Source: a virus | IMG/VR virus record: IMGVR_UViG_3300020162_002681 | Coordinates: 62,001-126,000 of that record | Direction: 5' to 3' (one strand) | Length of the DNA stretch: 64,000 nucleotides | Shown: positions 1-64,000 of the stretch, in pieces | Layout of the letters: every line of letters starts with the position of its first letter | How positions within the stretch are numbered: position 1 is the stretch's first letter | Made by a program: the position numbers and the translations under genes | The notes under the pieces: model-generated | Database searches by the model: none | Told to the model about the DNA's origin: nothing | What the model saw: only the letters and a program-made list of their open reading frames with translations

Positions 1-50
1 AAATTTGCGTACTTAGGATTTGTTGCTAATGCGTATGTGGAAATTCTCAT
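1..50 (-). CDS. N-terminus of a gene running off the left edge
   Basis: An ATG on the minus strand at position 50 opens a frame that stays open to the window edge. Only 16 residues are visible; they read MRISTYALATNPKYAN and the next, incomplete codon (TT.) may encode Phe or Leu. It lies 9 bp downstream of the stop of the next minus-strand gene, so it is probably in the same operon. If the next residue is Phe, the gene would carry an ANF tripeptide like the one that recurs in the head-gene cluster. No function can be assigned. Confidence 0.4.
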   Translation of the reverse strand, partial: MRISTYALATNPKYAN

Positions 51-59
51 GTTGTTATA

Positions 60-566
60 CTATACTTCAAAAACTACATCGGTAAAATAATAGCTACCGT
101 CATCTGTACCGCTATTGGGAAAAGAGCCTATACTTACGCTATATCTACCGTTAGTATTATTTAACCTTACCAGACTTGAAGATGGCTCGACTGGATTAGA
201 ATATGCTATAGAAAAAAAAGCATTTGCATTAACGGAAATAATGTATACTTCGTTTTCTAATACTGGAAAAGGGCTTGATAATGTAGCCTCATTCCATCCA
301 ACAAATGTACTGCCAAAAGAAACACTGGTAAGTTCAGTACCGAACGTATCCCAAATACGCATTGTATGGCTACCCGTTTCTTCGATTGGCTTGTAAAATC
401 TAAGTTTTGTAATATTTCCATTGGCAAAGAATTTTAATGGCGAACCTATTTCAAGAGGAAACTCGTAAATATCGCTGGGAATATAATTACCAAAGTAAGT
501 GTACAGTAATTTTTCAAGTATTACAGTAGGATTATTAAAAAGTAACATTTTCAATAATGTTTTCAC
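60..566 (-). CDS. DUF4082-like beta-sandwich virion protein
   Basis: The 168-residue protein matches the DUF4082 pattern over residues ~40-168. That pattern has a LKFFANGNITKLRFYK opening, a HTMRIWD segment, a GWNEATL segment and a PVLENEVYIISV strand. DUF4082 is a small beta-sandwich found in secreted carbohydrate-related proteins, so a fibre or decoration role in host or glycan contact is inferred. The start is GTG at 566, which overlaps the stop of the upstream gene (TAGTG); an ATG 18 bp downstream is an alternative. No signal peptide is seen. Confidence 0.7.
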   Translation of the reverse strand: MKTLLKMLLFNNPTVILEKLLYTYFGNYIPSDIYEFPLEIGSPLKFFANGNITKLRFYKPIEETGSHTMRIWDTFGTELTSVSFGSTFVGWNEATLSSPFPVLENEVYIISVNANAFFSIAYSNPVEPSSSLVRLNNTNGRYSVSIGSFPNSGTDDGSYYFTDVVFEV

Positions 567-1176
567 TATATTGCAATACCTTTCAATCTAACAGTTGCAG
601 TCTCAGAGTTAGCCGCAGGAGTAAAACCTGCAAGTGTGACAAGATGAGCAAATAATGATGTTCCCGTCAACTTACAGACATAATTTATATTACTTTTTTG
701 TGCGACAACAGACCCACCTCCAATAGCCAAAGAAGCTGATAATGAAATACCAGTGGGGTTAATAATCGCAGCTCTATCACCGCTAGGAATTGAAAATCCA
801 GTATTATCGACTTTAGCGCTTGGAGGAGTAACATTATATAGATAAAAAAGTAAATCGCCCATACCACTTGGCAAAGCTGCGATGTTAAAAATAATTTCTA
901 TGTCTGTAATAAGAATAAACTGACCCGCTATCGGTGCTGTACCAGAAACAAGTTCAAAAGCTGCCCCGTAAACATCATTGGCAGTATAAGGTGTAGTATT
1001 TGCTCCGCGAGTAATTGTCCCACTAAATAGAAATGCAGAATTACTATTTACACCTAGAAGGCTATTAATAGTATCTAATCTCTCTATTTGGTTTTGCTCA
1101 AGTTTTTCACCATACTCGGAGGCTAAATAAGCTTCCAGCCCAACTCTTTCTACTAGTAATTTATCTGTAAGCGTCA
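566..1176 (-). CDS. hypothetical fibre-type virion protein
   Basis: Not recognised. From the ATG at 1176 it is about 203 residues. A short helical N-terminus (residues 1-40) is followed by a Ser/Thr/Gly-rich beta-type region typical of phage fibres. The longer frame to 1216 starts with TTG and would leave 7 bp to the divergent ATG at 1224, so I prefer the ATG at 1176. It is translationally coupled to the DUF4082-like gene by a one-base overlap, which suggests the two proteins act together in a tail appendage. Confidence 0.55.
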
Positions 1177-1223
1177 TTCGCCTATCACTTTGTAACTTTC
1201 TACTTCTAGTATACAATAAGAGT

Positions 1224-2078
1224 ATGGCAGTTCAAATCGGGTACACAATCAGCGATATCTCAGCAATTAAGGCATTGCCCACAGCTTTGCTCGTTACTGG
1301 ATATGCACGACTCTGTAGGTCAGTTAATGCGTGGTTTAGCTATAATTCAACTTCTACGGCTACTGCTGACGATGTATCAATACTTTTACCAGCTTCAGGG
1401 ACTGGGCGATGGTTTAAGCTTAAAGCTGACGTAGCGGTTGCTGATATTCTTAATTTTGCTGAAGCCGTAGATGACCGTGTAGCAGCGTTAGTACAAGATA
1501 GTGAGACAATCAGCGCGAGTTATAATGATGCAGCTAATACACTTACTTTTTTAGTAGTAAGTGGCAGTATTGGCGATACTCAGATAGACAGCATTAGCCA
1601 ATCTAAAATTACCAATTTAACAACAGATTTAGCAGAAAAACTCTCAGCTAACCAAAATATCACTGTAATTGGAGATGTTACTGGAAGTGGTGCAACTAAT
1701 ATTTCGTTAACTTTAGCAGATTCAGGAGTGACCGCAGGAAGCTATTCTGTTGCAAGTATAACTATAGATTCCAAGGGTAGGGTTACCAGTGCAACAGATG
1801 GCACGGAAGCAGTACAAGATATATTAGCAGCCACACTAGTAGCTGGAACTAATGTATCTCTAAATTATAATGATGCATCAAATACGCTTACAATAAATTC
1901 TACTGCGGGTGCTTCTGGTACTAATGTAGAAATAAGAGATGAAGGTACAAGTCTTACTTCAGCAGCTACTTCAATTAATTTTGTGGGAGATGTTGTGAAT
2001 GCCACTAATTCAGGCAGCGACGTTACTGTTACAATAAGTACAACGACAGGACTTTTTGAATACTTTAATCTGATATAA
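1224..2078 (+). CDS. tail fibre protein with repeated beta modules
   Basis: The 284-residue protein is Ser/Thr/Ala/Asn-rich. Two near-repeats (SASYNDAANTLTF and SLNYNDASNTLTI) flank a VTGSGATNISLTLADSG / ITIDSKGRVTSATDG segment, which is a common phage tail-fibre repeat type. The N-terminal ~70 residues (ISAIKALP ... STATADD ... GTGRW) resemble a module in the 537-residue fibre at 19746-21359 (IAALKSLN ... STASDNGD ... TTGRW). It is first in a plus-strand fibre operon of tightly spaced genes, with AAGAG just upstream as a ribosome site. Confidence 0.7.
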   Translation: MAVQIGYTISDISAIKALPTALLVTGYARLCRSVNAWFSYNSTSTATADDVSILLPASGTGRWFKLKADVAVADILNFAEAVDDRVAALVQDSETISASYNDAANTLTFLVVSGSIGDTQIDSISQSKITNLTTDLAEKLSANQNITVIGDVTGSGATNISLTLADSGVTAGSYSVASITIDSKGRVTSATDGTEAVQDILAATLVAGTNVSLNYNDASNTLTINSTAGASGTNVEIRDEGTSLTSAATSINFVGDVVNATNSGSDVTVTISTTTGLFEYFNLI

Positions 2079-2080
2079 AT

Positions 2081-2461
2081 ATGGCTTCCCCTAATTTTGC
2101 AACATTTCCTAGAACAGAAGCAGTAAGAATTTCTACTGCAAACGCTAATAGAGATGGTACAGGCACTGTAGCGGATTTATGGGTTGCACCTGCGGCTGGA
2201 AGTCGTATTGACAAGCTTTCCTTTATGGCTACAGGAACAACAAGTGCGGGAATGATTAGATTATATACGAAAAAGTCCTCTGTTTATAGATTTTACAAAG
2301 AATACCAAGTTACTGCTACTACACCATCAGATTCAGCGCTTGCTTTCAATATGCAATTAAATGGTTTAGCTATAATTCTTGGTAATGCGGTAACTTTGTG
2401 TGTTTCTACCAGTAAAGGAGAAACTTTTGATATAACCGCAGAAGGTGGGGATTTCACTTAG
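2081..2461 (+). CDS. small virion protein of fibre operon
   Basis: The 126-residue protein has no recognised family. It is all-beta in character, with alternating hydrophobic residues and no signal peptide or membrane segment. It starts 3 bp after the preceding fibre gene and its stop abuts the ATG of the next gene, so it is firmly inside the fibre operon. A structural or fibre-accessory role is inferred from context only. Confidence 0.55.
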   Translation: MASPNFATFPRTEAVRISTANANRDGTGTVADLWVAPAAGSRIDKLSFMATGTTSAGMIRLYTKKSSVYRFYKEYQVTATTPSDSALAFNMQLNGLAIILGNAVTLCVSTSKGETFDITAEGGDFT

Positions 2462-3478
2462 ATGAACTACGGAACTTTTGGAATTATCAACCCCAATGGA
2501 AATGGATTGGTTGGTGGATTAAATGCTATCAACAAAGCAAGTATAACTCAAACTTCTCCTCCTAATACCTTATATTTTGACTCTAATTATTTAGGAAGCC
2601 CTTACAGAGCAAGATATTTTTCGTCTATAGATAAAATTATGGTAGGTTTTTATGCTGCTAGTGGATATACCTATCCTGTAGTAGTAAATCCTAATAATAA
2701 TAGTGTAGAAGCAGTGATTCCTTACACTATCTCTGGTGATGCAATGAAAGGTGTCACAGATATAGCTATGAATAGAGATAAGTTATATTTCCTTTCTTAC
2801 AATGACAATCCTAATAGAGTTTATGTAACAGATGCAAACAGCTATTTTATTTCAGGTTGGCTATCTGTAGGGGGTTTTCAGTGTGCGGAGATACTCTATA
2901 GTTCTACGACTGATAAATTTTACTTCCCTAATTCGGGCAGTGGTAATTGCACAACAATGAATACTGCTACTCAAACATTAAGCACTACTTTTACTGGGCT
3001 GGCAAATTGCTCTGGTGGTTTAGTTGTTGATTCTTTAAATAAATTGTATCTATCTTCTTATGGCTCAAATTTTGTAAACATATATAATTTGACAACCGAA
3101 GTTCTAATAACCTCGATTAGTTTGAGTCTTGCTTATGATTTAGCATATTGCCCTGTAAATAATTATATATACGCTTGCTCATACAATGTAAGTGCCCCTC
3201 TAGTGAGAGTTATAGATGGAACAACTAATTCTGTCGTAACTACTATAAATTTAAGCGCAGGACATAGACCTTTTTCTATAGAGTACAATCCTAGCAATCA
3301 GCTAATGTATGTAGGAGGTGTCAGTACTATTCCTATAGCTATAATAGACCCAAGTAGTAACACTGTTATTCAAGAAAGACGAGATTTTATTACTGGTTAT
3401 TATCCAACATATTGCCCAACAAGAAATTCTATATATTTCTGCGACTCTAATTTAAGGCAACTTAGGGAGATAATCTAA
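2462..3478 (+). CDS. beta-propeller (YVTN/NHL-like) adhesin
   Basis: The 338-residue protein contains about six or seven repeats of roughly 40 residues of the form LYxSSYxSxxVxIYxxxT or IYACSYN...VRVIDGTTNSVV. This is the signature of a YVTN-type beta-propeller; examples are KLYLSSYGSNFVNIYNLTTE and LMYVGGVSTIPIAIID. Such propellers in surface proteins bind ligands, so a receptor-binding role is inferred. Its stop overlaps the ATG of the FN3 gene (TAATG), so the two are coupled. Confidence 0.7.
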   Translation: MNYGTFGIINPNGNGLVGGLNAINKASITQTSPPNTLYFDSNYLGSPYRARYFSSIDKIMVGFYAASGYTYPVVVNPNNNSVEAVIPYTISGDAMKGVTDIAMNRDKLYFLSYNDNPNRVYVTDANSYFISGWLSVGGFQCAEILYSSTTDKFYFPNSGSGNCTTMNTATQTLSTTFTGLANCSGGLVVDSLNKLYLSSYGSNFVNIYNLTTEVLITSISLSLAYDLAYCPVNNYIYACSYNVSAPLVRVIDGTTNSVVTTINLSAGHRPFSIEYNPSNQLMYVGGVSTIPIAIIDPSSNTVIQERRDFITGYYPTYCPTRNSIYFCDSNLRQLREII

Positions 3479-6177
3479 TGACGGTAATCAAACCTTCCAA
3501 TACTTACTACTATCGAGTTAAAGCTGTAAATCTTAACGGTGAATCGGCTTACTCAAATATAGTCTCCGTAACTACTCCCGCATCCTCTATTAGTGTCGGA
3601 ATTACTCCTCCTTCACCATCGTCACCAGTAATTATAGCGACAGAAAAAAATAGTAACTCAATTAGAGTAGAAATACAAAAAAATCTATCTAATGAATACA
3701 TAAAAGAATTAAAGCTTGACGTATCAGTAAATTCAGACTTCAGCGCCCCACTTTATTCTGGACTGACATTCTTGCTTACGCAAAATATTGTGGCGACAGA
3801 AAAGGAAACTCTGGCACTTACTATTGGAGGCTTAGCGGCAAATACCCTTTACTACTACCGCTTACGCTTCTCTAATGCAACTGGACTCTCTGCATGGACT
3901 TCATCTTCCCTTACGACTATAACTAATTTCCCTATTCCCGACCTCTTAGGCATAACCAACCTCACTGCTATTGCGGCTAGGCTTAATTGGGGCAAAGTAA
4001 CAGGAGCGACCACTTATTTTGTAGATTTGGCGACTGATTCTGCATTTACTTCCTTAATTCTTAGTAATGTTAACGCTGGCGATGTCAGTTTTCGCGATGT
4101 AGGGTCATTGACGGCGCTCACTCAATATTATTATCGTGTAAGAGCCTCTGATGGCACAACAACCTCATCTAGCAGCAATGTAGTTACTTTTACGACGCTC
4201 CATGACGCTGTAACGTATGATGACCAATTTCAAAATCTCGCTATACCGAGCATCAGCAATATCACTGATATCTACCTAACTTCCTTTTCTGCCTCTTGGA
4301 ACACAGTGACTTTGGCTGACAGCTATAGCATCCAAGTATCAGTAGCTTCAGATTTCAGTAGTATCGCTCAGACTATAGCAACAAAAAACACTTCAGCAAG
4401 CTTTGCTGGATTAACTGCTGCAACCGTCTACTATGTGCGTGTTAGGGCAATTTCTACGTGGCAAACGACTGCATATTCAGCAACTCAAGTCGTTACTACA
4501 CTCTCATTAAATGGTTCTCTTAATCCTCCTCAATTATTGACCCCAACTACTATTACATCTCGCAGTATCTTGTTCCAATGGGTTCTACGCAGCTATGCAA
4601 CCAGATATTTGTTTGAGTTAAGCACTTCATCTATTTTTGCTTCCATTGCTTACTCAACTATTGTGGGGAATGTCGGGTCTTTGTTGCTAAATGAAGGTAT
4701 TAGTCCTGCAACAACCTATTATTCGCGCATCAGGGCGCTTAATTCTAGCCAGTCCTCGGATTACTCTAATTCGGTCACTACAACGACCTCCGCAGCCCTT
4801 ACAAGCATCACTGGAGTCACTACAACTAGTATTACCGATACTTCGGCAGTCATTGGCTGGACTTTGAATGGGAGCTACACTGATTATTTACTTTCTGTGT
4901 GGAAAACGGAGTCAAATGCTTACTTAGGGGTTAGTTTTTACCGTAATAAGAGCCTCGGTAATACCAATACACACACAATTGACCTATTTCTAGAGCCAAG
5001 CAGCAATTACAGCTACACAATCACTGGAAAAACAGCGTCTGGGGACACAAAAACGACTGCAATACAGACATTTTCTACAAAAGCGGCTGCACCTATACTA
5101 CAACTAGCTAAAAATCTGCTCACTTGGACTTATAACCTTAATAATTTAGAAGTTAGCACTGATTCGGACTTCAAATTCTTACTTAAGGGGTATCCAAGGG
5201 CTGTCACCGATAATGGTAGCTTCAATGTAGAGAATTTGCTCGATTCCAGTACCAATTACTATATTCGAGGCAACTACAATGGAGGCATTTACTCGAATGT
5301 GGTTAGTACGCCAGCTTTAGGAGTCTACAAAGGCATTATTGGTAAAACTTCTTTTTCTGCTTTCTGGAAGCGTAGTGTTGGAGCTACTTCCTATAGCGTT
5401 CAACTCAAAGTGCTAGATACGGGCAATTATGTGCCTGTAAGTGGCTTCACGTTCCCTAAAAACATAGGAGATGTGAGTAGCTATGCATTTGAATCCCTCT
5501 CACCAGACACTCAATATCAGGTAATAGTTTATGACTCCAATTCAAACGTTTCTATCCCATACTTATTCAAGACTAACTTGTTTAGTGATTCAACAGAACC
5601 TAGTACTGCATCTCTTACGATTCCTACAATAACTCTTAGTGGAAGTGCTGATTTTGACCGAGCTAACATAGTGTTAAGTGGTTATTCCAAGTATCTACTC
5701 AATTTGGCGAGAGATAGTGCATTTACGCTCGACAATACTTATTTTGAGAGTAGTTCTAATGACTTAGAATTGCTACTCAAACCTAATCGAACATATTACT
5801 TACGTGCTTATGGATATAACGGAACTAACCGCACAACTTTGCCCTCGACCACACTTACAATCAATACACTAGCCGAGCCGTACACTGAGCTGACTATTTC
5901 TTCAGCACCAAGCATTATTAACGTTAATATATTAGATGAAAGTCAAGTTGAACTAACATTTAGCCAAGTAACCAATGCAACTGACTACACCCTTGAAATC
6001 AGCCGAGCCAATACATTTACTATTCTTGAAGAACTTAGTGTGACGAGAAGTGCCGATAACAAGTTTCTCGTAAACGGACTTTCAGGGACAATAACTTATT
6101 ATTTAAGAATGTATGGTTTTAACAACCACAAAATTTCAACCTATTCTTCTACAGTGACTGTAGATACTACACCATAA
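3478..6177 (+). CDS. multi-fibronectin type III fibre protein
   Basis: The 899-residue protein is built of about nine fibronectin type III repeats of ~95 residues. Each carries the W...VxGATxYxVxxSxxxxF and TxYYYRVRAxN signatures, for example near residues 155-245, 255-345, 350-440 and 760-895. The protein opens inside a domain: residues 9-36 are the final strands of an FN3 fold with no preceding half. FN3 arrays in phage virions decorate tails or fibres and often bind carbohydrate weakly. It is coupled to the upstream propeller gene by a one-base overlap. Confidence 0.8.
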   Translation: MTVIKPSNTYYYRVKAVNLNGESAYSNIVSVTTPASSISVGITPPSPSSPVIIATEKNSNSIRVEIQKNLSNEYIKELKLDVSVNSDFSAPLYSGLTFLLTQNIVATEKETLALTIGGLAANTLYYYRLRFSNATGLSAWTSSSLTTITNFPIPDLLGITNLTAIAARLNWGKVTGATTYFVDLATDSAFTSLILSNVNAGDVSFRDVGSLTALTQYYYRVRASDGTTTSSSSNVVTFTTLHDAVTYDDQFQNLAIPSISNITDIYLTSFSASWNTVTLADSYSIQVSVASDFSSIAQTIATKNTSASFAGLTAATVYYVRVRAISTWQTTAYSATQVVTTLSLNGSLNPPQLLTPTTITSRSILFQWVLRSYATRYLFELSTSSIFASIAYSTIVGNVGSLLLNEGISPATTYYSRIRALNSSQSSDYSNSVTTTTSAALTSITGVTTTSITDTSAVIGWTLNGSYTDYLLSVWKTESNAYLGVSFYRNKSLGNTNTHTIDLFLEPSSNYSYTITGKTASGDTKTTAIQTFSTKAAAPILQLAKNLLTWTYNLNNLEVSTDSDFKFLLKGYPRAVTDNGSFNVENLLDSSTNYYIRGNYNGGIYSNVVSTPALGVYKGIIGKTSFSAFWKRSVGATSYSVQLKVLDTGNYVPVSGFTFPKNIGDVSSYAFESLSPDTQYQVIVYDSNSNVSIPYLFKTNLFSDSTEPSTASLTIPTITLSGSADFDRANIVLSGYSKYLLNLARDSAFTLDNTYFESSSNDLELLLKPNRTYYLRAYGYNGTNRTTLPSTTLTINTLAEPYTELTISSAPSIINVNILDESQVELTFSQVTNATDYTLEISRANTFTILEELSVTRSADNKFLVNGLSGTITYYLRMYGFNNHKISTYSSTVTVDTTP

Positions 6178-6183
6178 AACATC

Positions 6184-6315
6184 ATGAAACACTTTGCAGA
6201 ATTTGAGAACATTTATCAAACTGGATTGAAAAATCTCCTGACAAACAACACAGAACCTGCTGTGAAGAAATACATCAGAAAGAAGAAAGAACAGGCAGAG
6301 ACAGAAAAAGAATAA
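6184..6315 (+). CDS. 43-residue peptide with MKHFAEF N-terminus
   Basis: A short frame starts 7 bp after the FN3 gene and encodes 43 residues. The C-terminal half is strongly basic and then charged (KKYIRKKKEQ, then EKE). Its first seven residues, MKHFAEF, match the MQHFADF start of the gene at 21515-22078 and the internal MQHFANF of the gene at 61074-62048. The N-terminus also resembles the short capsid-targeting sequence of T4 internal proteins. A packaged internal peptide is an inference. The spacing in the operon supports translation. Confidence 0.5.
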   Translation: MKHFAEFENIYQTGLKNLLTNNTEPAVKKYIRKKKEQAETEKE

Positions 6316-6498
6316 TAGGGCGCAGACCAGTTTCAGCTTAACGTGGTAGAGGCTTGGTCTGCTGTTTCGGTTCCTAGTTTGAGCATACTTTCGCATAGGC
6401 TTAAGAACCCTGTTAAAAATCGGATGCCCCAGACTGCAAATCGTTCCCGCGAATACCCATAACAACTTTTTATATAGAGTGTAATTAATATAACACAA
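6316..6498. other. intergenic stretch with hairpin between convergent genes
   Basis: This 183 bp gap separates the plus-strand fibre operon from the minus-strand portal gene. It holds an 8 bp perfect stem (GCAGACCA 6322-6329 with TGGTCTGC 6355-6362). The sequence between the stem arms looks like a tRNA D-arm (GTGGTAGAGG). No run of T follows, so it is not a standard intrinsic terminator, and no complete tRNA cloverleaf could be folded. It may be an RNA 3' end or a decayed tRNA. Confidence 0.3.
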
Positions 6499-8040
6499 CT
6501 ATTGTGCTGGCGGCGCTCCCTCTTCAGGAGGATATGCTTCGGCTCCACCTCCTTCTGGTGGGGTTGGGGGCATCTGCATCTGCTGTAACTGTGCCTGTAG
6601 CTGTACAACTTGTGTTTGGTCTTGTAGCTCCTTCTGTATTTGGGCTTTGAGGGCATCTTCAGCTTTTTTCTCTTTCTCAGTTTCGTCGAGAGAGGGCAGT
6701 CCAAGATTTTTGTAGATGAGGTTAAGAACTTGGACGTTATTGGTGTCAATGATACCACTTGCCATGAGCGAAGTGATGGTGCTGAGACGACCATTTACAG
6801 TAGCTTGGTCTTCCTCTACATCGAATACAAACTCGCCCCAATCTTCGCTGAACCAGCTTGAAGGGAAGTTATCGTGAAGCAAGCCACGAATCATCTTGTG
6901 AATAATTTCGTGCTTGAGAGTTGTTGTCAGTGCAAAAATGGTTGAGTCAAAGGTCATCTTGAAATTCTGACCAAAGCCGTTATTGCCTAAATTTGTCGTG
7001 CCAGAGCCACTGTTAACATCAAAGATGCCTGAAGGTATAGCGAAACTGGATTGAATGCCTCTGTCGATGTATTCTAGTGCCTTGAAATGATTGTCGCTAG
7101 TGTTTTGTATTTGAATGCGTTGCAGGTCTACATCACTATCGGTGACAATAAACCCACGTTTTTGTATATCTTTCAATTGGTAACTGAGCGCGATTTGCTT
7201 TGTCACCTGCATAGGCTTTTTAGTTTTTTCATCGATTTTTACTTTGCCCTGAGCATCCACTAAGGTTGTTGTACCATTGGCAGGGGTTTTTGCCCATAAC
7301 AGACCTTCGCTGTCATTTTTGATGCGGAGAGCTAGGTGTGTGAGTACCACGCGCTTTAATTTGTAATACGGCAAAGCTGAAACCCCGTCTCCCACACCCC
7401 ATACAGCCGTTTTATCGAATGTAGCTCCGCTATTATTTACGATGTGCAAGCATTTGGAATAAGGTATCTTTACTTGCTTTCCAGAACCATTATCATATAA
7501 AATCCACTCAATTTTCCCAGAACTTTTAGATGATTTACCAAAAGATATGATTTGGTCTGGATTTAAGACGTTTAAATTTGCAATTCGCCACTGCCCCCTG
7601 TATCCTCGCAACTTAGATGATTTGGTAAATTCTACTACAGCCACCCCATGTAAAATAACTGAACTAAAAATTTTAAATATTGTTTGTTTGAAGCTTTTAG
7701 ATAAAGTTTTTAAGTTACTATTAACAAAAGCCTCTATTTCTTTCTTGGGATGTGAATATTCTCCGAAACTGCTGGCGCACCTCAAAGCCTTAAAAGCTAA
7801 ACACTGACTGACTATGGGGTCTTTCGCAGCCATGATGGATAAGTCCTTAATGGCGGGACGCTCGACCTCCTGTGGGTGGTTTATCTCAGCAAAAGCTAAT
7901 CCTGTGAGCGCCGCGATTTCTGTGCTATACATCCCTTGGACGGAGGCATTGAGGGGCGTAGGAGTGCCAGCAAAAAGTAACTCGTTATCAAGTTCTGCAA
8001 GATTAAGTTCTAACTGGTTGACTTCTTGGAAAAGAGGCAT
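6499..8040 (-). CDS. portal protein
   Basis: The 513-residue protein has the order and signatures of phage portals (SPP1 gp6 / DUF935-like). An N-terminal helical region is followed by LNVLNPDQIISF (wing strand) and SFAIPSGIFDV. Near residue 430 there is a VNGRLSTITSLMASGIID helix block, then a Gln/Pro/Glu-rich tail. The portal forms the dodecameric ring at the packaging vertex and docks TerL. It lies about 50 kb from TerL and 30 kb from the capsid gene, an unusual separation. A homing endonuclease gene lies immediately upstream. Confidence 0.85.
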   Translation of the reverse strand: MPLFQEVNQLELNLAELDNELLFAGTPTPLNASVQGMYSTEIAALTGLAFAEINHPQEVERPAIKDLSIMAAKDPIVSQCLAFKALRCASSFGEYSHPKKEIEAFVNSNLKTLSKSFKQTIFKIFSSVILHGVAVVEFTKSSKLRGYRGQWRIANLNVLNPDQIISFGKSSKSSGKIEWILYDNGSGKQVKIPYSKCLHIVNNSGATFDKTAVWGVGDGVSALPYYKLKRVVLTHLALRIKNDSEGLLWAKTPANGTTTLVDAQGKVKIDEKTKKPMQVTKQIALSYQLKDIQKRGFIVTDSDVDLQRIQIQNTSDNHFKALEYIDRGIQSSFAIPSGIFDVNSGSGTTNLGNNGFGQNFKMTFDSTIFALTTTLKHEIIHKMIRGLLHDNFPSSWFSEDWGEFVFDVEEDQATVNGRLSTITSLMASGIIDTNNVQVLNLIYKNLGLPSLDETEKEKKAEDALKAQIQKELQDQTQVVQLQAQLQQMQMPPTPPEGGGAEAYPPEEGAPPAQ

Positions 8041-8067
8041 ATCTATAGTGAATTTTATCGATTAACC

Positions 8068-8805
8068 TCATTGTACCTTATTAGACATATAATTACGCTT
8101 CTCTTCATCGGTAGCATTTCTCCATCCAGACCATTTAGGGTCATTAGATGCAATTCTGGCAGACACAGTTTTAGGAAATACATTTTCCGCTTCTGCTGCA
8201 AATTTTCTTGCCGCATAGTATTTCCCATCGACTATAATAGCTACACACATAGGATGTTTTTCTCCACTACGAGAGGCGCTTAATCTAGCTTTAGCTTCTT
8301 TTGTACTGTGAGCAGCCGCAATCTTAGCTTTGGTCGCCTCTGTATGATGCTTCCCGTATAAGTGGTGATTCACTCCTCCATTTGCCGCTCTAAATTTTTC
8401 CGTACTTTCAGGTCTACTACGTCCCGCCGCAATCTTAGCCTTATGCTCTTCACTTTTAGGTTTGCCTTTAGTTGCAGCACTTATCTTTGCTCGGTGTTCT
8501 TCGGTAATGGCAACTCCTTTACACCCAAAGCCACCAAGACATATATTATAAGTATCTGGGCGACTAACAAACTCTTCAGTGACCATGTTGGCTTCCGCTT
8601 CATAAGCATCTTCAGCGCGACTAAATTCAGCTAGTGTAGTTCTAGTGAATTTATCTTTACCATACTTTTTCATGGCTAACTGCAAACCATCTCCACTACC
8701 GAGATAATGCCTAGATTTAGAGGTATTTTGAAGCTTATGAACCCCCACATAAATCTTGCCATTCACCAAATTTTCAGTACGATACAATATCCAAGTCTCA
8801 GCCAT
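8068..8805 (-). CDS. GIY-YIG homing endonuclease (Seg-like)
   Basis: The 245-residue protein begins with a GIY-YIG nuclease domain (residues ~4-95: WILYRTENLVNGKIYVGVHK). NUMOD3-type DNA-binding repeats follow (TEEHRAKISAATKGKPKSEE, residues ~105-170), then a C-terminal IVDGKYYAARKFAAEAE ... WSGWRNA block. Free-standing enzymes of this type cut a conserved neighbouring gene to spread. Its position directly upstream of the portal gene is typical. The frame is intact. It diverges from the RHH gene across an AT-rich promoter region. Confidence 0.88.
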   Translation of the reverse strand: MAETWILYRTENLVNGKIYVGVHKLQNTSKSRHYLGSGDGLQLAMKKYGKDKFTRTTLAEFSRAEDAYEAEANMVTEEFVSRPDTYNICLGGFGCKGVAITEEHRAKISAATKGKPKSEEHKAKIAAGRSRPESTEKFRAANGGVNHHLYGKHHTEATKAKIAAAHSTKEAKARLSASRSGEKHPMCVAIIVDGKYYAARKFAAEAENVFPKTVSARIASNDPKWSGWRNATDEEKRNYMSNKVQ

Positions 8806-8824
8806 TGCATATATCCCTTTTTAA

Positions 8825-8832
8825 TGTATAAT
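8825..8832 (+). promoter_or_regulatory. promoter -10 (TGTATAAT)
   Basis: TGTATAAT lies 27 bp upstream of the RHH start and is preceded by a T-rich tract. The same octamer precedes two other isolated genes (11781-11788 on the minus strand and 12094-12101 on the plus strand). Confidence 0.5.
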
Positions 8833-8859
8833 TAAACTATAACACATTGTGAGTACAAA

Positions 8860-9006
8860 ATGCGTCCTGATAAATCAAAACGGCTGAATGCGAAATTATC
8901 CGTAAAAAGACATGAAAAATTGGCAAAATATGCTGAGTCACAAGATAAAGATATGACATCAGTGATAGAGTGTTGGATTGATAGTTTACCTGAAGTACTA
9001 GAGTAA
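8860..9006 (+). CDS. ribbon-helix-helix (CopG-like) DNA-binding protein
   Basis: The 48-residue protein reads RLNAKLSVKRHEKLAKYA, then ESQDKDMTSVIECWIDSLP. This is the beta-strand/helix/helix layout of CopG/Arc-type ribbon-helix-helix repressors. It probably dimerises and represses its own or neighbouring promoters. It is the first gene of a plus-strand accessory cluster; its stop is 3 bp before the next ATG. The last ~26 residues are duplicated, inverted, at 14282-14374. Confidence 0.75.
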   Translation: MRPDKSKRLNAKLSVKRHEKLAKYAESQDKDMTSVIECWIDSLPEVLE

Positions 9007-9009
9007 ATA

Positions 9010-9756
9010 ATGCCTGATTTCACTTTTCCAGTAGTCGAGGGACATACTTTTCTTGCGCCGAGGAATTTTGTAGGAAAACCATTCTCTACGCTATTTATTG
9101 CTGATGATAATGATGCCCACTATCGCTTGAATGGCACGTATGACAAGCACTTTGGGTTGTATATATTAACAAACATTATAGGTGCAAAAACCGACTACAG
9201 ACCCAGCATCAACCTAATTAATGCAACTGGCACTGAAACAAAGCTAAAAGGTGCAGCAACCCCGACAATATTCAAAGAAAAGATAAACAGGCGTGAATAC
9301 GGCAAAAAAAATGATGTACACCCCACTCTCGGCAATCGAAATCTCGCCTTCAATAAAATTTACTACAGAGAATTTCTAATCCCCAAATTTGACCCACGCT
9401 ATTCTCTGGTTGTAGATAGCAAATTCATCACCAACACAATTCAAAAGCCAGCCGACCAGTTTACTGACCTTGGAGCAAGTCCTAGCAGCGTCTTTGAGCC
9501 ATTTGCAAGAGGTAGCTTAGTAAAGTATTCCAATCAGTACTGGAGATGCCTACAACCCACAAAAGCCTACCCTAGCAGTGAAAATACAGATTGGCAGCAA
9601 CTGCCGCAGCAACAATCGGTGTTTACGGCTGATATTTACTCGATTTTTGGCAGTAACGTGCAATTTTTACAAACTTACAGTGAAGACCGAAATTTTCGAC
9701 CAGAGCAGCAAGATACCTCTCTGGTTGCATATAATGTTTCATGTTTTTATGGTTAG
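9010..9756 (+). CDS. hypothetical virion-like protein
   Basis: The 248-residue protein is not recognised. It is Asn/Phe/Tyr-rich, with no signal peptide or membrane segment. A YSNQYWRCLQPTKAYPSSENTDW segment near residue 180 resembles the small carbohydrate-binding or chitin-binding-like modules (Y...WRC....) found in fibres and lysins. It follows the RHH gene by 3 bp and so is probably co-transcribed. A tail-associated role is a guess. Confidence 0.5.
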   Translation: MPDFTFPVVEGHTFLAPRNFVGKPFSTLFIADDNDAHYRLNGTYDKHFGLYILTNIIGAKTDYRPSINLINATGTETKLKGAATPTIFKEKINRREYGKKNDVHPTLGNRNLAFNKIYYREFLIPKFDPRYSLVVDSKFITNTIQKPADQFTDLGASPSSVFEPFARGSLVKYSNQYWRCLQPTKAYPSSENTDWQQLPQQQSVFTADIYSIFGSNVQFLQTYSEDRNFRPEQQDTSLVAYNVSCFYG

Positions 9757-9765
9757 ATAGTAATT

Positions 9766-9843
9766 ATGAATATCTTATTTATACTATTAGCTGGTATCTC
9801 TCTAGCTACAACGCTTCTCGCTCTTTACACTTTACTTCTATGA
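9766..9843 (+). CDS. 25-residue membrane micropeptide
   Basis: A 26-codon frame encodes a single hydrophobic helix (MNILFILLAGISLATTLLAL...), with almost no soluble part. Its TGA overlaps the ATG of the next micropeptide (ATGA). It is the first of three consecutive tiny membrane peptides. Function unknown; lysis or membrane modulation would fit. Confidence 0.45.
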   Translation: MNILFILLAGISLATTLLALYTLLL

Positions 9844-9932
9844 TTATATTTCTTTTGGTTTTAGTGGTGCTTGGGATAGTTCGTATGATTTTTTACAAAG
9901 AAATTTTAGATTTAATCGAGAAAAATAAATGA
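9840..9932 (+). CDS. 30-residue membrane micropeptide
   Basis: The peptide encodes one transmembrane helix (MIIFLLVLVVLGIVRMIF) followed by a charged cytoplasmic tail (YKEILDLIEKNK). Both its start and its stop overlap neighbouring micropeptide genes by ATGA, a layout seen in tightly coupled membrane complexes. A longer in-frame start at 9741 exists but overlaps the upstream gene. Function unknown. Confidence 0.5.
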   Translation: MIIFLLVLVVLGIVRMIFYKEILDLIEKNK

Positions 9933-10024
9933 TTACTTGGATTTTGGCGATTCTGCTTGTATTAGTTACAAGTTTTGCAGTTTGGCTTGTTTGGCAACTT
10001 ATGAAATTTGTTCCTCGGAGATAA
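9929..10024 (+). CDS. 31-residue membrane micropeptide
   Basis: The peptide has one transmembrane helix (WILAILLVLVTSFAVWLVW) and a short basic C-terminus (KFVPRR), giving a predicted inside-positive end. The ATG overlaps the preceding TGA. The following gene starts one base after its stop, with GGAG as a ribosome site. It is the third member of the ATGA-linked trio. Confidence 0.5.
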   Translation: MITWILAILLVLVTSFAVWLVWQLMKFVPRR

Positions 10025-10025
10025 T

Positions 10026-10439
10026 ATGTCTAAATGCTCAACACTACGATTTAAAATTTATTCGCGAGACTACGACAAACTCCGAAAGCACACCGACAAC
10101 CTTAATACAAATCCTGCTACACAAGCTCGTTTGTGGGTACAGCAGCAAATTAATAGATTGCCCGATGAAGTTGAAGAACGTGACCCAGACTTTAAACTGG
10201 AGCATCTTGAGTCTGCTCTACAACACTGGGGATTTATTAAAATAGATGCTAATCAATGTGCTCCTGAATACTGGTTTTCTAAGGTACTTGATAGGCAATT
10301 AACTGTTGTAGAGCTTAATGATGGAGTTTGGCTTTCTTATACTCAAGGAAGAGACTTAATACCTAATTACCACGCTTTTCCACATATTTTGCGACGTAGA
10401 GTGAGTTTATTGATGTCAACTCACACTATTAGACCATAA
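10026..10439 (+). CDS. hypothetical soluble protein
   Basis: The 137-residue protein is not recognised. It is charged, mixed alpha/beta and rich in Arg and Trp, with no motif that I can name. The chosen ATG has GGAG seven bases upstream and follows the micropeptide trio by one base. It is the last protein gene before the tRNA array. Confidence 0.55.
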   Translation: MSKCSTLRFKIYSRDYDKLRKHTDNLNTNPATQARLWVQQQINRLPDEVEERDPDFKLEHLESALQHWGFIKIDANQCAPEYWFSKVLDRQLTVVELNDGVWLSYTQGRDLIPNYHAFPHILRRRVSLLMSTHTIRP

Positions 10440-10490
10440 TATGAGTCTTAAGACAGATATATACGCATATAGTATGTGTTATATTAACAA

Positions 10491-10567
10491 ATGAGGTACA
10501 TTAGCGACAGTCAGGCTTAAGTGGTTCATACCCACTCACAACAGTCAGTGCAATTCTGACACCTCAC
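10491..10567 (+). tRNA. tRNA-Met-like (anticodon CAT)
   Basis: The anticodon arm AGTGG-TTCATAC-CCACT and T-arm GTCAG-TGCAATT-CTGAC are perfect. The acceptor pairs TGAGGT with ACCTCA and has an A-C mismatch at the 1:72 pair, as in initiator tRNAs. The D-stem is weak (AGC/GCT only), and CCA is not encoded. It could alternatively be tRNA-Ile with a modified C34. Confidence 0.65.
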
Positions 10568-10575
10568 CCCAATTT

Positions 10576-10658
10576 GGAAGGTTGAACATAGGCACGTTAA
10601 GCTCTTTGCTAAAGAGTCGAGGGTAATACCTCTGTAGATTCGACTTCTACACCTTCCG
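10576..10658 (+). tRNA. tRNA-Ser (GCT)
   Basis: The acceptor GGAAGGT/ACCTTCC is perfect. The anticodon loop TTGCTAA gives GCT. A long variable arm (GAGG/CCTC) marks a class II tRNA. The T-arm is GTAGA-TTCGACT-TCTAC. Discriminator G. No encoded CCA. Confidence 0.88.
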
Positions 10659-10661
10659 TTT

Positions 10662-10742
10662 GGAAGAATGCGCTCATGGGGGCAAACGGTCTTGAAAACC
10701 GCGCTAGGGTCACACCTAACAGTTCGATTCTGTATTTTTCCT
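10662..10742 (+). tRNA. tRNA-Ser (TGA)
   Basis: The acceptor is GGAAGAA/TTTTTCC. The anticodon loop CTTGAAA gives TGA. The variable arm is TAGG/CCTA and the T-loop TTCGATT. The T-stem has four good pairs. The long variable arm supports serine. Confidence 0.8.
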
Positions 10743-10761
10743 TTGGCAATCGATTGCCAAA
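10742..10761. repeat. 20 bp perfect palindrome
   Basis: TTTGGCAATCGATTGCCAAA is fully self-complementary and abuts the 3' end of tRNA-Ser(TGA). It could be a processing hairpin or a dimeric protein site. There is no T-run, so it is not a standard terminator. Confidence 0.6.
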
Positions 10762-10766
10762 AACAA

Positions 10767-10879
10767 AACACCCTTCCGAGTGTCTCGGATTGCTTAGTGA
10801 AAGTGGCAGCTTCAACGCTGCGTCTAGCCGCATAAAGGCTAGGCTACCACAGGTGGAGACGGAAGCTAATATTGGTGTT
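10767..10879 (+). ncRNA. candidate structured non-coding RNA in tRNA array
   Basis: No gene is supported here, but the sequence folds well. The outer stem AACACC/GGTGTT (10767-10772 with 10874-10879) is stacked on CTTCCG/CGGAAG (10773-10778 with 10860-10865). They enclose a junction with hairpins GCAGC-TTCAAC-GCTGC, CTAGCC-GCATAAA-GGCTAG and CTACC-ACA-GGTGG. The overall shape is a multibranch, tRNA-sized RNA, but no tRNA cloverleaf with a T-loop fits. I do not recognise the family. The plus strand is inferred from the flanking tRNAs. Confidence 0.45.
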
Positions 10880-10893
10880 CATAACAATAAGAG

Positions 10894-10984
10894 TTGCATT
10901 ACGTGAGTATGCAAAGTTGGGGCTGGTAATACTACAGGCTGTCAGAAGGTTCCAAGAACGGTTGCAAAACAGTTGAGAGCTGAC
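10894..10984 (+). ncRNA. second structured segment upstream of tRNA-Gly
   Basis: The hairpin TTGCAT/ATGCAA (10894-10914) is followed by a GTCAG/CTGAC stem (10941-10945 with 10980-10984) enclosing GTTC-CAA-GAAC. It may be part of the same RNA as the preceding feature, or a leader of the tRNA-Gly transcript. Support is only from folding by eye. Confidence 0.25.
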
Positions 10985-10998
10985 CTCTTATTTAACTT

Positions 10999-11072
10999 GC
11001 GGAACTAGCTCAATTTGGTAGAGCAAGCCCCTTCCAAGGGAAAGGTTAAGAGTTCAAGTCTCTTGTTTCGCT
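10999..11072 (+). tRNA. tRNA-Gly (TCC)
   Basis: The acceptor is GCGGAAC/GTTTCGC, the D-arm GCTC...GAGC and the T-arm AAGAG-TTCAAGT-CTCTT. The loop CTTCCAA gives TCC. The anticodon stem has only three good pairs (CCC/GGG), with two mismatches above. The 3' 19 bases overlap the end of the convergent HNH gene. Confidence 0.8.
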
Positions 11073-11773
11073 TTTTTAGTAATTCCATATTCCTTGCATC
11101 TATTTCTTATAGTTATATCGCTTACGCCATATATTTTAGAGATTTTTATCATAGAATATTTATTTACAAGGTCTTGTAAGGTATTTCTATCTATGTGAAA
11201 TTTTATAGTTTGATTTTTATATCTATTAGAACATTTTACACATCTCTTAGACTGCCTTAATATATCTAATCCACAATCAACGCATTTTAAATTGGGCTTT
11301 ACTTTAATGTTTTTACCTGCATAATTATCTGTTTGGGAATGGCAATTTGGACAAAGTATTCTTAAATTATCGATTCTATTGTCGTTATTTATACCGTTTA
11401 TATGGTCAAGCTGTAAACTAAGCTTAGCTCCATTCCATTCCCCAAGATTATTGCAAATAGCGCAAGAATAGTTCAAAATACCTTCTTTTACTAGTCTAGC
11501 TTTTAGGTTGGAAGTGTTATTATACTTAGAATTTTCTACTAAGATTAAATCTAAATCTATTTTCGATTTAGGTTGGGATTTTATATATTTCGCCCTATTT
11601 ACATCCAAATTATTCAAACATAAACCATTTTCACCTATGAGTTTTTTAAGGCACTCATAATTTGTGCTGTGTACAGGAACACCGACGTTTGTTAAAACTT
11701 GTTTGAGTGTATCCGACTCATTCAATAGTTTTTGTAGGTCGATAGTACTTAAACTTTTTAATTTTTTACTCAT
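11054..11773 (-). CDS. HNH homing endonuclease
   Basis: The 239-residue protein has a zinc-bound HNH core. CAICNN is followed by LDHINGINNDNRIDNLRILC and PNCHSQT (residues ~100-152). A second Cys pair cluster follows (CVDCG...RCVKCS, ~162-178), then a helix-turn-helix (LVNKYSMIKISKIYGVSDIT) that probably gives sequence specificity. It sits between tRNA-Gly and tRNA-Gln on the opposite strand, and its last codons overlap the tRNA-Gly 3' end. The frame is intact. Confidence 0.88.
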   Translation of the reverse strand: MSKKLKSLSTIDLQKLLNESDTLKQVLTNVGVPVHSTNYECLKKLIGENGLCLNNLDVNRAKYIKSQPKSKIDLDLILVENSKYNNTSNLKARLVKEGILNYSCAICNNLGEWNGAKLSLQLDHINGINNDNRIDNLRILCPNCHSQTDNYAGKNIKVKPNLKCVDCGLDILRQSKRCVKCSNRYKNQTIKFHIDRNTLQDLVNKYSMIKISKIYGVSDITIRNRCKEYGITKKAKQET

Positions 11774-11780
11774 AATCCCA

Positions 11781-11788
11781 ATTATACA
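11781..11788 (-). promoter_or_regulatory. promoter -10 (TGTATAAT) of HNH gene
   Basis: The minus strand reads TGTATAAT 8 bp before the HNH ATG, so the transcript would be nearly leaderless. It is the same octamer as at 8825 and 12094. Confidence 0.4.
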
Positions 11789-11852
11789 CTACCTTAAAAC
11801 AGGTATTCCCTAAAACCAAGAGATGAGATATCGTAATTCTCTAACCGCTTAA

Positions 11853-11923
11853 TCCTTTGTAGTGAAATGGCATCACACGACACTTTGATTGTCGCATTCT
11901 ACGTTCGACCCGTAGCAAAGGAA
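11853..11923 (+). tRNA. tRNA-Gln (TTG)
   Basis: The acceptor TCCTTTG/CAAAGGA is perfect. The anticodon arm CGACA-CTTTGAT-TGTCG gives TTG. The T-loop is TTCGACC with stem ACG/CGT. Discriminator A. Confidence 0.85.
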
Positions 11924-11933
11924 TTGGGATGCT

Positions 11934-12008
11934 GAGATAGAACCCAAACGGCTAGGGACATGACTGTGAATCATGGTTTAGTGAGTTCGACCCTCACCTA
12001 TCTCCCCA
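11934..12008 (+). tRNA. tRNA-His (GTG), CCA encoded
   Basis: The acceptor is GAGATAG/CTATCTC. The anticodon arm CATGA-CTGTGAA-TCATG gives GTG. The T-arm is GTGAG-TTCGACC-CTCAC. Discriminator C73 is followed by an encoded CCA, the only one in this array. The base at -1 is T rather than the G expected for bacterial tRNA-His. Confidence 0.87.
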
Positions 12009-12011
12009 AAT

Positions 12012-12083
12012 GGCTCTCTAGCATAATGGTATTGCACTTGCTTTGTAAGCAAAAGATTGTCAGTTTGATTCTGACGGGAGCCT
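12012..12083 (+). tRNA. tRNA-Thr (TGT)
   Basis: The acceptor is GGCTCTC/GGGAGCC. The anticodon loop TTTGTAA gives TGT on stem TTGC/GCAA. The T-arm is GTCAG-TTTGATT-CTGAC. Discriminator T. It begins four bases after the CCA of tRNA-His. Confidence 0.85.
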
Positions 12084-12093
12084 TTATTTTCAC

Positions 12094-12101
12094 TGTATAA
12101 T
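12094..12101 (+). promoter_or_regulatory. promoter -10 (TGTATAAT)
   Basis: TGTATAAT lies 23 bp upstream of the ATG at 12125 and downstream of the tRNA array. GGGGAAAA lies before the start codon as a ribosome site. Confidence 0.45.
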
Positions 12102-12124
12102 GAGAAAAACAGGGGAAAATTCTC

Positions 12125-12382
12125 ATGCAATACGCCGCACTCTTAGTCATAGTAGCTCTAGTTGTCTTTATTATCACTCCAAACCTAAAGAAGAGTGACG
12201 ATTCTCCAGCACGTTTAGACCTATTTTTCCGAGAGGTTCAATATAAGCTTGGCTTGCCTAAAAGCGCTGGTCAAGGAGCTGGTACTCGATTCAAACCCGA
12301 AGGTCGTAAACCACCTGAAAAAACACAACCTCAAGGAAGTCGCATAAGCGAAACTGAACCAGAAGTAAAAGAAAAGGACTAG
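12125..12382 (+). CDS. single-pass membrane protein
   Basis: The 85-residue protein has an N-terminal transmembrane helix (YAALLVIVALVVFIITPN, residues 3-20). A charged, Pro/Glu/Lys-rich soluble tail follows. A spanin-like or superinfection-related role is possible, but there is no lipobox and no family was recognised. It has its own promoter and converges with the minus-strand tail gene with a 4 bp overlap. Confidence 0.6.
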   Translation: MQYAALLVIVALVVFIITPNLKKSDDSPARLDLFFREVQYKLGLPKSAGQGAGTRFKPEGRKPPEKTQPQGSRISETEPEVKEKD

Positions 12383-14277
12383 CTGTAGAAGCCATTCGGA
12401 AAAATCGACGGTTCCTCACTCATTCTCAACTTCTGTTCTGGATTAGGTGAGCGCACAAGTATAGACTCGGTATCACTAGCTGCTATCGGTCTATACCCAA
12501 TATTAAAACTGCTGACGCTACCACCACCTAAAGCACCAAGAATTTGCGTATATATTGCTATGTACGCATTTTGTTTGGCGTTTGGATTTGTACTATCAGG
12601 AGAAGAAAAGCTTGGCGCTACACTAAAACTAGGCTCGTTAGGCGTAACAGTATTGTCGTAAAATCTATCACCAGACGACGAGCTTGACCCTATACGCTCT
12701 GGATTGACCTGATAGTAGTAGCAACCATCATGCGAGAACAGTGGAGGCATTGAGTAACGGAGCACAAAGCTGAACTCTCCTCGACGAATAGGAAAATAGC
12801 CAGTTTCAGGGAAAGGTGGTGCATCCCAAGTAGTTATCGCTTGATTTGGCAATGTTTTATACAAAGCTCCATAAGGCGCAGCTCCTTCAACAAATAGCAG
12901 TGATTTCCGCTCTAAATTTGTAGCTCGGTCAGTAAAATAGGTATATTGATTTTTGGTCAAGGGGTACACATCAAGAATTTCACCATACGCCCACCAATAC
13001 TTATATTGCCACTCGTAACTAACTCCACGTTTGCCTACAGCGCTTTTAATCTCATAGGGATGGTTTATTTTTCCTTCTGCCGTACCCATATCAAGTCGCA
13101 ACATATTCACACCTTCTTTAGAGGAAGCAAGTATACCCCAAGGGTTAGGGCGAATTACATTTGATTGCTGTGTGTACTTTTGCAAACTGAATCTAGCTTG
13201 GTCAGTTCCGTAGTCAGGGGATTGGCGCGGAGAAAACAAAGTATAGTTAGTATTCCCAACATAAGTTGCAGTTGAATTACAGAACTCAGTAATATTCTTT
13301 TCTGTCAGCGTAGCCGATTGTGAAGGACGAAGTACTAATTCCAAATTGTAGTTAGAAGCTCTGTTGTGAACAATTACGCCTGTGGCTTCTAGAGCCTTAG
13401 CATCATCTGAAACTGAGTAGCTACGTTCGCGATATCTGAGCACTGACTGACCACGACACCACGTAAAAGCATATGTAGGAGTGACACTGTAAGAAGTTAC
13501 CGTAAAATTAACTCCACTAACTGTTGAAATCTTTTTGTAGCGTGTATCAGTAGCTGGAGCCACACCTTCAAGGGGAATCCTATCTTCGGGGTCGATTACC
13601 ATACATGACCATATACCTCCACCAAGATAATTCAGATTATCTAGGGAGAAATTCGATTTGAAGCACTTCGGTAATCCAGTTGCATCTAAGTCAAGCTGAT
13701 ATACCTGCCTTTCGGCTATGTTGATGTTGTTATTAGTTGGAGAGATGTCTGAATTATCGATACTAACTAATTTCCAATCGATTTCCTTTAAACCATCTTG
13801 TTTGTCCTTGACTGACTTGACATAAGCCAAATGTACACTCCAGCCTCCTCGATTAGCAGAGTTTGCACTGACGAACGCTTTTATCTGGGTCTGGTAGCTT
13901 GAAGAGAAGAACGTGTAGATTGGCTCGTTAGTCCCTCTTAAATCTTCATCAATGTAAACCGAGAAGTAATTAATAGTATTCTCGCTAGTTTCAGGAAACT
14001 TGACAGGAGCAGGAATAGGGAATTTTGCGAGTACAGCACTTTTTTCGAGGTTTGCTTGTGAAACTCTTAGTCTAGAGATAATTGTGTCTATGGGAAGCCC
14101 AGTAAGTCTACGAACCGTGACCAATTTGAATAACGATTCCGAATTAATTTTTTGCTTATTTTTTTTCTGTACCTTAGTATCAACAGTAGACTGGTTAGAT
14201 ACTAAAATCCATTCATTCGTCTGATTTTCACGTAAATAAATTTTCCCATTATTTTCACGTTTGATAAATCTGCCCAT
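12379..14277 (-). CDS. large tail-associated protein
   Basis: The 632-residue protein is not recognised. The N-terminus is basic (MGRFIKRENNGKIYLREN), with a hydrophilic helical region around 45-75. The rest is Tyr/Ser/Pro/Asn-rich beta, resembling baseplate or fibre proteins. It ends a minus-strand tail cluster and is preceded by the truncated RHH copy. A tail-tip or receptor-binding role is inferred from composition and neighbours. Confidence 0.55.
   Translation of the reverse strand: MGRFIKRENNGKIYLRENQTNEWILVSNQSTVDTKVQKKNKQKINSESLFKLVTVRRLTGLPIDTIISRLRVSQANLEKSAVLAKFPIPAPVKFPETSENTINYFSVYIDEDLRGTNEPIYTFFSSSYQTQIKAFVSANSANRGGWSVHLAYVKSVKDKQDGLKEIDWKLVSIDNSDISPTNNNINIAERQVYQLDLDATGLPKCFKSNFSLDNLNYLGGGIWSCMVIDPEDRIPLEGVAPATDTRYKKISTVSGVNFTVTSYSVTPTYAFTWCRGQSVLRYRERSYSVSDDAKALEATGVIVHNRASNYNLELVLRPSQSATLTEKNITEFCNSTATYVGNTNYTLFSPRQSPDYGTDQARFSLQKYTQQSNVIRPNPWGILASSKEGVNMLRLDMGTAEGKINHPYEIKSAVGKRGVSYEWQYKYWWAYGEILDVYPLTKNQYTYFTDRATNLERKSLLFVEGAAPYGALYKTLPNQAITTWDAPPFPETGYFPIRRGEFSFVLRYSMPPLFSHDGCYYYQVNPERIGSSSSSGDRFYDNTVTPNEPSFSVAPSFSSPDSTNPNAKQNAYIAIYTQILGALGGGSVSSFNIGYRPIAASDTESILVRSPNPEQKLRMSEEPSIFPNGFYS
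13294..13304. repeat. dispersed motif CAGAAAAGAAT (one of at least six exact copies)
   Basis: Exact 11-mers CAGAAAAGAAT, or the reverse complement, occur at 13294-13304, 32884-32894, 49452-49462, 55322-55332, 55957-55967 and 59985-59995. A one-mismatch copy is at 61865-61875. About twenty looser copies share G(A/G)CAGAAA(A)(A)GA. They fall on both strands and in different reading frames, so protein composition alone does not explain them. Confidence 0.55.
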
Positions 14278-14281
14278 AATC

Positions 14282-14374
14282 TTAGTTCACAACTGTCGGT
14301 AAACTGTCAATCCAGCACTCTATCACTGATGTCATGTCTTTATCTTGTGACTCGGCATATTTCGCTAACTTTTC
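14282..14374 (-). pseudogene. truncated inverted copy of RHH gene
   Basis: The minus strand encodes EKLAKYAESQDKDMTSVIEC, then WIDSLPTVVN and a stop. This is the C-terminal half of the RHH protein at 8860-9006. Codon differences across the shared core are synonymous (GCT/GCC, GAT/GAC, TGT/TGC). No start codon precedes it in frame; the open frame continues only into the 3' end of the 129-residue gene, where it lies in -1. It is either a truncated remnant or a frameshift-fused C-terminus. Confidence 0.65.
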
Positions 14375-14376
14375 TA

Positions 14377-14766
14377 CTAGAAATTTACAAAGTGCTGAAA
14401 ATTGCCACTGAAACCGCCGTATTGCCCTTGGAGAGCCGCCTGTTGACTACGCCAAGCACTCGCAGGAATTTTTTTACGTGCTACACCTGCTGCATCAATG
14501 AAGCTATTTTCACCTAATGGTCTTTGAGGGTTTCTAGGTGCTTGTTGCTTTGCCATGCCTCTACCCACGCTGGCGCTAGCAATTGCTTCCTGTCTGTTCA
14601 GGCTAGGAGGGGAGTTCTGCACCACTGCTGACCTCTGATTTCTCGTCAACGCTAGAGGTGAGGAATTAATAGGAGTCTCACCCCAAGTTGGAACTTCAGG
14701 TGCTTTTGGTTTGAAACTTTGACGAAGCTGATTTGCTTTTTGCCCGATAGTGGAGGTAGGTAGCAT
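14377..14766 (-). CDS. 129-residue virion candidate ending in FQHFVNF
   Basis: The protein is basic, Pro/Gln/Ser-rich and low-complexity, without a recognised domain. Its last seven residues, FQHFVNF, closely match FKHFKNF at the end of the protein at 47373-47957 and MQHFANF elsewhere. This suggests a shared targeting or cleavage tag. The gene stands alone between large tail genes, with a TATAAA box about 30 bp upstream. Its stop overlaps the region of the RHH remnant. Confidence 0.55.
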   Translation of the reverse strand: MLPTSTIGQKANQLRQSFKPKAPEVPTWGETPINSSPLALTRNQRSAVVQNSPPSLNRQEAIASASVGRGMAKQQAPRNPQRPLGENSFIDAAGVARKKIPASAWRSQQAALQGQYGGFSGNFQHFVNF

Positions 14767-14813
14767 AGTTTTTAGGTAGAAATCTTTATACTTTAGTTTA
14801 ACATCGTTAGTTA

Positions 14814-17800
14814 CTAATCTTTTGGCAGTGGCAAGCTTGGAGGTACAAAGTCAGTAGTATATCTGGCTTGACCTAATGTTGCACGAAAAGATTGAATGTA
14901 CCCTTGGAAATTTGTTAGGGCGTAGCCGATATTTAAACTTGCATCCCAACCCATATCACTATTCTTGAGCTTATCAACCAAAGACCCGTCAATAAAAAGT
15001 TTAGTGGACTTTGCAGAAGAATTATTAGTCAGAGCAACGTGATACCACTGTTTTGCTTCAAGGTCTTCAGCAACCATTGGACTTGTATAGTTTGGTTGTG
15101 ATTTGTAACATCTGAGCGTATTCTCATCGTTGAACGCAAAGATTTTAGGCGAGGATGAGCCTGACGAAAGGATTCCTTGCAAAATACTGTTAGAACTATA
15201 TGAACCTGATGAAGAGCCGCTATCGACCACTACAGGCTCTGGCGTATATTCAACCGCATCAGTCACATCTCCAATCGAAATGTTGTTACTACGAGTGAAT
15301 ACTCCTGAAATCGCTTGTATGCTTGTGTCGAACGTGCTTGACAACGATGAATATACGCGATACCCGACAGCTCCAATTTTTTTCTGCCATTCCGCAACAA
15401 ATCCTTTTTCTGCCTTAACTCTATTTGGAACTACTTCAGGAGACTCAATCGCTGAATTGCTAGTGACTGAGACACTGTTGACATCTCCCACCAACATATT
15501 GTCAAATCCATCTAATTTTCTCGAAAAGTCGCTCGTATTTGAGATATCCACTAAATAATCGGTAGCACCATCTACATCACTCCAGCTAATATCAAACGAA
15601 GTAGGCGTAACCGACGATGCAGGGCTTGCGATGGGGGCAGAAAGAGAGAATGTAGTGAGTGAGGACAGATAGATATAAAACTCGATGCAATAGTCTTGGT
15701 TTGCACTCATGGGTTGATTCAGCGTCGCCACAATGCTCGAACCTTGACCGTTGAACCGCATAGACTTCAGTAGCCCTGTAGGATACTCATCTGCGACCAC
15801 ATCAACATTGTTAATTGCCAGCGCACACTCATATTGACTTTCATCAACGATACTACTCCCTTCGGGTTGCAAAAACAGTAAAACTTGCCCAAAATAAGAA
15901 TCTGGAAGATAATCTGGAACTACTGCGGTGCGCGTGAGAGTGTTGGAAGCTAAGTTAAGTGTGCCAATCGATGAAGCCACTGCACCTGCCTCGACCTGCA
16001 AGCTAAAATCACCACTTGTAAGAGCCTGTACCTCGAAATTATAGACATTGTTGTTACTAGCCTTAATAAGACCACCCACAATGCAATTATCGAGCGTCAG
16101 CGAGGCAAGATTGAAGGTTGAGGCATCTTTGTTGAGTGTTGCTGTTGCATATAGCTTATAACTGTTGTCGTTAGGCTGAGTAGTGGACAAAACGATAGTA
16201 AAATCGCTGTTCTCAATGAATACCGCAGTTCCGTTAGTTGTGGAGCTGAAATCCTTATTCGGAAGACTTGGTTCATCATGAATAGCGATATTGAAATACA
16301 CTTGCTGGTCAATCGTCTCATCTACCAGAAGCGTAGCGACGTAAGTATTGTATATCGTGTTAGTAACTGTAGCAGCTTGCCCTAGAATCGTCACTAGAGG
16401 CAATTGAGTAAGGTTGATGATGCTATTGAAGGTAAGTGATAGCGTATTGCCGTTAACAGCTTTATTTGATACATAGTTGTCCGATACCAGCGAAATGTAG
16501 TCTAGCAACTCACTGACATCAAGGATATTTGTAATCAAAGAATAAGGAATCAATGGAACGTCATGTTGGTATGCCGTGTAGAGTGCCTTTCCGACAGTTA
16601 GCCGTACATTTGACAGGAAGTATGCAGCTTGAGTAACACGATTCTCGTAATAACCGACCTTGAGAGCACCACTGGAGATGTTAATGTCAGTATTAGATTG
16701 AGCCAACCCAATACGCACTCCATTACGGTAAAAGCGGTAAATATTGCCTTTTTTAGTAATTGCAAAGTGAGGGAACTTCTGTTGTAGGGTGTAGGCTCCG
16801 TTTTCGTAAGCTGGGTAAATTGGTGTGGCTCCTGAGAATATATCGGACTCGCGTAAAACTACACTGGAGAACAGATTACTAGACTGGTCAATGCTCCGAA
16901 CTATCTGAATATTCCCATTGACCGCAAGTACTGCAAAGCCAGTATTTTCACGTTCGACAGAAAAAAGATGAGTTGTGTTCTGTGGGCTGAAAGTATTGCC
17001 GCGATAATGAAACTCAATAGTCCAATCACCATTCATTACCAAAGATGACCCTTGACCGATAGCTTCAAAGTTTTCATACGTTAATCCAGACTGCTCTAAT
17101 TGAGGCACTACGGCAAGGGAACTATTTGTGCCGATAGGGAAGACTGTAGAAGAGAAAAGCGTGTTGTTAGCGACGATTTCATCGAGCTGATAAGCATTTG
17201 GTGAAACATCGTTGAAAGTAGTTGAAAGGTCGAGAGGTAATTGCAAAATAGGGAAAGACTCGGCGTAGACCCTCGCAAGTAAATTACTCTTAGACGAACT
17301 GACATCACCATCAGTAATACCTGCACCTTCAATTGCCTGAACGTATACTACACCTTGTTTTTCGGGAGTAACATTGAATTGATAGCTCTGTTTTACTTCG
17401 TCGAGGAGAATAAAGTTGGAAAGAACTCCATTGCTTACACCAATTTTGGTGATATCGAACGTTTCAATAGATGCATCCCAAGTCAGGGTGCAAGTGAAAG
17501 TTTCGTTGATATAAGGGCTTGAGCCACTGGTTATGGTAGGTATTGGTGCGTTTTTGTTGATGACATAGAGCTGACCTTGGAAATTTAGCTCACCAGTAGA
17601 GTTCGAGATAAAAACGTTGATACCTTTGTACTTGACTGTTCTCCTATCGACAAAATTGAGTCCGAGCTTACCGTTCCCCGTTCCAGTAGTTGCAGTAACA
17701 ACATATTCCAACTCATTATTTTTGACAAGTGAAACCAGTGCTGCTCCACTGACCCCTTCTATTTGTGTAAGGCTAAAATCTGCTAATACAAGGCTATCAA

Positions 17801-19709
17801 CTGCCTGAGCCATGTATACATACCACTGACATGTACCAGTACTGATTGAAGGATTGAGAATAACTGGAACAATTGAAAGAACTCTCGCTTTGGGATGTGT
17901 AAGGGCGTTAGTGGTTAATAGTAGAGGCTGCAAGCAATGCCCGTAAAAATAATCGTTGGGAACTGTGGTACTTAAAAATCTAGAAGTATTGGTTACTCGT
18001 AAACCTTTGACACCTATGCTTCGTTTGGCTGAGGAAGTTGACGCTACCCAAGGAGTATACAAACTGCCAAAAGTCAGCTCCAGTTTGTCAGTTTCTTGAT
18101 ACAAAGTCCCAGAATACGCTACCGTTTTTACGTTGATGCCATTTACATAAAAATACAGATTGTTTTCAAATCTAGAAACTGCTAAATGTGTGTTAGGCTC
18201 AGCAAAAGCCGAGGCGATAGCCGTAGTGCTGGCTGTAATATTAGAAGTGATGCCAGCATTATGATAAAAAACGATGTCCGAGCTTGGTATTGCTAGTGCT
18301 GTGGTTGGAAGTGTGGCATTGATAGTATTGCTACCTTCAGAACCAAATGTCTTCCATGATGTGCCATTCTCACTGACACTGAAACTTAGGTAAGGGGCAG
18401 TTCTGGCAAAACTCCCTTCCCCAGCGTAGTCAGCATAAAAATTGAGGTCGATACTAGCTACTAACTTATCATTAGATGTCAGCTTAAGAAGATTGATTTT
18501 CTCAATTCCATCAGTGTTGGATAAATTAGCAGAAAGCCACTCCAGTAATGTTTTTGGTGTGGTGATTGGCGCATTATTCTCAAATAGCCCCAGATAAAGT
18601 TCGAGTGTCCACTCTGAAGTCGAAAGGTTATCGACGACCTGCTCAGACACATATACAGTATCTCCGTCAAGTTCTAAGAAGCCTGTATTGAAATTCGGCG
18701 TATCTTGACGTAAGGTGGAGTTAGCTAATCTCTTCAGGTTCGAGGCATAGTTGTAAGCATCAAATTGGAGGGGGAAGTTAAAAAGTACGTCAGCATAGCT
18801 TGGGTCAATTCGATTTGCTACGGAATTAAAGGGGAAATGCGCTGTAGTTGGGTAAAATGTTGAGGGATATCTTGCAATAGTCTTTGTGATGCGGAAATCT
18901 GCTATGCTCCCGCTGAAGCTGGTATCGATTAGGTTATCGTAAACAGTTCCACCTGTAGTAGCTGTCATAAATAAAGCAGCACCAAGAGCTAAGCGATTTT
19001 TCAGTGTATTTGCATTGGTATCTTGCGTGAAAGTTAGGTCGAAGCTACAACTGTAAGAATTTGTTTGTGTAAAAGCGAGAAAGGTGCGTAATGTAGACCC
19101 CTCACGTTGAATAGCGACTTTGTATACTGCATCGGTCACTATAGGGGAATTATTGACTTTGAAAGTAGTTCCCTTGGCTGCAAAATACAGGTCGGTATTA
19201 AAAAGAAAAAGCCCGTACCCTTTGTTGTCGGTTAGGACTGGCGGAGCCGCAGGAGTGAAAGTACTCCATGTCAAGCTGCTACCTACAGTGAAGATTGTCT
19301 GCACAGGATATATATTTGAGGTAGAAAAAGAAATCTCAATGGTGAAATTGCTCGTACCTAACGAAAAACCCTCTTCCCAACCACTCAGTTGTACATCTGC
19401 ATAAGTTGGCTTGACAGCCGATACATTTTGTCCCAAGTTAAGCTCGGCGGCTCTATTGATGCGGTTTAGGTTATTAGGAAGTACTAAGCCATTGATTCCG
19501 TAGGTGATAGCTGACTCGGTGTTGCTGCCAGTGAAATTCTTGACATGACGCTGGTATCGTGAATAATCGCGGCTGAAAGGTAGACCTCGACTGTTATCGT
19601 TGAAGTTGCCTGAGATGAGCAAGATAACATCGTTGAAATATACGTCCTCAACCACAGAGTTAGTGGCATCGGCGCTTGCTAGGTATTTTGTGAGAGTTTT
19701 GCCTTCCAT
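14814..19709 (-). CDS. giant LamG/FN3 tail fibre protein
   Basis: The 1631-residue protein has four LamG (concanavalin A-like) modules at about 120-275, 365-575, 895-1045 and 1340-1631. Each starts with a W/FTIE(L/F) strand and ends in an R-T-xx-RY-type motif (for example RATLGQARYTTDF). Ig-like beta domains lie between them. Two FN3 repeats (~1355-1500) interrupt the fourth LamG module. Such architectures make glycan-binding phage fibres. The ribosome site GGAAGG directly precedes the ATG. Confidence 0.8.
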   Translation of the reverse strand: MEGKTLTKYLASADATNSVVEDVYFNDVILLISGNFNDNSRGLPFSRDYSRYQRHVKNFTGSNTESAITYGINGLVLPNNLNRINRAAELNLGQNVSAVKPTYADVQLSGWEEGFSLGTSNFTIEISFSTSNIYPVQTIFTVGSSLTWSTFTPAAPPVLTDNKGYGLFLFNTDLYFAAKGTTFKVNNSPIVTDAVYKVAIQREGSTLRTFLAFTQTNSYSCSFDLTFTQDTNANTLKNRLALGAALFMTATTGGTVYDNLIDTSFSGSIADFRITKTIARYPSTFYPTTAHFPFNSVANRIDPSYADVLFNFPLQFDAYNYASNLKRLANSTLRQDTPNFNTGFLELDGDTVYVSEQVVDNLSTSEWTLELYLGLFENNAPITTPKTLLEWLSANLSNTDGIEKINLLKLTSNDKLVASIDLNFYADYAGEGSFARTAPYLSFSVSENGTSWKTFGSEGSNTINATLPTTALAIPSSDIVFYHNAGITSNITASTTAIASAFAEPNTHLAVSRFENNLYFYVNGINVKTVAYSGTLYQETDKLELTFGSLYTPWVASTSSAKRSIGVKGLRVTNTSRFLSTTVPNDYFYGHCLQPLLLTTNALTHPKARVLSIVPVILNPSISTGTCQWYVYMAQAVDSLVLADFSLTQIEGVSGAALVSLVKNNELEYVVTATTGTGNGKLGLNFVDRRTVKYKGINVFISNSTGELNFQGQLYVINKNAPIPTITSGSSPYINETFTCTLTWDASIETFDITKIGVSNGVLSNFILLDEVKQSYQFNVTPEKQGVVYVQAIEGAGITDGDVSSSKSNLLARVYAESFPILQLPLDLSTTFNDVSPNAYQLDEIVANNTLFSSTVFPIGTNSSLAVVPQLEQSGLTYENFEAIGQGSSLVMNGDWTIEFHYRGNTFSPQNTTHLFSVERENTGFAVLAVNGNIQIVRSIDQSSNLFSSVVLRESDIFSGATPIYPAYENGAYTLQQKFPHFAITKKGNIYRFYRNGVRIGLAQSNTDINISSGALKVGYYENRVTQAAYFLSNVRLTVGKALYTAYQHDVPLIPYSLITNILDVSELLDYISLVSDNYVSNKAVNGNTLSLTFNSIINLTQLPLVTILGQAATVTNTIYNTYVATLLVDETIDQQVYFNIAIHDEPSLPNKDFSSTTNGTAVFIENSDFTIVLSTTQPNDNSYKLYATATLNKDASTFNLASLTLDNCIVGGLIKASNNNVYNFEVQALTSGDFSLQVEAGAVASSIGTLNLASNTLTRTAVVPDYLPDSYFGQVLLFLQPEGSSIVDESQYECALAINNVDVVADEYPTGLLKSMRFNGQGSSIVATLNQPMSANQDYCIEFYIYLSSLTTFSLSAPIASPASSVTPTSFDISWSDVDGATDYLVDISNTSDFSRKLDGFDNMLVGDVNSVSVTSNSAIESPEVVPNRVKAEKGFVAEWQKKIGAVGYRVYSSLSSTFDTSIQAISGVFTRSNNISIGDVTDAVEYTPEPVVVDSGSSSGSYSSNSILQGILSSGSSSPKIFAFNDENTLRCYKSQPNYTSPMVAEDLEAKQWYHVALTNNSSAKSTKLFIDGSLVDKLKNSDMGWDASLNIGYALTNFQGYIQSFRATLGQARYTTDFVPPSLPLPKD

Positions 19710-19745
19710 TACCTTCCTTTTCTGTCTGCGAACGTCAGTGAGCTA

Positions 19746-21359
19746 CTAACCAGCATCAGTAGTTGCAATCTTACCACGCTTCTTCACTACACCAGAACTA
19801 TCTTTCCTTGCCGAAAAAATTACGATATCTGATTTACCATTACCTGAAAGAACAGGAGTCGCCCCACTAGGAAACAGAATAGTGTTATCGAAAGCTACTA
19901 CTCCTGTCTGCTGTACCAATTCGACTATAAGTGCCTTAGTTTGGTTATTGGAAAGCGTAGCGGTGAAATTAATGTTCGTTACTGTGTTGCTGATATCTGT
20001 TAGTGGGCATTTTAGGATTAAGTAGTCATAATCTGCGTCAAGGTCAATCGTATAGTTGGTCGGTGAGCTAATAGTGACGGTGTTGGTTTTAATTTGGTCA
20101 CCAAGAGCCGTTATGACTTCATCGGCTAGTTTGTCCAGTCCGATACTTCCATCGGGCAGTGCAGGGTCAAAAACTATCCACCTACCAGTCGTCGGGTTGG
20201 TGTTGGGAATCAGAACTGTATCGCCATTGTCACTTGCAGTAGATGCAGCGTCATATTTGTAAGGTCTGTTGACCGATTCAACCAAGCGTACTTGTCCAGA
20301 TTTGTACTGAACAGAGTTGAGTGACTTGAGAGCCGCTATGTTGTCTACTGGCGCATCCCAGAAAAGAAGGTCTTGTAAAAGTGCGTAATTGACCAGCTTA
20401 GGGTAGATACTAATGAAACTCTGTGCCGATACCCCATCTAGAAGCTGTGAAGATGGTGTGACCTCGATTACTACTGCTGAGCCATCGGGAATACCTTTGT
20501 TGAGCGCAATATCAAGTGTTGGGTACTCTTGCACCACTCCGAGGTTGTCGATGCCAGTAGTGTCCAAGGCGAAGGAACTGAGACTGATGTAGCCAATGAT
20601 TTTAACACCAAAGACGAGCCTGATAGCTGGGTCAGAACTGTATTCGCTTAGGTTAAGTCGCAAGCCAGTCAGAGTGCCGCCAGTGTCGTTCACAATCCAG
20701 TATTTGATAGGCACTGGTATGGAATTGATATTTTCGAGTGGGGCAACGAGTAATGTATCTTGGTCAGCGCTGATTACGTCTATTTCGGCTAGGGCGGTCG
20801 TTTCATAGAGGCTAGCTTCTCTTGTCTTGAACCACCTGCCGCTTGAGTGCGTGAGGATTGTTACGTTATCAATCTGAACTACCGAACCGCTAACAAATTC
20901 GTAGCAAAAACCATTTCCGTTGAGCAGTACCCTGAAGCCTGTTAATAGACCTGTGAGCGCACTGATGTCTGCGGGATTAGAGTAGCTAGTAGGACTGTTT
21001 AAAGTGGCGTTAGCAGTGATTACTACGTCACTGGGAGTGATTGGAGTAACGTAGTCATCTTCAAAGTGCGAGAACTTGTAGATGATTCGTGAAGAAGCGT
21101 AGTCATTGGTGGTGGATACGCTGATTAGGGTTTCATGGATGTCTTCGTATGAGAGGGCAGTGAAATTTTCAGATTCGAGGGTAATGCTGCCGCTTGCGCC
21201 TACGACAAGAGATTTTACAGGGCTTTCAGTAGTATACCCAGCTCTGTTTCTTTTTACAACCCAGAAAAAATATGTGTCTGCATCGATTGACCCACCAGAT
21301 GTGGTTGTGATGGTGGGAGCTACAAGTGTTTTGCTGGAGGCGTAGATTGTTTTAGACAT
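19746..21359 (-). CDS. tail fibre protein
   Basis: The 537-residue protein has an FN3/Ig-like N-terminus (residues ~10-100). A middle module (IAALKSLN ... GRWIVFDPALPDGSIGLDKL) is also seen in the protein at 1224-2078. The C-terminal beta module (ALIVELVQQTG ... LSGNGKSDIVIFS) is shared with the fibre at 55664-57508 (LIEIRQDTG ... LSGAGKTDIITIS). Shared modules point to one fibre family. It ends 36 bp before the giant LamG gene. Confidence 0.75.
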   Translation of the reverse strand: MSKTIYASSKTLVAPTITTTSGGSIDADTYFFWVVKRNRAGYTTESPVKSLVVGASGSITLESENFTALSYEDIHETLISVSTTNDYASSRIIYKFSHFEDDYVTPITPSDVVITANATLNSPTSYSNPADISALTGLLTGFRVLLNGNGFCYEFVSGSVVQIDNVTILTHSSGRWFKTREASLYETTALAEIDVISADQDTLLVAPLENINSIPVPIKYWIVNDTGGTLTGLRLNLSEYSSDPAIRLVFGVKIIGYISLSSFALDTTGIDNLGVVQEYPTLDIALNKGIPDGSAVVIEVTPSSQLLDGVSAQSFISIYPKLVNYALLQDLLFWDAPVDNIAALKSLNSVQYKSGQVRLVESVNRPYKYDAASTASDNGDTVLIPNTNPTTGRWIVFDPALPDGSIGLDKLADEVITALGDQIKTNTVTISSPTNYTIDLDADYDYLILKCPLTDISNTVTNINFTATLSNNQTKALIVELVQQTGVVAFDNTILFPSGATPVLSGNGKSDIVIFSARKDSSGVVKKRGKIATTDAG

Positions 21360-21510
21360 TTCGAGCTAATTTCTCAGTTTCTTTTGTAATATATGCTAAC
21401 CAATCTCGACCTTCAGCCACTTTTAGTTGTGGGTACTCAGGCTTGAAGGACTCGGCACGTTCTAGCCAGTCTTGGTCTATTTTACAGAGGTTATTTATGG
21501 CTTTTGGCAT
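21352..21510 (-). CDS. 52-residue hypothetical protein with GRDWLAYI
   Basis: The frame from ATG 21510 gives a small charged helical protein. Its segment EGRDWLAYITKE matches TGRDWLAYISTT near residue 50 of the capsid protein at 38269-39504. The codons differ, so the match is at protein level. It overlaps the next fibre start by 8 bp and follows the gene at 21515 by 4 bp, which supports expression in the operon. Function unknown. Confidence 0.45.
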   Translation of the reverse strand: MPKAINNLCKIDQDWLERAESFKPEYPQLKVAEGRDWLAYITKETEKLARNV

Positions 21511-21514
21511 ATTG

Positions 21515-22078
21515 TTAGTAACGAATACGGGCTTTAGGCATTCTAACACCTGTAGATACCATGTCAACAGGTTCTTCCATCATTCCACCCATTCCTTTGT
21601 ATGAGTCAGTTCTAAATCCTAAGTATCCTGTTGGACTTGCAGCTTCATCGGTTGTTTTGCGAATATCTGTGAAGCCTTTAGTGTCTGGGGTTTTCACGTA
21701 ATCTCTTTTTAGTGGGTCAGGTGCATAGAGGTCTTTATATTCGTACCCTTTAGGCTTACGCATTAGTTGTGGTAATCCAGCCTCTTTTCTTAGTCTGGTT
21801 CTATTGCCGCCTCGGTCGTTATACCACTCATCCTTTAAAAGAGTATTTCCACCATCTCTAGTATCGAAACTATAAGGCTTTAATGACTCTCTAGCTACTC
21901 TAAGTGTATTTGCAGGTTTAGTCTGGCTTCCAAACGGTTTTAGTTTCTCATTTAGAGTGTCTTCTACTCCCTTACCGTACTTTTTTGTATATATTTCGTC
22001 AGCTTTACCTAATTGAGCATTTCTTTTCAGTTGTTTGTTTTGCTGCTTGATTACACCAAAATCTGCGAAGTGTTGCAT
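21515..22078 (-). CDS. 187-residue virion candidate starting MQHFADF
   Basis: The protein is basic and Lys/Arg/Gly-rich, with no recognised fold. Its N-terminus MQHFADFG nearly equals the internal MQHFANFG of the protein at 61074-62048 and the MKHFAEF peptide at 6184. By analogy with T4 internal-protein leaders this could be a capsid-targeting sequence removed by the prohead protease. It belongs to a run of closely packed small genes between the tail hub and the fibres. Confidence 0.55.
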   Translation of the reverse strand: MQHFADFGVIKQQNKQLKRNAQLGKADEIYTKKYGKGVEDTLNEKLKPFGSQTKPANTLRVARESLKPYSFDTRDGGNTLLKDEWYNDRGGNRTRLRKEAGLPQLMRKPKGYEYKDLYAPDPLKRDYVKTPDTKGFTDIRKTTDEAASPTGYLGFRTDSYKGMGGMMEEPVDMVSTGVRMPKARIRY

Positions 22079-22080
22079 AG

Positions 22081-22233
22081 TTATTTAATATCCAATAGTG
22101 TATTTGCGCCCCTTTTAAAACTCACCCAAGCATGGTAGGGGATATTCACAAAACTTTTGTAAGGTACACCAGAAAGTCGCTCATCAGGGATAGTGAGGTC
22201 AACTTTTAGCTGCTTAGTTCTTTTTCTGTGCAT
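22081..22233 (-). CDS. 50-residue basic protein
   Basis: A short frame (MHRKRTKQLKVDLTIPDERL ...) lies exactly between two small genes, 3 bp from each, so it is very likely translated in the operon. The N-terminus is basic and the remainder resembles a small beta protein (VPYKSFVNIPYHAWVSFKRG). There is no family match from memory. Confidence 0.5.
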   Translation of the reverse strand: MHRKRTKQLKVDLTIPDERLSGVPYKSFVNIPYHAWVSFKRGANTLLDIK

Positions 22234-22235
22234 AT

Positions 22236-22406
22236 TTATTTCATGATTGTAGAGGAGGTCACTGGAGGAGAGATATTGAAAACGAACGTGTCGCTGCCTT
22301 GGACTAAAGTTACTTTGTTGCCAGAGACTTGAACCCTCGGTAAAACGTTTTGAAAACCTTGCTTGATGTCGGCTAATGCTTGTGCGTAATCGATGTTTTG
22401 TGCCAT
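22236..22406 (-). CDS. 56-residue small protein
   Basis: This is the first gene of the minus-strand run. A TATACT box lies about 10 bp upstream at 22413-22418. A helical start (DYAQALADIKQGFQNVLP) is followed by beta strands (VQVSGNKVTLVQGSDTFVF). No family recognised. Tail-tip accessory by context only. Confidence 0.5.
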   Translation of the reverse strand: MAQNIDYAQALADIKQGFQNVLPRVQVSGNKVTLVQGSDTFVFNISPPVTSSTIMK

Positions 22407-22480
22407 TTATTAAGTATACCGCAGGAGGTTGACAGGTTGTATTAGCTAAGATAGACTTAGATATCTTATAAATAAAGTAT

Positions 22481-22912
22481 ATGATTATTATCGATGATGT
22501 AATTGTTCCACCTCCGACATCAGAACAAAAAGCAAGTATGCTCAGGCTGTACCAAGAACATTTGCGATTTGACTATCTAAATGTTCTTGGTATTTCTAAT
22601 TACAATCACAATTTTGGGGTTGCTAACACTGCTGAGCTATAGAATAGACTTGCCGCTAAGAAGCTAGACGAAGAGCTATGCGAGAAATTCAGAATCCGTC
22701 ACGCAAATTCAGAACAAGAACTGCAAAAAATGTGGGGTTGCAACGAGATTTACCGCAACTTTGGTACAAGACTTATTCTCCTTAATATCGAAGAAAGCTT
22801 TTTACGAATTACGACTAATTTTGGTGTGTTGGAATTTTTTGCAAAGCCAGAAGAGGAATTTTTTCGAGGAAAAGACCGTAGTTTACCCGTAGTAAGTTTG
22901 ATTGATTATTAA
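22481..22912 (+). pseudogene. hypothetical gene interrupted by one in-frame amber codon
   Basis: ATG at 22481 opens a frame of 143 codons to TAA at 22910-22912, with a single TAG at 22640-22642 (codon 54). Both halves look like one mixed alpha/beta protein (N-half ...RLYQEHLRFDYLNVLGISN, C-half ...KKLDEELCEKFRI). It could be readthrough, an inactivating mutation, or two proteins with reinitiation at ATG 22730. No tRNA with a CTA anticodon was found. It converges with the tail hub gene with a 4 bp overlap. Confidence 0.55.
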
Positions 22913-25599
22913 AGTCCACTTCCTCCATTATCGACCCAGCGCCCAAAACCAGCACTGATTCCACTGATGTCATTGCCAATCAAGTTCGGTAAATTTGTAA
23001 CTTCAACAGTAGTCACCAATCCACCCTTGATAGTATTTAGCGCCGTAGCGGTCGTGCTGACTGTCGTGAGGCTAACTGGTATCACTTCCCCAAATGTGAC
23101 GTTGACAGGCTGATTAAGCGCACTTCCGTTGATAATCTGCGTAGTGAACGTACTCGACTTGGCAGCCCACTTTTGCCCGAAGTATTGAAACACGCTATTT
23201 GGCTTCACCGCGTTTTGTGTCCATGTAAAGGATGTGCTCAGGCTGGCTCCATCGAACACATCTTTATGCAGCTTGAATGTAGCTCCCTTAATTGCTTCTT
23301 GTATGTTGTTTGCTCCAGTGATTGTTACGTCACTCAGTATGTTGCGGTCACGTACATTTGAGGTTATATAGGTCAGCGAGTCCTTAAGTCCATCCTTATC
23401 CTGCTTGGGGTTTAGCTGATTGATTGGCTTACGAACTGTGGCACTAGGAGGTCGCCCAAGAGCTGTACTGAAACTCGAACTCTGTATATTGCCTTTAAAG
23501 CTTGCATCTGCAACGGTACGGATAGTCCCATAGACAGAATAAGAATCATCCTTAAAGCTGGCATCATTACTTGCAGTCGAATAGCTTGGAATTGTGTCAG
23601 GGTCTTTCTTCTGTTGTGTAGCAATAACTCTGCTAGTATCAATAGTCGGTAGCACACCAGTACCAATAACTGCATTGTCAGGGACATTCATATAACTGAA
23701 AGGTCTATAGAACGTGCCAGTGTATAGCTGATTCTGGTCAATTGAAGTCAGTAGACCGCCAAGGTCATTAAAAGTTTCGTAAATCCTGTCAATATTTGGT
23801 TTAGTCGTCTTGCTAGGACGAATCATGTAGCGAGTATGTTCGTAAACCTCTTCACCAGTGGTCAAATAAATAGGATTCTTGCCCCATAAACTTGCAGCTT
23901 GGTCATTATACTCAGGATTCCCGCTAACACCCGCAGAAATTGAATATCGGGACTTAGCGACAATCATCAAGTTGGGAACCCAGTCAGGACTAGGGAACAG
24001 TACTGCTACAGGGTCTTGGGTACTCGCTACATTAGGTAATTGTGCTTTGGGAATATACTCAACATTCCAATCAACTTTGTCGCCATCTTTGTAATATTTG
24101 CTGAATGGTTCAATAAAGTAATCGACACGCTCAGTAATAGGTATTTTGCGGTATAGGAAGCTTTCAAGAGCACACTTCGCCTTGTAGACAGAAAGATAGT
24201 AGTATTGAAGGCTTATTGGGTCATTAGCGACCAGACTGCCAATTTCAAGCAGGTATGTCAGCCGTATCCATGCTTCGATACTTCCTTTTGACCAGTTAGC
24301 CGCATCTTCATTAGCAAACCGCTTCACAGCCCAACCTTCAGACTGCTCAGCTACTAGAACTTGAGAATGGCACTTGAGCAGATTGTCGAACTGAGGGGGA
24401 ACTGTAGTTGCAACATAATTGCCGTTGGCATCTCTGACTTGCGGTTTAATGTTGAGGTCAAGATTCTGATAAAGGAAATCTGTCTGTTTAATACTCGTAA
24501 CGCGCCACACAATAGGTCTTGCAAAGATATTCGCACCAACCATACCCATCGCACTATTAGCAAGGTCTTTGAGTAGTCCACCGAATGCATTTGCTTGAGC
24601 TGCTGGATTACTTTGCATCCTATCGAGAATAGAATAATCGATGTTGAGTGGAGCTAGAGGATTGCTAACTAATTCGAGCGCTGAGTGACTAAATCCGTAA
24701 GTGCCAGATATTTCCGAGCTTGGTTGCCCATATTTATACAGCGTAATCTTGAATTGCTTGCTCAGACCGCCATTATCTACAAATACACTGAGGTCGCGAG
24801 GAACCAAACTTCCATCCCCAACTTCTACTGGAGGTAAGTGAGGATTGCTATCACCTTCATATAGCACATATTCATCATCAGTTACTTGGACGTAGGTGTT
24901 TTGAAGCGCGTAGTTAGTCCCACCATTCCAATTCAATAAGGTGTTCTTATAGCAAGGCGTTTCATTATCAGATAAAGTTACCTCAGTAAGTGGTGCTGAG
25001 GTAATGGCGCGACCTGACCCCAAATCAACATAATCAATACCTGACTTGGAGAAAACTGCTACTTTGGCATCTAGGGCAGCACGTTCATCAAGAAAAGAGC
25101 GAAGCGTAAAGAAATCCGTGTTAGCTGGTCGGTAAGGTAGATTGACAAAACCACTAAGCCCTGTGATTGGGCAAGTGATGCCAGTAAATGCCGAAACTTG
25201 AGCTAGTAAGCCTGAAAGCGGAAAGCGATAAAACTGTTCGCCAATGATTTGAGCCGACCGCCCATAAGCCAAAACAAACTTAGCTGTATTAATTCCTTTT
25301 TCTGTAAACAGCTTGCTGACATGGGCGTAGCTGAGAGAAACTTCGTACCGAACAACTGCATTACCTATCTTTTGTACTTGAGGAGATTCTTTATAGCTGT
25401 AATTGGTTAGATAGAAATCGTAGTTACCAAATGTCAAGTCACTTCCCAAATTTGGCACATCTTCAAGAGTTGCAACATAAATGATGGCAGAAAGAGATGG
25501 AGGTTGGTTAAGCTCCTGATTTAAGGTGTAAGTGCCTACAACGGCTCTGAGAGGATTTTCGGCGCTACTGGATAGATTATTTGCTACGGGCACAGGCAC
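22909..25599 (-). CDS. tail hub / tip protein
   Basis: The 896-residue protein lies three genes after the tape measure, where siphophage tail hub (gp27/Tal-like) proteins are found. It is beta-rich in the first ~400 residues, with a helical segment around 560-610 (ASN...SIEAWIRLTYLLEIG). No protease or lysozyme motif is seen. It starts at GTG 25599 with GGGG upstream and overlaps the preceding gene by 16 bp, indicating coupling. Hub assignment is by synteny. Confidence 0.6.
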   Translation of the reverse strand: MPVPVANNLSSSAENPLRAVVGTYTLNQELNQPPSLSAIIYVATLEDVPNLGSDLTFGNYDFYLTNYSYKESPQVQKIGNAVVRYEVSLSYAHVSKLFTEKGINTAKFVLAYGRSAQIIGEQFYRFPLSGLLAQVSAFTGITCPITGLSGFVNLPYRPANTDFFTLRSFLDERAALDAKVAVFSKSGIDYVDLGSGRAITSAPLTEVTLSDNETPCYKNTLLNWNGGTNYALQNTYVQVTDDEYVLYEGDSNPHLPPVEVGDGSLVPRDLSVFVDNGGLSKQFKITLYKYGQPSSEISGTYGFSHSALELVSNPLAPLNIDYSILDRMQSNPAAQANAFGGLLKDLANSAMGMVGANIFARPIVWRVTSIKQTDFLYQNLDLNIKPQVRDANGNYVATTVPPQFDNLLKCHSQVLVAEQSEGWAVKRFANEDAANWSKGSIEAWIRLTYLLEIGSLVANDPISLQYYYLSVYKAKCALESFLYRKIPITERVDYFIEPFSKYYKDGDKVDWNVEYIPKAQLPNVASTQDPVAVLFPSPDWVPNLMIVAKSRYSISAGVSGNPEYNDQAASLWGKNPIYLTTGEEVYEHTRYMIRPSKTTKPNIDRIYETFNDLGGLLTSIDQNQLYTGTFYRPFSYMNVPDNAVIGTGVLPTIDTSRVIATQQKKDPDTIPSYSTASNDASFKDDSYSVYGTIRTVADASFKGNIQSSSFSTALGRPPSATVRKPINQLNPKQDKDGLKDSLTYITSNVRDRNILSDVTITGANNIQEAIKGATFKLHKDVFDGASLSTSFTWTQNAVKPNSVFQYFGQKWAAKSSTFTTQIINGSALNQPVNVTFGEVIPVSLTTVSTTATALNTIKGGLVTTVEVTNLPNLIGNDISGISAGFGRWVDNGGSGL

Positions 25600-26249
25600 A
25601 CATCCCCATTAAGCTTGAAGAAGGTATTTTTAGGGAAGTCTAAGTATTTGTCGAAGCGATAGACTTGACCGTAATAGCTGACTGTATTTGAATTAGGGGC
25701 AACACCAACAATTTTCAGCAGCTTCTTTTTTCGTATAAATGGGGAAAAACCTAAGAATGGGTAAAATAAATCAAAACTAATGCGTACTCGAATAGTTGTT
25801 CGGTCAGTTATGGACAAGCCTTTGAGGTCGGCTACTTTATACTGTGTGGGTTCTCGGTCTTTGTAGATTGCCGCTTCATTGGCGTAATAATTCACCCAAT
25901 CCAAGTCTCGGTAGCTGTTGAGGTCTGTAAAGTAAAACTCCAGTTCCGCTTGTTTTGATGTAGGAAAATCTCCAATAGTCAAGTAATAGCAAGCATTGAG
26001 GTCAACGGTAGGTCGTCTCGAAGCCGAGTTGTTGTATCCATCTACACCGAGATTGGTAACTAAAAATCCCGCTAGAAATGGCAACTTACTTTTCTGCACG
26101 AAGTTCATGGTAGTCAGGTAAGAAGCTTGTGCTTCGTAGCTGTTGAGTGAAATGGTTTCTGTAGTTAGAGAAGCATCATAAGGAGACAAGGATGTACCGC
26201 CTACCCAAGTTGGTAATCGTTTGGGAGTGTCTTGAAGAATTTTCCACAT
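25584..26249 (-). CDS. distal tail protein candidate
   Basis: The 221-residue beta-rich protein sits between the small tail proteins and the hub, the position of Dit-like proteins. No diagnostic motif is visible; the role is from gene order. It is coupled to the hub gene by a 16 bp overlap. Confidence 0.5.
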   Translation of the reverse strand: MWKILQDTPKRLPTWVGGTSLSPYDASLTTETISLNSYEAQASYLTTMNFVQKSKLPFLAGFLVTNLGVDGYNNSASRRPTVDLNACYYLTIGDFPTSKQAELEFYFTDLNSYRDLDWVNYYANEAAIYKDREPTQYKVADLKGLSITDRTTIRVRISFDLFYPFLGFSPFIRKKKLLKIVGVAPNSNTVSYYGQVYRFDKYLDFPKNTFFKLNGDVCLCP

Positions 26250-26258
26250 GAGTCTCGC

Positions 26259-26630
26259 CTACTGTATCGTAAATTCTGGGGTATTGATTTCAACTGCTTG
26301 GAGTGTATATGTTCTATAGCACTGGTCGGCTCCGATAGTATAAATACCTCCATAGTCTATTCCAGTAACTACCCAAGTCTTGCCCCGAAAGGTGAACGTT
26401 TGATTTCCAAAAGTAGTTAGTGTAGGTTTCTCGAAAGGGATATCTGCAACTTTGATTCCCTCAATTGTTACCGAGATTGTCTGATAGGAGACAACTCCAG
26501 CAAGCAAAGTCGAGTTGTTGAGTAGGAAGAAGGCGTTCGCGTTTTGAGCATTAATTTTCCCAAAAGAAATTGCCCCCGATTTTAAGGGGTAGCCAAATAA
26601 CTTCTCTTGGGAAAAACTAAGCCCAGCCAT
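26259..26630 (-). CDS. small tail protein
   Basis: The 123-residue protein is all-beta in character (FTFRGKTWVVTGIDYGGIYTI). It is distantly similar in layout to the neighbour at 26634 (both begin with an S/L-rich segment, then YGIP/GYPL ... AG). It may be a tail-tip ring subunit. Gene spacing of 3-9 bp places it in the tail-tip operon. Confidence 0.5.
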   Translation of the reverse strand: MAGLSFSQEKLFGYPLKSGAISFGKINAQNANAFFLLNNSTLLAGVVSYQTISVTIEGIKVADIPFEKPTLTTFGNQTFTFRGKTWVVTGIDYGGIYTIGADQCYRTYTLQAVEINTPEFTIQ

Positions 26631-26633
26631 AGG

Positions 26634-27041
26634 TTAACCCAGTTTACCGATATATTTGTTAGTGACAAAAGTAACGGGAAACGATTTGAGGGTTTCTTCA
26701 GTCGCTCCTACACGAATACCACCAGTTTCCTCATATTGGTAAGGGTACATGGTGTTACCGCGATAGAGAATACCTCCAGTCAAGCCAGTACCAGCAGTCA
26801 AGTTTACCTGACCTAATAGCATAGCTTCTTGGTTGGCATCGCAAATAGCTTGGATGTCTTCAGCAGCAGAAAGAGAGATACCACCGATATCGAAGGTGTA
26901 AGTACGGGCAGAGATGTTACCAGTAGCAACAAAGTCGCCAAGGTTAGCAACTGTAGAGTCGATAGATAGTTCACCAGCAGTAATTTTGTCTGCGGGAACA
27001 GGGATGCCATAAATCTTTGTTTGTTGAACGTTTAGAGACAT
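26634..27041 (-). CDS. small tail protein downstream of tape measure
   Basis: The 135-residue beta-rich protein has a conspicuous NLTAGTGLTGGILYRGNTMYPY turn region. An own promoter (TGGTATAAT at 27071-27079) precedes it, which suggests high expression. The strong promoter and small size could fit a minor tail tube or tip subunit; this is inference. Confidence 0.5.
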   Translation of the reverse strand: MSLNVQQTKIYGIPVPADKITAGELSIDSTVANLGDFVATGNISARTYTFDIGGISLSAAEDIQAICDANQEAMLLGQVNLTAGTGLTGGILYRGNTMYPYQYEETGGIRVGATEETLKSFPVTFVTNKYIGKLG

Positions 27042-27070
27042 TTATTTTAGTTTGTTCACTATTTTCTCCA

Positions 27071-27079
27071 ATTATACCA
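27071..27079 (-). promoter_or_regulatory. extended -10 promoter (TGGTATAAT)
   Basis: On the minus strand TTGTCA is followed 15 bp later by TATAAT within TGGTATAAT, 30 bp before the ATG at 27041. This is a sigma70-type promoter between the tape measure and the tail-tip genes. Confidence 0.55.
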
Positions 27080-27101
27080 CCGAGGAAGGATTGACAAAAA
27101 G

Positions 27102-30100
27102 CTACACTCCAAAGGCAGTTTTAGACAAGTCAAGAAATTGTTTGCCAAAATCATTGAATGCCTTAGAAATAACATCACCACTCTTACCGACAGCAGCACC
27201 AACTTTATTAAGGCTATCTCCACTAAACGAAGTCTTAACTCCATCAAGGCTAATAGTGTTGTTAACGACTACAGATAGATTTTGCTGACTAGAAGCTGAT
27301 GCGGGGTTCTGAGGCTTGTTAGGAGATGCAGCAGCAAACTCATTGGTGATTTTCTTTGCATCTTTTTGCAGGAATGCTTGGTACTCTTGAGCTTGCTGTT
27401 TTATAGTATCTCTAGTGTTTCCGCCAATACCTTGCAGTTCCTTTTGTGTTTGGTCAAACGAAGCACCAAAAGGCTTGCGCTCCTCTATTTGTTGAATAGG
27501 TTGCTGCCTAGAGAGGTTGATTCCATTGCGTAACGCTGCAAAGACTTCGGGCGAACCTAAGCCAGCCGTAGGATTATTTTTAGCAATTTCCAAAATTTGA
27601 GACTGACCACTCAAATCAATGTTACGGATTTTGCTTTGAGTTTCCTGTCTAACTACGTTTTGAGTATCAGTATTCAGTGCTAATGACTTAGCTGTTTGTG
27701 CTTGCGCGTCAGCAATGTTTTTTGGTATGTTTCCGATAACTTGATTGACTGAACTGATGTCGCCAACTTGAATACCGCTTGTAGGGTCAATTTTTTCTAC
27801 GAGTTTGCCTAGCAACTGAGTCTGAGTCAACGCATTAGTCAACATCAAATTCTCAGTCAGTAATTGTTGGCGCTGAACTTCTAGTGTATTGAGTTCTTTT
27901 TCCCCAGTTCGACCAGCTTCATTCTTATCGGCTTTTGTTTTGTCGATTGTACCGAGAATTTCGTTGCGTCCAACTAAGGCTTGAGCCGCAGGGTTGTTTT
28001 GTCCAAACAAGCCAAGAACTGAGTTGCTGAAACCTCTGGTAGCCTGATTACTTTGTAGTGTAGTCTGTTCTCTTCGTCCTTGCAGGTCTAGCCGCGCATT
28101 AGCTAGATTGGCAACCTTATCAAGTTTGTCTGCCCCTTCTTTAGCAATTGCGCCAAATCTTTCAAGGGAAGCGTTTACTCCTTCGAGAATAGTGCGTTGC
28201 TTGATATACTGCAAGTCACGGTCGGCTTCAGCTTTAGCAGTCTTAAGTTGTTTTTCAATATCCTTTTGTTGTTTTTCAAGGTCAGGATTACTTACACCAC
28301 TTTTTTTAGCATCGGCATTGGCGCTAGCTACTCGGTCACGAACAACTTGAACTGTGTTTAGTCGAGCAGTTATTTTGCTGATTTCTTTGTTGGCATCAAG
28401 AAGTACTTGACCAGTCCTATCGGATAGCTTAGAGCCAATATTACTAAAGACAGAGCCAAGCGAAGAGGCAGAAAAGAGAGACGAGGCAGTGGAGCCAAGC
28501 GAACTAAATGCATCTCCTATACCTTTAGAGATATCTATTAGACGTTGTTGCCCAGCAAAGCTTGCGTCAATGGCAGCTTCATTACGTGCAATAGTCTCAG
28601 CTAACGCCCCAATCTCTTGTTTGAGGCGATTAGCTACGACTGTGAACTTAAGGTCTTGCTCAGCTTGCTGAACGACTTTCTTGGCACTTTCGAGGTCTAT
28701 GCTATTCACACGCTCTTTAAGTTGGTCAGAAGCGCCTACTACATCGCTAGCACGTTTTTTTGCGGAGTCTATATCAGATTGTTTAGAGCTTTCTGATTTT
28801 TGAGTGTTTGCAAGCAATAAGTCAGCTATTTTTGTTGCTTCATCGCCTTGACCATTACCTAAGTTTTGAAGTTCTCTCAAATTAATAAATTTGCCGTCTT
28901 CATTAGAGGTAACTATGCTATTGACCTTTTCATTAGCAATCTTATCTACTTTAGCTGTATTGCTTACCCTACCTGAATTACGAAGCTTAGTCCTTTGCTC
29001 TTCTATTAGGGTAGTTATTTGCGAATCATCAATTTTGACTAAACCTTTATCGGTAGCCTCTCTGCTTTTTTGCAAAGACTGTTCAGCTAAAGTCTGGTCT
29101 TTTTTAGCTGTATCTTTTACTTGTTGCACTGCTTGGGTATTTGCCAAGTCAATTTTGGTATTTGCTGCCCCACTTGAGCTAGAATCTTCTACTGAAATAT
29201 TTCCAGATTTCAAGACTTGTTGCAGTTGTTTTTGCCTGTTACCCAGTTCAGCTTGTGCAGCTTCAAGAATATTGTTTTTCGTGATTTCTTCTTCTCGCGC
29301 CGAGATAGCCAAAGACTCTTGCTTGACAGACAATTCCTTTTCTGCCGCAGCCAGCTTAGCTTGTGCCAATGAGACACTAAAGGAGCCAAATTTACTTTCT
29401 TGTGCAAATACAGAGACAATATTTTTCTGAACTTCAAGCAAGCCTTGATTGAAAGTCAATAGTTGCTTACGTTTACCAAGTTCTTCGCTAATTTGCCCAG
29501 AATTTTTTACACTAAAAGCTTCGGCACTTAAATCCGCAATCTTACTTAATCTATCTGCATAGTCCTGAGCGCTAATGTTGGGAGCAGCAAGAGAGGCACG
29601 AAGAGCTTCGATGTTACCTTTAATGCCTTGAAGACTTTTCTTAGTCGCACTGCCAATAGCTTCGCCCCCAACAGCACCAGCCCCTGAAATTACTGAGAAT
29701 AATTTTGTGTAAGAATTTGTTACGGTGTTGTTGTAGCTAAGTATTTTATCAGTGGCAACCTTAAAGGCTTCATCCATTGCTTTTTGAGCAGTGGGGTCTG
29801 AAGCAACAAATTGCATCACTCTAACATCTTTAGTTAGTCTTTGTAGACCTTCTATAGCTCCTTTAGGGTCTATATCCGCTTGAACGGTAATATTGCTCAA
29901 AACACCCTGTAATTTAGGAAGTATCTTGGAAAACTCTTGTGGGTCTACTTTAGAGATATCAATTTTATCTATAACAAAAACTTTATCCAGAGTTTCTTTT
30001 AGTTGATTAAATTGAGCCTTTGCTGAACTGTTAAATGCTACGCTGGTACTTACTGCAATAGGAACTGCACTATTAAAACTTTGGAGTTTCCTTAGTTGAC

Positions 30101-32873
30101 TAGAAAGGATAATTCTTTTTTGTTCATTATCCGCAGCTTTCTCTTGTTCTTTACTTTGAGCTTGTAAGGCTTGTAGTTGGTCTTGAAAATCTTGAACTCT
30201 TTCCCGACTTCCAATACCACCCTTCTCTTCTTCACTCTTTATTTTTGCGCGAATACCTTCAAGACGTTTTTCAATTATATCTTTCTGACCTTCAAAAGAA
30301 CTCTTGACAGCTTGAACATCTTCTTCATTAAGAACAATCCCAAGTTGAATTTTCTGCTTTACAGTTTTTTCAGACTCTGTAATAGCTTTAAAATCGCCAG
30401 TCTTTATATTTGCTTGGTCAGTATTGATTTGGGAAGTTAACAGTGCTGTTGACTGGTCTATCTTCTTTTGGAATACGTCATTTTGAGCAGCATTACCATT
30501 GAGTATATTGAAACTTTGACCTAGGTTACTGATTACAGTATTGAGTACTCTCGCTTCTTCGCTCATAGCTTTTAGTTGAGAGCGAGTATCTGTAATACCT
30601 TTTACAAAGTCGTCAAGTCCTGCAACACCCTTAAGTTCCTTTAAATTCTCAGTAAGCTCCTGTACTTCGGGAATACTAGCAGCATTACTATAAGCGTTGA
30701 AAGCTGTGATACCTCCAGCTATCGCTGTGGTGGCGAGGGCAATCCCTCCTCCGACAAGACCTGTAGACAAGGCAAAACTTCCAAGCTCTTTAGCCGCACC
30801 GCCAATAACGTTACGAATTGGTGCAGTAGCTTTACCTAATTTGCTTATTGCTCCCCCTGCTTTATTAAGTAAATCATTATCGCCAGAAGCCAACCCAATA
30901 ACACCACTTACAGTACCTTTGACAGTATTCCCTACTGCTCGACCAGCACGTAGAATTTCACTGCGCTCTGTTATAGATGCAGGATTTTTAACGGGGGCAG
31001 GTTTTGTGACTACAGGAGAAGTTTGTGGTGTCTGTACTTGGGGGGAAGATATAACATCGGCAGCTACTTTTGCGGTATCACTGCCAACCTTAGCAATTTC
31101 GTCATTAACTTGAGTTACAAGCCCCTTAACTCTCTTTACTACAGCACTAGCTAGACGAACTACAGCATCTTCAATCTTTTGAGCTAAGGTCTTAACATTA
31201 ATATCCCCCTCATCAAGTTTCAATGCAGATTTAATTGTCTGACCTAAACGACCAAGATTCTTAAACAGAAAGGAGAAAAATGCAAGAGGAGCGACCACAC
31301 TGAATACGCTACCGATAAACCCAGAGACAGCTTGAAACTTATTAGCTATACCATCAAGTTGACCTGCAAATGTACCAAAACTACTGCTGCTCTTAGTCGC
31401 AAGAACACCAAGCAATGTATTGGTATCTTGGAGGTTCTTTTTGACTTCTTCCCCTACACCAGAGCCAAAATCTTCTACAGCAGCTTGAGACTTATTAAAC
31501 GAAGACCTAAATGCTCCTTCAAGAGTTTGCCCTCTTTCTTTGGAGCTTTGGGTTAATTTATCTTGACCTTGAGTAGTTCCAGCCTCCTCGATAGTGGCTC
31601 GGAAGTTCTTACGGTTTTCACCGCCAGATTGCAACAATGCGTTAGCGGCTTTGACTGCTTCGCTTGAACCAAAGACTTTATTAAGAGCATCACGACTTCC
31701 TCCAGTCGCTTTACCCAAACGTTCAATAAGTTTTACCAAACCCTCTTCTTTAAGAGCGCCAAAACCAAATTGAATAGGCTTACCAGCTTCGTCTCTTAAA
31801 GTACCAAGAGCTTCCTGAGCCTTAGAGCTATTATTGACAATTTCGTTGACAAGAGATTTAATTGCAGTAGAGCCTTCCCCTGCTGAAATACCTTGGGTAG
31901 TAACAAGAGCTAACGAGGTAGCCATTTCCTCAAAGGAAACTCCAGCAGACGCACCAGTTGAGGTTAATTCAGCCGCCTCAGCATTTAATTGGTCAAGGGT
32001 GAGAATACCTACCTTAGTCGTTGCAAAGAGCTGTGCAGCCCGTTTGTCGGCATCTCTAAAGCTGTCACCAAGATTCTTGTTTGCAGCAAGTATTTTAACA
32101 ATACCTTCGTTAGTTCCTTCCAGATTACCGAAACCAACTTCCGAAAGATTTACGGAAGCTTTACCGACACTTTTTTGAGCTGACTTAGAGTTAAAGCCAG
32201 CAGAAGCAATATCATACTGAGCATTTAAGGTTTGTGCAGAATTAGTTGCAAAGTTTGTTTCGCGTTGCAATTCTCGTAATGCTTTGATACGAGCGCCAAC
32301 CACACTCAAGGCAGACTCCTCTGACGAGGTGGTGATTGTGGCAAGTCGGAATGCTGCACTCTCTACTTTGCTGTAAGCTGCAACTGCGCCAATAGACCAT
32401 TTTTGATACGATTGGTTGTCAAAGATAATTTGACTGGCAGTACTGATACGGTTGAACGTGGTATCAGAAGTTTCTTCAAGAATTTTAATGTTGGCAGCAA
32501 ATTCTTTTGTCCCTAGAATCGCTTCACTGAAACTAATGCTTTTACTTACACCCGCAAGACTTTTTAAAGATTGCGCAGCCGCATCTATAATGCTTTTTGC
32601 ACCTTGAAGCTTACTAAAGGCACTACTAATATTTGCAATACCGAATGTGGCATTTACCGCAATAGAGCCAACCGCAGTGAGAGATGTACCTAGCTTAGCC
32701 GTTTGACTTATATTAGACGACCAAGCCCCTGATAACTTTGTAAGCCCTTTTTCAAGCTCTACAACGTTACCAAGCGTACCTTTAATATCGTCCCCAATAT
32801 TTAGAGTGCCTTTATTGATGGCATCTCTAAGCCCTAACTGAGCTGGAGTTGTATCTATTGCTGGCGCTGCCAT
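27102..32873 (-). CDS. tail tape measure protein
   Basis: The 1923-residue protein is the longest in the window. It contains a TP901-type tape measure core near residues 230-450 (GVSFEEMATSLALVTTQGIS then AGEGSTAIKSLVNEI). Hydrophobic segments lie near 529 (PLAFFSFLF) and 708 (GGGIALATTAIAGGITAF). A long Gln/Lys/Glu coiled coil runs to ~1850. It sets tail length (~290 nm by the usual rule) and is expelled during infection. It follows the chaperone pair, as expected. Confidence 0.93.
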   Translation of the reverse strand: MAAPAIDTTPAQLGLRDAINKGTLNIGDDIKGTLGNVVELEKGLTKLSGAWSSNISQTAKLGTSLTAVGSIAVNATFGIANISSAFSKLQGAKSIIDAAAQSLKSLAGVSKSISFSEAILGTKEFAANIKILEETSDTTFNRISTASQIIFDNQSYQKWSIGAVAAYSKVESAAFRLATITTSSEESALSVVGARIKALRELQRETNFATNSAQTLNAQYDIASAGFNSKSAQKSVGKASVNLSEVGFGNLEGTNEGIVKILAANKNLGDSFRDADKRAAQLFATTKVGILTLDQLNAEAAELTSTGASAGVSFEEMATSLALVTTQGISAGEGSTAIKSLVNEIVNNSSKAQEALGTLRDEAGKPIQFGFGALKEEGLVKLIERLGKATGGSRDALNKVFGSSEAVKAANALLQSGGENRKNFRATIEEAGTTQGQDKLTQSSKERGQTLEGAFRSSFNKSQAAVEDFGSGVGEEVKKNLQDTNTLLGVLATKSSSSFGTFAGQLDGIANKFQAVSGFIGSVFSVVAPLAFFSFLFKNLGRLGQTIKSALKLDEGDINVKTLAQKIEDAVVRLASAVVKRVKGLVTQVNDEIAKVGSDTAKVAADVISSPQVQTPQTSPVVTKPAPVKNPASITERSEILRAGRAVGNTVKGTVSGVIGLASGDNDLLNKAGGAISKLGKATAPIRNVIGGAAKELGSFALSTGLVGGGIALATTAIAGGITAFNAYSNAASIPEVQELTENLKELKGVAGLDDFVKGITDTRSQLKAMSEEARVLNTVISNLGQSFNILNGNAAQNDVFQKKIDQSTALLTSQINTDQANIKTGDFKAITESEKTVKQKIQLGIVLNEEDVQAVKSSFEGQKDIIEKRLEGIRAKIKSEEEKGGIGSRERVQDFQDQLQALQAQSKEQEKAADNEQKRIILSSQLRKLQSFNSAVPIAVSTSVAFNSSAKAQFNQLKETLDKVFVIDKIDISKVDPQEFSKILPKLQGVLSNITVQADIDPKGAIEGLQRLTKDVRVMQFVASDPTAQKAMDEAFKVATDKILSYNNTVTNSYTKLFSVISGAGAVGGEAIGSATKKSLQGIKGNIEALRASLAAPNISAQDYADRLSKIADLSAEAFSVKNSGQISEELGKRKQLLTFNQGLLEVQKNIVSVFAQESKFGSFSVSLAQAKLAAAEKELSVKQESLAISAREEEITKNNILEAAQAELGNRQKQLQQVLKSGNISVEDSSSSGAANTKIDLANTQAVQQVKDTAKKDQTLAEQSLQKSREATDKGLVKIDDSQITTLIEEQRTKLRNSGRVSNTAKVDKIANEKVNSIVTSNEDGKFINLRELQNLGNGQGDEATKIADLLLANTQKSESSKQSDIDSAKKRASDVVGASDQLKERVNSIDLESAKKVVQQAEQDLKFTVVANRLKQEIGALAETIARNEAAIDASFAGQQRLIDISKGIGDAFSSLGSTASSLFSASSLGSVFSNIGSKLSDRTGQVLLDANKEISKITARLNTVQVVRDRVASANADAKKSGVSNPDLEKQQKDIEKQLKTAKAEADRDLQYIKQRTILEGVNASLERFGAIAKEGADKLDKVANLANARLDLQGRREQTTLQSNQATRGFSNSVLGLFGQNNPAAQALVGRNEILGTIDKTKADKNEAGRTGEKELNTLEVQRQQLLTENLMLTNALTQTQLLGKLVEKIDPTSGIQVGDISSVNQVIGNIPKNIADAQAQTAKSLALNTDTQNVVRQETQSKIRNIDLSGQSQILEIAKNNPTAGLGSPEVFAALRNGINLSRQQPIQQIEERKPFGASFDQTQKELQGIGGNTRDTIKQQAQEYQAFLQKDAKKITNEFAAASPNKPQNPASASSQQNLSVVVNNTISLDGVKTSFSGDSLNKVGAAVGKSGDVISKAFNDFGKQFLDLSKTAFGV

Positions 32874-32917
32874 TCCTACCTACATTCTTTTCTGCCTCTG
32901 TTTATTGTACCATCAGG

Positions 32918-33328
32918 CTAATTGAAAAACTCAAAGCTGTATTTCTTGATACCTCTTAATGTCTTTTTCTGTTCAAGTCCTCGCCAAGAGAAAGGTTTGT
33001 CGGACACTTCATCCAACAGCTCGTTGAATTTTTCATTCTTCAATTCTTGGATTTTAATATCGGGAGAACGTGCAGATTCGCGCTTAAGGGCTAAAAGTGT
33101 GCGAATTTCCCAGTAATCGAGAGTTCTCCACAACTCCAAAGCATTCTCTGGATATGCAGAGAGAAGGCAGTCGAGTATAATATCGCTGCCCTCAAATTCT
33201 ACAGGGTCTTGAAACTGAGGGAAATACGGTTCGGTTAGTTTGCTTCTGTTTTTGGTTTTGACGCTTCCACCAGAGTCTCCAGTTCCTTCTCTCTGTCCAG
33301 AAGAATCTTGCCTTGACTCAATCTCCAC
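32918..33328 (-). CDS. tail assembly chaperone -1 frame extension (GT-like)
   Basis: This frame overlaps the end of the upstream chaperone gene in -1 and has no ribosome site of its own. That is the usual layout for the T part of a lambda G/GT-type pair made by -1 frameshifting. The unique part (~105 residues, after TEPYFPQFQ) is helical with conserved-looking aromatic/charged blocks (YWEIRTLLALKRE). The shift probably occurs in CAAAACCAAAAAC (33260-33248); no perfect XXXYYYZ heptamer is present. Confidence 0.65.
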   Translation of the reverse strand: MEIESRQDSSGQREGTGDSGGSVKTKNRSKLTEPYFPQFQDPVEFEGSDIILDCLLSAYPENALELWRTLDYWEIRTLLALKRESARSPDIKIQELKNEKFNELLDEVSDKPFSWRGLEQKKTLRGIKKYSFEFFN

Positions 33329-33765
33329 TGATGCCAGTGAATTTGGAGTTGAGACTGGAAGGGCAAAAAATGTAATTTACTTACCTCTGGTTCGGTAGCA
33401 CCTTCTACATATGCGCGAGTTTTTTCGTCAATTGAACCGTTAAAAATTAGCTTAACAAGTTGCTCCCAATTGTCTTTGATGTCTTCATAATCTAAATAAA
33501 CATCATTGTTGTCTGCATCTTTTTTACCTTGTACTGGAAGTAGCCCCACATATTCTCTGATAAGCTCTACTACATCGTCCTCTACAAAAAGTTCAGCAAT
33601 AGCACCATTGGATTGTACATACTTGCCAGTCAATTCACTTTGTAATTCAATAAGCCGTTTCAAATTGCTTTGAGGTGTACGTTTAACTCGGCATTTAGTT
33701 CCATCATCTAGAACGACTTCGAGGGTTTGGTAAGATGGTTTGCTTGATACTGATGAGGCTGCCAT
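33235..33765 (-). CDS. tail assembly chaperone (G-like)
   Basis: The 176-residue protein is acidic and helical after an N-terminal beta segment (LEVVLDDGTKCRVKR). It ends ...LETLVEASKPKTEAN. It sits between the tail tube candidate and the tape measure and overlaps a downstream -1 frame, the canonical chaperone position and architecture. It probably binds the tape measure and recruits tube subunits. Confidence 0.7.
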   Translation of the reverse strand: MAASSVSSKPSYQTLEVVLDDGTKCRVKRTPQSNLKRLIELQSELTGKYVQSNGAIAELFVEDDVVELIREYVGLLPVQGKKDADNNDVYLDYEDIKDNWEQLVKLIFNGSIDEKTRAYVEGATEPEVSKLHFLPFQSQLQIHWHQWRLSQGKILLDREKELETLVEASKPKTEAN

Positions 33766-34141
33766 AGAATTGTCCTAGTTCTGTTTTTTCGTTGAGTAAA
33801 GTATTGTTTTGTAAAATCAAGTCTGGCTGGAAGCTGTATATTCCTTTATAGCCATAAGACTCATTTCGAGGCTCTTCAGTCTGATGCACAGACCTTAGAA
33901 AGAAGGTTTCTATTTTTCCGTCAAAAGATATAACGTAGAAAAATAAGTCAAATATGTAGTCCAATACGAGTGGACTTTCGTAGTAACTACTATAGCATAG
34001 CTCTATGGTGCTATTTTTCTTGAAGTCAGACTCGATAATTACACTGTAAGGTGAAGGAAATGTAAAAAAATTGCCATCAATATCTCTAATAAAGAGGCTA
34101 CTGATGGCAAAGTATTTAGTTCCAAGGCATTCGATAGCCAT
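33704..34141 (-). CDS. small protein between tail tube and chaperone
   Basis: The 145-residue protein is rich in Phe/Tyr/Ser, with no recognised domain. It overlaps the chaperone start by 62 bp and begins 6 bp after the tail tube stop, so it is well placed in the operon. A tail completion or tube-associated role is inferred from position alone. Confidence 0.5.
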   Translation of the reverse strand: MAIECLGTKYFAISSLFIRDIDGNFFTFPSPYSVIIESDFKKNSTIELCYSSYYESPLVLDYIFDLFFYVISFDGKIETFFLRSVHQTEEPRNESYGYKGIYSFQPDLILQNNTLLNEKTELGQFYGSLISIKQTILPNPRSRSR

Positions 34142-34147
34142 GCATTA

Positions 34148-34999
34148 TTATACGCCAGTTGGAGCAGCTACACCAGCAAGAGTGCGGTAGGTGTCGAGGT
34201 CAGTTTCATAACGACCGATGTTGTTGTAGGTCAGGCTGTCGTATACCAAGCCGTTAAATCCCTCAGTACTACCCTTAACTTGAGAACCGTTAAGTGCTGT
34301 AGTGTCAATGGTAATAACTGCTTTGGCAGTTGTCAAGCTATCGACTGGAGTTACTTTCAATACGGTGAATACTCCATCAATTGCGCCACCCTTGATAGTA
34401 ACGTTGCCAGCAACACCAGTAGTTGCTACCGTAGAGTCGAAATCAACTTCGTTAGGGTTAGAGGTTGCTGTGCTCTTGCGAACGGCTGTGACACGAATTT
34501 TAGGGGTAATGGTGAGGTCAGCAATCTTACTTTCCGTAAGTGTTTTGTCAACGTAAATTTTCCTAGCTACATAATCAATCTTAGTAACAATTGTACTAGC
34601 TGGGATGCCAGTACCCGCAGAAGCTACTGTAATTGCGTCACCAGATTTCACACCAAGGTTGGTGCTGTTATAAGTTTCGTCGAAGGTAATCTCTTTCAGT
34701 CCAGAAGCGAGGTAAGCGTCAGCAACAGTAACGTTGCTCTTTGCGGTCAGCGAACCAGTAGCAACCGCAGTAATAAAATCGCCTACACGAACACCATCAA
34801 ATGCACCAGCAACTTCAGCCTTCAGCTTGGATTGAGTAGCGATAGGGATGACCGACGCAGTGATGTCAGCTTGAGCAAGAGCGATAGTGATAGGGATGTA
34901 CTCAGAATCACCAATTGTCTTAATTGGGTTAGTACCGAAGTCTAGAGTTGTGAGAACTTTAGGGTTAGCTACGCCCAAAGCAATTTGAATATTTGACAT
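34148..34999 (-). CDS. major tail tube protein candidate
   Basis: The 283-residue beta-rich protein has Ig-like, Val/Thr/Ala-rich repeats. It lies between the connector genes and the chaperone/tape measure, the usual tail tube slot. A strong extended -10 promoter (35034-35042) and a CTTATCGATAAG palindrome (35012-35023) in its leader fit a highly expressed structural protein. No sequence signature of the tube family is visible by eye. Confidence 0.6.
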   Translation of the reverse strand: MSNIQIALGVANPKVLTTLDFGTNPIKTIGDSEYIPITIALAQADITASVIPIATQSKLKAEVAGAFDGVRVGDFITAVATGSLTAKSNVTVADAYLASGLKEITFDETYNSTNLGVKSGDAITVASAGTGIPASTIVTKIDYVARKIYVDKTLTESKIADLTITPKIRVTAVRKSTATSNPNEVDFDSTVATTGVAGNVTIKGGAIDGVFTVLKVTPVDSLTTAKAVITIDTTALNGSQVKGSTEGFNGLVYDSLTYNNIGRYETDLDTYRTLAGVAAPTGV

Positions 35000-35033
35000 T
35001 TAGTTTTTGTTCTTATCGATAAGATTTACTTTA

Positions 35034-35042
35034 AGTATACCA
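35034..35042 (-). promoter_or_regulatory. extended -10 promoter (TGGTATACT)
   Basis: TGGTATACT on the minus strand lies 35 bp before the tail tube ATG. A 12 bp palindrome, CTTATCGATAAG, lies between the promoter and the gene at 35012-35023 and may be an operator or a leader hairpin. Confidence 0.5.
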
Positions 35043-35047
35043 TTTGC

Positions 35048-35530
35048 TTAATAGGCAAACACAGCGCAATTAATTTTAGCGTAATCGTATACAAGGTCAG
35101 TAGTTGTAGATGATTCATATTTGATAGTGATACCTTTCTCTTTGTCGATAGTAAAAGGTATAACATCGTCAACTTCACTATTTTGAAGAATGCGCTTAAT
35201 TTCTTTAGCTACATGAAAAGTTAGTCCTGATGCTGTATCTTTGGCACTGTAGGCTAACACATAAGCGATAGTGAGACTGACTATATCTCCATTACCAATT
35301 TGAAATAGAGAAGATTCCTCATTTCTAAATATCTTCAAAAGGGGGTAGATATTCGTCCCTAGAGGCAGTTTATTAGTATTGTCTACTGTGTAACTAGAGA
35401 TAGCTTTCTTGCCACCTAGAGCCGTATTAAACGTAATGTTGACTTCATTACGGATATAAGCTGCAATAGTTTGTAAATCTACATCAGGGAATTTATAGTT
35501 AGCTACATAGTTGGGGCGCTCAATAAACAT
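35048..35530 (-). CDS. tail terminator / completion protein candidate
   Basis: The 160-residue protein, from ATG 35530 (MFIERPNYV), is alpha/beta with the layout of tail terminator proteins: helix, strands (IYPLLKIFRNEES), then a C-terminal strand pair (LVYDYAKINCAVFAY). It follows a connector gene by 2 bp and precedes the tail tube, as such proteins do. A slightly longer TTG start is possible. Assigned by synteny. Confidence 0.55.
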   Translation of the reverse strand: MFIERPNYVANYKFPDVDLQTIAAYIRNEVNITFNTALGGKKAISSYTVDNTNKLPLGTNIYPLLKIFRNEESSLFQIGNGDIVSLTIAYVLAYSAKDTASGLTFHVAKEIKRILQNSEVDDVIPFTIDKEKGITIKYESSTTTDLVYDYAKINCAVFAY

Positions 35531-35532
35531 AA

Positions 35533-36231
35533 TTACCAAAAGCTCACTGTATCTTGGTTACGCATATCAGCAGAGTAGTATGGGTAGCGCGTTCGTCTTG
35601 TTTGTACATTATTTCTGATAAATTCACCATCCATGCCGCCCACTGACTCACTAAAATCATCCGCACAGTAAAAGCTAGGTTCTATACTATTTCGTTTGAA
35701 AATATCTGTGTCGCCGTTACCATCATTGTTATAGTCATAACCAATGTAGTCCTTAAGAACTTCACCAGCAAGTACAATATTTTTATTAGCTAGTTGAGGT
35801 GCGTTGGCATCATTCTGAATAGCTTGTAGACTAGCATTTGCACCAGCTACAAAGATGCCTGTACCAGCAAATAGCGATTGCAAGCGGTCTAAGCCACGTT
35901 GTAGAGTTACCTGACTAAATCCATCGTTATTGGCATCTCCATCGGTTTGACGCGGAAATTTGAAATCGACGATTTTGGCAATAGCTAGGTCTTCAGCAAT
36001 CATCTTCAGATAGTTGACCGTAGATGCTTCTGTAAGCTTTAGAGGAAATTCATAGAGCATTTGAAGGTGAGTATCCATATCTCCAATTTCTACTTCCTCT
36101 ACAAGCATTTCTACAGTAGCTTCATCGATTTCTTGAGTAGCAATTCCTGTGATGCCAGAGGTCTCTTGTTCTACAACTTCGAGACGACCTTTGAGTTTGC
36201 GTGTGAGTGAAACTAGATTTGCGTATTTCAT
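35533..36231 (-). CDS. head-tail connector candidate with Ca-binding-like loops
   Basis: The 232-residue protein is helical at the N-terminus. It contains two Asp/Asn-rich loops, DGDANNDGFS (~105) and DYNNDGNGDTD (~180), that resemble EF-hand/dockerin calcium loops. It lies in the connector position between head and tail genes. The family is not recognised; calcium binding is inferred from the loop pattern only. Confidence 0.5.
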   Translation of the reverse strand: MKYANLVSLTRKLKGRLEVVEQETSGITGIATQEIDEATVEMLVEEVEIGDMDTHLQMLYEFPLKLTEASTVNYLKMIAEDLAIAKIVDFKFPRQTDGDANNDGFSQVTLQRGLDRLQSLFAGTGIFVAGANASLQAIQNDANAPQLANKNIVLAGEVLKDYIGYDYNNDGNGDTDIFKRNSIEPSFYCADDFSESVGGMDGEFIRNNVQTRRTRYPYYSADMRNQDTVSFW

Positions 36232-36765
36232 TTAACCGTACAGTAATTTTCCAGCGTAGGGTAGATAACCTTGACGAATTGCAGACTTACCTTCCCTAAA
36301 GGTGTCTAACTTGGCTCGATAGTTAGCACGTTGGTTAGCACTCTCACGGATTTTATTCTTGGCTTCCACTTCTTGCTGACGATGGATTGCTTCGTTAATC
36401 TGTTGGTCAGACATTTCCGCTAGTTCGTCGTCAGGAATGTCGTCGATGCTGTAGTATCTTTGACGACCTGTTAGGTTGAGAAATTCGGCTACTCCGCTAC
36501 GCTCCGAGGCAGAAAAAAGAATTGAGGGCTTGCCAGAACTGAAAGAAGTGATGTCGGTATTCATGAATGCGAATGTCATGTTTTTGCCCATACCTTCTGA
36601 GATAACACCTTTGCGGCGTTTTACGACTGGCGCTGTGAAACCACCGCTTTTCTTGTTGGTTGCGTTGGGACGAGACTGGGGCAACCGTTCACCGAACATC
36701 GGTTTCATTGCCCCTTGCTTCATCTTGTTGGGTAGCGAGTTAGTTGGAAGTTGATTGGTTAGCAT
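36232..36765 (-). CDS. hypothetical head-tail region protein
   Basis: The 177-residue protein is basic at the N-terminus, with a charged helical stretch near 125-155 (DDELAEMSDQQINEAIHRQQ). It ends ...GYLPYAGKLLYG. It abuts the connector gene with no gap and overlaps the upstream HhH gene by 26 bp. No family was recognised; it may be a neck or stopper protein. Confidence 0.5.
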   Translation of the reverse strand: MLTNQLPTNSLPNKMKQGAMKPMFGERLPQSRPNATNKKSGGFTAPVVKRRKGVISEGMGKNMTFAFMNTDITSFSSGKPSILFSASERSGVAEFLNLTGRQRYYSIDDIPDDELAEMSDQQINEAIHRQQEVEAKNKIRESANQRANYRAKLDTFREGKSAIRQGYLPYAGKLLYG

Positions 36766-37273
36766 TGATATTCTCTGCGGTGTAGCCGAATGTCTTTAAG
36801 CCTTCATAAACTAGACCTACTGTGGGGTCGGGTAGTTCAAAGTCGATAACGGCGATGTCTTCCCATTTCTTGCTTTTAAGTGGGGAAATTTTGTCTAGTT
36901 GACTGTATGATTCAATCTTAGCATCTTTACGATATTCGACAATTTTTTGGGTTGCTACTTTTCCTACGAACTTAAGAGCTTCGATTTCGGATGCGGCGCA
37001 AGAGTTAATCTTCAGCTTTTTGACACTGGCGATGACTGGAACGTTTTGGAACGAGACATCGTTGCTGGAGACGAAGTTGATGTCAGGTGCTGCGGTTGTG
37101 GGTTGGATGGACTGGAAGTCTGAGGCATTCACTAAGATTGCAGTGGACTTAGCTCTAGCTTCTGCAATGTCGATTTCATATTCTTTATACTCACCTGCTA
37201 AGACAGTGTGACCATCTGAGTTGATGTACGCAGGGAAGATGCGGTAGATGCGTGGAGGTGTTTTTTGGGTCAT
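36740..37273 (-). CDS. helix-hairpin-helix protein of the neck region
   Basis: The 177-residue protein, from ATG 37273 (MTQKTPPRIYR), has a ComEA-like helix-hairpin-helix region at about 95-150: LKINSCAASEIEALKFVG, then KVATQKIVEYRK and YSQLDKISPLKSKKWEDI. HhH motifs bind DNA backbone non-specifically. In a head-tail region this could hold packaged DNA at the portal or neck. A TATACT box lies just upstream. The role is inferred. Confidence 0.6.
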   Translation of the reverse strand: MTQKTPPRIYRIFPAYINSDGHTVLAGEYKEYEIDIAEARAKSTAILVNASDFQSIQPTTAAPDINFVSSNDVSFQNVPVIASVKKLKINSCAASEIEALKFVGKVATQKIVEYRKDAKIESYSQLDKISPLKSKKWEDIAVIDFELPDPTVGLVYEGLKTFGYTAENINANQSTSN

Positions 37274-37295
37274 TTTTGTATAAGTATAGATGTAT

Positions 37296-38112
37296 CTATG
37301 ATAGCAGAGATTGGAGAGCTTCTTGCCTAGCGGTATAAGCAAGTTCTGGTGTATCAAACGTACCAATATAGATTTTTTGTTTGTTTACGACTAATCGAGC
37401 TTCATACTTGTCGTATTTACCTTTTTTATACACACCAGACGGTAGCTTTCGGGATTTTTTGGGGCTGGTCAGTTGAGCCTTATCTAATTCTTCTTTTACA
37501 GAGCTATCTTTGTCCCAGTAAAATTTTTCAGCTAAGATTCTAACATAACAAGCTTCTTTCTCTGTTTCGTAAGACCCCAGATAGATTGATTTTTTTATTT
37601 ACCTTAATACTTGTTTCCCACCTTGCACCTTCGGATTTCCTATAGGCACTATCTCCCCTCTTTCTTCTCGATTCTATCATAAGCGTCTTATTTTCTTCTG
37701 AATGAGTTTTTCCGTAAAAGGGATTATTCTTACCTAATGTTTGCTGTTTCTTTTTTATTTTTCTGTGAGGCTCATCTTCAGATATTTTACCAAAAGCTCT
37801 AGTAGACCTAGTTTGGTTGTAGCAAAGTTTCCAATCTGTAATTGAATCTAGGTAAGTTTGTTCAATATCTAATAAATCCTCATTGCTCTTATTTTCACAA
37901 TTTTCTAAAACTTCTATATTAAAAATAGAATCCCCATGCAGATTGAAAACTCTTTGTAAATGCTTATTATTGTGTGTCTGCTTCCTTAATTTGTAAAAAT
38001 GCTCCCTAATCCTAATTCTAATGTTTTGGCTACTGCCAATGTAGAAGAATTTAGAGTCTGTATTGGTTATTTTGTAAATACCTTTAATATTAGGTATATT
38101 GTTTAAATCCAT
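37296..38112 (-). pseudogene. GIY-YIG endonuclease with two AP2 domains, split by a frameshift
   Basis: The intact frame (37540-38112, 190 residues) has GIY-YIG (GIYKITN ... FYIGSSQNIRIRIREH) and a NUMOD3-like NPFYGKTHSEE block, then enters an AP2 domain (ARWETSIKVNKK) and stops. Removing one A from the A7 run (37590-37596) restores IYLGSYETEKEACYV and continues into a second AP2 domain (SGVYKKGKYDKYEARLVVNK ... IYIGTFDTPELAY), ending at 37296. This homing enzyme next to the capsid gene has been inactivated, or the homopolymer was misread. Confidence 0.75.
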
Positions 38113-38206
38113 AATTTTTTTACTGGTTAATCTGGAAAATTAAAAAGTGGCAGGGTTCCAGAAACCTTTTCCCGTAGCTATCGGTATCCACATACCTATA
38201 ATAACA

Positions 38207-38243
38207 AAAATCCCTCAACCAACAATCTGTCGGAAGAGGGATT
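38207..38243 (-). terminator. intrinsic terminator after capsid gene
   Basis: On the minus strand, stem AAATCCCTC/GAGGGATTT is followed directly by a T-rich run (TTTTTGTT). It lies 26 bp downstream of the major capsid stop. It would end the very highly expressed capsid transcript before the homing endonuclease. Confidence 0.75.
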
Positions 38244-38268
38244 TAATTTTTGATTATCTCAACTAAGA

Positions 38269-39504
38269 TTAGGAGATGATTGTTTGACCCCTAGAACTAT
38301 CGAAAGTCAGGAAGTCTGCAAGAGAAATAGACGACGCAATATTTACATTTTTTGCAACCTTACGTGCCATTCCGCATTTCGCGATAGTCGGACACGCTAT
38401 GAGCTGCATCGAGACCGACTCAGAAATATCTAAAATTGGGGTCTTAGACCATGTTCTTTGGAAAATTCCTGCCCGTTGATTGTTCTCGATAGTTCCGCCA
38501 AGAATACGGTTAAATTGTCCTTGACGAGACAAGAATACAACAGTACCTTCATCCAACAAACGAGTCGGTGCTGAAGCGCCATTCGCATCACTAAGCTCAA
38601 CTTGTCCATCTTCAAGAACAAACTTAGGCAAGAAACGACGACTCATTACTTCGTTAAGTTGGTCAATAGAAGGTGTGCCAGTGATTACGTTACCAATAAC
38701 GTTAGCAGCAACTACAGCTTCTTTAACAGACTTACAACGAGCAATATTCAAAAGCAAGCGCTCAGAGATTGCAATTTCGTCAGCAGGGAAACCATTAGTG
38801 TACTTGTACTGAGTGTGCATATCTGCAAGGTCTTGCAGAGGGTCAGCAGTTTCGTGCTGAGTCCAATCACGCTTCAATGAGTCAACAGTTTCAGTCCCAG
38901 CAAAGTCGGTTTGGTAGATTGGAAATGGAAAGTGGTTGGCGCGAATGCCGATTGCCTTTGTCCAGTCCAAGTCTGCGCGTAGACCTGTACGTTGGTCAGT
39001 GTACTGCATCTTACCAGTCTGCAATGTCTGCCAAGCCAAGTAGTCGATAAGGTTAATGTGACCGCGAACAAGCGAAGCAAGAGTACCAAAGATATTCTTG
39101 GCGAGTTCGTTATCTTGACCGAGTTGAACCTTACCTTCCGAAACTTGAATGTTCTGAATGGTGATGTTGCGAATCTTAGCAAGCTCAGAAACCTCAGCCA
39201 TTCTCCATTGGGTATCTTCATCCCAGTGGTAAGCAATCGCAGCTTTGTAGTTACGAGCTTGAATTTTGCTGAAGTCTCCTTTTTTAGCTTCAGGATAATC
39301 TTGTCCTGTAGCTACGAGAGACGCAATGGGGTCAACAGTTGTCGAGATGTAAGCAAGCCAGTCACGACCAGTCTTCTCAACCAAAGGAACGTAAGTATTG
39401 AGAACCTTAGAGCGTTCCTTCAACTGACGGAGGGTGTTGTTTACAACGAGGTCGGCAGCTTTAGCAGCGCGTCCTTCTTTTAAGAAATTTTCAATGTATG
39501 CCAT
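38269..39504 (-). CDS. major capsid protein candidate
   Basis: The 411-residue protein lies just after the scaffold and decoration genes and before a strong terminator. The N-terminal helix region (MAYIENFLKEGRAAKAADL) and the size fit an HK97-fold capsid protein without a long delta domain. The central region (KIQARNYKAAIAYHWDED) and conserved-looking P/D loops fit an E-loop to A-domain order, but this is not provable by eye. An ENF tripeptide at residues 5-7 may be a maturation cut. Confidence 0.75.
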   Translation of the reverse strand: MAYIENFLKEGRAAKAADLVVNNTLRQLKERSKVLNTYVPLVEKTGRDWLAYISTTVDPIASLVATGQDYPEAKKGDFSKIQARNYKAAIAYHWDEDTQWRMAEVSELAKIRNITIQNIQVSEGKVQLGQDNELAKNIFGTLASLVRGHINLIDYLAWQTLQTGKMQYTDQRTGLRADLDWTKAIGIRANHFPFPIYQTDFAGTETVDSLKRDWTQHETADPLQDLADMHTQYKYTNGFPADEIAISERLLLNIARCKSVKEAVVAANVIGNVITGTPSIDQLNEVMSRRFLPKFVLEDGQVELSDANGASAPTRLLDEGTVVFLSRQGQFNRILGGTIENNQRAGIFQRTWSKTPILDISESVSMQLIACPTIAKCGMARKVAKNVNIASSISLADFLTFDSSRGQTIIS

Positions 39505-39522
39505 TTTTTGTATTATTCTCCG

Positions 39523-40434
39523 TTATTTGTTGAAGTATGGTTTAATGTGCAAGTGCAGACCAAACAAACGCTTCAATTGGCGGTCAACGTAGGGCAAGTT
39601 ATTTTGGTAGACTCCTGCAATCTCAGAGATAACTGCAAAGTCCCGTTTAGGTTCGCCAGTCAAATCTACAGGGTCAGGATATAAGCCAAGAACTTCAGCA
39701 ACATCGATACCAACAATAGAGTTGATAGGTAGAGCTTGAGCAGCATTAGCAGCCAAAGTTACAACACGAACACCAGTGGTAGCATTTTCAGCACCAATTG
39801 CAAGAATCGTACCAAGAGGAGTGAGGTTGTTACCTAAGAAACCAGCTTCAGTGGTTTGAACTACGACTTGACCAGCAGCTCCTGTTGTTGCGAAGTAAAT
39901 ATCGTAACTATCGTCAGCGTAAATGGTAGCAGCAGCCGTCGAAGAGACTTGAGCGATTGTGATGCCAGCAGCCAACAGAGCAGCAGCATTAGCAGTGATA
40001 AAGTCAGCAACAGCACCAGCACCAGTTTGAGTAGCACCAACAGTAGCCGAGTAGGTCACACCAGCGATACGAGCAGTGATAACATCAGAAGTTGCAAAAG
40101 TACCGATGAACTTAACTAGAGCGTAGCAATGCTTTGCGTATAGAACGTCGCCCACTTTAAATTGAGAGCAAGGAGACTTGAGAGAAACAGAAGCCGAGTT
40201 AGTTGCGGTTGCAGCAGCAAGGCGAGTGCGAGGCAAGAAACGTGCGACTCTAGAGCCAGAGACACCAGTAGTAGCGATAAATGAACCTTCGGGAGCTACA
40301 GTCTTCCCTTCGGCATTAAGTAGGATATCGGCGCTATTAATCTGAACGGCATCGATTGCAACTTTCTTAGCTGCGGCGTTGAAGATAATAGCTCTACCGT
40401 TTTTGGTAATTGCTTGAGTTGTTAAATAAGTCAT
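39523..40434 (-). CDS. head decoration protein candidate
   Basis: The 303-residue protein is Ala/Thr/Val-rich and beta in character, with Ig-like stretches (ARIAGVTYSATVGATQTGAG). It sits between scaffold and capsid, where decoration proteins or capsid partners lie. The C-terminus (RQLKRLFGLHLHIKPYFNK) is basic. It could alternatively be a second capsid or penton protein. Assignment by synteny and composition. Confidence 0.55.
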   Translation of the reverse strand: MTYLTTQAITKNGRAIIFNAAAKKVAIDAVQINSADILLNAEGKTVAPEGSFIATTGVSGSRVARFLPRTRLAAATATNSASVSLKSPCSQFKVGDVLYAKHCYALVKFIGTFATSDVITARIAGVTYSATVGATQTGAGAVADFITANAAALLAAGITIAQVSSTAAATIYADDSYDIYFATTGAAGQVVVQTTEAGFLGNNLTPLGTILAIGAENATTGVRVVTLAANAAQALPINSIVGIDVAEVLGLYPDPVDLTGEPKRDFAVISEIAGVYQNNLPYVDRQLKRLFGLHLHIKPYFNK

Positions 40435-40449
40435 TGTGTTTTATGCTCC

Positions 40450-41331
40450 TTATAGTCCGAAATCCAGACCCATAGCAATCAAGTCACCTTTGGCGGCTTC
40501 TTCAAGGCTAGATGAGAAATTAGCAGTTGCAACTTCTTCAGCACTAACACTGAAATCGGTGAACTGAGTAACATTAGCAATATTACGGAGCAAGCTATAA
40601 GCGAACTCCGACATATTAAGTTGTTCTTGCAAGTCACGCGCACCGTTAGTTTGAGCGATACCACTAAACTGAGCTACTCGTTGGCGAGGGTCAGAGAAGT
40701 TACCGATAAGAGCTTCCTTCATTGCTGGGGTAATAACACCATCAACAACGTCTTGGCTAATACGTGCGTTCAAGTCGCTCAACGCTTGGGAAAGTTGTGC
40801 TTCAAAGTTAGCTTGTGCAAAGTTAGCTTCAAGAGCTTCTTTTTCTGCGCGTAGCTTTTGAATTTCACTAACTACAGTCTTATTAAAGTTAGCTTGGATT
40901 GCGGGGTTATAAGCAGCCGCATAATCTGCTCCTTCTTGTGCCATATCTGGTTCTACGCCTCCTTCAGCGTCATCCGTATCATATTGAGCTTCTAGAGCTT
41001 GTTTATCCTGTTCTAAGACTCCATCAGCAACTTCGATAATTTGTTCAATATCTTCATCGTTAGCGTCAGGGAAAGCTCCAATCATTGCTTCGAGAATATT
41101 GACATCATCAACAATGTTTTCACCGCTAATGTAGCCAGTTACATCTTCTTCACTCAGTCCAGTAGATTGAACGAGAGCTTGAATACCAGCATCAATGTCG
41201 CCTTCATATTGGGCTTCAATTAAGTCTAGAAGTAATTCGCCAAAAGCATTGGTTGGATTGAGTTCGGTCATTTCCTGACCTGCCCCTTCCATACCAGCGT
41301 CCTGAGCGCCTAAATCTTGTTCTTCATCCAT
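40450..41331 (-). CDS. scaffold-like protein
   Basis: The 293-residue, very acidic protein has a Glu/Asp-rich N-terminal half. A coiled coil lies at ~150-195 (VSEIQKLRAEKEALEANFAQ). Its position upstream of the capsid gene and near the protease is the classic scaffold slot. Four ANF tripeptides (147-149, 169-171, 174-176, 270-272) plus GNF (210-212) would let the prohead protease cut it to small peptides, as scaffold removal requires. The ANF code is inference. Confidence 0.72.
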   Translation of the reverse strand: MDEEQDLGAQDAGMEGAGQEMTELNPTNAFGELLLDLIEAQYEGDIDAGIQALVQSTGLSEEDVTGYISGENIVDDVNILEAMIGAFPDANDEDIEQIIEVADGVLEQDKQALEAQYDTDDAEGGVEPDMAQEGADYAAAYNPAIQANFNKTVVSEIQKLRAEKEALEANFAQANFEAQLSQALSDLNARISQDVVDGVITPAMKEALIGNFSDPRQRVAQFSGIAQTNGARDLQEQLNMSEFAYSLLRNIANVTQFTDFSVSAEEVATANFSSSLEEAAKGDLIAMGLDFGL

Positions 41332-41362
41332 TTTTATTATTTTCGTTTTTTAGGATTAAAAC

Positions 41363-41398
41363 AATAATGCCACACTAATTTCTCAGCATGGCATTATT
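41363..41398 (-). terminator. hairpin terminator between internal-protein and scaffold genes
   Basis: A perfect 10 bp stem AATAATGCCA/TGGCATTATT with a 16-base loop lies 24 bp beyond the stop of the gene at 41422. A T-rich tract follows on the minus strand (TTATTGTTTTAAT), and TTTTTT follows on the plus strand, so it may act in both directions. Confidence 0.6.
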
Positions 41399-41421
41399 TA
41401 TGGTTTTTTCCCGTAAGTGGA

Positions 41422-43074
41422 TTATTCTATAGGAATGTTAGGAATTTTACCCCTTTCTTGGGGGTTTGGGTTGGTTTTTGCCATACCTTTATTTTTACTT
41501 CTCCAGTCTTGCAGTTGCTTTTGATTGAGTCCGTAGCCAGCCGCCGAACCAACTCCACGACCCACAGCTCCCCCAGCAGCACCTAGTCCAAGCACTTTAC
41601 CAGCACGCCCAACCAAACCTGTACTTCTGCGTTGCTCTTCTGTCTCATTAATCCCAGCTCCCTCAAGAACCCCCAAACCAGCACCTACAGCAGTACCTAC
41701 ATTAGCAGGGTTAATTTGTGGAGAGAGATTCATAAAACGTTTTGCAGTTCCAGCAGCAGCCTTTTGAGCGCCTTGAACCAGACCCGTAGGAATCATGCCA
41801 AATGATGCAGACTTACGAACTGTCTTATTGTAACGAGCTTCATCTTCCTTTTTTCTTAGCCCATTAGCGGCAAGCAATCCACCACCAGCAAGTGCAGTAC
41901 CACCAACTCCGATAGCAGCAAGTCGAGCAGCTTTATCAGTGTCAAGAACCTTGGCAGCACCTTGTAATGCATCGTAAGTACCAGCAGCCGCCTTGTTAGC
42001 TCCTCCATTGAGTCTAGAGCCAATAATAGGAATACCACCTAAAAATTTATCTGTGGTGTTGATTTTGCCAGCAGCCTTACGAACTGCTTTAGCTGCGGGT
42101 TGTGTGATATACTTACCTGCCGAGGTCAACGCACTGTTAATTTGTGCACCAATTCCAAAATTCGCTTCTTGTTGGTGTTTTAGGAAGTTTGCAGATTTGC
42201 GGATTTCTTTATTAAAGTACTTACCAGTTGGCTTGCCAGATTCAATCATCGAGTTGATGTCCTTAACTCCCATGCTTGCTGGGATTTTAGGTTCTCTCAA
42301 CTTCTTTTTCTGCATCTTACCTTTAAGTGTTGTTTCAAGGGTAACAACTCCAGTATTGTCTTGAGGGATATAGGTACTACCTTTTTGGATTAGTCTTTGA
42401 ATTGTAGCTGGGTCTTGGAAATTAGCCGCTTTGCGAATTGATTTGCTCATATCTATTGTTTGTCCATTAAGTCCTTGGTTAGTTGCTCCTGTTGGCTTGC
42501 GTCGAAACACATTACCAAAGAATTGCTTAGTTGTTTCAATGTCTTGTTGTGCTTTACCAGCAGCCCTGTCTAGAAGTGAAGGTTGACTACCACTAGACTG
42601 ACGTTGTAAATCTTCATTCATTCTAGCTTCACGTTGCTCTAGATTAGGATTAACAATCTTTTGAACTTCCTGCTTAACATTCTGAATTTCGTCACTTACA
42701 GCTCTTCCAGTATCTTTGACTACTTTAACTGCTTTACGGATGCCTCTAGGGTTAGCTGCTTCATGTTCAGCCACAACAGCTTCTCTACGTTGTAACTCTC
42801 TTTCTGGAGCTTTAGATAAATTGTAGCGATTAGCCGCATATCCAGCACCAGCCCCCAGTCCAGCACCTACAGTCGTGCTTGTCAGTACTTTACCTAAACG
42901 ATTGCCAACATTAGTAGCTTTCTTTTCTGCATCTGACTCCAGAACTCCAGAGCCTTGTAGCAATCCAACTCCAGCACCAACACCAGCACCAATTTTCACT
43001 GCGTTAGGGAGGGCAGAAAGGAGGGATGGTTTGGCAAACTCAGCTTTTTTTTGTAGTAGTGATTTTTTATTCAT
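41422..43074 (-). CDS. glycine-zipper internal polyprotein candidate
   Basis: The 550-residue basic protein (ATG 43074, overlapping the upstream stop as TAATG) has two copies of a glycine-zipper module at residues ~26-84 and ~460-518 (GAGLGVLEGAGINETEEQRR, then GRAGKVLGLGAAGGAVG). A third hydrophobic Gly/Ala hairpin lies near 385-405. AEF (11-13), ANF (217-219, 295-297, 304-306) and ASF (423-425), often after RK(S/A), divide it into segments. A packaged, protease-processed internal protein acting on membranes at ejection is inferred. Confidence 0.6.
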   Translation of the reverse strand: MNKKSLLQKKAEFAKPSLLSALPNAVKIGAGVGAGVGLLQGSGVLESDAEKKATNVGNRLGKVLTSTTVGAGLGAGAGYAANRYNLSKAPERELQRREAVVAEHEAANPRGIRKAVKVVKDTGRAVSDEIQNVKQEVQKIVNPNLEQREARMNEDLQRQSSGSQPSLLDRAAGKAQQDIETTKQFFGNVFRRKPTGATNQGLNGQTIDMSKSIRKAANFQDPATIQRLIQKGSTYIPQDNTGVVTLETTLKGKMQKKKLREPKIPASMGVKDINSMIESGKPTGKYFNKEIRKSANFLKHQQEANFGIGAQINSALTSAGKYITQPAAKAVRKAAGKINTTDKFLGGIPIIGSRLNGGANKAAAGTYDALQGAAKVLDTDKAARLAAIGVGGTALAGGGLLAANGLRKKEDEARYNKTVRKSASFGMIPTGLVQGAQKAAAGTAKRFMNLSPQINPANVGTAVGAGLGVLEGAGINETEEQRRSTGLVGRAGKVLGLGAAGGAVGRGVGSAAGYGLNQKQLQDWRSKNKGMAKTNPNPQERGKIPNIPIE

Positions 43075-43523
43075 TAGTTGTTCCAGTGATGTGCTACAGT
43101 ATTTCCGAGTAGACCTGTTACAGCACCTAATCCAGTATAGCTTGCTTGTTGACCTAAGCCTTTTAGACCAGCCCAACGTTGCAGTTTAGCGGATTCATAG
43201 TCAGCTTTAGATTGTGCTTTTTCGATTGCCGAAGCACGTTGCTTAGGGTCTTCAAGTTGTTGTGCAGCCTCCAGTTGAGCAGTTAAGGCTTGGTTGTGAC
43301 GCTCAGTGGGGTCAGCACTACGTCTCAGAGCTTTCGCTTTGGTTTGAGCAGCAGCAGCCCGACCTACTTCAGAGCCAGCAAGACCTCCTAAAGTAGTACC
43401 AAGATAATCACCAACACCTTCACTTACTAAGGCTGAAGGGTCGAAGAAGTTTGCAACCGCTTTATCGTATGCACGTTTGAACTGCGAGTAAGTTGAATTA
43501 TGTTTGCGAAAGAATTTAGCCAT
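43074..43523 (-). CDS. small glycine-rich internal protein candidate
   Basis: The 149-residue basic protein has ANFFDP at 24-29, matching KTANFFDPF in the upstream 442-residue protein. Two Gly-rich hydrophobic segments follow (VGDYLGTTLGGLAGSEVG and GLGAVTGLLGNTVAHHW) with a charged helix between. If cut after ANF, a 26-residue basic leader (MAKFFRKH...) would be lost, as in capsid-targeting sequences. It is coupled to the next gene by a one-base overlap. Confidence 0.58.
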   Translation of the reverse strand: MAKFFRKHNSTYSQFKRAYDKAVANFFDPSALVSEGVGDYLGTTLGGLAGSEVGRAAAAQTKAKALRRSADPTERHNQALTAQLEAAQQLEDPKQRASAIEKAQSKADYESAKLQRWAGLKGLGQQASYTGLGAVTGLLGNTVAHHWNN

Positions 43524-43531
43524 ATATTTTC

Positions 43532-44860
43532 CTATTGTAATGCCTCCCAGTTAGCACGTTTTAATCCAGTCCTAAGTACTGACCTAACATCTCCATTGAG
43601 AACTGAATCAATAATTCTATTCTTGGAGTCATCATCGATAAACCTATTCTGAGCTTTGTTTAGCAGTCCTCGGCGCAGTTGCTTATCCTTAATACCATCA
43701 AGAGCAGCTAACTTCTGAGCTTCAAACACTTCACTCTGTTCATCTGCGGCTTTCTTTTTGTTGTAAATACCATAAGCTGCACTACCGATAGCTAGGCTAG
43801 GGGTAATGAAAGGGTCGAAGAAGTTGGCAGTCTTACTTGTACCTCTAGAGTATTTAGCAGTACCTTTAGGTTTAGCTTGTTGTTGTGCAGGAGTTAGTCT
43901 ATCAAGGGGATTGTCTGTAACACTAGCTAACAAAGGATTACCAGTAATATTAGCAGCCTCACGAATCAGATTATCTGCGTGGTACTGAGGACTGTCGAAA
44001 TAATTAGCCGCAAAGTCTTGGGCATTCTTATCTTTGAGGCTATTTACCTTGTAAGCATCCAACGCTCTTTGCTTATTGAGCTTAGATAACAAACCGTACC
44101 CAGCTACTAAGGTTCCCCCAACAGCAGCTAAAGGCAGAGCTTTTTCTTTTTTAACGAAGAAAGGATTGCGAACACCAATTTTAGGGAATGCAAAATTCGC
44201 TGGAGCCACTAAAGGCGCAGCACTGAAGAAATTGTAAGGTACTTTAGGCTGAGTAGATTGTTGTTGTGCTTGTCTTTGTTCCAATAGCAGATTCCTCTTT
44301 GCAATAATTTCAGCCACCTTATCTCGATGACCTTGTGCCTGTGCTTGCTTTTCTTGTTCGACTTCTTTGTTTTTGTTATTTTGGTATATGGCTGTACCTG
44401 CGGCGATAGGGGCAAGGGTCAGTCCTCCTAAAGTTCCGTAGATGGCATTCTCACCAAAGCCTCTATCAATCAACTTATTGGCGACATGATTGACGACAGG
44501 AGTGACCAGAGGAATTCCACCACCACCCGAAAATTTGTCCCGCAGTCTTTGAGTTTCTGCATCGGCAAGCGCAGCTCTCTTAGCAGCTACTCTTTGACCT
44601 TGAGCACTACCTATCTCTGCTTGTGTGGGAGGGACTACAGGAGGCGCAGGAGGATTTAATTCTTGCAACCTCTTGTTATATACATCTTTACCCTCGGCTT
44701 GCAATCTTTTTTGTGCGAGAAACTTCTCAGCCTCAGTCATTGCAGAAGGTACTGGGTTTGCAGTAGCTTGCAACCTTCTCTTCTGCCTCATCCCAGCATT
44801 ATAAATGAGAGCAGACTTCCCGCCTCTAGGATTTTGTCTCACAGCAAATTCGCTTAGCAT
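43532..44860 (-). CDS. multi-membrane-segment internal polyprotein candidate
   Basis: The 442-residue protein has three hydrophobic segments, at ~137-160 (IYGTLGGLTLAPIAAGTAIY), 241-261 (ALPLAAVGGTLVAGYGLL) and 351-367 (FITPSLAIGSAAYGIY). They are separated by ANF sites at 221-223 and 345-347. Each predicted fragment would therefore carry one membrane-type helix. Basic, Gln-rich linkers join them. Its start overlaps the protease stop by 7 bp, so it is co-translated with the protease. Confidence 0.6.
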   Translation of the reverse strand: MLSEFAVRQNPRGGKSALIYNAGMRQKRRLQATANPVPSAMTEAEKFLAQKRLQAEGKDVYNKRLQELNPPAPPVVPPTQAEIGSAQGQRVAAKRAALADAETQRLRDKFSGGGGIPLVTPVVNHVANKLIDRGFGENAIYGTLGGLTLAPIAAGTAIYQNNKNKEVEQEKQAQAQGHRDKVAEIIAKRNLLLEQRQAQQQSTQPKVPYNFFSAAPLVAPANFAFPKIGVRNPFFVKKEKALPLAAVGGTLVAGYGLLSKLNKQRALDAYKVNSLKDKNAQDFAANYFDSPQYHADNLIREAANITGNPLLASVTDNPLDRLTPAQQQAKPKGTAKYSRGTSKTANFFDPFITPSLAIGSAAYGIYNKKKAADEQSEVFEAQKLAALDGIKDKQLRRGLLNKAQNRFIDDDSKNRIIDSVLNGDVRSVLRTGLKRANWEALQ

Positions 44861-45876
44861 TTAGCTGCACTTCCTCTTACATACTTTTTGACAGTACCTT
44901 TCGATAGGTTAAACAGAGCCAACTTATTAGTCCCCCGCTTGTATGTGGTTTGTTGTTGTAACTGAGGGATAGTCATCCCACTCTCAGTCCCTCCTTGCAA
45001 CTGTGCTTGGGTCTGTGCCGCTTGGTCTTGAGGAGTCATTACCCCAGCCTGTGCTTGCTGATTCATTTGTTGCATCAACTGAGTCAAACCGAGTAGTTCG
45101 ATAATCTTGACGCTGAATCCATTCAATTGTGAGTAAATCAACTGCAATAGAACTTCGGGGCTGTCAATGTTAATCGCATCATTGTCGTAAGCGTTCTTGA
45201 GTAGGAGCCAAAGCTTTTGGCAGACATCATTGTACTCTTCTTGCAAGTCATCGATTTGTTGGTCACTAGCATCAAGCTCGTCCCAAGTTACAGCATTCGA
45301 GGAGTCTGGAATACCTGTAAAGTTAGCAGTCATTGCTTTGCTTACTTTCTTGTGGAAAAGCCCCATGTTAGGGATTGCTGGAATAGGTACTAGAGACAGC
45401 TCCATAATACGATGTTCATTTGGGTCAAGGTTTAATCCCATGCTGACGCTCTTAACACCACTACGCAATGCTTCGATTCCTTTGGCTGCTGCAACTTTAA
45501 CACCAGACAAGAACATTCCAAGCTTACCAACTAGATGCTGAGAATTTTGGTTAGGTAAATCTTCTTCTGTGATAACTTTGGTGTAAGCGCGTCCACTAAT
45601 GCTTCCGATAGTATTTGGAATATCTTTCTTGTGGTCTGCACAAACGGGAACGACAGTACCGCTATCAATAGCTCGATTAGTATGCTCAACGATTGTATTT
45701 AAACGTTCGGCACTAAAATCGTGTTCAATATCTGTAGAGTCGGTGAACTTACCCTCAGTGGCAACGAGTGCGGTATATTCACTTTTAATTGGAGTGCCAG
45801 ATACCAACACCTGCCCCAACTCAAAGTTGGCTCTTGATGCTGGGGCTTTAAAATAGGCGATGTTGGTTTTCTTCAT
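44854..45876 (-). CDS. prohead serine protease
   Basis: The 340-residue protein has the herpesvirus/HK97-type prohead protease signature. His82 lies in CADHKKD, Ser144 in KSVSMGL, and MELSLVPIPAIPNMG (158-172) is the classic strand after the active site. ANF sites at 16-18 and 184-186 bracket exactly the catalytic core (~168 residues), suggesting self-cleavage at both ends. The Gln-rich C-terminal 150 residues may act as a scaffold segment. It is followed by internal-protein, scaffold and capsid genes. Confidence 0.85.
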   Translation of the reverse strand: MKKTNIAYFKAPASRANFELGQVLVSGTPIKSEYTALVATEGKFTDSTDIEHDFSAERLNTIVEHTNRAIDSGTVVPVCADHKKDIPNTIGSISGRAYTKVITEEDLPNQNSQHLVGKLGMFLSGVKVAAAKGIEALRSGVKSVSMGLNLDPNEHRIMELSLVPIPAIPNMGLFHKKVSKAMTANFTGIPDSSNAVTWDELDASDQQIDDLQEEYNDVCQKLWLLLKNAYDNDAINIDSPEVLLQLIYSQLNGFSVKIIELLGLTQLMQQMNQQAQAGVMTPQDQAAQTQAQLQGGTESGMTIPQLQQQTTYKRGTNKLALFNLSKGTVKKYVRGSAAKC

Positions 45877-45902
45877 TGTCAGTTAATAGGTCTTTAGATT
45901 AA

Positions 45903-46685
45903 TTATATACCAAACGCTTGCTTAGCTTTAGTTAGGTATGCTAATCTATCATCCCAACCATTTGTCCCACCATTTATGATGCGGGTGATACTCTCGAAAT
46001 CATCTGCATCTGCGTAATCATTTAGGTTTCGACTTGACCAGAACCACCCTGCACCAATAGGGGCAAGTTCGTCCGTTCCTAGCAACGAAGGGTTAGCTAC
46101 CAAGTTAATACCCTTGTACTTAGGGTCAAGGTCAAGGTAGTCAGTCAATTCCTGATAGTTAGCTCTCCCAGTTACTTGAATAAAACTGCGTCCTTTAAAA
46201 CGTACACCATCACCTTTATAATTATTGCCGAGGTCGCGCCGCCATTCGTAGTCAGCACCACTTGCATACTCTTCATTAGTATTGAAGCCGTCACTCTCAT
46301 GGGCAATTTGGGCTAAAAAATGACAAATACGAAGAGGTGTATTGATTCCGTACTTAAAAAGAGCTGCGTTGATTGGTTCGAGTATAGCTTCTATCCTTTC
46401 CCATCCAACATGTGTAGCAATGTTCCCTAGTTGCTCACGCGACAGAAAAAAAGGTTTGATGAATTTAGGGTCGTTAAGCTCAATGTGGAGTCTCCACGCA
46501 TACACGTAAACATTCTCAGCTACTTCAAGTTGTACATGACCATCATCAGTGTCACTCCAAGATAGAAACTCACCAACCTTTTGACCTTCAAGAAATTCGC
46601 GCTTCTCTCCTTCTTTCAACGCAGAGGATTGAAGCGGTTTTAGCTTGAACCAAGTGTTCTCTTTGATAGTTGCTATGTATTTCAT
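45903..46685 (-). CDS. GH19-family endolysin
   Basis: The 260-residue protein has an SH3-like N-terminus (~1-70) and a GH19 (chitinase/lysozyme-like) catalytic domain (~78-260). The latter has HFLAQIAHESDGF with the likely acid Glu130, a second Glu at ~138-139, KGRSFIQVTGRANYQ and ITRIINGGTNGWDDR. It would cleave peptidoglycan for release. There is no signal peptide, so it needs the neighbouring holin candidate. Confidence 0.9.
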   Translation of the reverse strand: MKYIATIKENTWFKLKPLQSSALKEGEKREFLEGQKVGEFLSWSDTDDGHVQLEVAENVYVYAWRLHIELNDPKFIKPFFLSREQLGNIATHVGWERIEAILEPINAALFKYGINTPLRICHFLAQIAHESDGFNTNEEYASGADYEWRRDLGNNYKGDGVRFKGRSFIQVTGRANYQELTDYLDLDPKYKGINLVANPSLLGTDELAPIGAGWFWSSRNLNDYADADDFESITRIINGGTNGWDDRLAYLTKAKQAFGI

Positions 46686-46689
46686 CTTT

Positions 46690-47103
46690 TTACTTGATGA
46701 GCTTCAAAAGGTTGAGAGGGTTCTTGACAACATCAACTACTTCTTGTGCATCATCAATCACATCTTGCACAGTATTCAGTGTAGTATCTACAACTACATT
46801 CACAGACTCATCTTTGCCTAGTGGCAAGCTGATTGTTTGGACTTCTGGGTTTTCAAGCACTTGCGATTTACTCTTCCCAAGAGGTTCCCAATTTGGCGTA
46901 TAAAGATTAGGCTCATTCTTCATTTTTTCAGCACTAACTCCAAGTCCCGCTAAAACTACAACTAGTAAATTCAAGTACTTATCTACTGTCCCGCCATTTT
47001 TAATGATGTCACTGATATTGGGGGTAGATGCAGTTATTAGACCTATTGCCAAAGAAATAAAAGTGTTGGTAGTGAACAGATTTCTAGGTTGAGGAGTAGA
47101 CAT
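46690..47103 (-). CDS. holin candidate
   Basis: The 137-residue protein has two N-terminal transmembrane segments, TFISLAIGLITAS (~12-27) and YLNLLVVVLAGLGVSA (~43-58). A short loop separates them, and a long charged soluble tail follows. It ends 4 bp before the endolysin start, the usual lysis pairing. A TATAAT box lies about 10 bp upstream. It could be another small membrane protein, but adjacency to the lysin favours a holin. Confidence 0.65.
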   Translation of the reverse strand: MSTPQPRNLFTTNTFISLAIGLITASTPNISDIIKNGGTVDKYLNLLVVVLAGLGVSAEKMKNEPNLYTPNWEPLGKSKSQVLENPEVQTISLPLGKDESVNVVVDTTLNTVQDVIDDAQEVVDVVKNPLNLLKLIK

Positions 47104-47143
47104 GAGGGATACGCTATTATAGGTATATGGTCTTTATTTTATC

Positions 47144-47386
47144 ATGAACGACAAATTACTATTTAACCAGCAAGTCGGAGAGAAGCTGCGTAGCTTACGC
47201 AAGGCTAGGAATAAGTCTCAGGCTAGTGTTGCGGCAGATTTTGCTTTCGGGCAAGATGTTGTTAGTGAAATTGAGCGTGGGGTTAAAACAATTAGTGCAT
47301 TTGAGCTGGTAGCTTTCAGTGCATATTACGAAAAACCGATTACCTACTTCTTTATGAACTCGGCGCTACCCACTAAAAATTCTTAA
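47144..47386 (+). CDS. XRE-family transcriptional regulator
   Basis: The 80-residue protein has a Cro/CI helix-turn-helix: LRSLRKARNKSQASVAADFA, then QDVVSEIERGVKTISAFEL (residues ~15-60). It is a lone plus-strand gene divergent from the lysis genes, sharing a 40 bp AT-rich promoter region. It probably regulates lysis or late genes, or its own promoter. It converges with the gene at 47373 with a 14 bp overlap. Confidence 0.85.
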   Translation: MNDKLLFNQQVGEKLRSLRKARNKSQASVAADFAFGQDVVSEIERGVKTISAFELVAFSAYYEKPITYFFMNSALPTKNS

Positions 47387-47957
47387 AATGTTTGAACGAA
47401 CTAGACATCGGTGCTATTTGAGGGGAACCTTTTCCACGTAATTTAGACAATACTCCGCCAGCACTTTTTATAGCTGCTAAACCTATCTTTGGCGCATCAT
47501 GAAAGTACATCTTAGGTCTTGTCACTATTTGCTTTTTAGCCGTCTCTAGTGCAGCTTTACCAGATTCCTGCATAACCTCTCTTGGCGTTAATTTACGTCC
47601 AAGCTGTTTACTTTTATCCGCAACTCCTCGAACATTTCGATAGGTTGCCGCCATACCATCAGCAATCGGATTTCCCCAGCCTTCACTATCACGCAACACA
47701 TGACCACCAGTTTCAAGTGCTGCCTTAGCAACTCGTTGTGGCAGCTTATCGCCAGCATTGGCTTGGTAAGTGTCTTTAGCTGTCTTTGCCCATTTAGGGA
47801 AGTTAGGGGCATTCATGGCTACGGGAAGTGCACTCATGTCACCAAAACTAGGATGATAACTATATACCGCATTTCTAGCTGCATCAAAAGCTGAAGGAAT
47901 ATCAACGTGTTGCAGAGCTTGAAGCCCCTCAAACATAAAGTCAGCTTGTCTGGTCAT
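47373..47957 (-). CDS. 194-residue virion candidate ending in FKHFKNF
   Basis: The protein is basic and Ala/Lys/Pro-rich, with no recognised domain. The C-terminus FKHFKNF mirrors FQHFVNF of the protein at 14377, and an APNF lies near residue 72. A C-terminal capsid-targeting or cleavage tag is inferred. It lies between lysis and minor head genes. No promoter is evident in the 100 bp upstream. Confidence 0.5.
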   Translation of the reverse strand: MTRQADFMFEGLQALQHVDIPSAFDAARNAVYSYHPSFGDMSALPVAMNAPNFPKWAKTAKDTYQANAGDKLPQRVAKAALETGGHVLRDSEGWGNPIADGMAATYRNVRGVADKSKQLGRKLTPREVMQESGKAALETAKKQIVTRPKMYFHDAPKIGLAAIKSAGGVLSKLRGKGSPQIAPMSSSFKHFKNF

Positions 47958-48065
47958 GGGTGTAAGTGTTGAAGCAAGTAAAGTAGCGCATAAAATAATC
48001 TCGCTAAGTTAATTCTATCAGGGTCGGGAGGAAAGACCAATAGAAAAAGTAGGGCTATACCTACA

Positions 48066-49661
48066 CTAAAAGTGACTGACGATTTGGACACTTCGAGCCA
48101 CGTTATTAACTATATTTTTTTCTGCCCCAACAAAGTTGAGTGCCTCTATTCCTGATTCTACTATTCGGGGTAAGTTAGCTGCATCAGGTGACGGTAATCT
48201 AGGTGTTGTGAAAGTCGAGTATATGGCTTTGGCTGTTGCATTTCCTAGTGATTTATTAGAGGCAAGTAGTGCAAGTCCAGCAACGAATGCAGTAGCTGCA
48301 ATAGCAATCTTAATTGGTGTACCTAAACCGCCTTGAGGTGGTCGATTAGGAGGTTGTTTCTTAGGGTCGAAATCTTCTTCATCAACGTCTTCCACTAGAG
48401 TCCAGAAGCACTGGCACTGTACATGAAAAGGTATAGAAGGTTTGCTGTGATTACGCCACACAGTTCCCCCGCCTTTTTTATAATTAATAACGTCACCTGC
48501 ACTTCTTTGGTTTTCAAGTATCTCAAATAGGAAATACTCAAGTCCATCTTGAAGTTCACAATCTTCACATGGTACAGGGTCAGTTCTTTTACTGCCGCTT
48601 GCTAATCTTTTGTAACGACTAATCAGCGCATACTCTCTATCAACATTCCATCTGAACCTCTTGTATCTATCAGCTTTTCCTCCAAATGCAGCTATCTTCC
48701 CAAAATTGTATGCGATGTTCAATTCAGTCTTTACAATGACATCTGGCGATTGTTGCTTAAATGCACCTTGCAAGCCAGTTTGGTCTTTGTTAATAATATT
48801 GCGAATACGCACTTTTAATAGGTTGAGGTCATATTCATATTTGTTTCGTTGAGACTTGATGTTGGTGATGTACTCGCGGTTGTCTGCGAGAAATAGTGCG
48901 ACAGCTTTGCGGATTTGCTTATTGCTTTCAGTCGAGTAAGAGGCTTGTAATACTCGACGGCGCTTACCTAAATAGTTGCTCGATATGAAGTTCTGTTTCT
49001 CGTCACTACTACCATACAAAAAGTTCATCATGGCAGCTTTACCTGCATTGGTGCTATCACTTATCTTGTTGAGCATATAAACGTTGCGGGATACTTCATC
49101 GGCTATTTTGACTCGCTCTTGCACGTTGGCTAAGTCATTAATATTAGTTTGCTCGGCTCGTTGCTTCAGCAGGTTGTTGACGGCATTTCTGGTCAAGCTA
49201 TACCTTGCTCGATTTTGCATATTTTGCCCGTAATCATCATTGGCTGCAAACTCAGCCGCTAACTCTTTAGTGTCTTCTGCAATAACTACACTGTCAAAAT
49301 ACTTGCGAATATCGTCATCACCATACTCATAAAGATAGTCATACATCTGATGCCTCAGCGCCAACTTAATCATCGACTCAAAATTAGTGGTCAATACCTT
49401 GTTAAACTCAACTTGCACCTTTAGAAAGTACTTGTCGGTAACATCGCTTACATTCTTTTCTGCAAACTTGTCAAACAATTGGTCTGGCACTTCATAAATA
49501 CTTGCATTCGATTTAGCAATCCACTTAGCTAGTTCATCGACAAACGTGGTCTTAGCAAACTCACTATTAATTGCCATACGAACACCCAAAATAGATTCAG
49601 CCAAGGCTTTGAAGTACTCTTGCGTCTTAAACTCTTTGAAACTATTGGACTGTCTACGCAT
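48066..49661 (-). CDS. MuF-type minor head protein
   Basis: From ATG 49661 (MRRQSNSF) it is 531 residues. The central C-terminal part has the SPP1 gp7/Mu F signature. An RT/KTELNIAYNFG helix is followed by a zinc-like CEDCELQDG pair and a closing PFHVQCQCFW (~410-455). A TM-like segment follows (IKIAIAATAFVAGLALLAS). MuF proteins bind the portal and are packaged in the head. A longer GTG start at 49706 would overlap the divergent gene. Confidence 0.8.
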   Translation of the reverse strand: MRRQSNSFKEFKTQEYFKALAESILGVRMAINSEFAKTTFVDELAKWIAKSNASIYEVPDQLFDKFAEKNVSDVTDKYFLKVQVEFNKVLTTNFESMIKLALRHQMYDYLYEYGDDDIRKYFDSVVIAEDTKELAAEFAANDDYGQNMQNRARYSLTRNAVNNLLKQRAEQTNINDLANVQERVKIADEVSRNVYMLNKISDSTNAGKAAMMNFLYGSSDEKQNFISSNYLGKRRRVLQASYSTESNKQIRKAVALFLADNREYITNIKSQRNKYEYDLNLLKVRIRNIINKDQTGLQGAFKQQSPDVIVKTELNIAYNFGKIAAFGGKADRYKRFRWNVDREYALISRYKRLASGSKRTDPVPCEDCELQDGLEYFLFEILENQRSAGDVINYKKGGGTVWRNHSKPSIPFHVQCQCFWTLVEDVDEEDFDPKKQPPNRPPQGGLGTPIKIAIAATAFVAGLALLASNKSLGNATAKAIYSTFTTPRLPSPDAANLPRIVESGIEALNFVGAEKNIVNNVARSVQIVSHF

Positions 49662-49699
49662 GGTGCTAAGATTATTAAGAATATGTATATCTATATAGT

Positions 49700-50257
49700 A
49701 TGACACAACCTACACCACTCCAACCTTACGTCGATACTGTAAGGAAGCAGAAAGAGAAAGACCTTATCAATGTCACGAAGAGGACTCGTAAACACATCCC
49801 TGCATATGTGTTTCAAGCTCATGCCAACTTGCTCGCCCGATTCCCAGATACAGGTAGTTTCTTGACACCAGCATTCGTCTATCAAACTCTGAGAGAGATT
49901 ACCAAAGCTATTGAAGCTCAGCTATGTGCTGATGAAACTGCGCCTATCGATATCTTTGGTCTTGGGAAATTCATACTACTTCGTAAGAAAGCCTACAGAA
50001 GTGAGGATAAAACAAAAGAACAACTTTACCTTAAGTTTCGCCACTCTCAAGTCTTTTTGTATAAGCTGAGACGACATCATGGTACAGCTACACCAGCAGA
50101 ACTAAAGACGTTGCAGAAGTCAGATAACTACATGAAAGAGTTGAAAGCCAAACGCGAGAAGTTTTTGCGCGAACGGGAGATGAAGCGGAAAGGAGAGTTG
50201 GACGAACTTGACCCAAGCAATTACGTTGCTCAGTTTTCAAGTATCTTAGAACTCTAA
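49700..50257 (+). CDS. HU/IHF-like DNA-binding protein
   Basis: The 185-residue protein has an HU-like region at ~50-135. A helical VYQTLREITKAIEAQL segment is followed by PIDIFGLGKFILLRKKAYRS, which matches the GFGxFxxxxRxxR arm of HU, and LYLKFRHSQVFLYKLR. A Lys/Arg/Glu-rich C-terminal extension follows. It may compact or bend phage DNA. It is plus-strand in a minus-strand region and overlaps the fibre gene end by 4 bp. Confidence 0.6.
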   Translation: MTQPTPLQPYVDTVRKQKEKDLINVTKRTRKHIPAYVFQAHANLLARFPDTGSFLTPAFVYQTLREITKAIEAQLCADETAPIDIFGLGKFILLRKKAYRSEDKTKEQLYLKFRHSQVFLYKLRRHHGTATPAELKTLQKSDNYMKELKAKREKFLREREMKRKGELDELDPSNYVAQFSSILEL

Positions 50258-53200
50258 ACTGCATAAGCACTACTAGGTAGGGCAAAACTTGTACCATTGT
50301 AAAGTGAAATCCGCCTGTACACCACAAATGAATCTAAATTGATGTTCAAGCCACTTGTAGTTATTGCAGTGGCTTGCCCTATTTGTGCGTTAGTGTTCCA
50401 GTCACGATACTCATAGTCGTCAGCAGCTTCGTATACTCGTACTCCACCAACATACAATCTAAGTGTTCCATCCTGTCTTGTAAGAGCAATATGATTGAAC
50501 ACAGTTGAGGATATAGGCAAAGCTATAGAGAAGAGGGCAAATCCAAGTATTAATGAGCGCCCCAAGTATAGTCGGTCGGCTGAAAAGAAGAGGCTGAGTC
50601 CTTGTTGTGTGTAGATGTTGATAACTTCGCTTCCAGTGGTAGCTCGGTCAGTAAGTAACCAACCTGCAACTGTGAAATCATCCAACAGAAAAGAGAAATC
50701 TGAGTCATTAGGTATTTGCACATAGGCTGGCGCACTGTTCTTGCTAATAGGGAAACTGGCGGCTCCAAACTTCTTGGTCACGGTGTCCAGTATAGAGATG
50801 TTGCTAGTCAGGGTCTTAGCGCGGTAACTCTGGTCAATGATACTACTATCGAAGTTCAACAACGTAACTATCTTAGCTGGCTGGTAATAGTCTCGAATGC
50901 TTCGCTCGATGGCAGAAAAAGAAGTTGGGCTTATCTTGTAGTCAATGATGCAAAACATGGCTACGCTACCTTTCACGCTTCTATCGTCAAACACCCTGTC
51001 CTTGGCAATAGAGTTAATGGTCACTAGGTCGGTCGAATTGAATATCACTACACTTAGAGATTCTTCAGGTAGCACATAATCACGTTCTCTTTCTGCCCCG
51101 TTTGCCCAAACGTCACCAAAAAAGTCTGTTGCTAGGAGTTCGCCGTCATTGCCAGAGTTGAATATGTTGTTGCTGGCTTGCCCGAATAAGAAAGCTGCTC
51201 CAGTTTGCCCTGCTTTGCGAATGTATGCCATGATAAAGCAATAACCACTACTGCTGCTAGGTGTGCCAAAGTCTAGCCGTGAAGAGCCATCTATGTTAAA
51301 TCTAGCTGCGGGTAGCCCGTCAAGTTGTGCTGGTGTGATGTAGTTGACTGCGTTTGCTCCAATTAGTTCTTGACCATTAGTTCTATATTCAACTAATTGC
51401 ATAATGTTGCCACTGGATAAGGTGACAACATCAGGGGTGACGATGAAGAATGAGCTGAAGGTATTAAGGAGAGTTTTGAGATTGATGTAGAGTTGGTTAG
51501 TTAGTAATGTGATACTGATGTTGAAACTGAATGTGAGTGATTCAGTGCTAGTGTAGGCGCGAATAGTGAAGCTAATGAAGTCGTCGGTCGGGCAAGTGAA
51601 TGTGAGGTCGTTCCCAGTTATCGTTGCTGAGTAGTGATTAACAAGTATCTCGTAGTCTACAGTGTTGCCAGCTATCTCAGTGACTTTCTTGTTGAGGTTA
51701 ACAATAACGTCTTCAGTGTATCGAAATTCTGTCTCGGTACTAAAAAGCAATAACGTAGAGTCAAAGAATTTATTTGCAAGAAGATGAGTCGCCTCTGCTA
51801 GTTCGCTATCATTCAAAGCAACTGACCAGCCTATAAAGTATAGCAATTCTCCTTTTAGCTGTGAAGTAAAACCATTGAAAGGTATTGCGGCTCCAGTGTT
51901 TGTAGCTGTAATGATTGCTCCATATTCAGTGGGAAATTGGTAGTTAAAGGCATTGACCCCAATTTTGTTCACCTTCGTATTTAATTGGGTTACGGCTGTT
52001 GTGCCGAATATCTCTTCACTAGTGGGAGTAGTCCATAGAACTCCATTAGCAAATATGTCTGGAAAGCCATTCGCAATGAAACGTTCCCCAATTTGTTTCT
52101 GCTTGTATACCCAGATGTAGGTCTTGCAGTTGACTGATGTGCCAGATAGTGATTTGGGGTTGAGAGAACTGTTGGTAATGAAAGATGCTTTGACTCCATC
52201 GTAAGTAATCTGGTTAACTCCTACGTCACTTGCTATGTAAAGAGGCTTGCTAGGCAGTCGTCGGCAGTCTTCCCACTGAACTATATTGCCAAACGTATCA
52301 GTATAAATCCCGTAAGGAATGTCGTCACCATCTTTAAGTGTTGATAGGGACGCTGCAATATTAAATTGCTGAGGGAAATCAAGAATAAAAGGGTCTGCTA
52401 TTACAGTTTCTAGCGAAAAACTAAAATAAGACACCATAGAGTTGCTATTAGTGATGCTGATAGTGAAGTTACCGTCAAAGACCTCTGGGATATAGCCCGA
52501 TAGAACTGAGCCTGTAAAACTAAGTCCTAGACCACTAGGAGATATGTAGGTGTAAGTAGTGATATCAAAGAACTCATCGACAGCAATAGTCGCAAAGTCA
52601 AAGCTGAAAAATGCATCAACAAAATTTCTGAATGAAGGTTGAGACGAAATTACTACACCGTTGTAGTTGACATATATCTCTGCTAACTTAGCTTCCACTG
52701 CTGCCAATGTAAGCGATGGACAAGGCGATTCAGCCGTGATGATTGCTGCAATTTTTCCTCTTACACTCAGCCCTCCAGTAACTGCGCTTCCACCGAATCC
52801 GCCGACTATTTCATATTCGTTTGCATTATCTATATTAGTGACACTAAGTATTCTTGGATTGTTGGTCGGTATGAAGGCTGTAGGAGGCACACTGCGACTA
52901 TTGATTCGTGAAGTAGCATTATATACAGAGTTACCAGCTAGAGGTGCTTCAGCCCACAAGGTAGTACTACCTGAACGAAAGATGTCAAAGTATGTCGGTG
53001 GGTCACCCGCAATAACTCCAGAAGAAGCTATGGGAAAACTTCCAGCAACTCTTGTAAGGTATACGAGTATTAATGTACCTACCTTAACTGGGCTGCGGAA
53101 AACTAAGGACTGATTACCGTTATCTGCAAAATCTATACTGGGTTGACCGTTAAACTGACTATCACTAGTAACCAGAGTGGGAGGATTACTGGAAGCTTGC

Positions 53201-53403
53201 AGGAAATTTCCATCAAATAAAAGGTTGTAGATGGTTTGAACTTGGTTAGCTCCGTTAGACCCTATCTTTGAAAAGGTCAGATATTCTGGGTCACATAAAT
53301 ATAATCCATTCAAGTTGGGAATTAGTTTTGCAACATCATACACCTGACTCGCGTATGAATAGCCAGCAGAAAAGGAATGATTATAAGCTGCCGATAATTT
53401 CAT
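50254..53403 (-). CDS. large LamG-type tail fibre protein
   Basis: The 1049-residue protein has three repeats of a jelly-roll module at ~58-170, ~390-480 and ~690-790. They share an xxNGxPxxxF ... L(V/D)F ... T(L/F)I pattern (for example FNGQPSIDFADNG, LDGLPAARFNIDG). A C-terminal LamG domain (~890-1049) has the HIALTRQDGTLRLYVGG strand pair. It is probably a glycan-binding fibre. It is coupled to the upstream gene by a 23 bp overlap. Confidence 0.75.
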   Translation of the reverse strand: MKLSAAYNHSFSAGYSYASQVYDVAKLIPNLNGLYLCDPEYLTFSKIGSNGANQVQTIYNLLFDGNFLQASSNPPTLVTSDSQFNGQPSIDFADNGNQSLVFRSPVKVGTLILVYLTRVAGSFPIASSGVIAGDPPTYFDIFRSGSTTLWAEAPLAGNSVYNATSRINSRSVPPTAFIPTNNPRILSVTNIDNANEYEIVGGFGGSAVTGGLSVRGKIAAIITAESPCPSLTLAAVEAKLAEIYVNYNGVVISSQPSFRNFVDAFFSFDFATIAVDEFFDITTYTYISPSGLGLSFTGSVLSGYIPEVFDGNFTISITNSNSMVSYFSFSLETVIADPFILDFPQQFNIAASLSTLKDGDDIPYGIYTDTFGNIVQWEDCRRLPSKPLYIASDVGVNQITYDGVKASFITNSSLNPKSLSGTSVNCKTYIWVYKQKQIGERFIANGFPDIFANGVLWTTPTSEEIFGTTAVTQLNTKVNKIGVNAFNYQFPTEYGAIITATNTGAAIPFNGFTSQLKGELLYFIGWSVALNDSELAEATHLLANKFFDSTLLLFSTETEFRYTEDVIVNLNKKVTEIAGNTVDYEILVNHYSATITGNDLTFTCPTDDFISFTIRAYTSTESLTFSFNISITLLTNQLYINLKTLLNTFSSFFIVTPDVVTLSSGNIMQLVEYRTNGQELIGANAVNYITPAQLDGLPAARFNIDGSSRLDFGTPSSSSGYCFIMAYIRKAGQTGAAFLFGQASNNIFNSGNDGELLATDFFGDVWANGAERERDYVLPEESLSVVIFNSTDLVTINSIAKDRVFDDRSVKGSVAMFCIIDYKISPTSFSAIERSIRDYYQPAKIVTLLNFDSSIIDQSYRAKTLTSNISILDTVTKKFGAASFPISKNSAPAYVQIPNDSDFSFLLDDFTVAGWLLTDRATTGSEVINIYTQQGLSLFFSADRLYLGRSLILGFALFSIALPISSTVFNHIALTRQDGTLRLYVGGVRVYEAADDYEYRDWNTNAQIGQATAITTSGLNINLDSFVVYRRISLYNGTSFALPSSAYAV

Positions 53404-53917
53404 TTAGTTTAGTGTTGGTGTATGCCGTCAACAGATTGGTTACTGTTTGCTTAGAGTAAGTGAACCCAAACTCTTTCCATATCTGTAAAAAAGTGAGCCA
53501 ACCTTCGTCTTGAGTCACATGATTCTTAATTTGGTCAGCTTCACTTCGGGTTAATAAGGTAGGAGAAAAATACCCTGCGATTCCATTTACTTTAGGTAAG
53601 GGGGGTATATCAGCACTCATATTTATTTCTGGAAGGTTCCTTACTATCCAACGCCACGCTTCTACGGCAGCTTTAGTTTCTTCAGATAGATGTGCTGCAC
53701 CAATTATCCAATCAACACTTGTTAAGGCAGCTTTTCTTTGTTCTTGTGTGGCAGTCTGGCTAACTGTGTTAGTTAGGTCTAGGGCAGGAAAAAATCCATA
53801 CAAGGATAGTGTGTCATCATCAATGTAGGCTGGCTGAACTACACTGCCAAGTTGAGTAAGTATGTTGACAATAGCCGAAGCACGACTAAAAATACTACCA
53901 TCTTTTCTATATAACAT
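53381..53917 (-). CDS. hypothetical virion protein
   Basis: The 178-residue, mostly helical protein is not recognised. It lies between a membrane protein and a fibre, overlapping the fibre start by 23 bp and following the membrane gene with no gap. A chaperone or adaptor for the fibre would fit the pairing, but there is no direct evidence. Confidence 0.5.
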   Translation of the reverse strand: MLYRKDGSIFSRASAIVNILTQLGSVVQPAYIDDDTLSLYGFFPALDLTNTVSQTATQEQRKAALTSVDWIIGAAHLSEETKAAVEAWRWIVRNLPEINMSADIPPLPKVNGIAGYFSPTLLTRSEADQIKNHVTQDEGWLTFLQIWKEFGFTYSKQTVTNLLTAYTNTKLNEIIGSL

Positions 53918-54691
53918 CTAAACAATCCTCAGCTTTTTCTTGAACCAATCCGCAACTTTAGTGAAACGGGATGTCCCCCTATCGTATATTAAGCTGTTAA
54001 CTTGCATGGCTTTATCATAGGCAGCTTCTCTTGTGATGTCGCTCCATCCAACTTCAGATTCGTTTTGAACTTCGCATTTTTCTCGACTATCATACTGAAC
54101 AAAAATAATTCCATGAGGGTCTTCTGCCACATCATCTACAAGTAACATCACATACTGCCCAAACATGTAGCAGGTAGATAAAAACCTCTTTTGTTTGTTA
54201 GATATCGTGGGTAAGTCTTGGTGGGTATGTATAAATGCTTTTGCAGCTTGTAATTTGTCTAGGTATTGGTAATCTGCTAAGGACATTATAGAGAAAGTAT
54301 CTACATCTTTTAGCTTAGTTCCTACAGGCTCTATGCCAAGTCTGGTTGCCTCGGCTAATACTGACACTCTCTTCCAGTGGTAGACTGCGTTTTGTTTACC
54401 ATTATGGAAACCAGCAATCAACACTCGGTCAGCTTTAGTGACTTCTCTTAACTCTACTGCAATATCATCAAGACTCTCAAGCAACTCTAAGTCCGAACCT
54501 CGGAGCAGGTCAATTGCAAACTCTACTGGCTTGGACTTGAATAATGATATAAGTCTCTCAAGAACCATCAATAGTATAATGATGTTGGTTATATTTGAGG
54601 GTAAGGTTATAGTTGTCCCAAACAAATCGAACGATGGAGCATCACTAGGGTTAGGTGTAGGTTGGACTTCGTACTGTTTAGTTGTTGCCAT
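53918..54691 (-). CDS. membrane-anchored protein with GAF-like region
   Basis: The 257-residue protein has one transmembrane helix at ~35-52 (ITNIIILLMVLERLISLF). A soluble domain (~75-225) follows that resembles GAF sensory folds. VTKADRVLIAGFHNG mimics the aDRVxxxxFHxdG opening, and PHGIIFVQYDS the closing strand pair. GAF domains bind small molecules; no catalytic domain follows. It is one gene in a fibre operon, which is unexpected. The GAF assignment is inference. Confidence 0.5.
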   Translation of the reverse strand: MATTKQYEVQPTPNPSDAPSFDLFGTTITLPSNITNIIILLMVLERLISLFKSKPVEFAIDLLRGSDLELLESLDDIAVELREVTKADRVLIAGFHNGKQNAVYHWKRVSVLAEATRLGIEPVGTKLKDVDTFSIMSLADYQYLDKLQAAKAFIHTHQDLPTISNKQKRFLSTCYMFGQYVMLLVDDVAEDPHGIIFVQYDSREKCEVQNESEVGWSDITREAAYDKAMQVNSLIYDRGTSRFTKVADWFKKKLRIV

Positions 54692-55661
54692 TGGTGAATG
54701 CTTCCATATTGCGGTTTTTGTAAAGAATTATCACCTTTAGTTTAACATCATCCTTATATACCAGTAGAGTGTAGGTATTGTCGAGCTTGCTTATTTTAGG
54801 TAGATAACCATTTTCAAAAACTATATCCGCATCAGCGCTGAAGCTAAGTATTCCAACAAAGTTGATTATGTTGAGTGTGAAGAACTTCAAGTGAGATTGG
54901 TTAACTAATACATTAAGTGATAGCACTTTAACAGTGTCGGCGCAGACTATATTTGTTTCGTTATATGTGATTGTGTCAATAGAGGCGCTAGATAAAGGTA
55001 GTATAGCTTCGATGTCTTGGCACTGATAGATTAGATTGTTGAGTACTTTACCGTTGCAATCAAGTGCACCGCCTAGAATGGGCGACCTATCCCAACTAAT
55101 ATTTAAAGGTAGTATGCGGTAAGATTCTCCAAATCCTCCAGTGCCAGAGGGCGCGAAGAAGGACACAAAAACCCCATACGCAGGTGTAGAAAACGTGACA
55201 TCATCAAATCTTCCGAGAGCGGAAGCTTCGGGTCTATATTCCCAACTTACTCCGTTATAGGTAAGAGCATATTTGTTAGGTGCAACAGTATCTACTACAT
55301 CGCTCAGCTCACTGACACTATATTCTTTTCTGCTTACGTTAGTGACAGTGCCAAGAGTGGTGACTGCAAGATAATCTCCAGCTCCGCCAATGACAGTACC
55401 TTCAATATCTCGGAGGTATATGTTAGGGACAGTAGTAGTAAGTTTGCCGTTCTCAAATCGAAGTATTGAGCCATCGCTGTACGAATAATACTCTATGAAG
55501 TCCTTGAGATTACGTTTGCTATTACCTGCAATGATTACTGTATTCTTGTATGTCTTTGTAGTAATATTCCTAGAAGTGAATCCTAAGAGTAAAGTTCCTA
55601 CTGGAACTAGGTTGTAGTCGGCTTCGCTCTCGTTGATAGTATGTGGAAATATGGTGCTCAT
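54678..55661 (-). CDS. tail fibre protein
   Basis: The 327-residue protein starts MSTIFPHTINES, parallel to MSTILKHTLNND of the adjacent 614-residue fibre, so the two share an attachment region. It contains LSDV/FDDV repeats (VSELSDVVDTVAPNKYALTY, RFDDVTFSTPAYG) typical of phage fibre shafts. It overlaps the GAF-like gene start by 14 bp. Confidence 0.65.
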   Translation of the reverse strand: MSTIFPHTINESEADYNLVPVGTLLLGFTSRNITTKTYKNTVIIAGNSKRNLKDFIEYYSYSDGSILRFENGKLTTTVPNIYLRDIEGTVIGGAGDYLAVTTLGTVTNVSRKEYSVSELSDVVDTVAPNKYALTYNGVSWEYRPEASALGRFDDVTFSTPAYGVFVSFFAPSGTGGFGESYRILPLNISWDRSPILGGALDCNGKVLNNLIYQCQDIEAILPLSSASIDTITYNETNIVCADTVKVLSLNVLVNQSHLKFFTLNIINFVGILSFSADADIVFENGYLPKISKLDNTYTLLVYKDDVKLKVIILYKNRNMEAFTNGNN

Positions 55662-55663
55662 TG

Positions 55664-57508
55664 CTATGAAAATATCTGGTTCCCAATACTTCGGTGAAAG
55701 TAGTTGAATGATTGAGAGTGAACCACATCTTCAAGACCACCTAAGCGCCCAAACCTCATAGCTGGTGGTTGGTAAACTGCATCAGTATAGCGCCCCTTAC
55801 CTACTGTCAGACGTACAGAGTCAATACGCCCAAGCATACTTATTTCTGCTGATGCAATAGCCAAGTTAGTAGCAGGAGAATCAGTAGCAAGCCCAGACTT
55901 CTCCGTAAGCAACTGACCATCACAATGTACCTTGATGCTCGTCCCAACTCGCGTGACAGAAAAGAATATGTAGCGACTGTTTTGGTATCTAAAAAGGCGA
56001 TTGGCGTTATCAAATGTGTAGGTGTTAGCACCGATGGTTACAATAAGCGTTAGATTCTGAGTGCTGGTGGTTAGTTGACCTGTGTAGCTAATGCTGAAGT
56101 TGGTGGAGCTGAAATAGTCATGGGTAAGTGTTGTTACCGATTCATAAAAAGCTGTGTCTTGATATTGTAAATAGAACTCGTAAGTAAAGTCTCCAGTTAC
56201 ATTGATGGTGGAAGCGGGAGCGATGGTGATGGTGTCAATTACATTATCAAACTCGGCAATTTGATTAGGAATACCAAAGGTGATGATGTCTGTATCTTGT
56301 TGGGTCACTCCTAGTATTGTTACTGGAACTGACAGACTACTTTTATCCTCGTACCAAAGTTTATCTCGCCATTCCTGAGCCTCAAAGTCGAGCAAGAGTT
56401 TGACATATTTGAAATAATCATCATAAAGTTTAGGAGCTGCTAGGAGTTGAGTCTGGTTGTCGTCGATGTTATAGCGCCAAGCAGGTATGCCCCCCTGACC
56501 TAGAGCAGCTATGTTAAGTGCAGTGGCGGTGACGTATGTAGTTATTACTCCAGCTACGTTTTGGACAGATATTGTGATGATATCTGTTTTCCCAGCGCCA
56601 GACAACCGAATAGCTTTACCGTCTTCATATTTGACGTTAGTAAGCCCACCAATCAAGATTTGTCCAGTGTCTTGTCTTATCTCAATGAGCATCACGGCTG
56701 CTTGATTGGTACTGGGAGATAACTGCGGTAACAAAATGCACTGAGCTTGAGTAGCTACAGGTAATCCAGTGACTATCCAATAATCTGAAGTAGCATAAGG
56801 CAGATTAACAGTAGCGGCGTTACCCACCACTGTAGAAATATTAGTAAAAGAATTATAAAAATAATTACCATTGGCGTTGAGGTTCCCACCTAGTTGTGGT
56901 GATGTGTCACGGACAATGTGCAGGTCTTGATTGCTCCAAACAGTCCCGCTAGCATCAAGCGAGAGTATCTGGTGTCTATGTGGGTCGCCTTCGGTTCCTG
57001 CTGTCGGTACTAGTTCTACGTCATCGAGTTGGTTGACAAGATTAAGTCGAGTTCGGGGTCGCCATCGCGCAGTAGGTAAGTCCCAATAGAGTGTCTGATT
57101 GTTAGTAAGACCTGCTAGATTTACGTCTGTAAGCTGAGATAGAGCGTAAGCTGGGCTTGCATTAACATACGCTTCTTTGAGGGGGTCATAGCGCAGGTAC
57201 TGACCATCTACAGGTGACACTATCTCAAGGTCACTCAGTCGGTTGAGGTTGCCAATCTGCGAAGCTGCTGTAAACTCGTTACCATCCTTAACAAAGAAAT
57301 CGCCATCACGCGCATTGGTTATGTTTACATCTTGAAGCTCAGTAAACTTCTGTACGCCCTTGCCAATCTCGAATACTTTGCCAGTGAAGTCCTTAGTGTA
57401 TAGGACTGCTTGCTCATCCTTAAGTGCTAAGACAAGTTCACCAACAGCAATTTCATAGGGTGCTGGAAGTGAATCGTTGTTAAGGGTGTGCTTAAGGATT
57501 GTTGACAC
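55664..57508 (-). CDS. tail fibre protein with LamG C-terminus
   Basis: The 614-residue protein has an N-terminal attachment region shared with the 327-residue neighbour. Four L(T/S)DV-type shaft repeats follow (RLSDLEIVSPVDGQYLRYD, QLTDVNLAGLTNNQTLYWD). A beta module is shared with the 537-residue fibre (LSGAGKTDIITI), and a LamG domain lies at ~419-603 ending RLTVGKGRYTDAVYQPP. The start is GTG at 57508, overlapping the upstream gene by 17 bp. Confidence 0.75.
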   Translation of the reverse strand: MSTILKHTLNNDSLPAPYEIAVGELVLALKDEQAVLYTKDFTGKVFEIGKGVQKFTELQDVNITNARDGDFFVKDGNEFTAASQIGNLNRLSDLEIVSPVDGQYLRYDPLKEAYVNASPAYALSQLTDVNLAGLTNNQTLYWDLPTARWRPRTRLNLVNQLDDVELVPTAGTEGDPHRHQILSLDASGTVWSNQDLHIVRDTSPQLGGNLNANGNYFYNSFTNISTVVGNAATVNLPYATSDYWIVTGLPVATQAQCILLPQLSPSTNQAAVMLIEIRQDTGQILIGGLTNVKYEDGKAIRLSGAGKTDIITISVQNVAGVITTYVTATALNIAALGQGGIPAWRYNIDDNQTQLLAAPKLYDDYFKYVKLLLDFEAQEWRDKLWYEDKSSLSVPVTILGVTQQDTDIITFGIPNQIAEFDNVIDTITIAPASTINVTGDFTYEFYLQYQDTAFYESVTTLTHDYFSSTNFSISYTGQLTTSTQNLTLIVTIGANTYTFDNANRLFRYQNSRYIFFSVTRVGTSIKVHCDGQLLTEKSGLATDSPATNLAIASAEISMLGRIDSVRLTVGKGRYTDAVYQPPAMRFGRLGGLEDVVHSQSFNYFHRSIGNQIFS

Positions 57509-57884
57509 AAGCTTGTGGTACTAATTGTACTTGTAAGCGTTCGAGATACTCTAGGCAGGTAAGGTCGTGTTCAATTGGTGTAAGTATGCGGATGATGCCA
57601 TAGAGGTCATCTATATCAGCTAAACGATTCAACTCATACTTCTTCCAGCTGTTTGCAAGTTTGTATAGTAAGTCAAAGTCATTCTGATACAAGAACTCGC
57701 CAGTTAGATACAAAGCATTAGACAGAAAATAAAGCTGACGTTGAGGTGTGGTTAGTTCGAGCGCCACTACTAGGTCGCGCCAATGCATCATGAACATCCT
57801 CACCTTAGCCATAGGGAAGGATAGGCAAGCTTTATACACAATTTGGTCAGTGATAAGTTCGGTGTTACTAGAAGCTGATACCAT
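57492..57884 (-). CDS. small helical protein after large terminase
   Basis: From ATG 57884 (MVSASSNTELI) it is 130 residues and mostly helical (FLSNALYLTGEFLYQNDFDL). It overlaps the TerL stop by 17 bp. Earlier in-frame ATGs at 57932 and 57941 are also possible. No family was recognised. The location suggests a packaging or fibre-assembly accessory. Confidence 0.5.
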   Translation of the reverse strand: MVSASSNTELITDQIVYKACLSFPMAKVRMFMMHWRDLVVALELTTPQRQLYFLSNALYLTGEFLYQNDFDLLYKLANSWKKYELNRLADIDDLYGIIRILTPIEHDLTCLEYLERLQVQLVPQACVNNP

Positions 57885-59559
57885 TGATGTCGTCGCAGTT
57901 GGGGAAGGTGTCGGTGAATATGAGGAGGTCATTTGCTTCATTATACTCTGAGCTGTACTTACGAGCAAACGCATCAGCCGCCCAATATTCGTCTTCAGTA
58001 AGGAGGTTATTCTTGTCATCGCCAAATATCATTATAGTGTTGTTGCTTGTTTTTTGGCTGAGGTAGCCTATAGCATACGCTGTGCAATCTACCCACTCGT
58101 TAGTTGAAAACAGAGGAAATCCAACCAGCTCGTTGATAGCGTGGTCAGGGTCGTAAGTTTCATCTAAGGTGTAGTCCGTCGAGTGAGGTTTGTAAAAATA
58201 TAGTTGCCCATTCTTGATGAAGGGTACAGCCGCACCAAATCGCTTTTCTTTGTCAGCTTGTGCCTTACCCCCCCATTCGCTAGGTCTGAAAGGGACAATG
58301 TTGGGATACTCACTGGCAAGCAATCGCATCACTGCTTCACCATTAGCTTTTGCCTCAACACCAATTTCAGCTTCAGGATACTTCTTGGCTAACTTTTTGA
58401 TAGCAGTCATTTGCCCCACAATATCCAGCTTAGCTCGAATACCGTCAATCACATAATAGCTGTCTTCTTTTCTGCCCACCACAGCACCGAGGTTCCAGCT
58501 CGTAGAAGCGGTTGATGCCGAAAAGGTTAAGTCCCACATAATAATCATCGAGTCCATCTTAGTCGGCTTCTGAGACACAATGCGAATATCTTTCTCGTCG
58601 AGCGTGATGCCCTTACCACCACCTGAAGGGTCTTGCTGGAATAAGGTCTTGCGTCTAATTGGGTTGATTGTGTTGAGATAACTGAGAGGTAGGCGTATTT
58701 TGTCCATAAGCTCACCTTCAGTCTTACGTGGGTCGTTCCACTTAGCTCCAAGAGGGGAAAAGTATGTCTTACGAGCAGCAAACTCAGCAGGGATACAAAG
58801 CTCGAAGAAGCCGTCTTCACCTCTGTATTTCTCGAATAAGTGAGCAATCAAGTCATCATCACCAAGACGCTGACAAATAGCTATCTTGATGTCTTCATTA
58901 ACATCATTGGTACGCCCGAATAACTGGTCAGTCACCCATGAGTTTCTGTCTCTTCGGATACTCTCATTTTTGTACATTGTCTCATCAATAATATCGTCGA
59001 TGAGGAAGACTGTTGCTCCATTACCAATAATCCCAGTCTCAGGTGAGGATATGTTAATTGCACCATATGCAGTGTTTGTTACTTCTTTTTTAGTTGATTG
59101 GTCATCAGATAACTTAAAGGAGTATTGAGGACTATTTGGATTACAGTATCTATCCTTGTACTTAGGGTTGTTGATAATATTTCTAGTCCCAAGTAAGTTT
59201 TTGGTACATAGGTCTAGTTTGTGGGACGACAGGAAGAAACGCTCTTCGGGATGACTAATCCATCTATATGCAGGGGCTGAAACCGAGGCTATTGTTGACT
59301 TTGAGCTGCGGGGTGATACAGTAATTGCAAGCTTTCTTATCTGTCTATTTAGTGCTGCCTCGATATGTTCAGCAATACAATCAATGTGCCAATTAGATGT
59401 TAAGTTTGTACCTTGATGAAATCCCCATGACCAAGGAAAGAAATGTCGTAGCTTCTTACTCGCTTTTTCTGCCAACACATCATCGAGCGCATCAGTCATC
59501 TGCCGAAGTTCAGCTTCGCTCATGTCATTAGATTGTTTTTGTGTGGTTCTTGCTGCCAT
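57868..59559 (-). CDS. terminase large subunit
   Basis: The 563-residue protein has the packaging ATPase and nuclease domains. The Walker A-like loop is VSPRSSKST (~81-89), Walker B is VFLIDDIID (~190) and a coupling motif is ICQRLGDDDL. The RNase H-like nuclease has acidic residues in IIMWDLTF (~350), IGVEAKANGE (~405) and EWVDCTAYAIG (~505). It translocates and cuts concatemeric DNA with TerS and portal. It is transcribed away from TerS from a shared AT-rich region. Confidence 0.95.
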   Translation of the reverse strand: MAARTTQKQSNDMSEAELRQMTDALDDVLAEKASKKLRHFFPWSWGFHQGTNLTSNWHIDCIAEHIEAALNRQIRKLAITVSPRSSKSTIASVSAPAYRWISHPEERFFLSSHKLDLCTKNLLGTRNIINNPKYKDRYCNPNSPQYSFKLSDDQSTKKEVTNTAYGAINISSPETGIIGNGATVFLIDDIIDETMYKNESIRRDRNSWVTDQLFGRTNDVNEDIKIAICQRLGDDDLIAHLFEKYRGEDGFFELCIPAEFAARKTYFSPLGAKWNDPRKTEGELMDKIRLPLSYLNTINPIRRKTLFQQDPSGGGKGITLDEKDIRIVSQKPTKMDSMIIMWDLTFSASTASTSWNLGAVVGRKEDSYYVIDGIRAKLDIVGQMTAIKKLAKKYPEAEIGVEAKANGEAVMRLLASEYPNIVPFRPSEWGGKAQADKEKRFGAAVPFIKNGQLYFYKPHSTDYTLDETYDPDHAINELVGFPLFSTNEWVDCTAYAIGYLSQKTSNNTIMIFGDDKNNLLTEDEYWAADAFARKYSSEYNEANDLLIFTDTFPNCDDINGISF

Positions 59560-59583
59560 GTGTATATTGTGATATATTGTGTA

Positions 59584-59592
59584 AGTATATCA
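59584..59592 (-). promoter_or_regulatory. extended -10 promoter of TerL (TGATATACT)
   Basis: The minus strand reads TGATATACT 25 bp before the TerL ATG, inside the 48 bp AT-rich divergent region between TerL and the plus-strand TerS operon. Confidence 0.5.
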
Positions 59593-59607
59593 TTAGGATG
59601 AATTTGA

Positions 59608-59850
59608 ATGGTTCCAGACTATTTTCACCAAAAAGCTGCATACAATCATAAAAAAGATGATAACGTTGCTGTATCTAAAGGTTTCCAAGATTTTATAGAT
59701 ACGTTACCTAAGACTTATGAACCTAAAGATATTCGGATTGGTTCTAAAGTACCCATGACCTACAAAGAGCGTGTAAAGTACTTGCACAATTCTGAGTTAG
59801 GTAAATTAATGGGTTTTAAACAAGATGGCTCGATTCAAAGTTCAGATTAA
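59608..59850 (+). CDS. 80-residue hypothetical protein
   Basis: This is the first gene of the plus-strand TerS operon. It is Lys/Asp-rich and soluble (YFHQKAAYNHKKDDNVAVSK), with no known motif. It overlaps the next gene by 26 bp. A packaging accessory role is inferred only from the operon. Confidence 0.55.
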   Translation: MVPDYFHQKAAYNHKKDDNVAVSKGFQDFIDTLPKTYEPKDIRIGSKVPMTYKERVKYLHNSELGKLMGFKQDGSIQSSD

Positions 59851-60172
59851 AGGCAGCATACTCAAGCAGCCAATGAAGCGCTACATTCCTCCAGATGTTA
59901 TTGGTGTGCAGTTCTTGATTGATTTTGCTAAGTGTGATGCTAAGAATCCTCATACTATTGAATACTTGAAGGTCATAGTACCGACAGAAAAGAATGTGGT
60001 AGCTGCCAATGCCGTAATGGTGTGGACAGTATTGCATAAAGAGCTAGACTTGAAGCTCTATAGCCCTAAGCAGAGCGTGGTAGACTACATAGACAATCAC
60101 CTCACTCCGTTCGGGGTGCAGAAAAAAGAGATTAGGAGATGTGAAGCTAGTGGCACAATACAGAGTAACTAA
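59825..60172 (+). CDS. 115-residue hypothetical protein
   Basis: The basic alpha/beta protein is not recognised (RFKVQIKGSILKQPMKRYIP). It overlaps both neighbours (26 and 32 bp), indicating translational coupling in the TerS operon. Function unknown. Confidence 0.55.
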   Translation: MARFKVQIKGSILKQPMKRYIPPDVIGVQFLIDFAKCDAKNPHTIEYLKVIVPTEKNVVAANAVMVWTVLHKELDLKLYSPKQSVVDYIDNHLTPFGVQKKEIRRCEASGTIQSN

Positions 60173-60359
60173 GCTCGATGATGAGTTGTGGGGTGTTCAG
60201 CAAAAGGTATTGTTATGGTGGCTAAACTACAGCGTTGTACAGTGGGTGTCTGAGAACAATTTCCATTCTGTACCTGAGAAGATGGCAGTTGTCTTTTTGT
60301 CTGAGCGAGAAGCTGAAGATTTTGTCGAATTAATGAATAAGAGGGAATTAAATGTCTAG
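60141..60359 (+). CDS. 72-residue hypothetical protein
   Basis: The protein starts with GTG at 60141 (a second GTG at 60150 is possible). It is small and Trp-rich (LLWWLNYSVVQWVSENN), with a C-terminal helix (SEREAEDFVELMNKRE). It overlaps TerS by 8 bp. No family recognised. Confidence 0.5.
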   Translation: MKLVAQYRVTKLDDELWGVQQKVLLWWLNYSVVQWVSENNFHSVPEKMAVVFLSEREAEDFVELMNKRELNV

Positions 60360-61077
60360 TCCAATCGAGCAAAAGTTAAAATCACTACGCAACTTGAATA
60401 GTGGTCAGCCCGAATTACAAAAGCTAACTATTCACAAACTCAGCAAGACAAGCTGGGTCAACTGGAATCATATTAGGCAAGCGTATATTCTTGGCAAGCG
60501 TATTGAAGAGTTCGACGAGGAGACGGGGCATACACGAATTTGGTCTGAGAGCTACAACTTAGAGGAACTGGCACGAGAGTTTGGTGTTGGTGTCAGTCAG
60601 CTAACGAAGAAATCTGCAATTGAAGGTTGGGGTGGATTGCGCGATAGCTATTTGGCGCGAGTACAGGAGGAGGCGCTTGGTACTGAGCTTGGCTATTTCA
60701 CTAATGAGGAGAGCGAGACTGAGGCAAACAGCTTGGCTATCATTCGTAAGGGTATGAAGCTGATTAACTTGGGACTTGAGCAAGAGTACGGAGACTTACT
60801 TGAGGCTGTGGACGCTGATGGTGATGTGGACTTGCGTGAATATAGTAAGGTCAACTTGAAGGCTTTAGCTGAGGGAATCAAGGGGTTGAAAGCACTGCAT
60901 GAACTACATGGCAAGATAATGGAAAATGCCCCTAAAACTAATCAGGAGCTGCTAGAACAATTGAATCGCAGTAAGACGGTGGAGAGACTAAAGAATCCTA
61001 AAGAACGTGAGAAACTGCAAAAGGAGCTACAAAAGAAATTGCAACTCCTTAGTCAGATTGAAGAGGATGAGGACTAA
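60352..61077 (+). CDS. terminase small subunit candidate
   Basis: The 241-residue protein has a helix-turn-helix at ~70-100 (LEELAREFGVGVSQLTKKSA, then EGWGGLRDSYLARV). That layout is typical of phBC6A51-like small terminases. A helical middle and a Leu/Lys/Glu coiled coil at the C-terminus (~205-238) would support ring assembly. It neighbours the divergent TerL gene. The function is recognition of the packaging site. Confidence 0.72.
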   Translation: MSSPIEQKLKSLRNLNSGQPELQKLTIHKLSKTSWVNWNHIRQAYILGKRIEEFDEETGHTRIWSESYNLEELAREFGVGVSQLTKKSAIEGWGGLRDSYLARVQEEALGTELGYFTNEESETEANSLAIIRKGMKLINLGLEQEYGDLLEAVDADGDVDLREYSKVNLKALAEGIKGLKALHELHGKIMENAPKTNQELLEQLNRSKTVERLKNPKEREKLQKELQKKLQLLSQIEEDED

Positions 61078-62048
61078 GCTAAGTTGTCCATGTCTTGATA
61101 TGCTTTACGTCTCTTGTACATGGTGTTGCTAACCCTTGCGGCGTTCTCACCAGCAAGACCTAAACTTCCGCCGACAACTCCACCAGCAGCAGTGTTACCA
61201 AGAACTTTGCCAAGCCGACCTAATCCTGTAGTGTTAGCTTTTTCTTCTTCTGTCTCACCAATGCCAGCTCCTCTAGCCAGCCCAGCAGCAGCCCCAAGCC
61301 CTGCGCCAATCTGTACACCTCTAGTTGCACCAAATGCTTGAGCCGTATCCTTAAGTGCGCCTCCAGCAGCTTTAGCGTTGTTTAAGTAAGGCTGAGCTTT
61401 GTTTAGCATTGAAGGTAATGGGTTTGTAAAACCGAAGTTAGCGAAGTGTTGCATGTTTTTGTGTTGTGTGAAATTGATTCTACTATTGTAGCCTGTCATA
61501 AATGGCTTGCCTAATCTCTTAGCCGCATATAGGTTCTTTACTTCAGCTTCGTCATACTTATCTTTAATATTCTCAATTGCTGCATTATCGATAAGCCTAG
61601 CTTCGCGACGCTTTGGGTTGGGGTGTACTATATTTCCTTCGTGTATATCGACATGACCAAGATTTTGCTCACGTAGACGATTTTGGATACGACCAACTTG
61701 GCTCCCCAGTTTATACTGCTCCTTTGGTGCTATACCTTTTAATTTGTTAGGTAGAGGTTGACCAGCGTAATCTTGCGTGTAGGAGGTCATATTGCCACGT
61801 TCACGGTAGTTTTGCACTGGAGGCACTAGTCCTGTCGTTGTAGCTGCTTTACCTGCATTTGTATATTCTTTTCTACTGGCTTTTATGGCTGCTGCTCTGA
61901 CTTGAGGTGACTCAGGGTAGTAAGTACCGTCAGGGAGAATGTTGTCGATGCGTACCTTGTTTGTGGCAGGGAAATGTAGTACACGCTTATCTGGTGTGAG
62001 AAGAAGTGCTTTGGCGTTACGGATACGAGCGAAGGATGAGATGTTCAT
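61074..62048 (-). CDS. internal virion protein candidate with kinase-like loop and glycine zipper
   Basis: In the 324-residue basic protein, residues 131-154 (GHVDIHEGNIV ... ARLID) resemble the catalytic loop and metal-binding Asp of kinase/APH folds. MQHFANFG at 199-206 matches the tag found in other proteins. Residues ~246-303 are a glycine-zipper module (GAGLGAAAGLARGAGIGETE) nearly identical in pattern to the two in the protein at 41422-43074. If cut at ANF it would release a kinase-like part and a zipper part. Confidence 0.6.
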   Translation of the reverse strand: MNISSFARIRNAKALLLTPDKRVLHFPATNKVRIDNILPDGTYYPESPQVRAAAIKASRKEYTNAGKAATTTGLVPPVQNYRERGNMTSYTQDYAGQPLPNKLKGIAPKEQYKLGSQVGRIQNRLREQNLGHVDIHEGNIVHPNPKRREARLIDNAAIENIKDKYDEAEVKNLYAAKRLGKPFMTGYNSRINFTQHKNMQHFANFGFTNPLPSMLNKAQPYLNNAKAAGGALKDTAQAFGATRGVQIGAGLGAAAGLARGAGIGETEEEKANTTGLGRLGKVLGNTAAGGVVGGSLGLAGENAARVSNTMYKRRKAYQDMDNLA

Positions 62049-62050
62049 GT

Positions 62051-62416
62051 TTAAAATACTTTGTAGAGGATGTCGGGATTCAGCTCCATAATTTTTAACG
62101 ACTCTCTGCTAAGAGGTGTCCTGTCTGAGGTACAGAAATATAACTTAGTACGTGATTCGTTGTAATGCATTGCGTAGTGCCTGAGCTGGGAAATTGCAGA
62201 CTTCAAGCTATTTGAATCATTCTTTCTCTTGCATTCGATAATGTGCCAACAAACACCGCCATTAGGCAAGTATTCGCGCACCAAGCAATCTATACGTCCT
62301 GTGGGTACTTTTACCTCAGTCTGCACAACAAAGCCGCTAGAGCGCATAAAACTGGCAACTGCGTCTCTGGTATATTTCTCAAGCGGTATATTACTTGTTT
62401 TGCGCTTAGCAGCCAT
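62051..62416 (-). CDS. PD-(D/E)XK-type nuclease
   Basis: The 121-residue protein has the nuclease core GRIDCLVRE (Asp ~43) followed by CWHIIECKRKND (Glu-x-Lys ~61-63), with a helical QLRHYAMHY after it. This is the PD-(D/E)XK layout of small restriction-like or junction-resolving nucleases. Its place next to packaging and internal-protein genes would fit DNA processing before packaging or an injected nuclease. It is coupled to the upstream gene as TAATG. Confidence 0.72.
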   Translation of the reverse strand: MAAKRKTSNIPLEKYTRDAVASFMRSSGFVVQTEVKVPTGRIDCLVREYLPNGGVCWHIIECKRKNDSNSLKSAISQLRHYAMHYNESRTKLYFCTSDRTPLSRESLKIMELNPDILYKVF

Positions 62417-62622
62417 TAGCTTTTGATACGTTCGATGAGTTCTTTAGATTGATTCTGTTTAGCTAACGCCTTGGGCATGAGAGGGGGCTTGGCGACTTGC
62501 TTCTTCATTGCTTTGTCGGCTTTTTTGCCTGTGAACGATTTGAGGTCGGTTAGTGATGGTGGGAAGATGCTGGGTAGCTTGGTGTCTGGCTTCTTGGTCG
62601 TTGTTGGGGTGATGTCGTTCAT
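62416..62622 (-). CDS. 68-residue basic protein
   Basis: From ATG 62622 (MNDITPTTTKKPD) it is a Lys/Pro-rich, largely disordered small protein. It overlaps the nuclease start by one base and follows the lipoprotein gene by 8 bp. The longer frame begins with TTG. Function unknown. Confidence 0.5.
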   Translation of the reverse strand: MNDITPTTTKKPDTKLPSIFPPSLTDLKSFTGKKADKAMKKQVAKPPLMPKALAKQNQSKELIERIKS

Positions 62623-62630
62623 ATTTATGG

Positions 62631-63038
62631 TTAGGGGCAAGTGTCTCCTATGTTTATTCTATCGTACTGAGCTTCGGGCAAGTCTTTGCGAGTCTGGTCA
62701 TCACACTCAATGATGTAGCTGAAATCTTGAGTGAAGAACTTGCGCGATACTTTTGCTGCTGGAGGTGTGAAGGTGGTAACTGTCTTGCTGTCGCCAATCT
62801 TAACCGAGTTGTAGGTCGCTTGCGTTACTAGGTCGTAAGAGCCGTCGCTATAGTAGAGGTAATATTTGTCAGGTAAGGTGAATTGCTTGGCTGTGACGTT
62901 GACATGAGCGGATGAAGTAGTGGAAGACGAAGTGGAGCTGTTTAGTCCTCGGTTGAGTTCGTCGAGTTCGGGGCAACCTACTAAAAGGGGCGTGAGCAAG
63001 AGGGCGAGAATTGACGAAGTGGGGAGTAGCTTAATCAT
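62631..63038 (-). CDS. lipoprotein
   Basis: The 135-residue protein has a signal peptide (SSILALLLTPLLVG) and lipobox LLVGC with Cys22. A Ser/Thr-rich linker and a beta-rich domain with two further Cys follow (IIECDDQTR, IGDTCP). It would be anchored to a host membrane. Phage lipoproteins of this size include superinfection-exclusion factors (such as T5 Llp) and outer spanins; neither is shown here. Confidence 0.75.
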   Translation of the reverse strand: MIKLLPTSSILALLLTPLLVGCPELDELNRGLNSSTSSSTTSSAHVNVTAKQFTLPDKYYLYYSDGSYDLVTQATYNSVKIGDSKTVTTFTPPAAKVSRKFFTQDFSYIIECDDQTRKDLPEAQYDRINIGDTCP

Positions 63039-63453
63039 ATTTGAATTTGTTGCTGTGTTGTTGTTGAACTAATGTGCTGATGTAGTTGAGGATTGAGAAC
63101 ATAGTATTCTTAACGATTTCTTCTCGAAGAAGTTCTGAGTAAAACACGTTGTTGTACTCAGGAATGTTTAGCTTGCCTAGTTGTTTAATTGTACCTTCAA
63201 AGTCCACTTCTTTAGGCAGCTCGAACCACTCGTTGAAGAAGTCGAAGGTATCGGATAGTTCTTGCTCGGTGAGAAATTCCTCGAAGGCAAGGAGCATGTT
63301 GGGTGTTCCGTTGTCCCAGATGGGAGGTACTGGTAGATGCATGAAAGCAGCTTGGACTAGAGGGGCTTGACCTAATGCAACGTAAGCCAGTTTTTTGCTG
63401 GGATGCAGGAATATTTGGATTTGCTGTTTGCGGGTGATTTTAGTGGTGTTCAT
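63031..63453 (-). CDS. hypothetical protein
   Basis: The 140-residue protein is acidic and helical (FLTEQELSDTFDFFNEWFEL), with no recognised motif. It overlaps the lipoprotein start by 8 bp, so the two are probably co-translated. Confidence 0.55.
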   Translation of the reverse strand: MNTTKITRKQQIQIFLHPSKKLAYVALGQAPLVQAAFMHLPVPPIWDNGTPNMLLAFEEFLTEQELSDTFDFFNEWFELPKEVDFEGTIKQLGKLNIPEYNNVFYSELLREEIVKNTMFSILNYISTLVQQQHSNKFKYD

Positions 63454-63489
63454 GGTTTTGGTTTTAGATTAGGTAGATAAATGTCTGTG

Positions 63490-64000
63490 TCATGACTTTG
63501 TGTAGTAAATAGCTCTAGATGTGTCTTTGCGTTCTGTGTAGCCTAAATCTTCCATAATAGATTTAAGGAGCTTCTGTGTACTGTCTGGATAGCCTTCGCA
63601 AGCTTTCTTGATATCTTTAAGGAAGATGCGAGTACGTTTTTTTGTTGTGTAGGTTGAGAAATAGTTTTCAAGATACTCTTCGACGAAATTAACAAGGATA
63701 TTATCTTGTCTACGCAAAATTGCAAAATACCTCTTAATTCCAGTTAATAGTACTCCGTAAGGTATATGCCCAGAAAAATAGTTTTGTAAGTCTATTGACA
63801 AGAATGCTATACAGTCGTCTCCATCTTTTATTGGAGAGTTTTTGTAGAGTAGCCGCTTATCTTCTGCATCATAGCTAAATTTGTCTACAAGGTGGGGGGC
63901 AGTCACAAAAAACTTAGCTAACTTGGTTTCGGTTACTCTGGTATCTTTGGCACTTTCAATTAACTCACGTAATTGTGCGTTAGTTTGTTCCTGATTCTTA
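63490..64000 (-). CDS. C-terminal part of a gene running off the right edge
   Basis: The frame is open from 63490 to the window end, so the GTG at 63906 is probably internal. The visible 169 residues have a helical segment with many charged and aromatic residues (FVEEYLENYFSTYTTKKRTR, then DIKKACEGYPDSTQKLLKSI). This is vaguely like the C-terminal winged-helix part of D5-type primases. The identity is not secure without the N-terminus. Confidence 0.5.
   Translation of the reverse strand, partial: KNQEQTNAQLRELIESAKDTRVTETKLAKFFVTAPHLVDKFSYDAEDKRLLYKNSPIKDGDDCIAFLSIDLQNYFSGHIPYGVLLTGIKRYFAILRRQDNILVNFVEEYLENYFSTYTTKKRTRIFLKDIKKACEGYPDSTQKLLKSIMEDLGYTERKDTSRAIYYTKS

What the first reader, a model, noticed from the sequence alone, without database searches (positions are those of the whole stretch)
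6184..62048. A seven-residue tag (M)xHFxxF on scattered small proteins: candidate capsid-targeting sequence
MKHFAEF starts the 43-residue peptide at 6184. MQHFADF starts the protein at 21515-22078, and MQHFANF lies inside the protein at 61074-62048. FQHFVNF ends the protein at 14377-14766, and FKHFKNF ends the protein at 47373-47957. Codons differ between copies, so the conservation is at protein level. The genes are far apart and otherwise unrelated. T4 internal proteins carry a similar short N-terminal leader (MKTYQEF...) that directs them into the prohead and is cut off. Here the tag also contains the ANF-like cut.
Basis: partly seen in the sequence, partly recalled or inferred. Interest (0 to 1): 0.78.

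Follow-up and report, generated by a model that had tools for sequence, protein, structure and literature searches.

The report
Shared packaging tag on phage proteins
A group of viruses of freshwater cyanobacteria puts the same seven-residue tag on many otherwise unrelated proteins, most likely so that they are packed into the virus head and trimmed there, much as phage T4 does with its internal proteins.

Summary
In detail: all five copies are where stated. The window is part of a 146-kb relative of Pseudanabaena phages PA-SR01 and Pam2. Seven phages of this group hold 61 tagged genes in 16 sequence clusters; all 48 full-length homologues found keep a tag, with varied codons. M-x-H-F-x-x-F occurs 3-10 times per phage against at most 0.04 in shuffles.

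The tag often sits at module borders, where genes fuse and split. A second element, A-[NDES]-F, is five- to seven-fold enriched in the head gene block. Tags lacking it are more often followed by a separate one, just before the mature sequence (9 of 18 against 2 of 34, p=0.0005).

Best reading: MxHFxxF targets proteins into the prohead and A-x-F is the head protease's cut site, like the T4 leader MKTYQEFIAE, which shares the aromatics at positions 4 and 7. Unlike the known N-terminal T4 leader, the tag also occurs at C-termini and between domains. Packaging and cutting are inferred; no virion proteomics could be read.

The parts
6184..6315 (+). 43-residue protein; N-terminal tag MKHFAEF at 6184-6204, then the module NIYQTGLKNLL
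   Evidence: homologues in the other six phages
14377..14766 (-). 129-residue protein with C-terminal tag FQHFVNF at 14380-14400
   Evidence: homologues in Pam2, SR01, G001, G004 end in the tag, the one in G002 continues behind it
21515..22078 (-). 187-residue protein beside tail genes; N-terminal tag MQHFADF at 22058-22078
   Evidence: nine-member cluster, each member tagged
47373..47957 (-). 194-residue protein with C-terminal tag FKHFKNF at 47376-47396 and N-terminal MTRQADF at 47937-47957
   Evidence: three-member cluster
61074..62048 (-). 324-residue protein: kinase-like domain, tag MQHFANF at 61434-61454, glycine-rich module
44854..45876 (-). predicted head maturation protease, with A-N-F at residues 16-18 (45823-45831) and 184-186 (45319-45327)
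   Evidence: weak PHROGs match phrog_976, E 1.7e-4, no Pfam match; the PA-SR01 homologue is noted as Mu-like prophage I protein; both sites kept in 6 of 6 phages
40450..41331 (-). likely scaffold (by place and make-up only), four A-[NDES]-F sites
   Evidence: 4 sites against 0.54 expected; conserved in 4 or 5 of 5 phages. The only PHROGs match is a weak one to a tail protein, E 0.009
41422..43176 (-). multi-module head-block protein with five A-[NDES]-F sites (such as IRKAANF, IRKSANF); start probably 43074 as in Pam2
   Evidence: 5 sites against 0.26 expected
43532..44860 (-). 442-residue head-block protein with two A-[NDES]-F sites; homologues begin MSLKAEF, MLSLKAEF or MLDNAEF

Best explanation
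The tagged proteins are cargo of the phage head. MxHFxxF is a docking peptide that brings a protein into the assembling prohead, presumably by binding scaffold or capsid, and A-[N/D/E/S]-F is the site after which the head maturation protease cuts. In most tags the two overlap (MQHFANF); in others the docking peptide (MQHFTHF) is followed by a separate A-x-F some residues on. The docking peptide can stand at the N-terminus, at the C-terminus (FxHFxNF) or between two domains. If the protease cuts there, modules made as one chain or as separate tagged genes end up much the same, which would explain why relatives fuse and split genes at the tag. The cargo (an SNF2 helicase, kinase-like and JAB-like domains, glycine-rich and possibly membrane-active modules, others unknown) would be ejected with the DNA. 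Shown: motif, conservation, module borders, enrichment, compensation, orientation. Inferred: packaging, cutting, ejection, binding partner.
For: Tag in 61 genes of 16 clusters, kept in 48 of 48 full-length homologues, at peptide level. A-[NDES]-F in the head block: 18, 19 and 18 against 3.5, 2.8 and 2.9 in W, SR01 and Pam2, 0 of 400 shuffles each; 32 against 33.1 in the rest of W. M-x3-A-[NDES]-F spacing peak: 41, other spacings 1-24. Compensation: 9 of 18 against 2 of 34, p 4.8e-4; held-out 4 of 5 against 2 of 12. 45 of 53 tagged genes on the capsid-gene strand against 373 of 987. Fusions and splits at the tag. T4 IPII and IPIII begin MKTYQEFIAE, with residues 4 and 7 mainly needed for targeting and 8 and 10 for processing (PMC9026906, passages). 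Polyvalent phage proteins, proposed to act early in infection, use truncated kinases, SNF2 and RadC/JAB domains (PMC5512222, passages).
Against: No virion data for any tagged protein. In PA-SR01 the four gel bands were matched to ORFs 32, 46, 9 and 101 (PMC7431792, passages); by my count of its record these carry no tag, though only four bands were seen. The 43-residue family and the helicase modules lie on the strand opposite to the capsid gene (8 of 53). SR01 49207 (AKF) and seven of eight VNF/SNF/VYF-type exceptions by the strict rule have no second A-[NDES]-F. C-terminal tags end VNF or KNF in some phages. Outside the head block Pam2 also has an excess (48 against 31.6, tags included). The protease match is weak. 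The 187-residue family lies beside tail genes. Structure models failed.
Confidence: 0.7

Rival explanations
1. The tag is a docking peptide for something other than the head, such as the tail, a membrane, or a phage-made structure in the infected cell.
For: The 187-residue family and several tagged Pam2 genes (Pam2_37 to Pam2_46) lie beside tail genes; glycine-rich modules could be membrane-active (inference); the helicase modules are on the opposite strand.
Against: A-[NDES]-F, part of most tags, is enriched in the head gene block and not in the rest of W; tag resembles the T4 head leader.
Confidence: 0.17
2. The peptide is only a protease site or polyprotein linker, with no targeting role.
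For: It often lies at module borders and mostly contains A-[NDES]-F.
Against: H-F-x-x-F is kept where A-[NDES]-F is absent and supplied separately downstream; it also stands at the very C-terminus, where a cut would free nothing.
Confidence: 0.1
3. Chance, or copying of 5' gene ends by recombination.
For: Some tagged genes share a short upstream stretch such as AAAACTATG.
Against: 49 spellings in 54 copies, no identical same-peptide pair within a phage; C-terminal and internal copies; shuffles; 48 of 48 homologues.
Confidence: 0.02

Closest known systems
Capsid targeting sequence of phage T4 internal proteins (IPI-III; Alt), cut by gp21
   Same: A short leader shared by otherwise different proteins; M1, aromatic 4 and F7 (MKTYQEF against MKHFAEF); followed by or ending in a tripeptide like a head-protease site; T4 Alt is trimmed at both ends (PMC9026906, passages).
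   Different: T4 cuts after L/I-x-E; here A-x-F is predicted. The T4 leader is N-terminal; here C-terminal and internal copies exist. Sixteen clusters in seven phages. T4 leader tested by experiment, this one not.
DarB packaging signal of phage P1
   Same: N-terminal signal that loads a large multi-domain protein with host-directed activity into the head (PMC9024508, passages).
   Different: P1 needs more than 9 and at most 30 residues, and the Dar proteins show no shared N-terminal consensus (same source).
Ejection proteins and propeptides of giant phages SPN3US and phiKZ
   Same: Head proteins cut at a tripeptide; in SPN3US A-x-E, also with Ala at P3 (PMC10052503, passages).
   Different: P1 is Glu there, Phe is predicted here; propeptides there are 20 to 254 residues.
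Polyvalent proteins
   Same: Kinase-like, SNF2 and JAB-like domains in phage proteins thought to act at entry (PMC5512222, passages).
   Different: There many domains in one chain; here mostly separate small genes, each with the tag.

Membership tests
T4-type capsid targeting sequence | Short leader shared by proteins that are otherwise unrelated | tested here: met
   61 genes in 16 clusters with the tag masked
T4-type capsid targeting sequence | Aromatic or Phe at leader positions 4 and 7 | tested here: met
   MKTYQEF in T4 against MxHFxxF; the search pattern fixes these positions, but 48 of 48 homologues found without it keep them
T4-type capsid targeting sequence | Leader ends in a site of the phage head protease | tested here: inconclusive
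   A-[NDES]-F behaves like such a site, but no cut was observed
T4-type capsid targeting sequence | Leader at the N-terminus | tested here: not met
   N-terminal in most families, C-terminal in two and internal in others
T4-type capsid targeting sequence | Proteins are inside the virion; leader is enough to load a reporter | not testable with these tools
   Needs virion mass spectrometry and fusion tests
T4-type capsid targeting sequence | Scaffold related to T4 gp22 | not tested
   No comparison with T4 gp22 was run
Polyvalent proteins | Conflict-type enzyme domains | tested here: inconclusive
   SNF2 helicase clear; kinase-like weak, ABC1 in 4 of 7 and RIO1 in 1 of 7 members; JAB in 1 of 5 members, E 0.12
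Polyvalent proteins | Many such domains in one polypeptide | tested here: not met
   Tagged proteins are mostly 43-376 residues with one or two recognisable modules

The most novel reading that the evidence does not exclude
A position-independent packaging-and-excision tag: one seven-residue peptide at the start, end or middle of a protein loads it into the head, and a head protease with an unusual Ala-x-Phe specificity frees the modules, so that this phage group swaps some twenty injected effector and membrane modules like cassettes.
Probability: 0.5. Interest if true: 0.82.

Novelty: new variant of a known kind. Interest (0 to 1): 0.74.

Why it matters
It gives a sequence rule that predicts which of the many unknown proteins of these cyanophages are head cargo, and it predicts a head protease specificity (Ala-x-Phe) unlike the Glu-directed ones of T4 and SPN3US. 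If right, it would offer a short tag for loading proteins into a phage head and a way to find proteins delivered at the start of infection of freshwater cyanobacteria. It would also be a second case, in an apparently unrelated phage, of the T4 leader pattern with aromatic residues at positions 4 and 7.

Tried and rejected
Crassvirus-type cargo was the first guess; the window is a cyanophage, and the passages seen of the crassvirus paper mention no such tag. The major capsid protein starts MAYIENF in the window, which looked like a leader, but the other five phages start MATTSPIEAF, MATMSPIEAF or MAMSPIESF, so this was dropped. A shared late promoter was sought (GGTATACT, GGTATTCT, GATATACT): hits before a few tagged and structural genes, no clear rule, dropped. 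AlphaFold models of the kinase-like and JAB-like families were unusable (mean pLDDT 37.8 and 34.2), so no fold search was made. PDB sequence searches gave nothing for the capsid protein and for the kinase-like profile 8 sequences at E 0.2 or worse. NCBIfam on ten proteins gave helicase matches for the SNF2 protein and nothing useful for the other nine. Control pattern MQFHA[ND]F: 9 stretches, in ORFs of 17 or 53 residues, two recurrent sequences. Of the 27 stretches with MQHFA[ND]F, 8 lie outside the group and look like chance (L041, L043, L045, L048, L051, L057, L059, L061). HFANF was found in 2 papers, on colorectal cancer trials and chronic fatigue by their titles (listing only), MKTYQEF in none; two topic searches (listings only) named no paper on this tag. 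The library holds openly licensed papers only.

Papers: PMC10172136, PMC7431792, PMC9382816, PMC3012670, PMC9024508, PMC10052503, PMC5512222 and PMC9026906 were seen as search passages only.
Full report
What was reported and what is there. The five tagged proteins are at the stated coordinates. The window is bases 62001-126000 of a 146,232-base virus record; a 10-kb stretch of it is about 81% identical in DNA to Pseudanabaena phages PA-SR01 and Pam2 over 49% and 44% of its length. I call the record W. I compared W, PA-SR01 (SR01), Pam2 and four IMG/VR records found through the capsid protein or the tag (G001, G002, G003, G004). Genes are open reading frames picked by a greedy overlap rule, not curated genes.

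How often. In gene-like ORFs of at least 45 residues, M.HF..F occurs 3, 10, 10, 8, 10, 4 and 6 times in W, SR01, Pam2, G001, G003, G002 and G004; 300 within-protein shuffles give means of 0.00 to 0.04. In 17 records, mostly chosen for holding the tag or the capsid gene, the DNA pattern has 50 matches against 1 for the reversed pattern. Counting the C-terminal form too there are 61 tagged genes; with the tag masked they fall into 16 clusters, the largest of which joins four families through fusion proteins. The 43-residue gene at window 6184 is not among the 61, because the overlap rule drops it; its homologues are there. Every homologue that covers at least 60% both ways carries a tag, 48 of 48. 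The DNA of the tag is diverse (49 spellings in 54 copies), so the peptide is what is kept.

Where it sits. At the N-terminus in most families; at the last seven residues in two (the 129- and 194-residue families); inside the kinase-like protein and a few others. Genes fuse and split at the tag. In SR01 one gene encodes N-terminal domain, MEHFANF, SNF2 helicase; in G001 the same N-terminal domain is followed by MKHFANF and a glycine-rich module, and the helicase is a gene of its own that starts MKHFADF. The 129-residue protein ends FQHFVNF in W, but in G002 it continues behind FQHFANF into a glycine-rich module of a kind that elsewhere is a separate tagged gene (G003 26627) or follows the kinase-like domain. 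The 43-residue module is fused behind a kinase-like domain and a tag in G004 (all).

A second element. The spacing M-x3-A-[NDES]-F stands out: 41 cases against 1-24 for the other 15 spacings tried; the 24, at x13, come mostly from a few conserved families. Counting only starts in the first 25 residues it is 32 against 0-14. Eight of the 41 are not HF tags, such as MSLKAEF, MRKSANF, MLDNAEF and MTRQADF. I noticed A-x-F in head-block proteins and then counted it: 18 against 3.5 expected (W, 11 proteins), 19 against 2.8 (SR01, 10) and 18 against 2.9 (Pam2, 9), each reached by 0 of 400 shuffles. Elsewhere it is 32 against 33.1 in W, 35 against 27.9 in SR01 and 48 against 31.6 in Pam2, where tags contribute. 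Of 14 control classes in the head blocks the strongest excesses are S-[NDES]-F in SR01 (4 against 1.4) and A-[NDES]-Y in W (7 against 2.6). The sites lie in the likely scaffold, the predicted protease and multi-module proteins and are mostly conserved; in the protease A-N-F is kept in 6 of 6 phages although the residue before it changes or is missing. This is what substrates of a head protease look like; the motif would correspond to L/I-x-E in T4 (PMC9026906, passages) and A-x-E in SPN3US (PMC10052503, passages). The protease itself rests on a weak profile match (E 1.7e-4) and on its place; the scaffold on place and make-up only.

The two elements compensate. Tags whose residues 5-7 are A-[NDES]-F are followed by a second A-[NDES]-F within 18 residues in 2 of 34 cases; tags without it in 9 of 18 (Fisher p 4.8e-4; 2.0% of all 18-residue windows). 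A sharper split chosen after seeing the data (residue 6 not N, D, E or S; second site A or S, then [NDES]-F) gives 11 of 12 against 2 of 40. Among sequences not used before, 17 of 23 rows are from the group (6 dropped as outside it: L045, L048, L110, L113, L116, L122); tags without own site have the second one in 4 of 5, tags with it in 2 of 12. Rows include orthologues and are not independent, but the switch is seen in five families, and in four of them the sequence after the last A-x-F is the same in both forms: MQHFANF|IRLSDK and MQHFTHFATTTANF|IRLSDK; MQHFANF|ALGDTELG and MQHFAHFNSQNANF|ALGDTELG; MKHFANF|ANIYQTGLQNL and MKHFTHFAKAHSSGANF|ANIYQTGLQNL; MQHFANF|GYVKQANKQ and MQHFTHFRSFEADF|GYVKQANKQ. 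A held-out sequence, MQHFASF|VRLTD, pairs with MQHFTHFGSSTASF|VRLTD of SR01. So the HF tag and A-x-F look like separate functions that usually overlap.

Timing. In the six phages where the capsid gene was found, 45 of 53 tagged genes lie on its strand, against 373 of 987 genes of at least 80 residues (p 5e-13, not corrected for orthology). The W 26790 family lies alone on its strand, with opposite neighbours on both sides, in all seven phages. The eight exceptions are five members of the 43-residue family and three helicase or helicase-linked modules. G004 (7 rows) was left out of this count.

What the cargo is. The helicase is a clear SNF2 type. The kinase-like family has GHxDxHEGN and LIDN motifs and weak ABC1 and RIO1 matches. 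Two families have H-T-H-P and P-S-x-x-D, recalled as the JAB metalloprotease pattern, with a JAB match of E 0.12 in one of five members. SR01 4111 matches DUF5754. Polyvalent phage proteins combine kinases without C-lobe, SNF2 and RadC/JAB domains (PMC5512222, passages).

How it most likely works. The nearest precedent is T4: IPII and IPIII both begin MKTYQEFIAE; residues 4 and 7 matter most for targeting and 8 and 10 for processing, and Alt is trimmed at both ends (PMC9026906, passages). Here F4 and F7 are kept, H3 is added, and cutting is predicted after F7 or after a later A-x-F. Another family, present in all seven phages, has a different leader ending ANF and a conserved C-terminal KVRRYNGF(V/I)Y behind SPFANF, with a variable middle, as expected of a protein with removable ends on both sides. 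I hold loading into the head to be the best explanation (0.7); the binding partner is unknown.

What is missing. Nothing here shows a tagged protein in a virion, or a cut. The four bands of PA-SR01 virions were matched in that paper to ORFs that, by my count in its record, are not tagged (PMC7431792, passages), with too few bands to judge. Structure predictions failed. Pam2 mass spectrometry is published as a figure that I could not read; it is the quickest test.

Noticed in passing
window 1-50 (- strand; the gene runs out of the window); SR01 66875-67657, Pam2 59748-60500, also G001, G002, G003, G004: A family with a different conserved 17-residue leader ending ANF (MRISxYAxAT...ANF) and a conserved C-terminal SPFANF-KVRRYNGF(V/I)Y, but a variable middle: perhaps a second head-cargo leader with trimmed ends.
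   Followed up: partly
L008:1471-1962 (W record, outside the window); SR01 124079-124582, Pam2 117947-118447, G001 110474-110974, G002 124492-124992: Small gene with a leader MT(D)(F/Y)xxMNSPL...A(D/E)F, in the annotated SR01 and Pam2 records a lone late-strand gene among opposite ones; likely another head-cargo candidate.
   Followed up: partly
window 41422-43176 and 61074-62048; many relatives: A glycine-rich module with the signature G-x-G-x-x-E-(S/T)-x-E-E-(K/R) recurs in head-block and tagged proteins, up to several times in one chain; function unknown, perhaps membrane-active.
   Followed up: partly
window 37540-38112 (-): A 190-residue ORF right behind the capsid gene reads like a GIY-YIG homing endonuclease (by eye).
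   Followed up: no
window 45903-46685 and 46690-47103 (-): Likely lysis genes (the Pam2 gene at the matching place is called glycoside hydrolase; the next one has a hydrophobic stretch) lie inside the head block.
   Followed up: no
window 10575-12083 (+): tRNA cluster: the two programs agree on three genes; 11934-12005 is found by Rfam only and 10575-10659 (Ser) by ARAGORN only.
   Followed up: no
ON014754.1 (Pam2 record), several genes: Implausible product names (eukaryotic proteins and toxins) on structural-block and other genes look like automatic misannotation.
   Followed up: no

What the first reader, a model, noticed from the sequence alone, without database searches (positions are those of the whole stretch)
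40450..45876. A recurrent Ala-Asn-Phe code that could be a new prohead protease cleavage motif
Within six kilobases, the protease, three internal-protein candidates and the scaffold carry repeated ANF or close variants (AEF, ASF). Examples are KTANFFDP, VANFFDP, RKAANFQ, RKSANFL, QEANFGI, RKSASFG, APANFAF, RANFELG and TANFTGI, with four ANF in the 293-residue scaffold. The sites fall between domains: between membrane segments and at basic leaders. Known prohead proteases such as T4 gp21 use short motifs of comparable size, and I know of no ANF rule. The proposal is that cleavage after Phe matures the head and cuts polyproteins into packaged peptides.
Basis: partly seen in the sequence, partly recalled or inferred. 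Interest (0 to 1): 0.85.

Follow-up and report, generated by a model that had tools for sequence, protein, structure and literature searches.

The report
A-x-F cut sites in phage heads
In a virus of the cyanobacterium Pseudanabaena, a three-residue signal (alanine, any residue, phenylalanine) marks where the virus's head-building protease most likely cuts its scaffold, itself and a set of mix-and-match internal proteins, a cutting rule unlike the glutamate-based rules described for T4 and giant phages.

Summary
In the window's head cluster (protease to scaffold, 1,774 aa) ANF occurs 12 times; its own composition predicts about 0.4, the other orders of the same letters occur 0-2 times, and it is the most enriched tripeptide. 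The window belongs to a 146 kb relative of Pseudanabaena siphophages PA-SR01 and Pam2. Across 11 related genomes the rule is A-x-F: A and F are kept while x varies (N, D, E, S, Q, V). Sites flank the catalytic domain of the protease, whose predicted fold matches prohead proteases, and cut the scaffold at positions still kept at 43% identity. They also delimit interchangeable, mostly glycine-zipper cassettes gained or lost precisely between A-x-F sites. In several late proteins the leader changes while A-x-F stays against the same mature start. Best reading: a prohead protease with A-x-F| specificity, cutting probably after Phe. No virion mass spectrometry was found, so cleavage itself is inferred.

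The parts
44854..45876 (-). Prohead protease gene (340 aa), catalytic domain about residues 19-183, conserved H82 and S143/S145
   Evidence: phrog_976 head maturation protease, all 11 homologues match, best E 2.5e-5; AF2 domain model hits prohead/capsid maturation proteases in BFVD, E down to 6.5e-7
45823..45831 (-). A-x-F site: ANF 16-18, N-terminal propeptide MKKTNIAYFKAPASRANF|ELG
   Evidence: kept in all 11 homologues; an ANF near the N terminus with unlike surroundings in L137/L138
45319..45327 (-). A-x-F site: ANF 184-186, end of catalytic domain / C-terminal propeptide
   Evidence: kept in all 11 homologues, as ASF in L137, absent in L138
43532..44860 (-). Internal polyprotein 1 (442 aa): three A/S-x-F units
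44846..44854 (-). N-terminal SEF 3-5 (homologues MSLKAEF, MLKKSANF, MLDNAEF)
   Evidence: F 11/11, P3 A or S
44192..44200 (-). A-x-F site: ANF 221-223
43820..43828 (-). A-x-F site: ANF 345-347; a 119-121 aa cassette is inserted at this boundary in L003/L008
43074..43523 (-). Internal protein 2 (149 aa), basic 26-aa leader then glycine-rich segments
43446..43454 (-). A-x-F site: ANF 24-26 (A 8/8, F 8/8, x = N/E/Q in homologues)
41422..43074 (-). Internal polyprotein 3 (550 aa from the corrected start): glycine-zipper and QDPAT cassettes
43036..43044 (-). A-x-F site: AEF, leader MNKKSLLQKKAEF|
42418..42426 (-). A-x-F site: ANF before QDPAT cassette (A 11/11, F 11/11)
42184..42192 (-). A-x-F site: RKSANF (x = N/E/V/S in homologues, A and F 11/11)
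42157..42165 (-). A-x-F site: QEANF, second of a double site
41800..41808 (-). A-x-F site: RKSASF before the C-terminal glycine-zipper cassette
40450..41331 (-). Scaffold protein candidate (293 aa)
   Evidence: acidic, between protease and MCP, homologues at 82-89% and 43%
40885..40893 (-). A-x-F site: ANF 147-149; A and F invariant (AYF, AQF in distant relatives)
40819..40827 (-). A-x-F site: ANF 169-171 (double site)
   Evidence: x = N or Q
40804..40812 (-). A-x-F site: ANF 174-176 (double site)
   Evidence: x = N or Q; ASF/ANF near here in L137/L138
40516..40524 (-). A-x-F site: ANF 270-272, frees the C-terminal 21 aa
   Evidence: A, F and the following S invariant down to 43% identity
38269..39504 (-). 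Major capsid protein (411 aa), no ANF
   Evidence: phrog_29 E 4e-20; gpE family by published HHpred (PMC10286775)
38311..38319 (-). Possible A-x-F site: ADF 13 aa before the MCP C terminus
   Evidence: A and F kept in a variable tail in SR01/Pam2; ADF in L138, EDF in L137
47373..47957 (-). Late protein with leader MTRQADF|MFEGLQ and C-terminal KHFKNF
   Evidence: leader length varies, A-x-F junction kept in 7 genomes; C-terminal HF[KT][ND]F kept
22058..22078 (-). MQHFADF N-terminal tag/leader of a 187-aa late protein
   Evidence: homologues MQHFANF|GYVK, MQHFTHFRSFEADF|GYVK
61434..61448 (-). Internal HFANF at a domain junction of a 324-aa late protein
   Evidence: the module downstream differs between genomes
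14380..14394 (-). C-terminal HFVNF; HFANF in SR01/Pam2/G003; in G002 the frame continues into a glycine-zipper module

Best explanation
The window encodes an assemblin-fold prohead protease whose recognition sequence is A-x-F (P3-P2-P1, cut probably after Phe). During prohead maturation it would release its own catalytic domain, chop the scaffold at three to four places, remove short N-terminal leaders, and cut polyproteins into packaged cassettes, many of them glycine-zipper hairpins. A second, clade-specific tag (HFxxF at the N terminus, sometimes internal or C-terminal) would recruit late proteins to the prohead core, as the T4 capsid-targeting sequence does, and usually overlaps the cut site (M-x-H-F-A-x-F|). 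Shown here: the sites, their enrichment, conservation, boundaries and strand bias, and the protease fold match. Inferred: cleavage, the exact bond, packaging and any membrane role.
For: Enrichment against permuted tripeptides and shuffles in three genomes; ANF ranks first or second among tripeptides in the head clusters of this clade and of two distant genomes. Protease identity: phrog_976 in 11/11 homologues and fold matches to capsid maturation/prohead proteases, with HCMV assemblin the best PDB hit though weak. Sites bracket the catalytic domain. At aligned sites in internal proteins A and F are kept while x varies and flanks are about half identical. Scaffold A147/F149 and A270/F272 are invariant at 43% identity. 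Cassettes are added, lost or moved exactly between A-x-F sites. Leaders change but A-x-F abuts the same mature start: four leaders before IRLSDKN; MQHFANF vs MQHFAHFNSQNANF before ALGDTELGNLNR; MQHFADF vs MQHFTHFRSFEADF before GYVKxANKQLKR. A different upstream tag (SYMxxT) meets the same A-x-F in distant genomes. N-terminal A[NDESQ]F: 10/74, 15/75 and 13/79 late-strand ORFs vs 2/137, 1/94 and 2/108 others, Fisher p 6e-4, 2e-5, 3e-4. Stop codons sit exactly after HFANF where another genome fuses a further module.
Against: No mass spectrometry or N-terminal sequencing of virions was found. The C-terminal site of the protease is missing in L138 and the A-x-F excess there is marginal (p 0.055). 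C-terminal HFKNF/HFVNF tags have no A and nothing after them to release, so part of the motif serves something else. A few leaders read VNF or TNF. MCP and portal lack obvious N-terminal sites. A-x-Y is also enriched in this cluster. Many genomes compared are close relatives, so per-genome counts are not independent.
Confidence: 0.8

Rival explanations
1. A-x-F is a short docking motif: proteins carrying it bind a common head component (scaffold, portal or MCP) and are packaged, without being cut there.
For: HFxxF occurs at N termini, inside and at C termini, and the C-terminal copies (HFKNF, HFVNF, HFANF) cannot release anything. Repeated motifs would give multivalent binding.
Against: It does not explain sites bracketing the protease catalytic domain, proteins starting MANF or MLSEF, or leaders of changing length whose last three residues are A-x-F before a fixed mature start. 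The upstream tag is replaced in distant genomes while A-x-F stays.
Confidence: 0.12
2. Both: HFxxF is a capsid-targeting tag and A-x-F the processing site, usually overlapping in the leader as in the T4 CTS. This is part of the best explanation and is listed to score the two-signal version.
For: When the tag lacks the Ala (HFTHF, HFVSF), an A-x-F usually follows a few residues later at the junction. HFxxF is almost confined to the late strand.
Against: No targeting test; the FANF pattern is nearly absent from the two distant genomes.
Confidence: 0.55
3. A-x-F marks domain boundaries only because recombination uses a short shared DNA stretch there, with no protein-level function.
For: Modules are swapped exactly at these points.
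Against: Codons vary, A and F are conserved but the middle residue is not, and sites in protease and scaffold are kept without any swap.
Confidence: 0.03
4. The enrichment is a by-product of amino-acid composition or repeats in Ala/Gly-rich internal proteins.
For: A-x-Y is also enriched; cassettes are partly paralogous.
Against: Within-protein shuffles and permuted tripeptides do not reproduce it, and it recurs in the scaffold and protease, which are not made of cassettes.
Confidence: 0.03

Closest known systems
Salmonella phage SPN3US gp245 (giant phages), cuts C-terminal to A-X-E (PMC10052503)
   Same: Three-residue rule with fixed P3 Ala and free P2; short and long N-terminal propeptides, a C-terminal propeptide on the protease, several packaged internal proteins.
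   Different: P1 is Glu there and Phe here; SPN3US is a giant myovirus with propeptides on MCP and portal; A-x-F-delimited cassette polyproteins are not described in the passages read.
T4 gp21, cuts after L/I-X-E; capsid-targeting sequence on internal proteins (PMC9026906)
   Same: Scaffold chopped into pieces, protease likely self-processed, 10-19 residue N-terminal propeptides that target internal proteins and are then removed.
   Different: Different P3 and P1; MCP is cut in T4 but has no N-terminal A-x-F here; host and tail type differ.
Phage Mu I protein / Mu-like prophage I (PF10123)
   Same: Protease joined to or beside a scaffold; published HHpred of PA-SR01 ORF24 gives E 4.5e-18 (PMC10286775).
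   Different: My direct HMM and hhalign tests do not reach significance; here the scaffold is a separate gene with internal-protein genes in between.
Herpesvirus assemblin (HCMV protease)
   Same: Best PDB match of the catalytic-domain model.
   Different: Weak match (E 0.03, TM 0.41); assemblin sites are of another type (own knowledge).

Membership tests
Assemblin-fold prohead (head maturation) protease | Sequence profile match to a head maturation protease family | tested here: met
   phrog_976 in 11/11 homologues, best E 2.5e-5; window protein 1.7e-4
Assemblin-fold prohead (head maturation) protease | Fold of the catalytic domain | tested here: met
   BFVD: 16 hits at E<=1e-3 including named capsid maturation, prohead protease and scaffold-peptidase entries; model of medium confidence, pLDDT 63.6
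Assemblin-fold prohead (head maturation) protease | Conserved His and Ser nucleophile | tested here: inconclusive
   H82, S143 and S145 invariant to 47% identity; sub-threshold hhalign places SVSMGLNL on Mu I YLSAVF
Assemblin-fold prohead (head maturation) protease | Gene lies upstream of scaffold and major capsid protein | tested here: met
   Gene order protease, internal proteins, scaffold, about 303-aa protein, MCP in window, SR01 and Pam2
Assemblin-fold prohead (head maturation) protease | Cleaves head proteins and itself | not testable with these tools
   needs virion proteomics or purified enzyme
Mu I protein family PF10123 | Match to the family model | tested here: not met
   No PF10123 hit in a direct Pfam scan of 11 members; hhalign to six Mu I proteins E 0.18. 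A published HHpred search did find it (PMC10286775). Not filed as a member here
T4-like / giant-phage Glu-specific proteases | P1 Glu (L/I-x-E or A-x-E) | tested here: not met
   Putative sites have Phe at the fixed third position
T4-type capsid-targeting sequence | Short N-terminal tag shared by otherwise unrelated late proteins | tested here: met
   M-x-HFxxF on unrelated late-strand proteins in three genomes
T4-type capsid-targeting sequence | Tag directs packaging and is removed | not testable with these tools
   needs tagged reporter packaging and virion proteomics

The most novel reading that the evidence does not exclude
These siphophages run a modular virion-cargo system: a portable tag (HFxxF here, SYMxxT in a sister lineage) sends proteins into the prohead and an A-x-F| site then frees them, so that glycine-zipper cassettes, an SNF2-type helicase and other modules can be swapped between genes and packaged by short peptide signals alone.
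Probability: 0.45. Interest if true: 0.85.

Novelty: new variant of a known kind. Interest (0 to 1): 0.72.

Why it matters
The described short-motif prohead proteases read here (T4 gp21, giant-phage proteases) cut after Glu. A Phe-specific A-x-F rule widens what this fold can recognise. It would let cleaved proteins be predicted from sequence alone in this lineage, whose head proteins are nearly all annotated as hypothetical, and it makes a long-tailed siphophage with many packaged, processed internal proteins directly testable in two cultured phages (PA-SR01, Pam2). If HFxxF is a targeting tag, it gives a short handle for loading cargo into phage heads.

Tried and rejected
AF2 on the full protease with a shallow alignment was useless (pLDDT 32) and was not searched. 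hhalign and HMMER against Mu I proteins gave no significant match. Pfam and NCBIfam gave nothing credible for the protease, and Pfam nothing for the internal proteins. phmmer of protease and MCP against PDB sequences: no hit. A genome-collection scan for protease relatives found none. TerL searches mostly gave close or roughly 25% identical relatives. Chance composition and recombination-linker explanations rejected. An MCP N-terminal site was considered (IENF/IEAF) and rejected because it lacks P3 Ala. No paper on an A-x-F or ANF prohead site was found in a few full-text searches; this is not an exhaustive literature check.
Full report
What the window is. The window is positions 62001-126000 of a 146,232-base virus record. 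Its protease and MCP are 91-92% and 78% identical to those of Pseudanabaena phages PA-SR01 and Pam2 and match no other phage record at E 1e-5. Both isolates are long-tailed siphophages with heads of about 91-100 nm; in the passages searched their papers report no mass spectrometry of the virion and no scaffold. The PA-SR01 authors found the protease homologous to Mu-like prophage I protein (PF10123, HHpred E 4.5e-18) and the MCP to the gpE family.

Checking the observation. All quoted peptides are there. In the five genes from protease to scaffold ANF occurs 12 times, against 0.4 expected by composition, and the other arrangements of the same letters 0-2 times; PA-SR01 and Pam2 give 10 each. 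A[NDESQ]F occurs 15-17 times per cluster, while the same with L, Y or I at the last place occurs 3-6 times. One correction: the 584-aa ORF really starts at 43074 with MNKKSLLQKKAEF.

The rule is A-x-F. In up to 11 genomes I aligned the three kinds of internal protein between protease and scaffold. At the best-resolved sites A and F are unchanged in all sequences while the middle residue runs through N, D, E, S, Q and V, with flanks only 0.48-0.70 identical. The N-terminal site of the first gene reads SEF in some genomes and AEF or ANF in others, so Ser may be allowed at P3. In the scaffold the close pair of sites swaps N and Q between its two members.

Where the sites sit. In the protease they lie at 16-18 and 184-186, on both sides of the conserved catalytic domain, which is what autoprocessing at both ends would need. 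The catalytic domain (19-186), modelled with an alignment that includes two distant relatives, reached pLDDT 63.6; its viral matches include named capsid maturation protease, prohead protease and scaffold-peptidase entries among the 16 hits at E<=1e-3, and its best PDB match is the cytomegalovirus assemblin, weakly (E 0.03). In the scaffold, sites divide off the C-terminal 21 residues and the middle of the chain.

Distant relatives. A scaffold search brought in two genomes at 41-42% scaffold identity. Both keep A-x-F at the scaffold sites (AYF, ASF, ANF; AQF, ANF, ASF), where A147, F149, A270 and F272 are invariant. They carry A-x-F or S-x-F after new, unrelated leaders on the protease and most internal proteins, and ANF is the second most enriched tripeptide of each cluster. 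They use another upstream tag, SYMxxT before A[ND]F, in several proteins, where the window's clade has RKS or HF. Different neighbours with the same A-x-F is what one expects if A-x-F is what an enzyme reads. L138 lacks the C-terminal site of the protease.

Cassettes. Cutting the internal proteins at A-x-F gives about 18 families of modules. A 119-121 aa module is present in L003 and L008 between two A-x-F sites and absent at the single site in the others; a 122 aa module in L004/L005 and an 80 aa module in Pam2 behave likewise; the 78-aa QDPAT module sits in two different genes behind two different leaders; one glycine-zipper hairpin family occurs at first, middle and last position. PA-SR01 has as two genes (403 and 202 aa) what L006 and L011 have as one 696-aa polyprotein with the same sites.

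Leaders and the HFxxF tag. Outside the head cluster, unrelated late proteins begin M-x-H-F-A-x-F. The DNA pattern for HFAxF is almost confined to the late strand (forward/reverse 0/8, 0/4, 2/7, 8/0 and 8/2 in five genomes) and its codons vary. Leaders can be compared between genomes: MQHFANF, MQHFTHFATTTANF, MQHFASFQSPLASF and MQHFVSFHLSQANF all precede IRLSDKN; MQHFANF and MQHFAHFNSQNANF precede ALGDTELGNLNR; MQHFADF and MQHFTHFRSFEADF precede GYVKxANKQLKR; MTRQADF and MTSKQTQQAEF precede MFEGLQALQH. When the tag itself lacks Ala, an A-x-F usually follows at the junction. This separates a tag (HFxxF) from a cut site (A-x-F|), much as T4 separates targeting residues 4 and 7 from processing residues 8 and 10 of its CTS (PMC9026906). 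Exceptions are MRHFVNF|G and MKHFTNF|S.

Which bond. In PA-SR01, Pam2 and G003 a protein ends exactly ...HFANF-stop, while in G002 the frame continues HFANF|GIGGAAKIG into a glycine-zipper module. Mature starts are constant right after F. Both point to cutting after Phe. But the conserved C-terminal KHFKNF of the 194-aa protein and HFVNF of the 129-aa protein lack Ala, so a terminal HFxxF probably works as a tag by itself, and the stop-codon argument is weaker than it first looks.

How it most likely works. Inferred: scaffold, protease and tagged internal proteins co-assemble in the prohead; the protease frees itself by cutting at its two A-x-F sites; it then chops scaffold and polyproteins and removes leaders; scaffold pieces leave and cassettes stay or are ejected. 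The glycine-zipper hairpins could act at the host membranes, but nothing here tests that. A tagged SNF2-type helicase would fit an ejected DNA-acting protein; where read, it lies on the strand opposite the structural genes, which is a caution.

Status. Known kind (prohead maturation protease with a short tripeptide rule), new variant (Phe where T4 and SPN3US have Glu), with an unusually modular substrate set. Cleavage itself is not shown.

Noticed in passing
L014 25081-26877 (-); L006 4314-5729 (-); L011 14273-15685 (-): SNF2/DEAD-type helicase carries HFA[ND]F: at its N terminus (MKHFADF|ADERQPITLQ) in L006/L011, internally (NMEHFANF|TDETQPITLQ) in PA-SR01, behind an N-terminal domain that in G003 precedes a glycine-zipper module instead. 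It lies on the strand opposite the structural genes.
   Followed up: partly
window 14377-14766 (-), PA-SR01 record 55862-56269, L017 48276-48671, L091: Small protein beside the tail-fibre genes ends in HF[AV]NF; in G002 the same frame runs on into a glycine-zipper module.
   Followed up: partly
L022 7790-8206 (-), L016 3596-4000 (+), L018 48812-49459 (+): A tagged small protein gene lies among early genes but on the late strand in PA-SR01 and Pam2 (and on the late strand in the window's genome); its leader differs in each while A-x-F|A is kept.
   Followed up: partly
window 37540-38112 (-): GIY-YIG-like ORF (GIYKITN...FYIGSS) directly downstream of the MCP, not annotated there in PA-SR01 or Pam2; similar ORFs of other lengths lie near the same place in L002, L003 and L007. 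Possible homing endonuclease.
   Followed up: no
window 55664-57508 (-), Pam2 record 2064-3905 and 57601-58398: The Pam2 record names two proteins after botulinum neurotoxins; the window orthologue of the first (gp3) is a 614-aa late protein with no Pfam hit. The names look like spurious annotation.
   Followed up: no
window 10575-12083 (+): Four tRNA genes (Ser, Gly, Gln, Thr), a set different from that of Pam2 (Arg, Lys, Asn, Gly) and PA-SR01 (Met, Asp, Gly).
   Followed up: no
head cluster 40450-45876 (-): A-x-Y is also enriched (15 vs 5.1 expected) and is unexplained.
   Followed up: no
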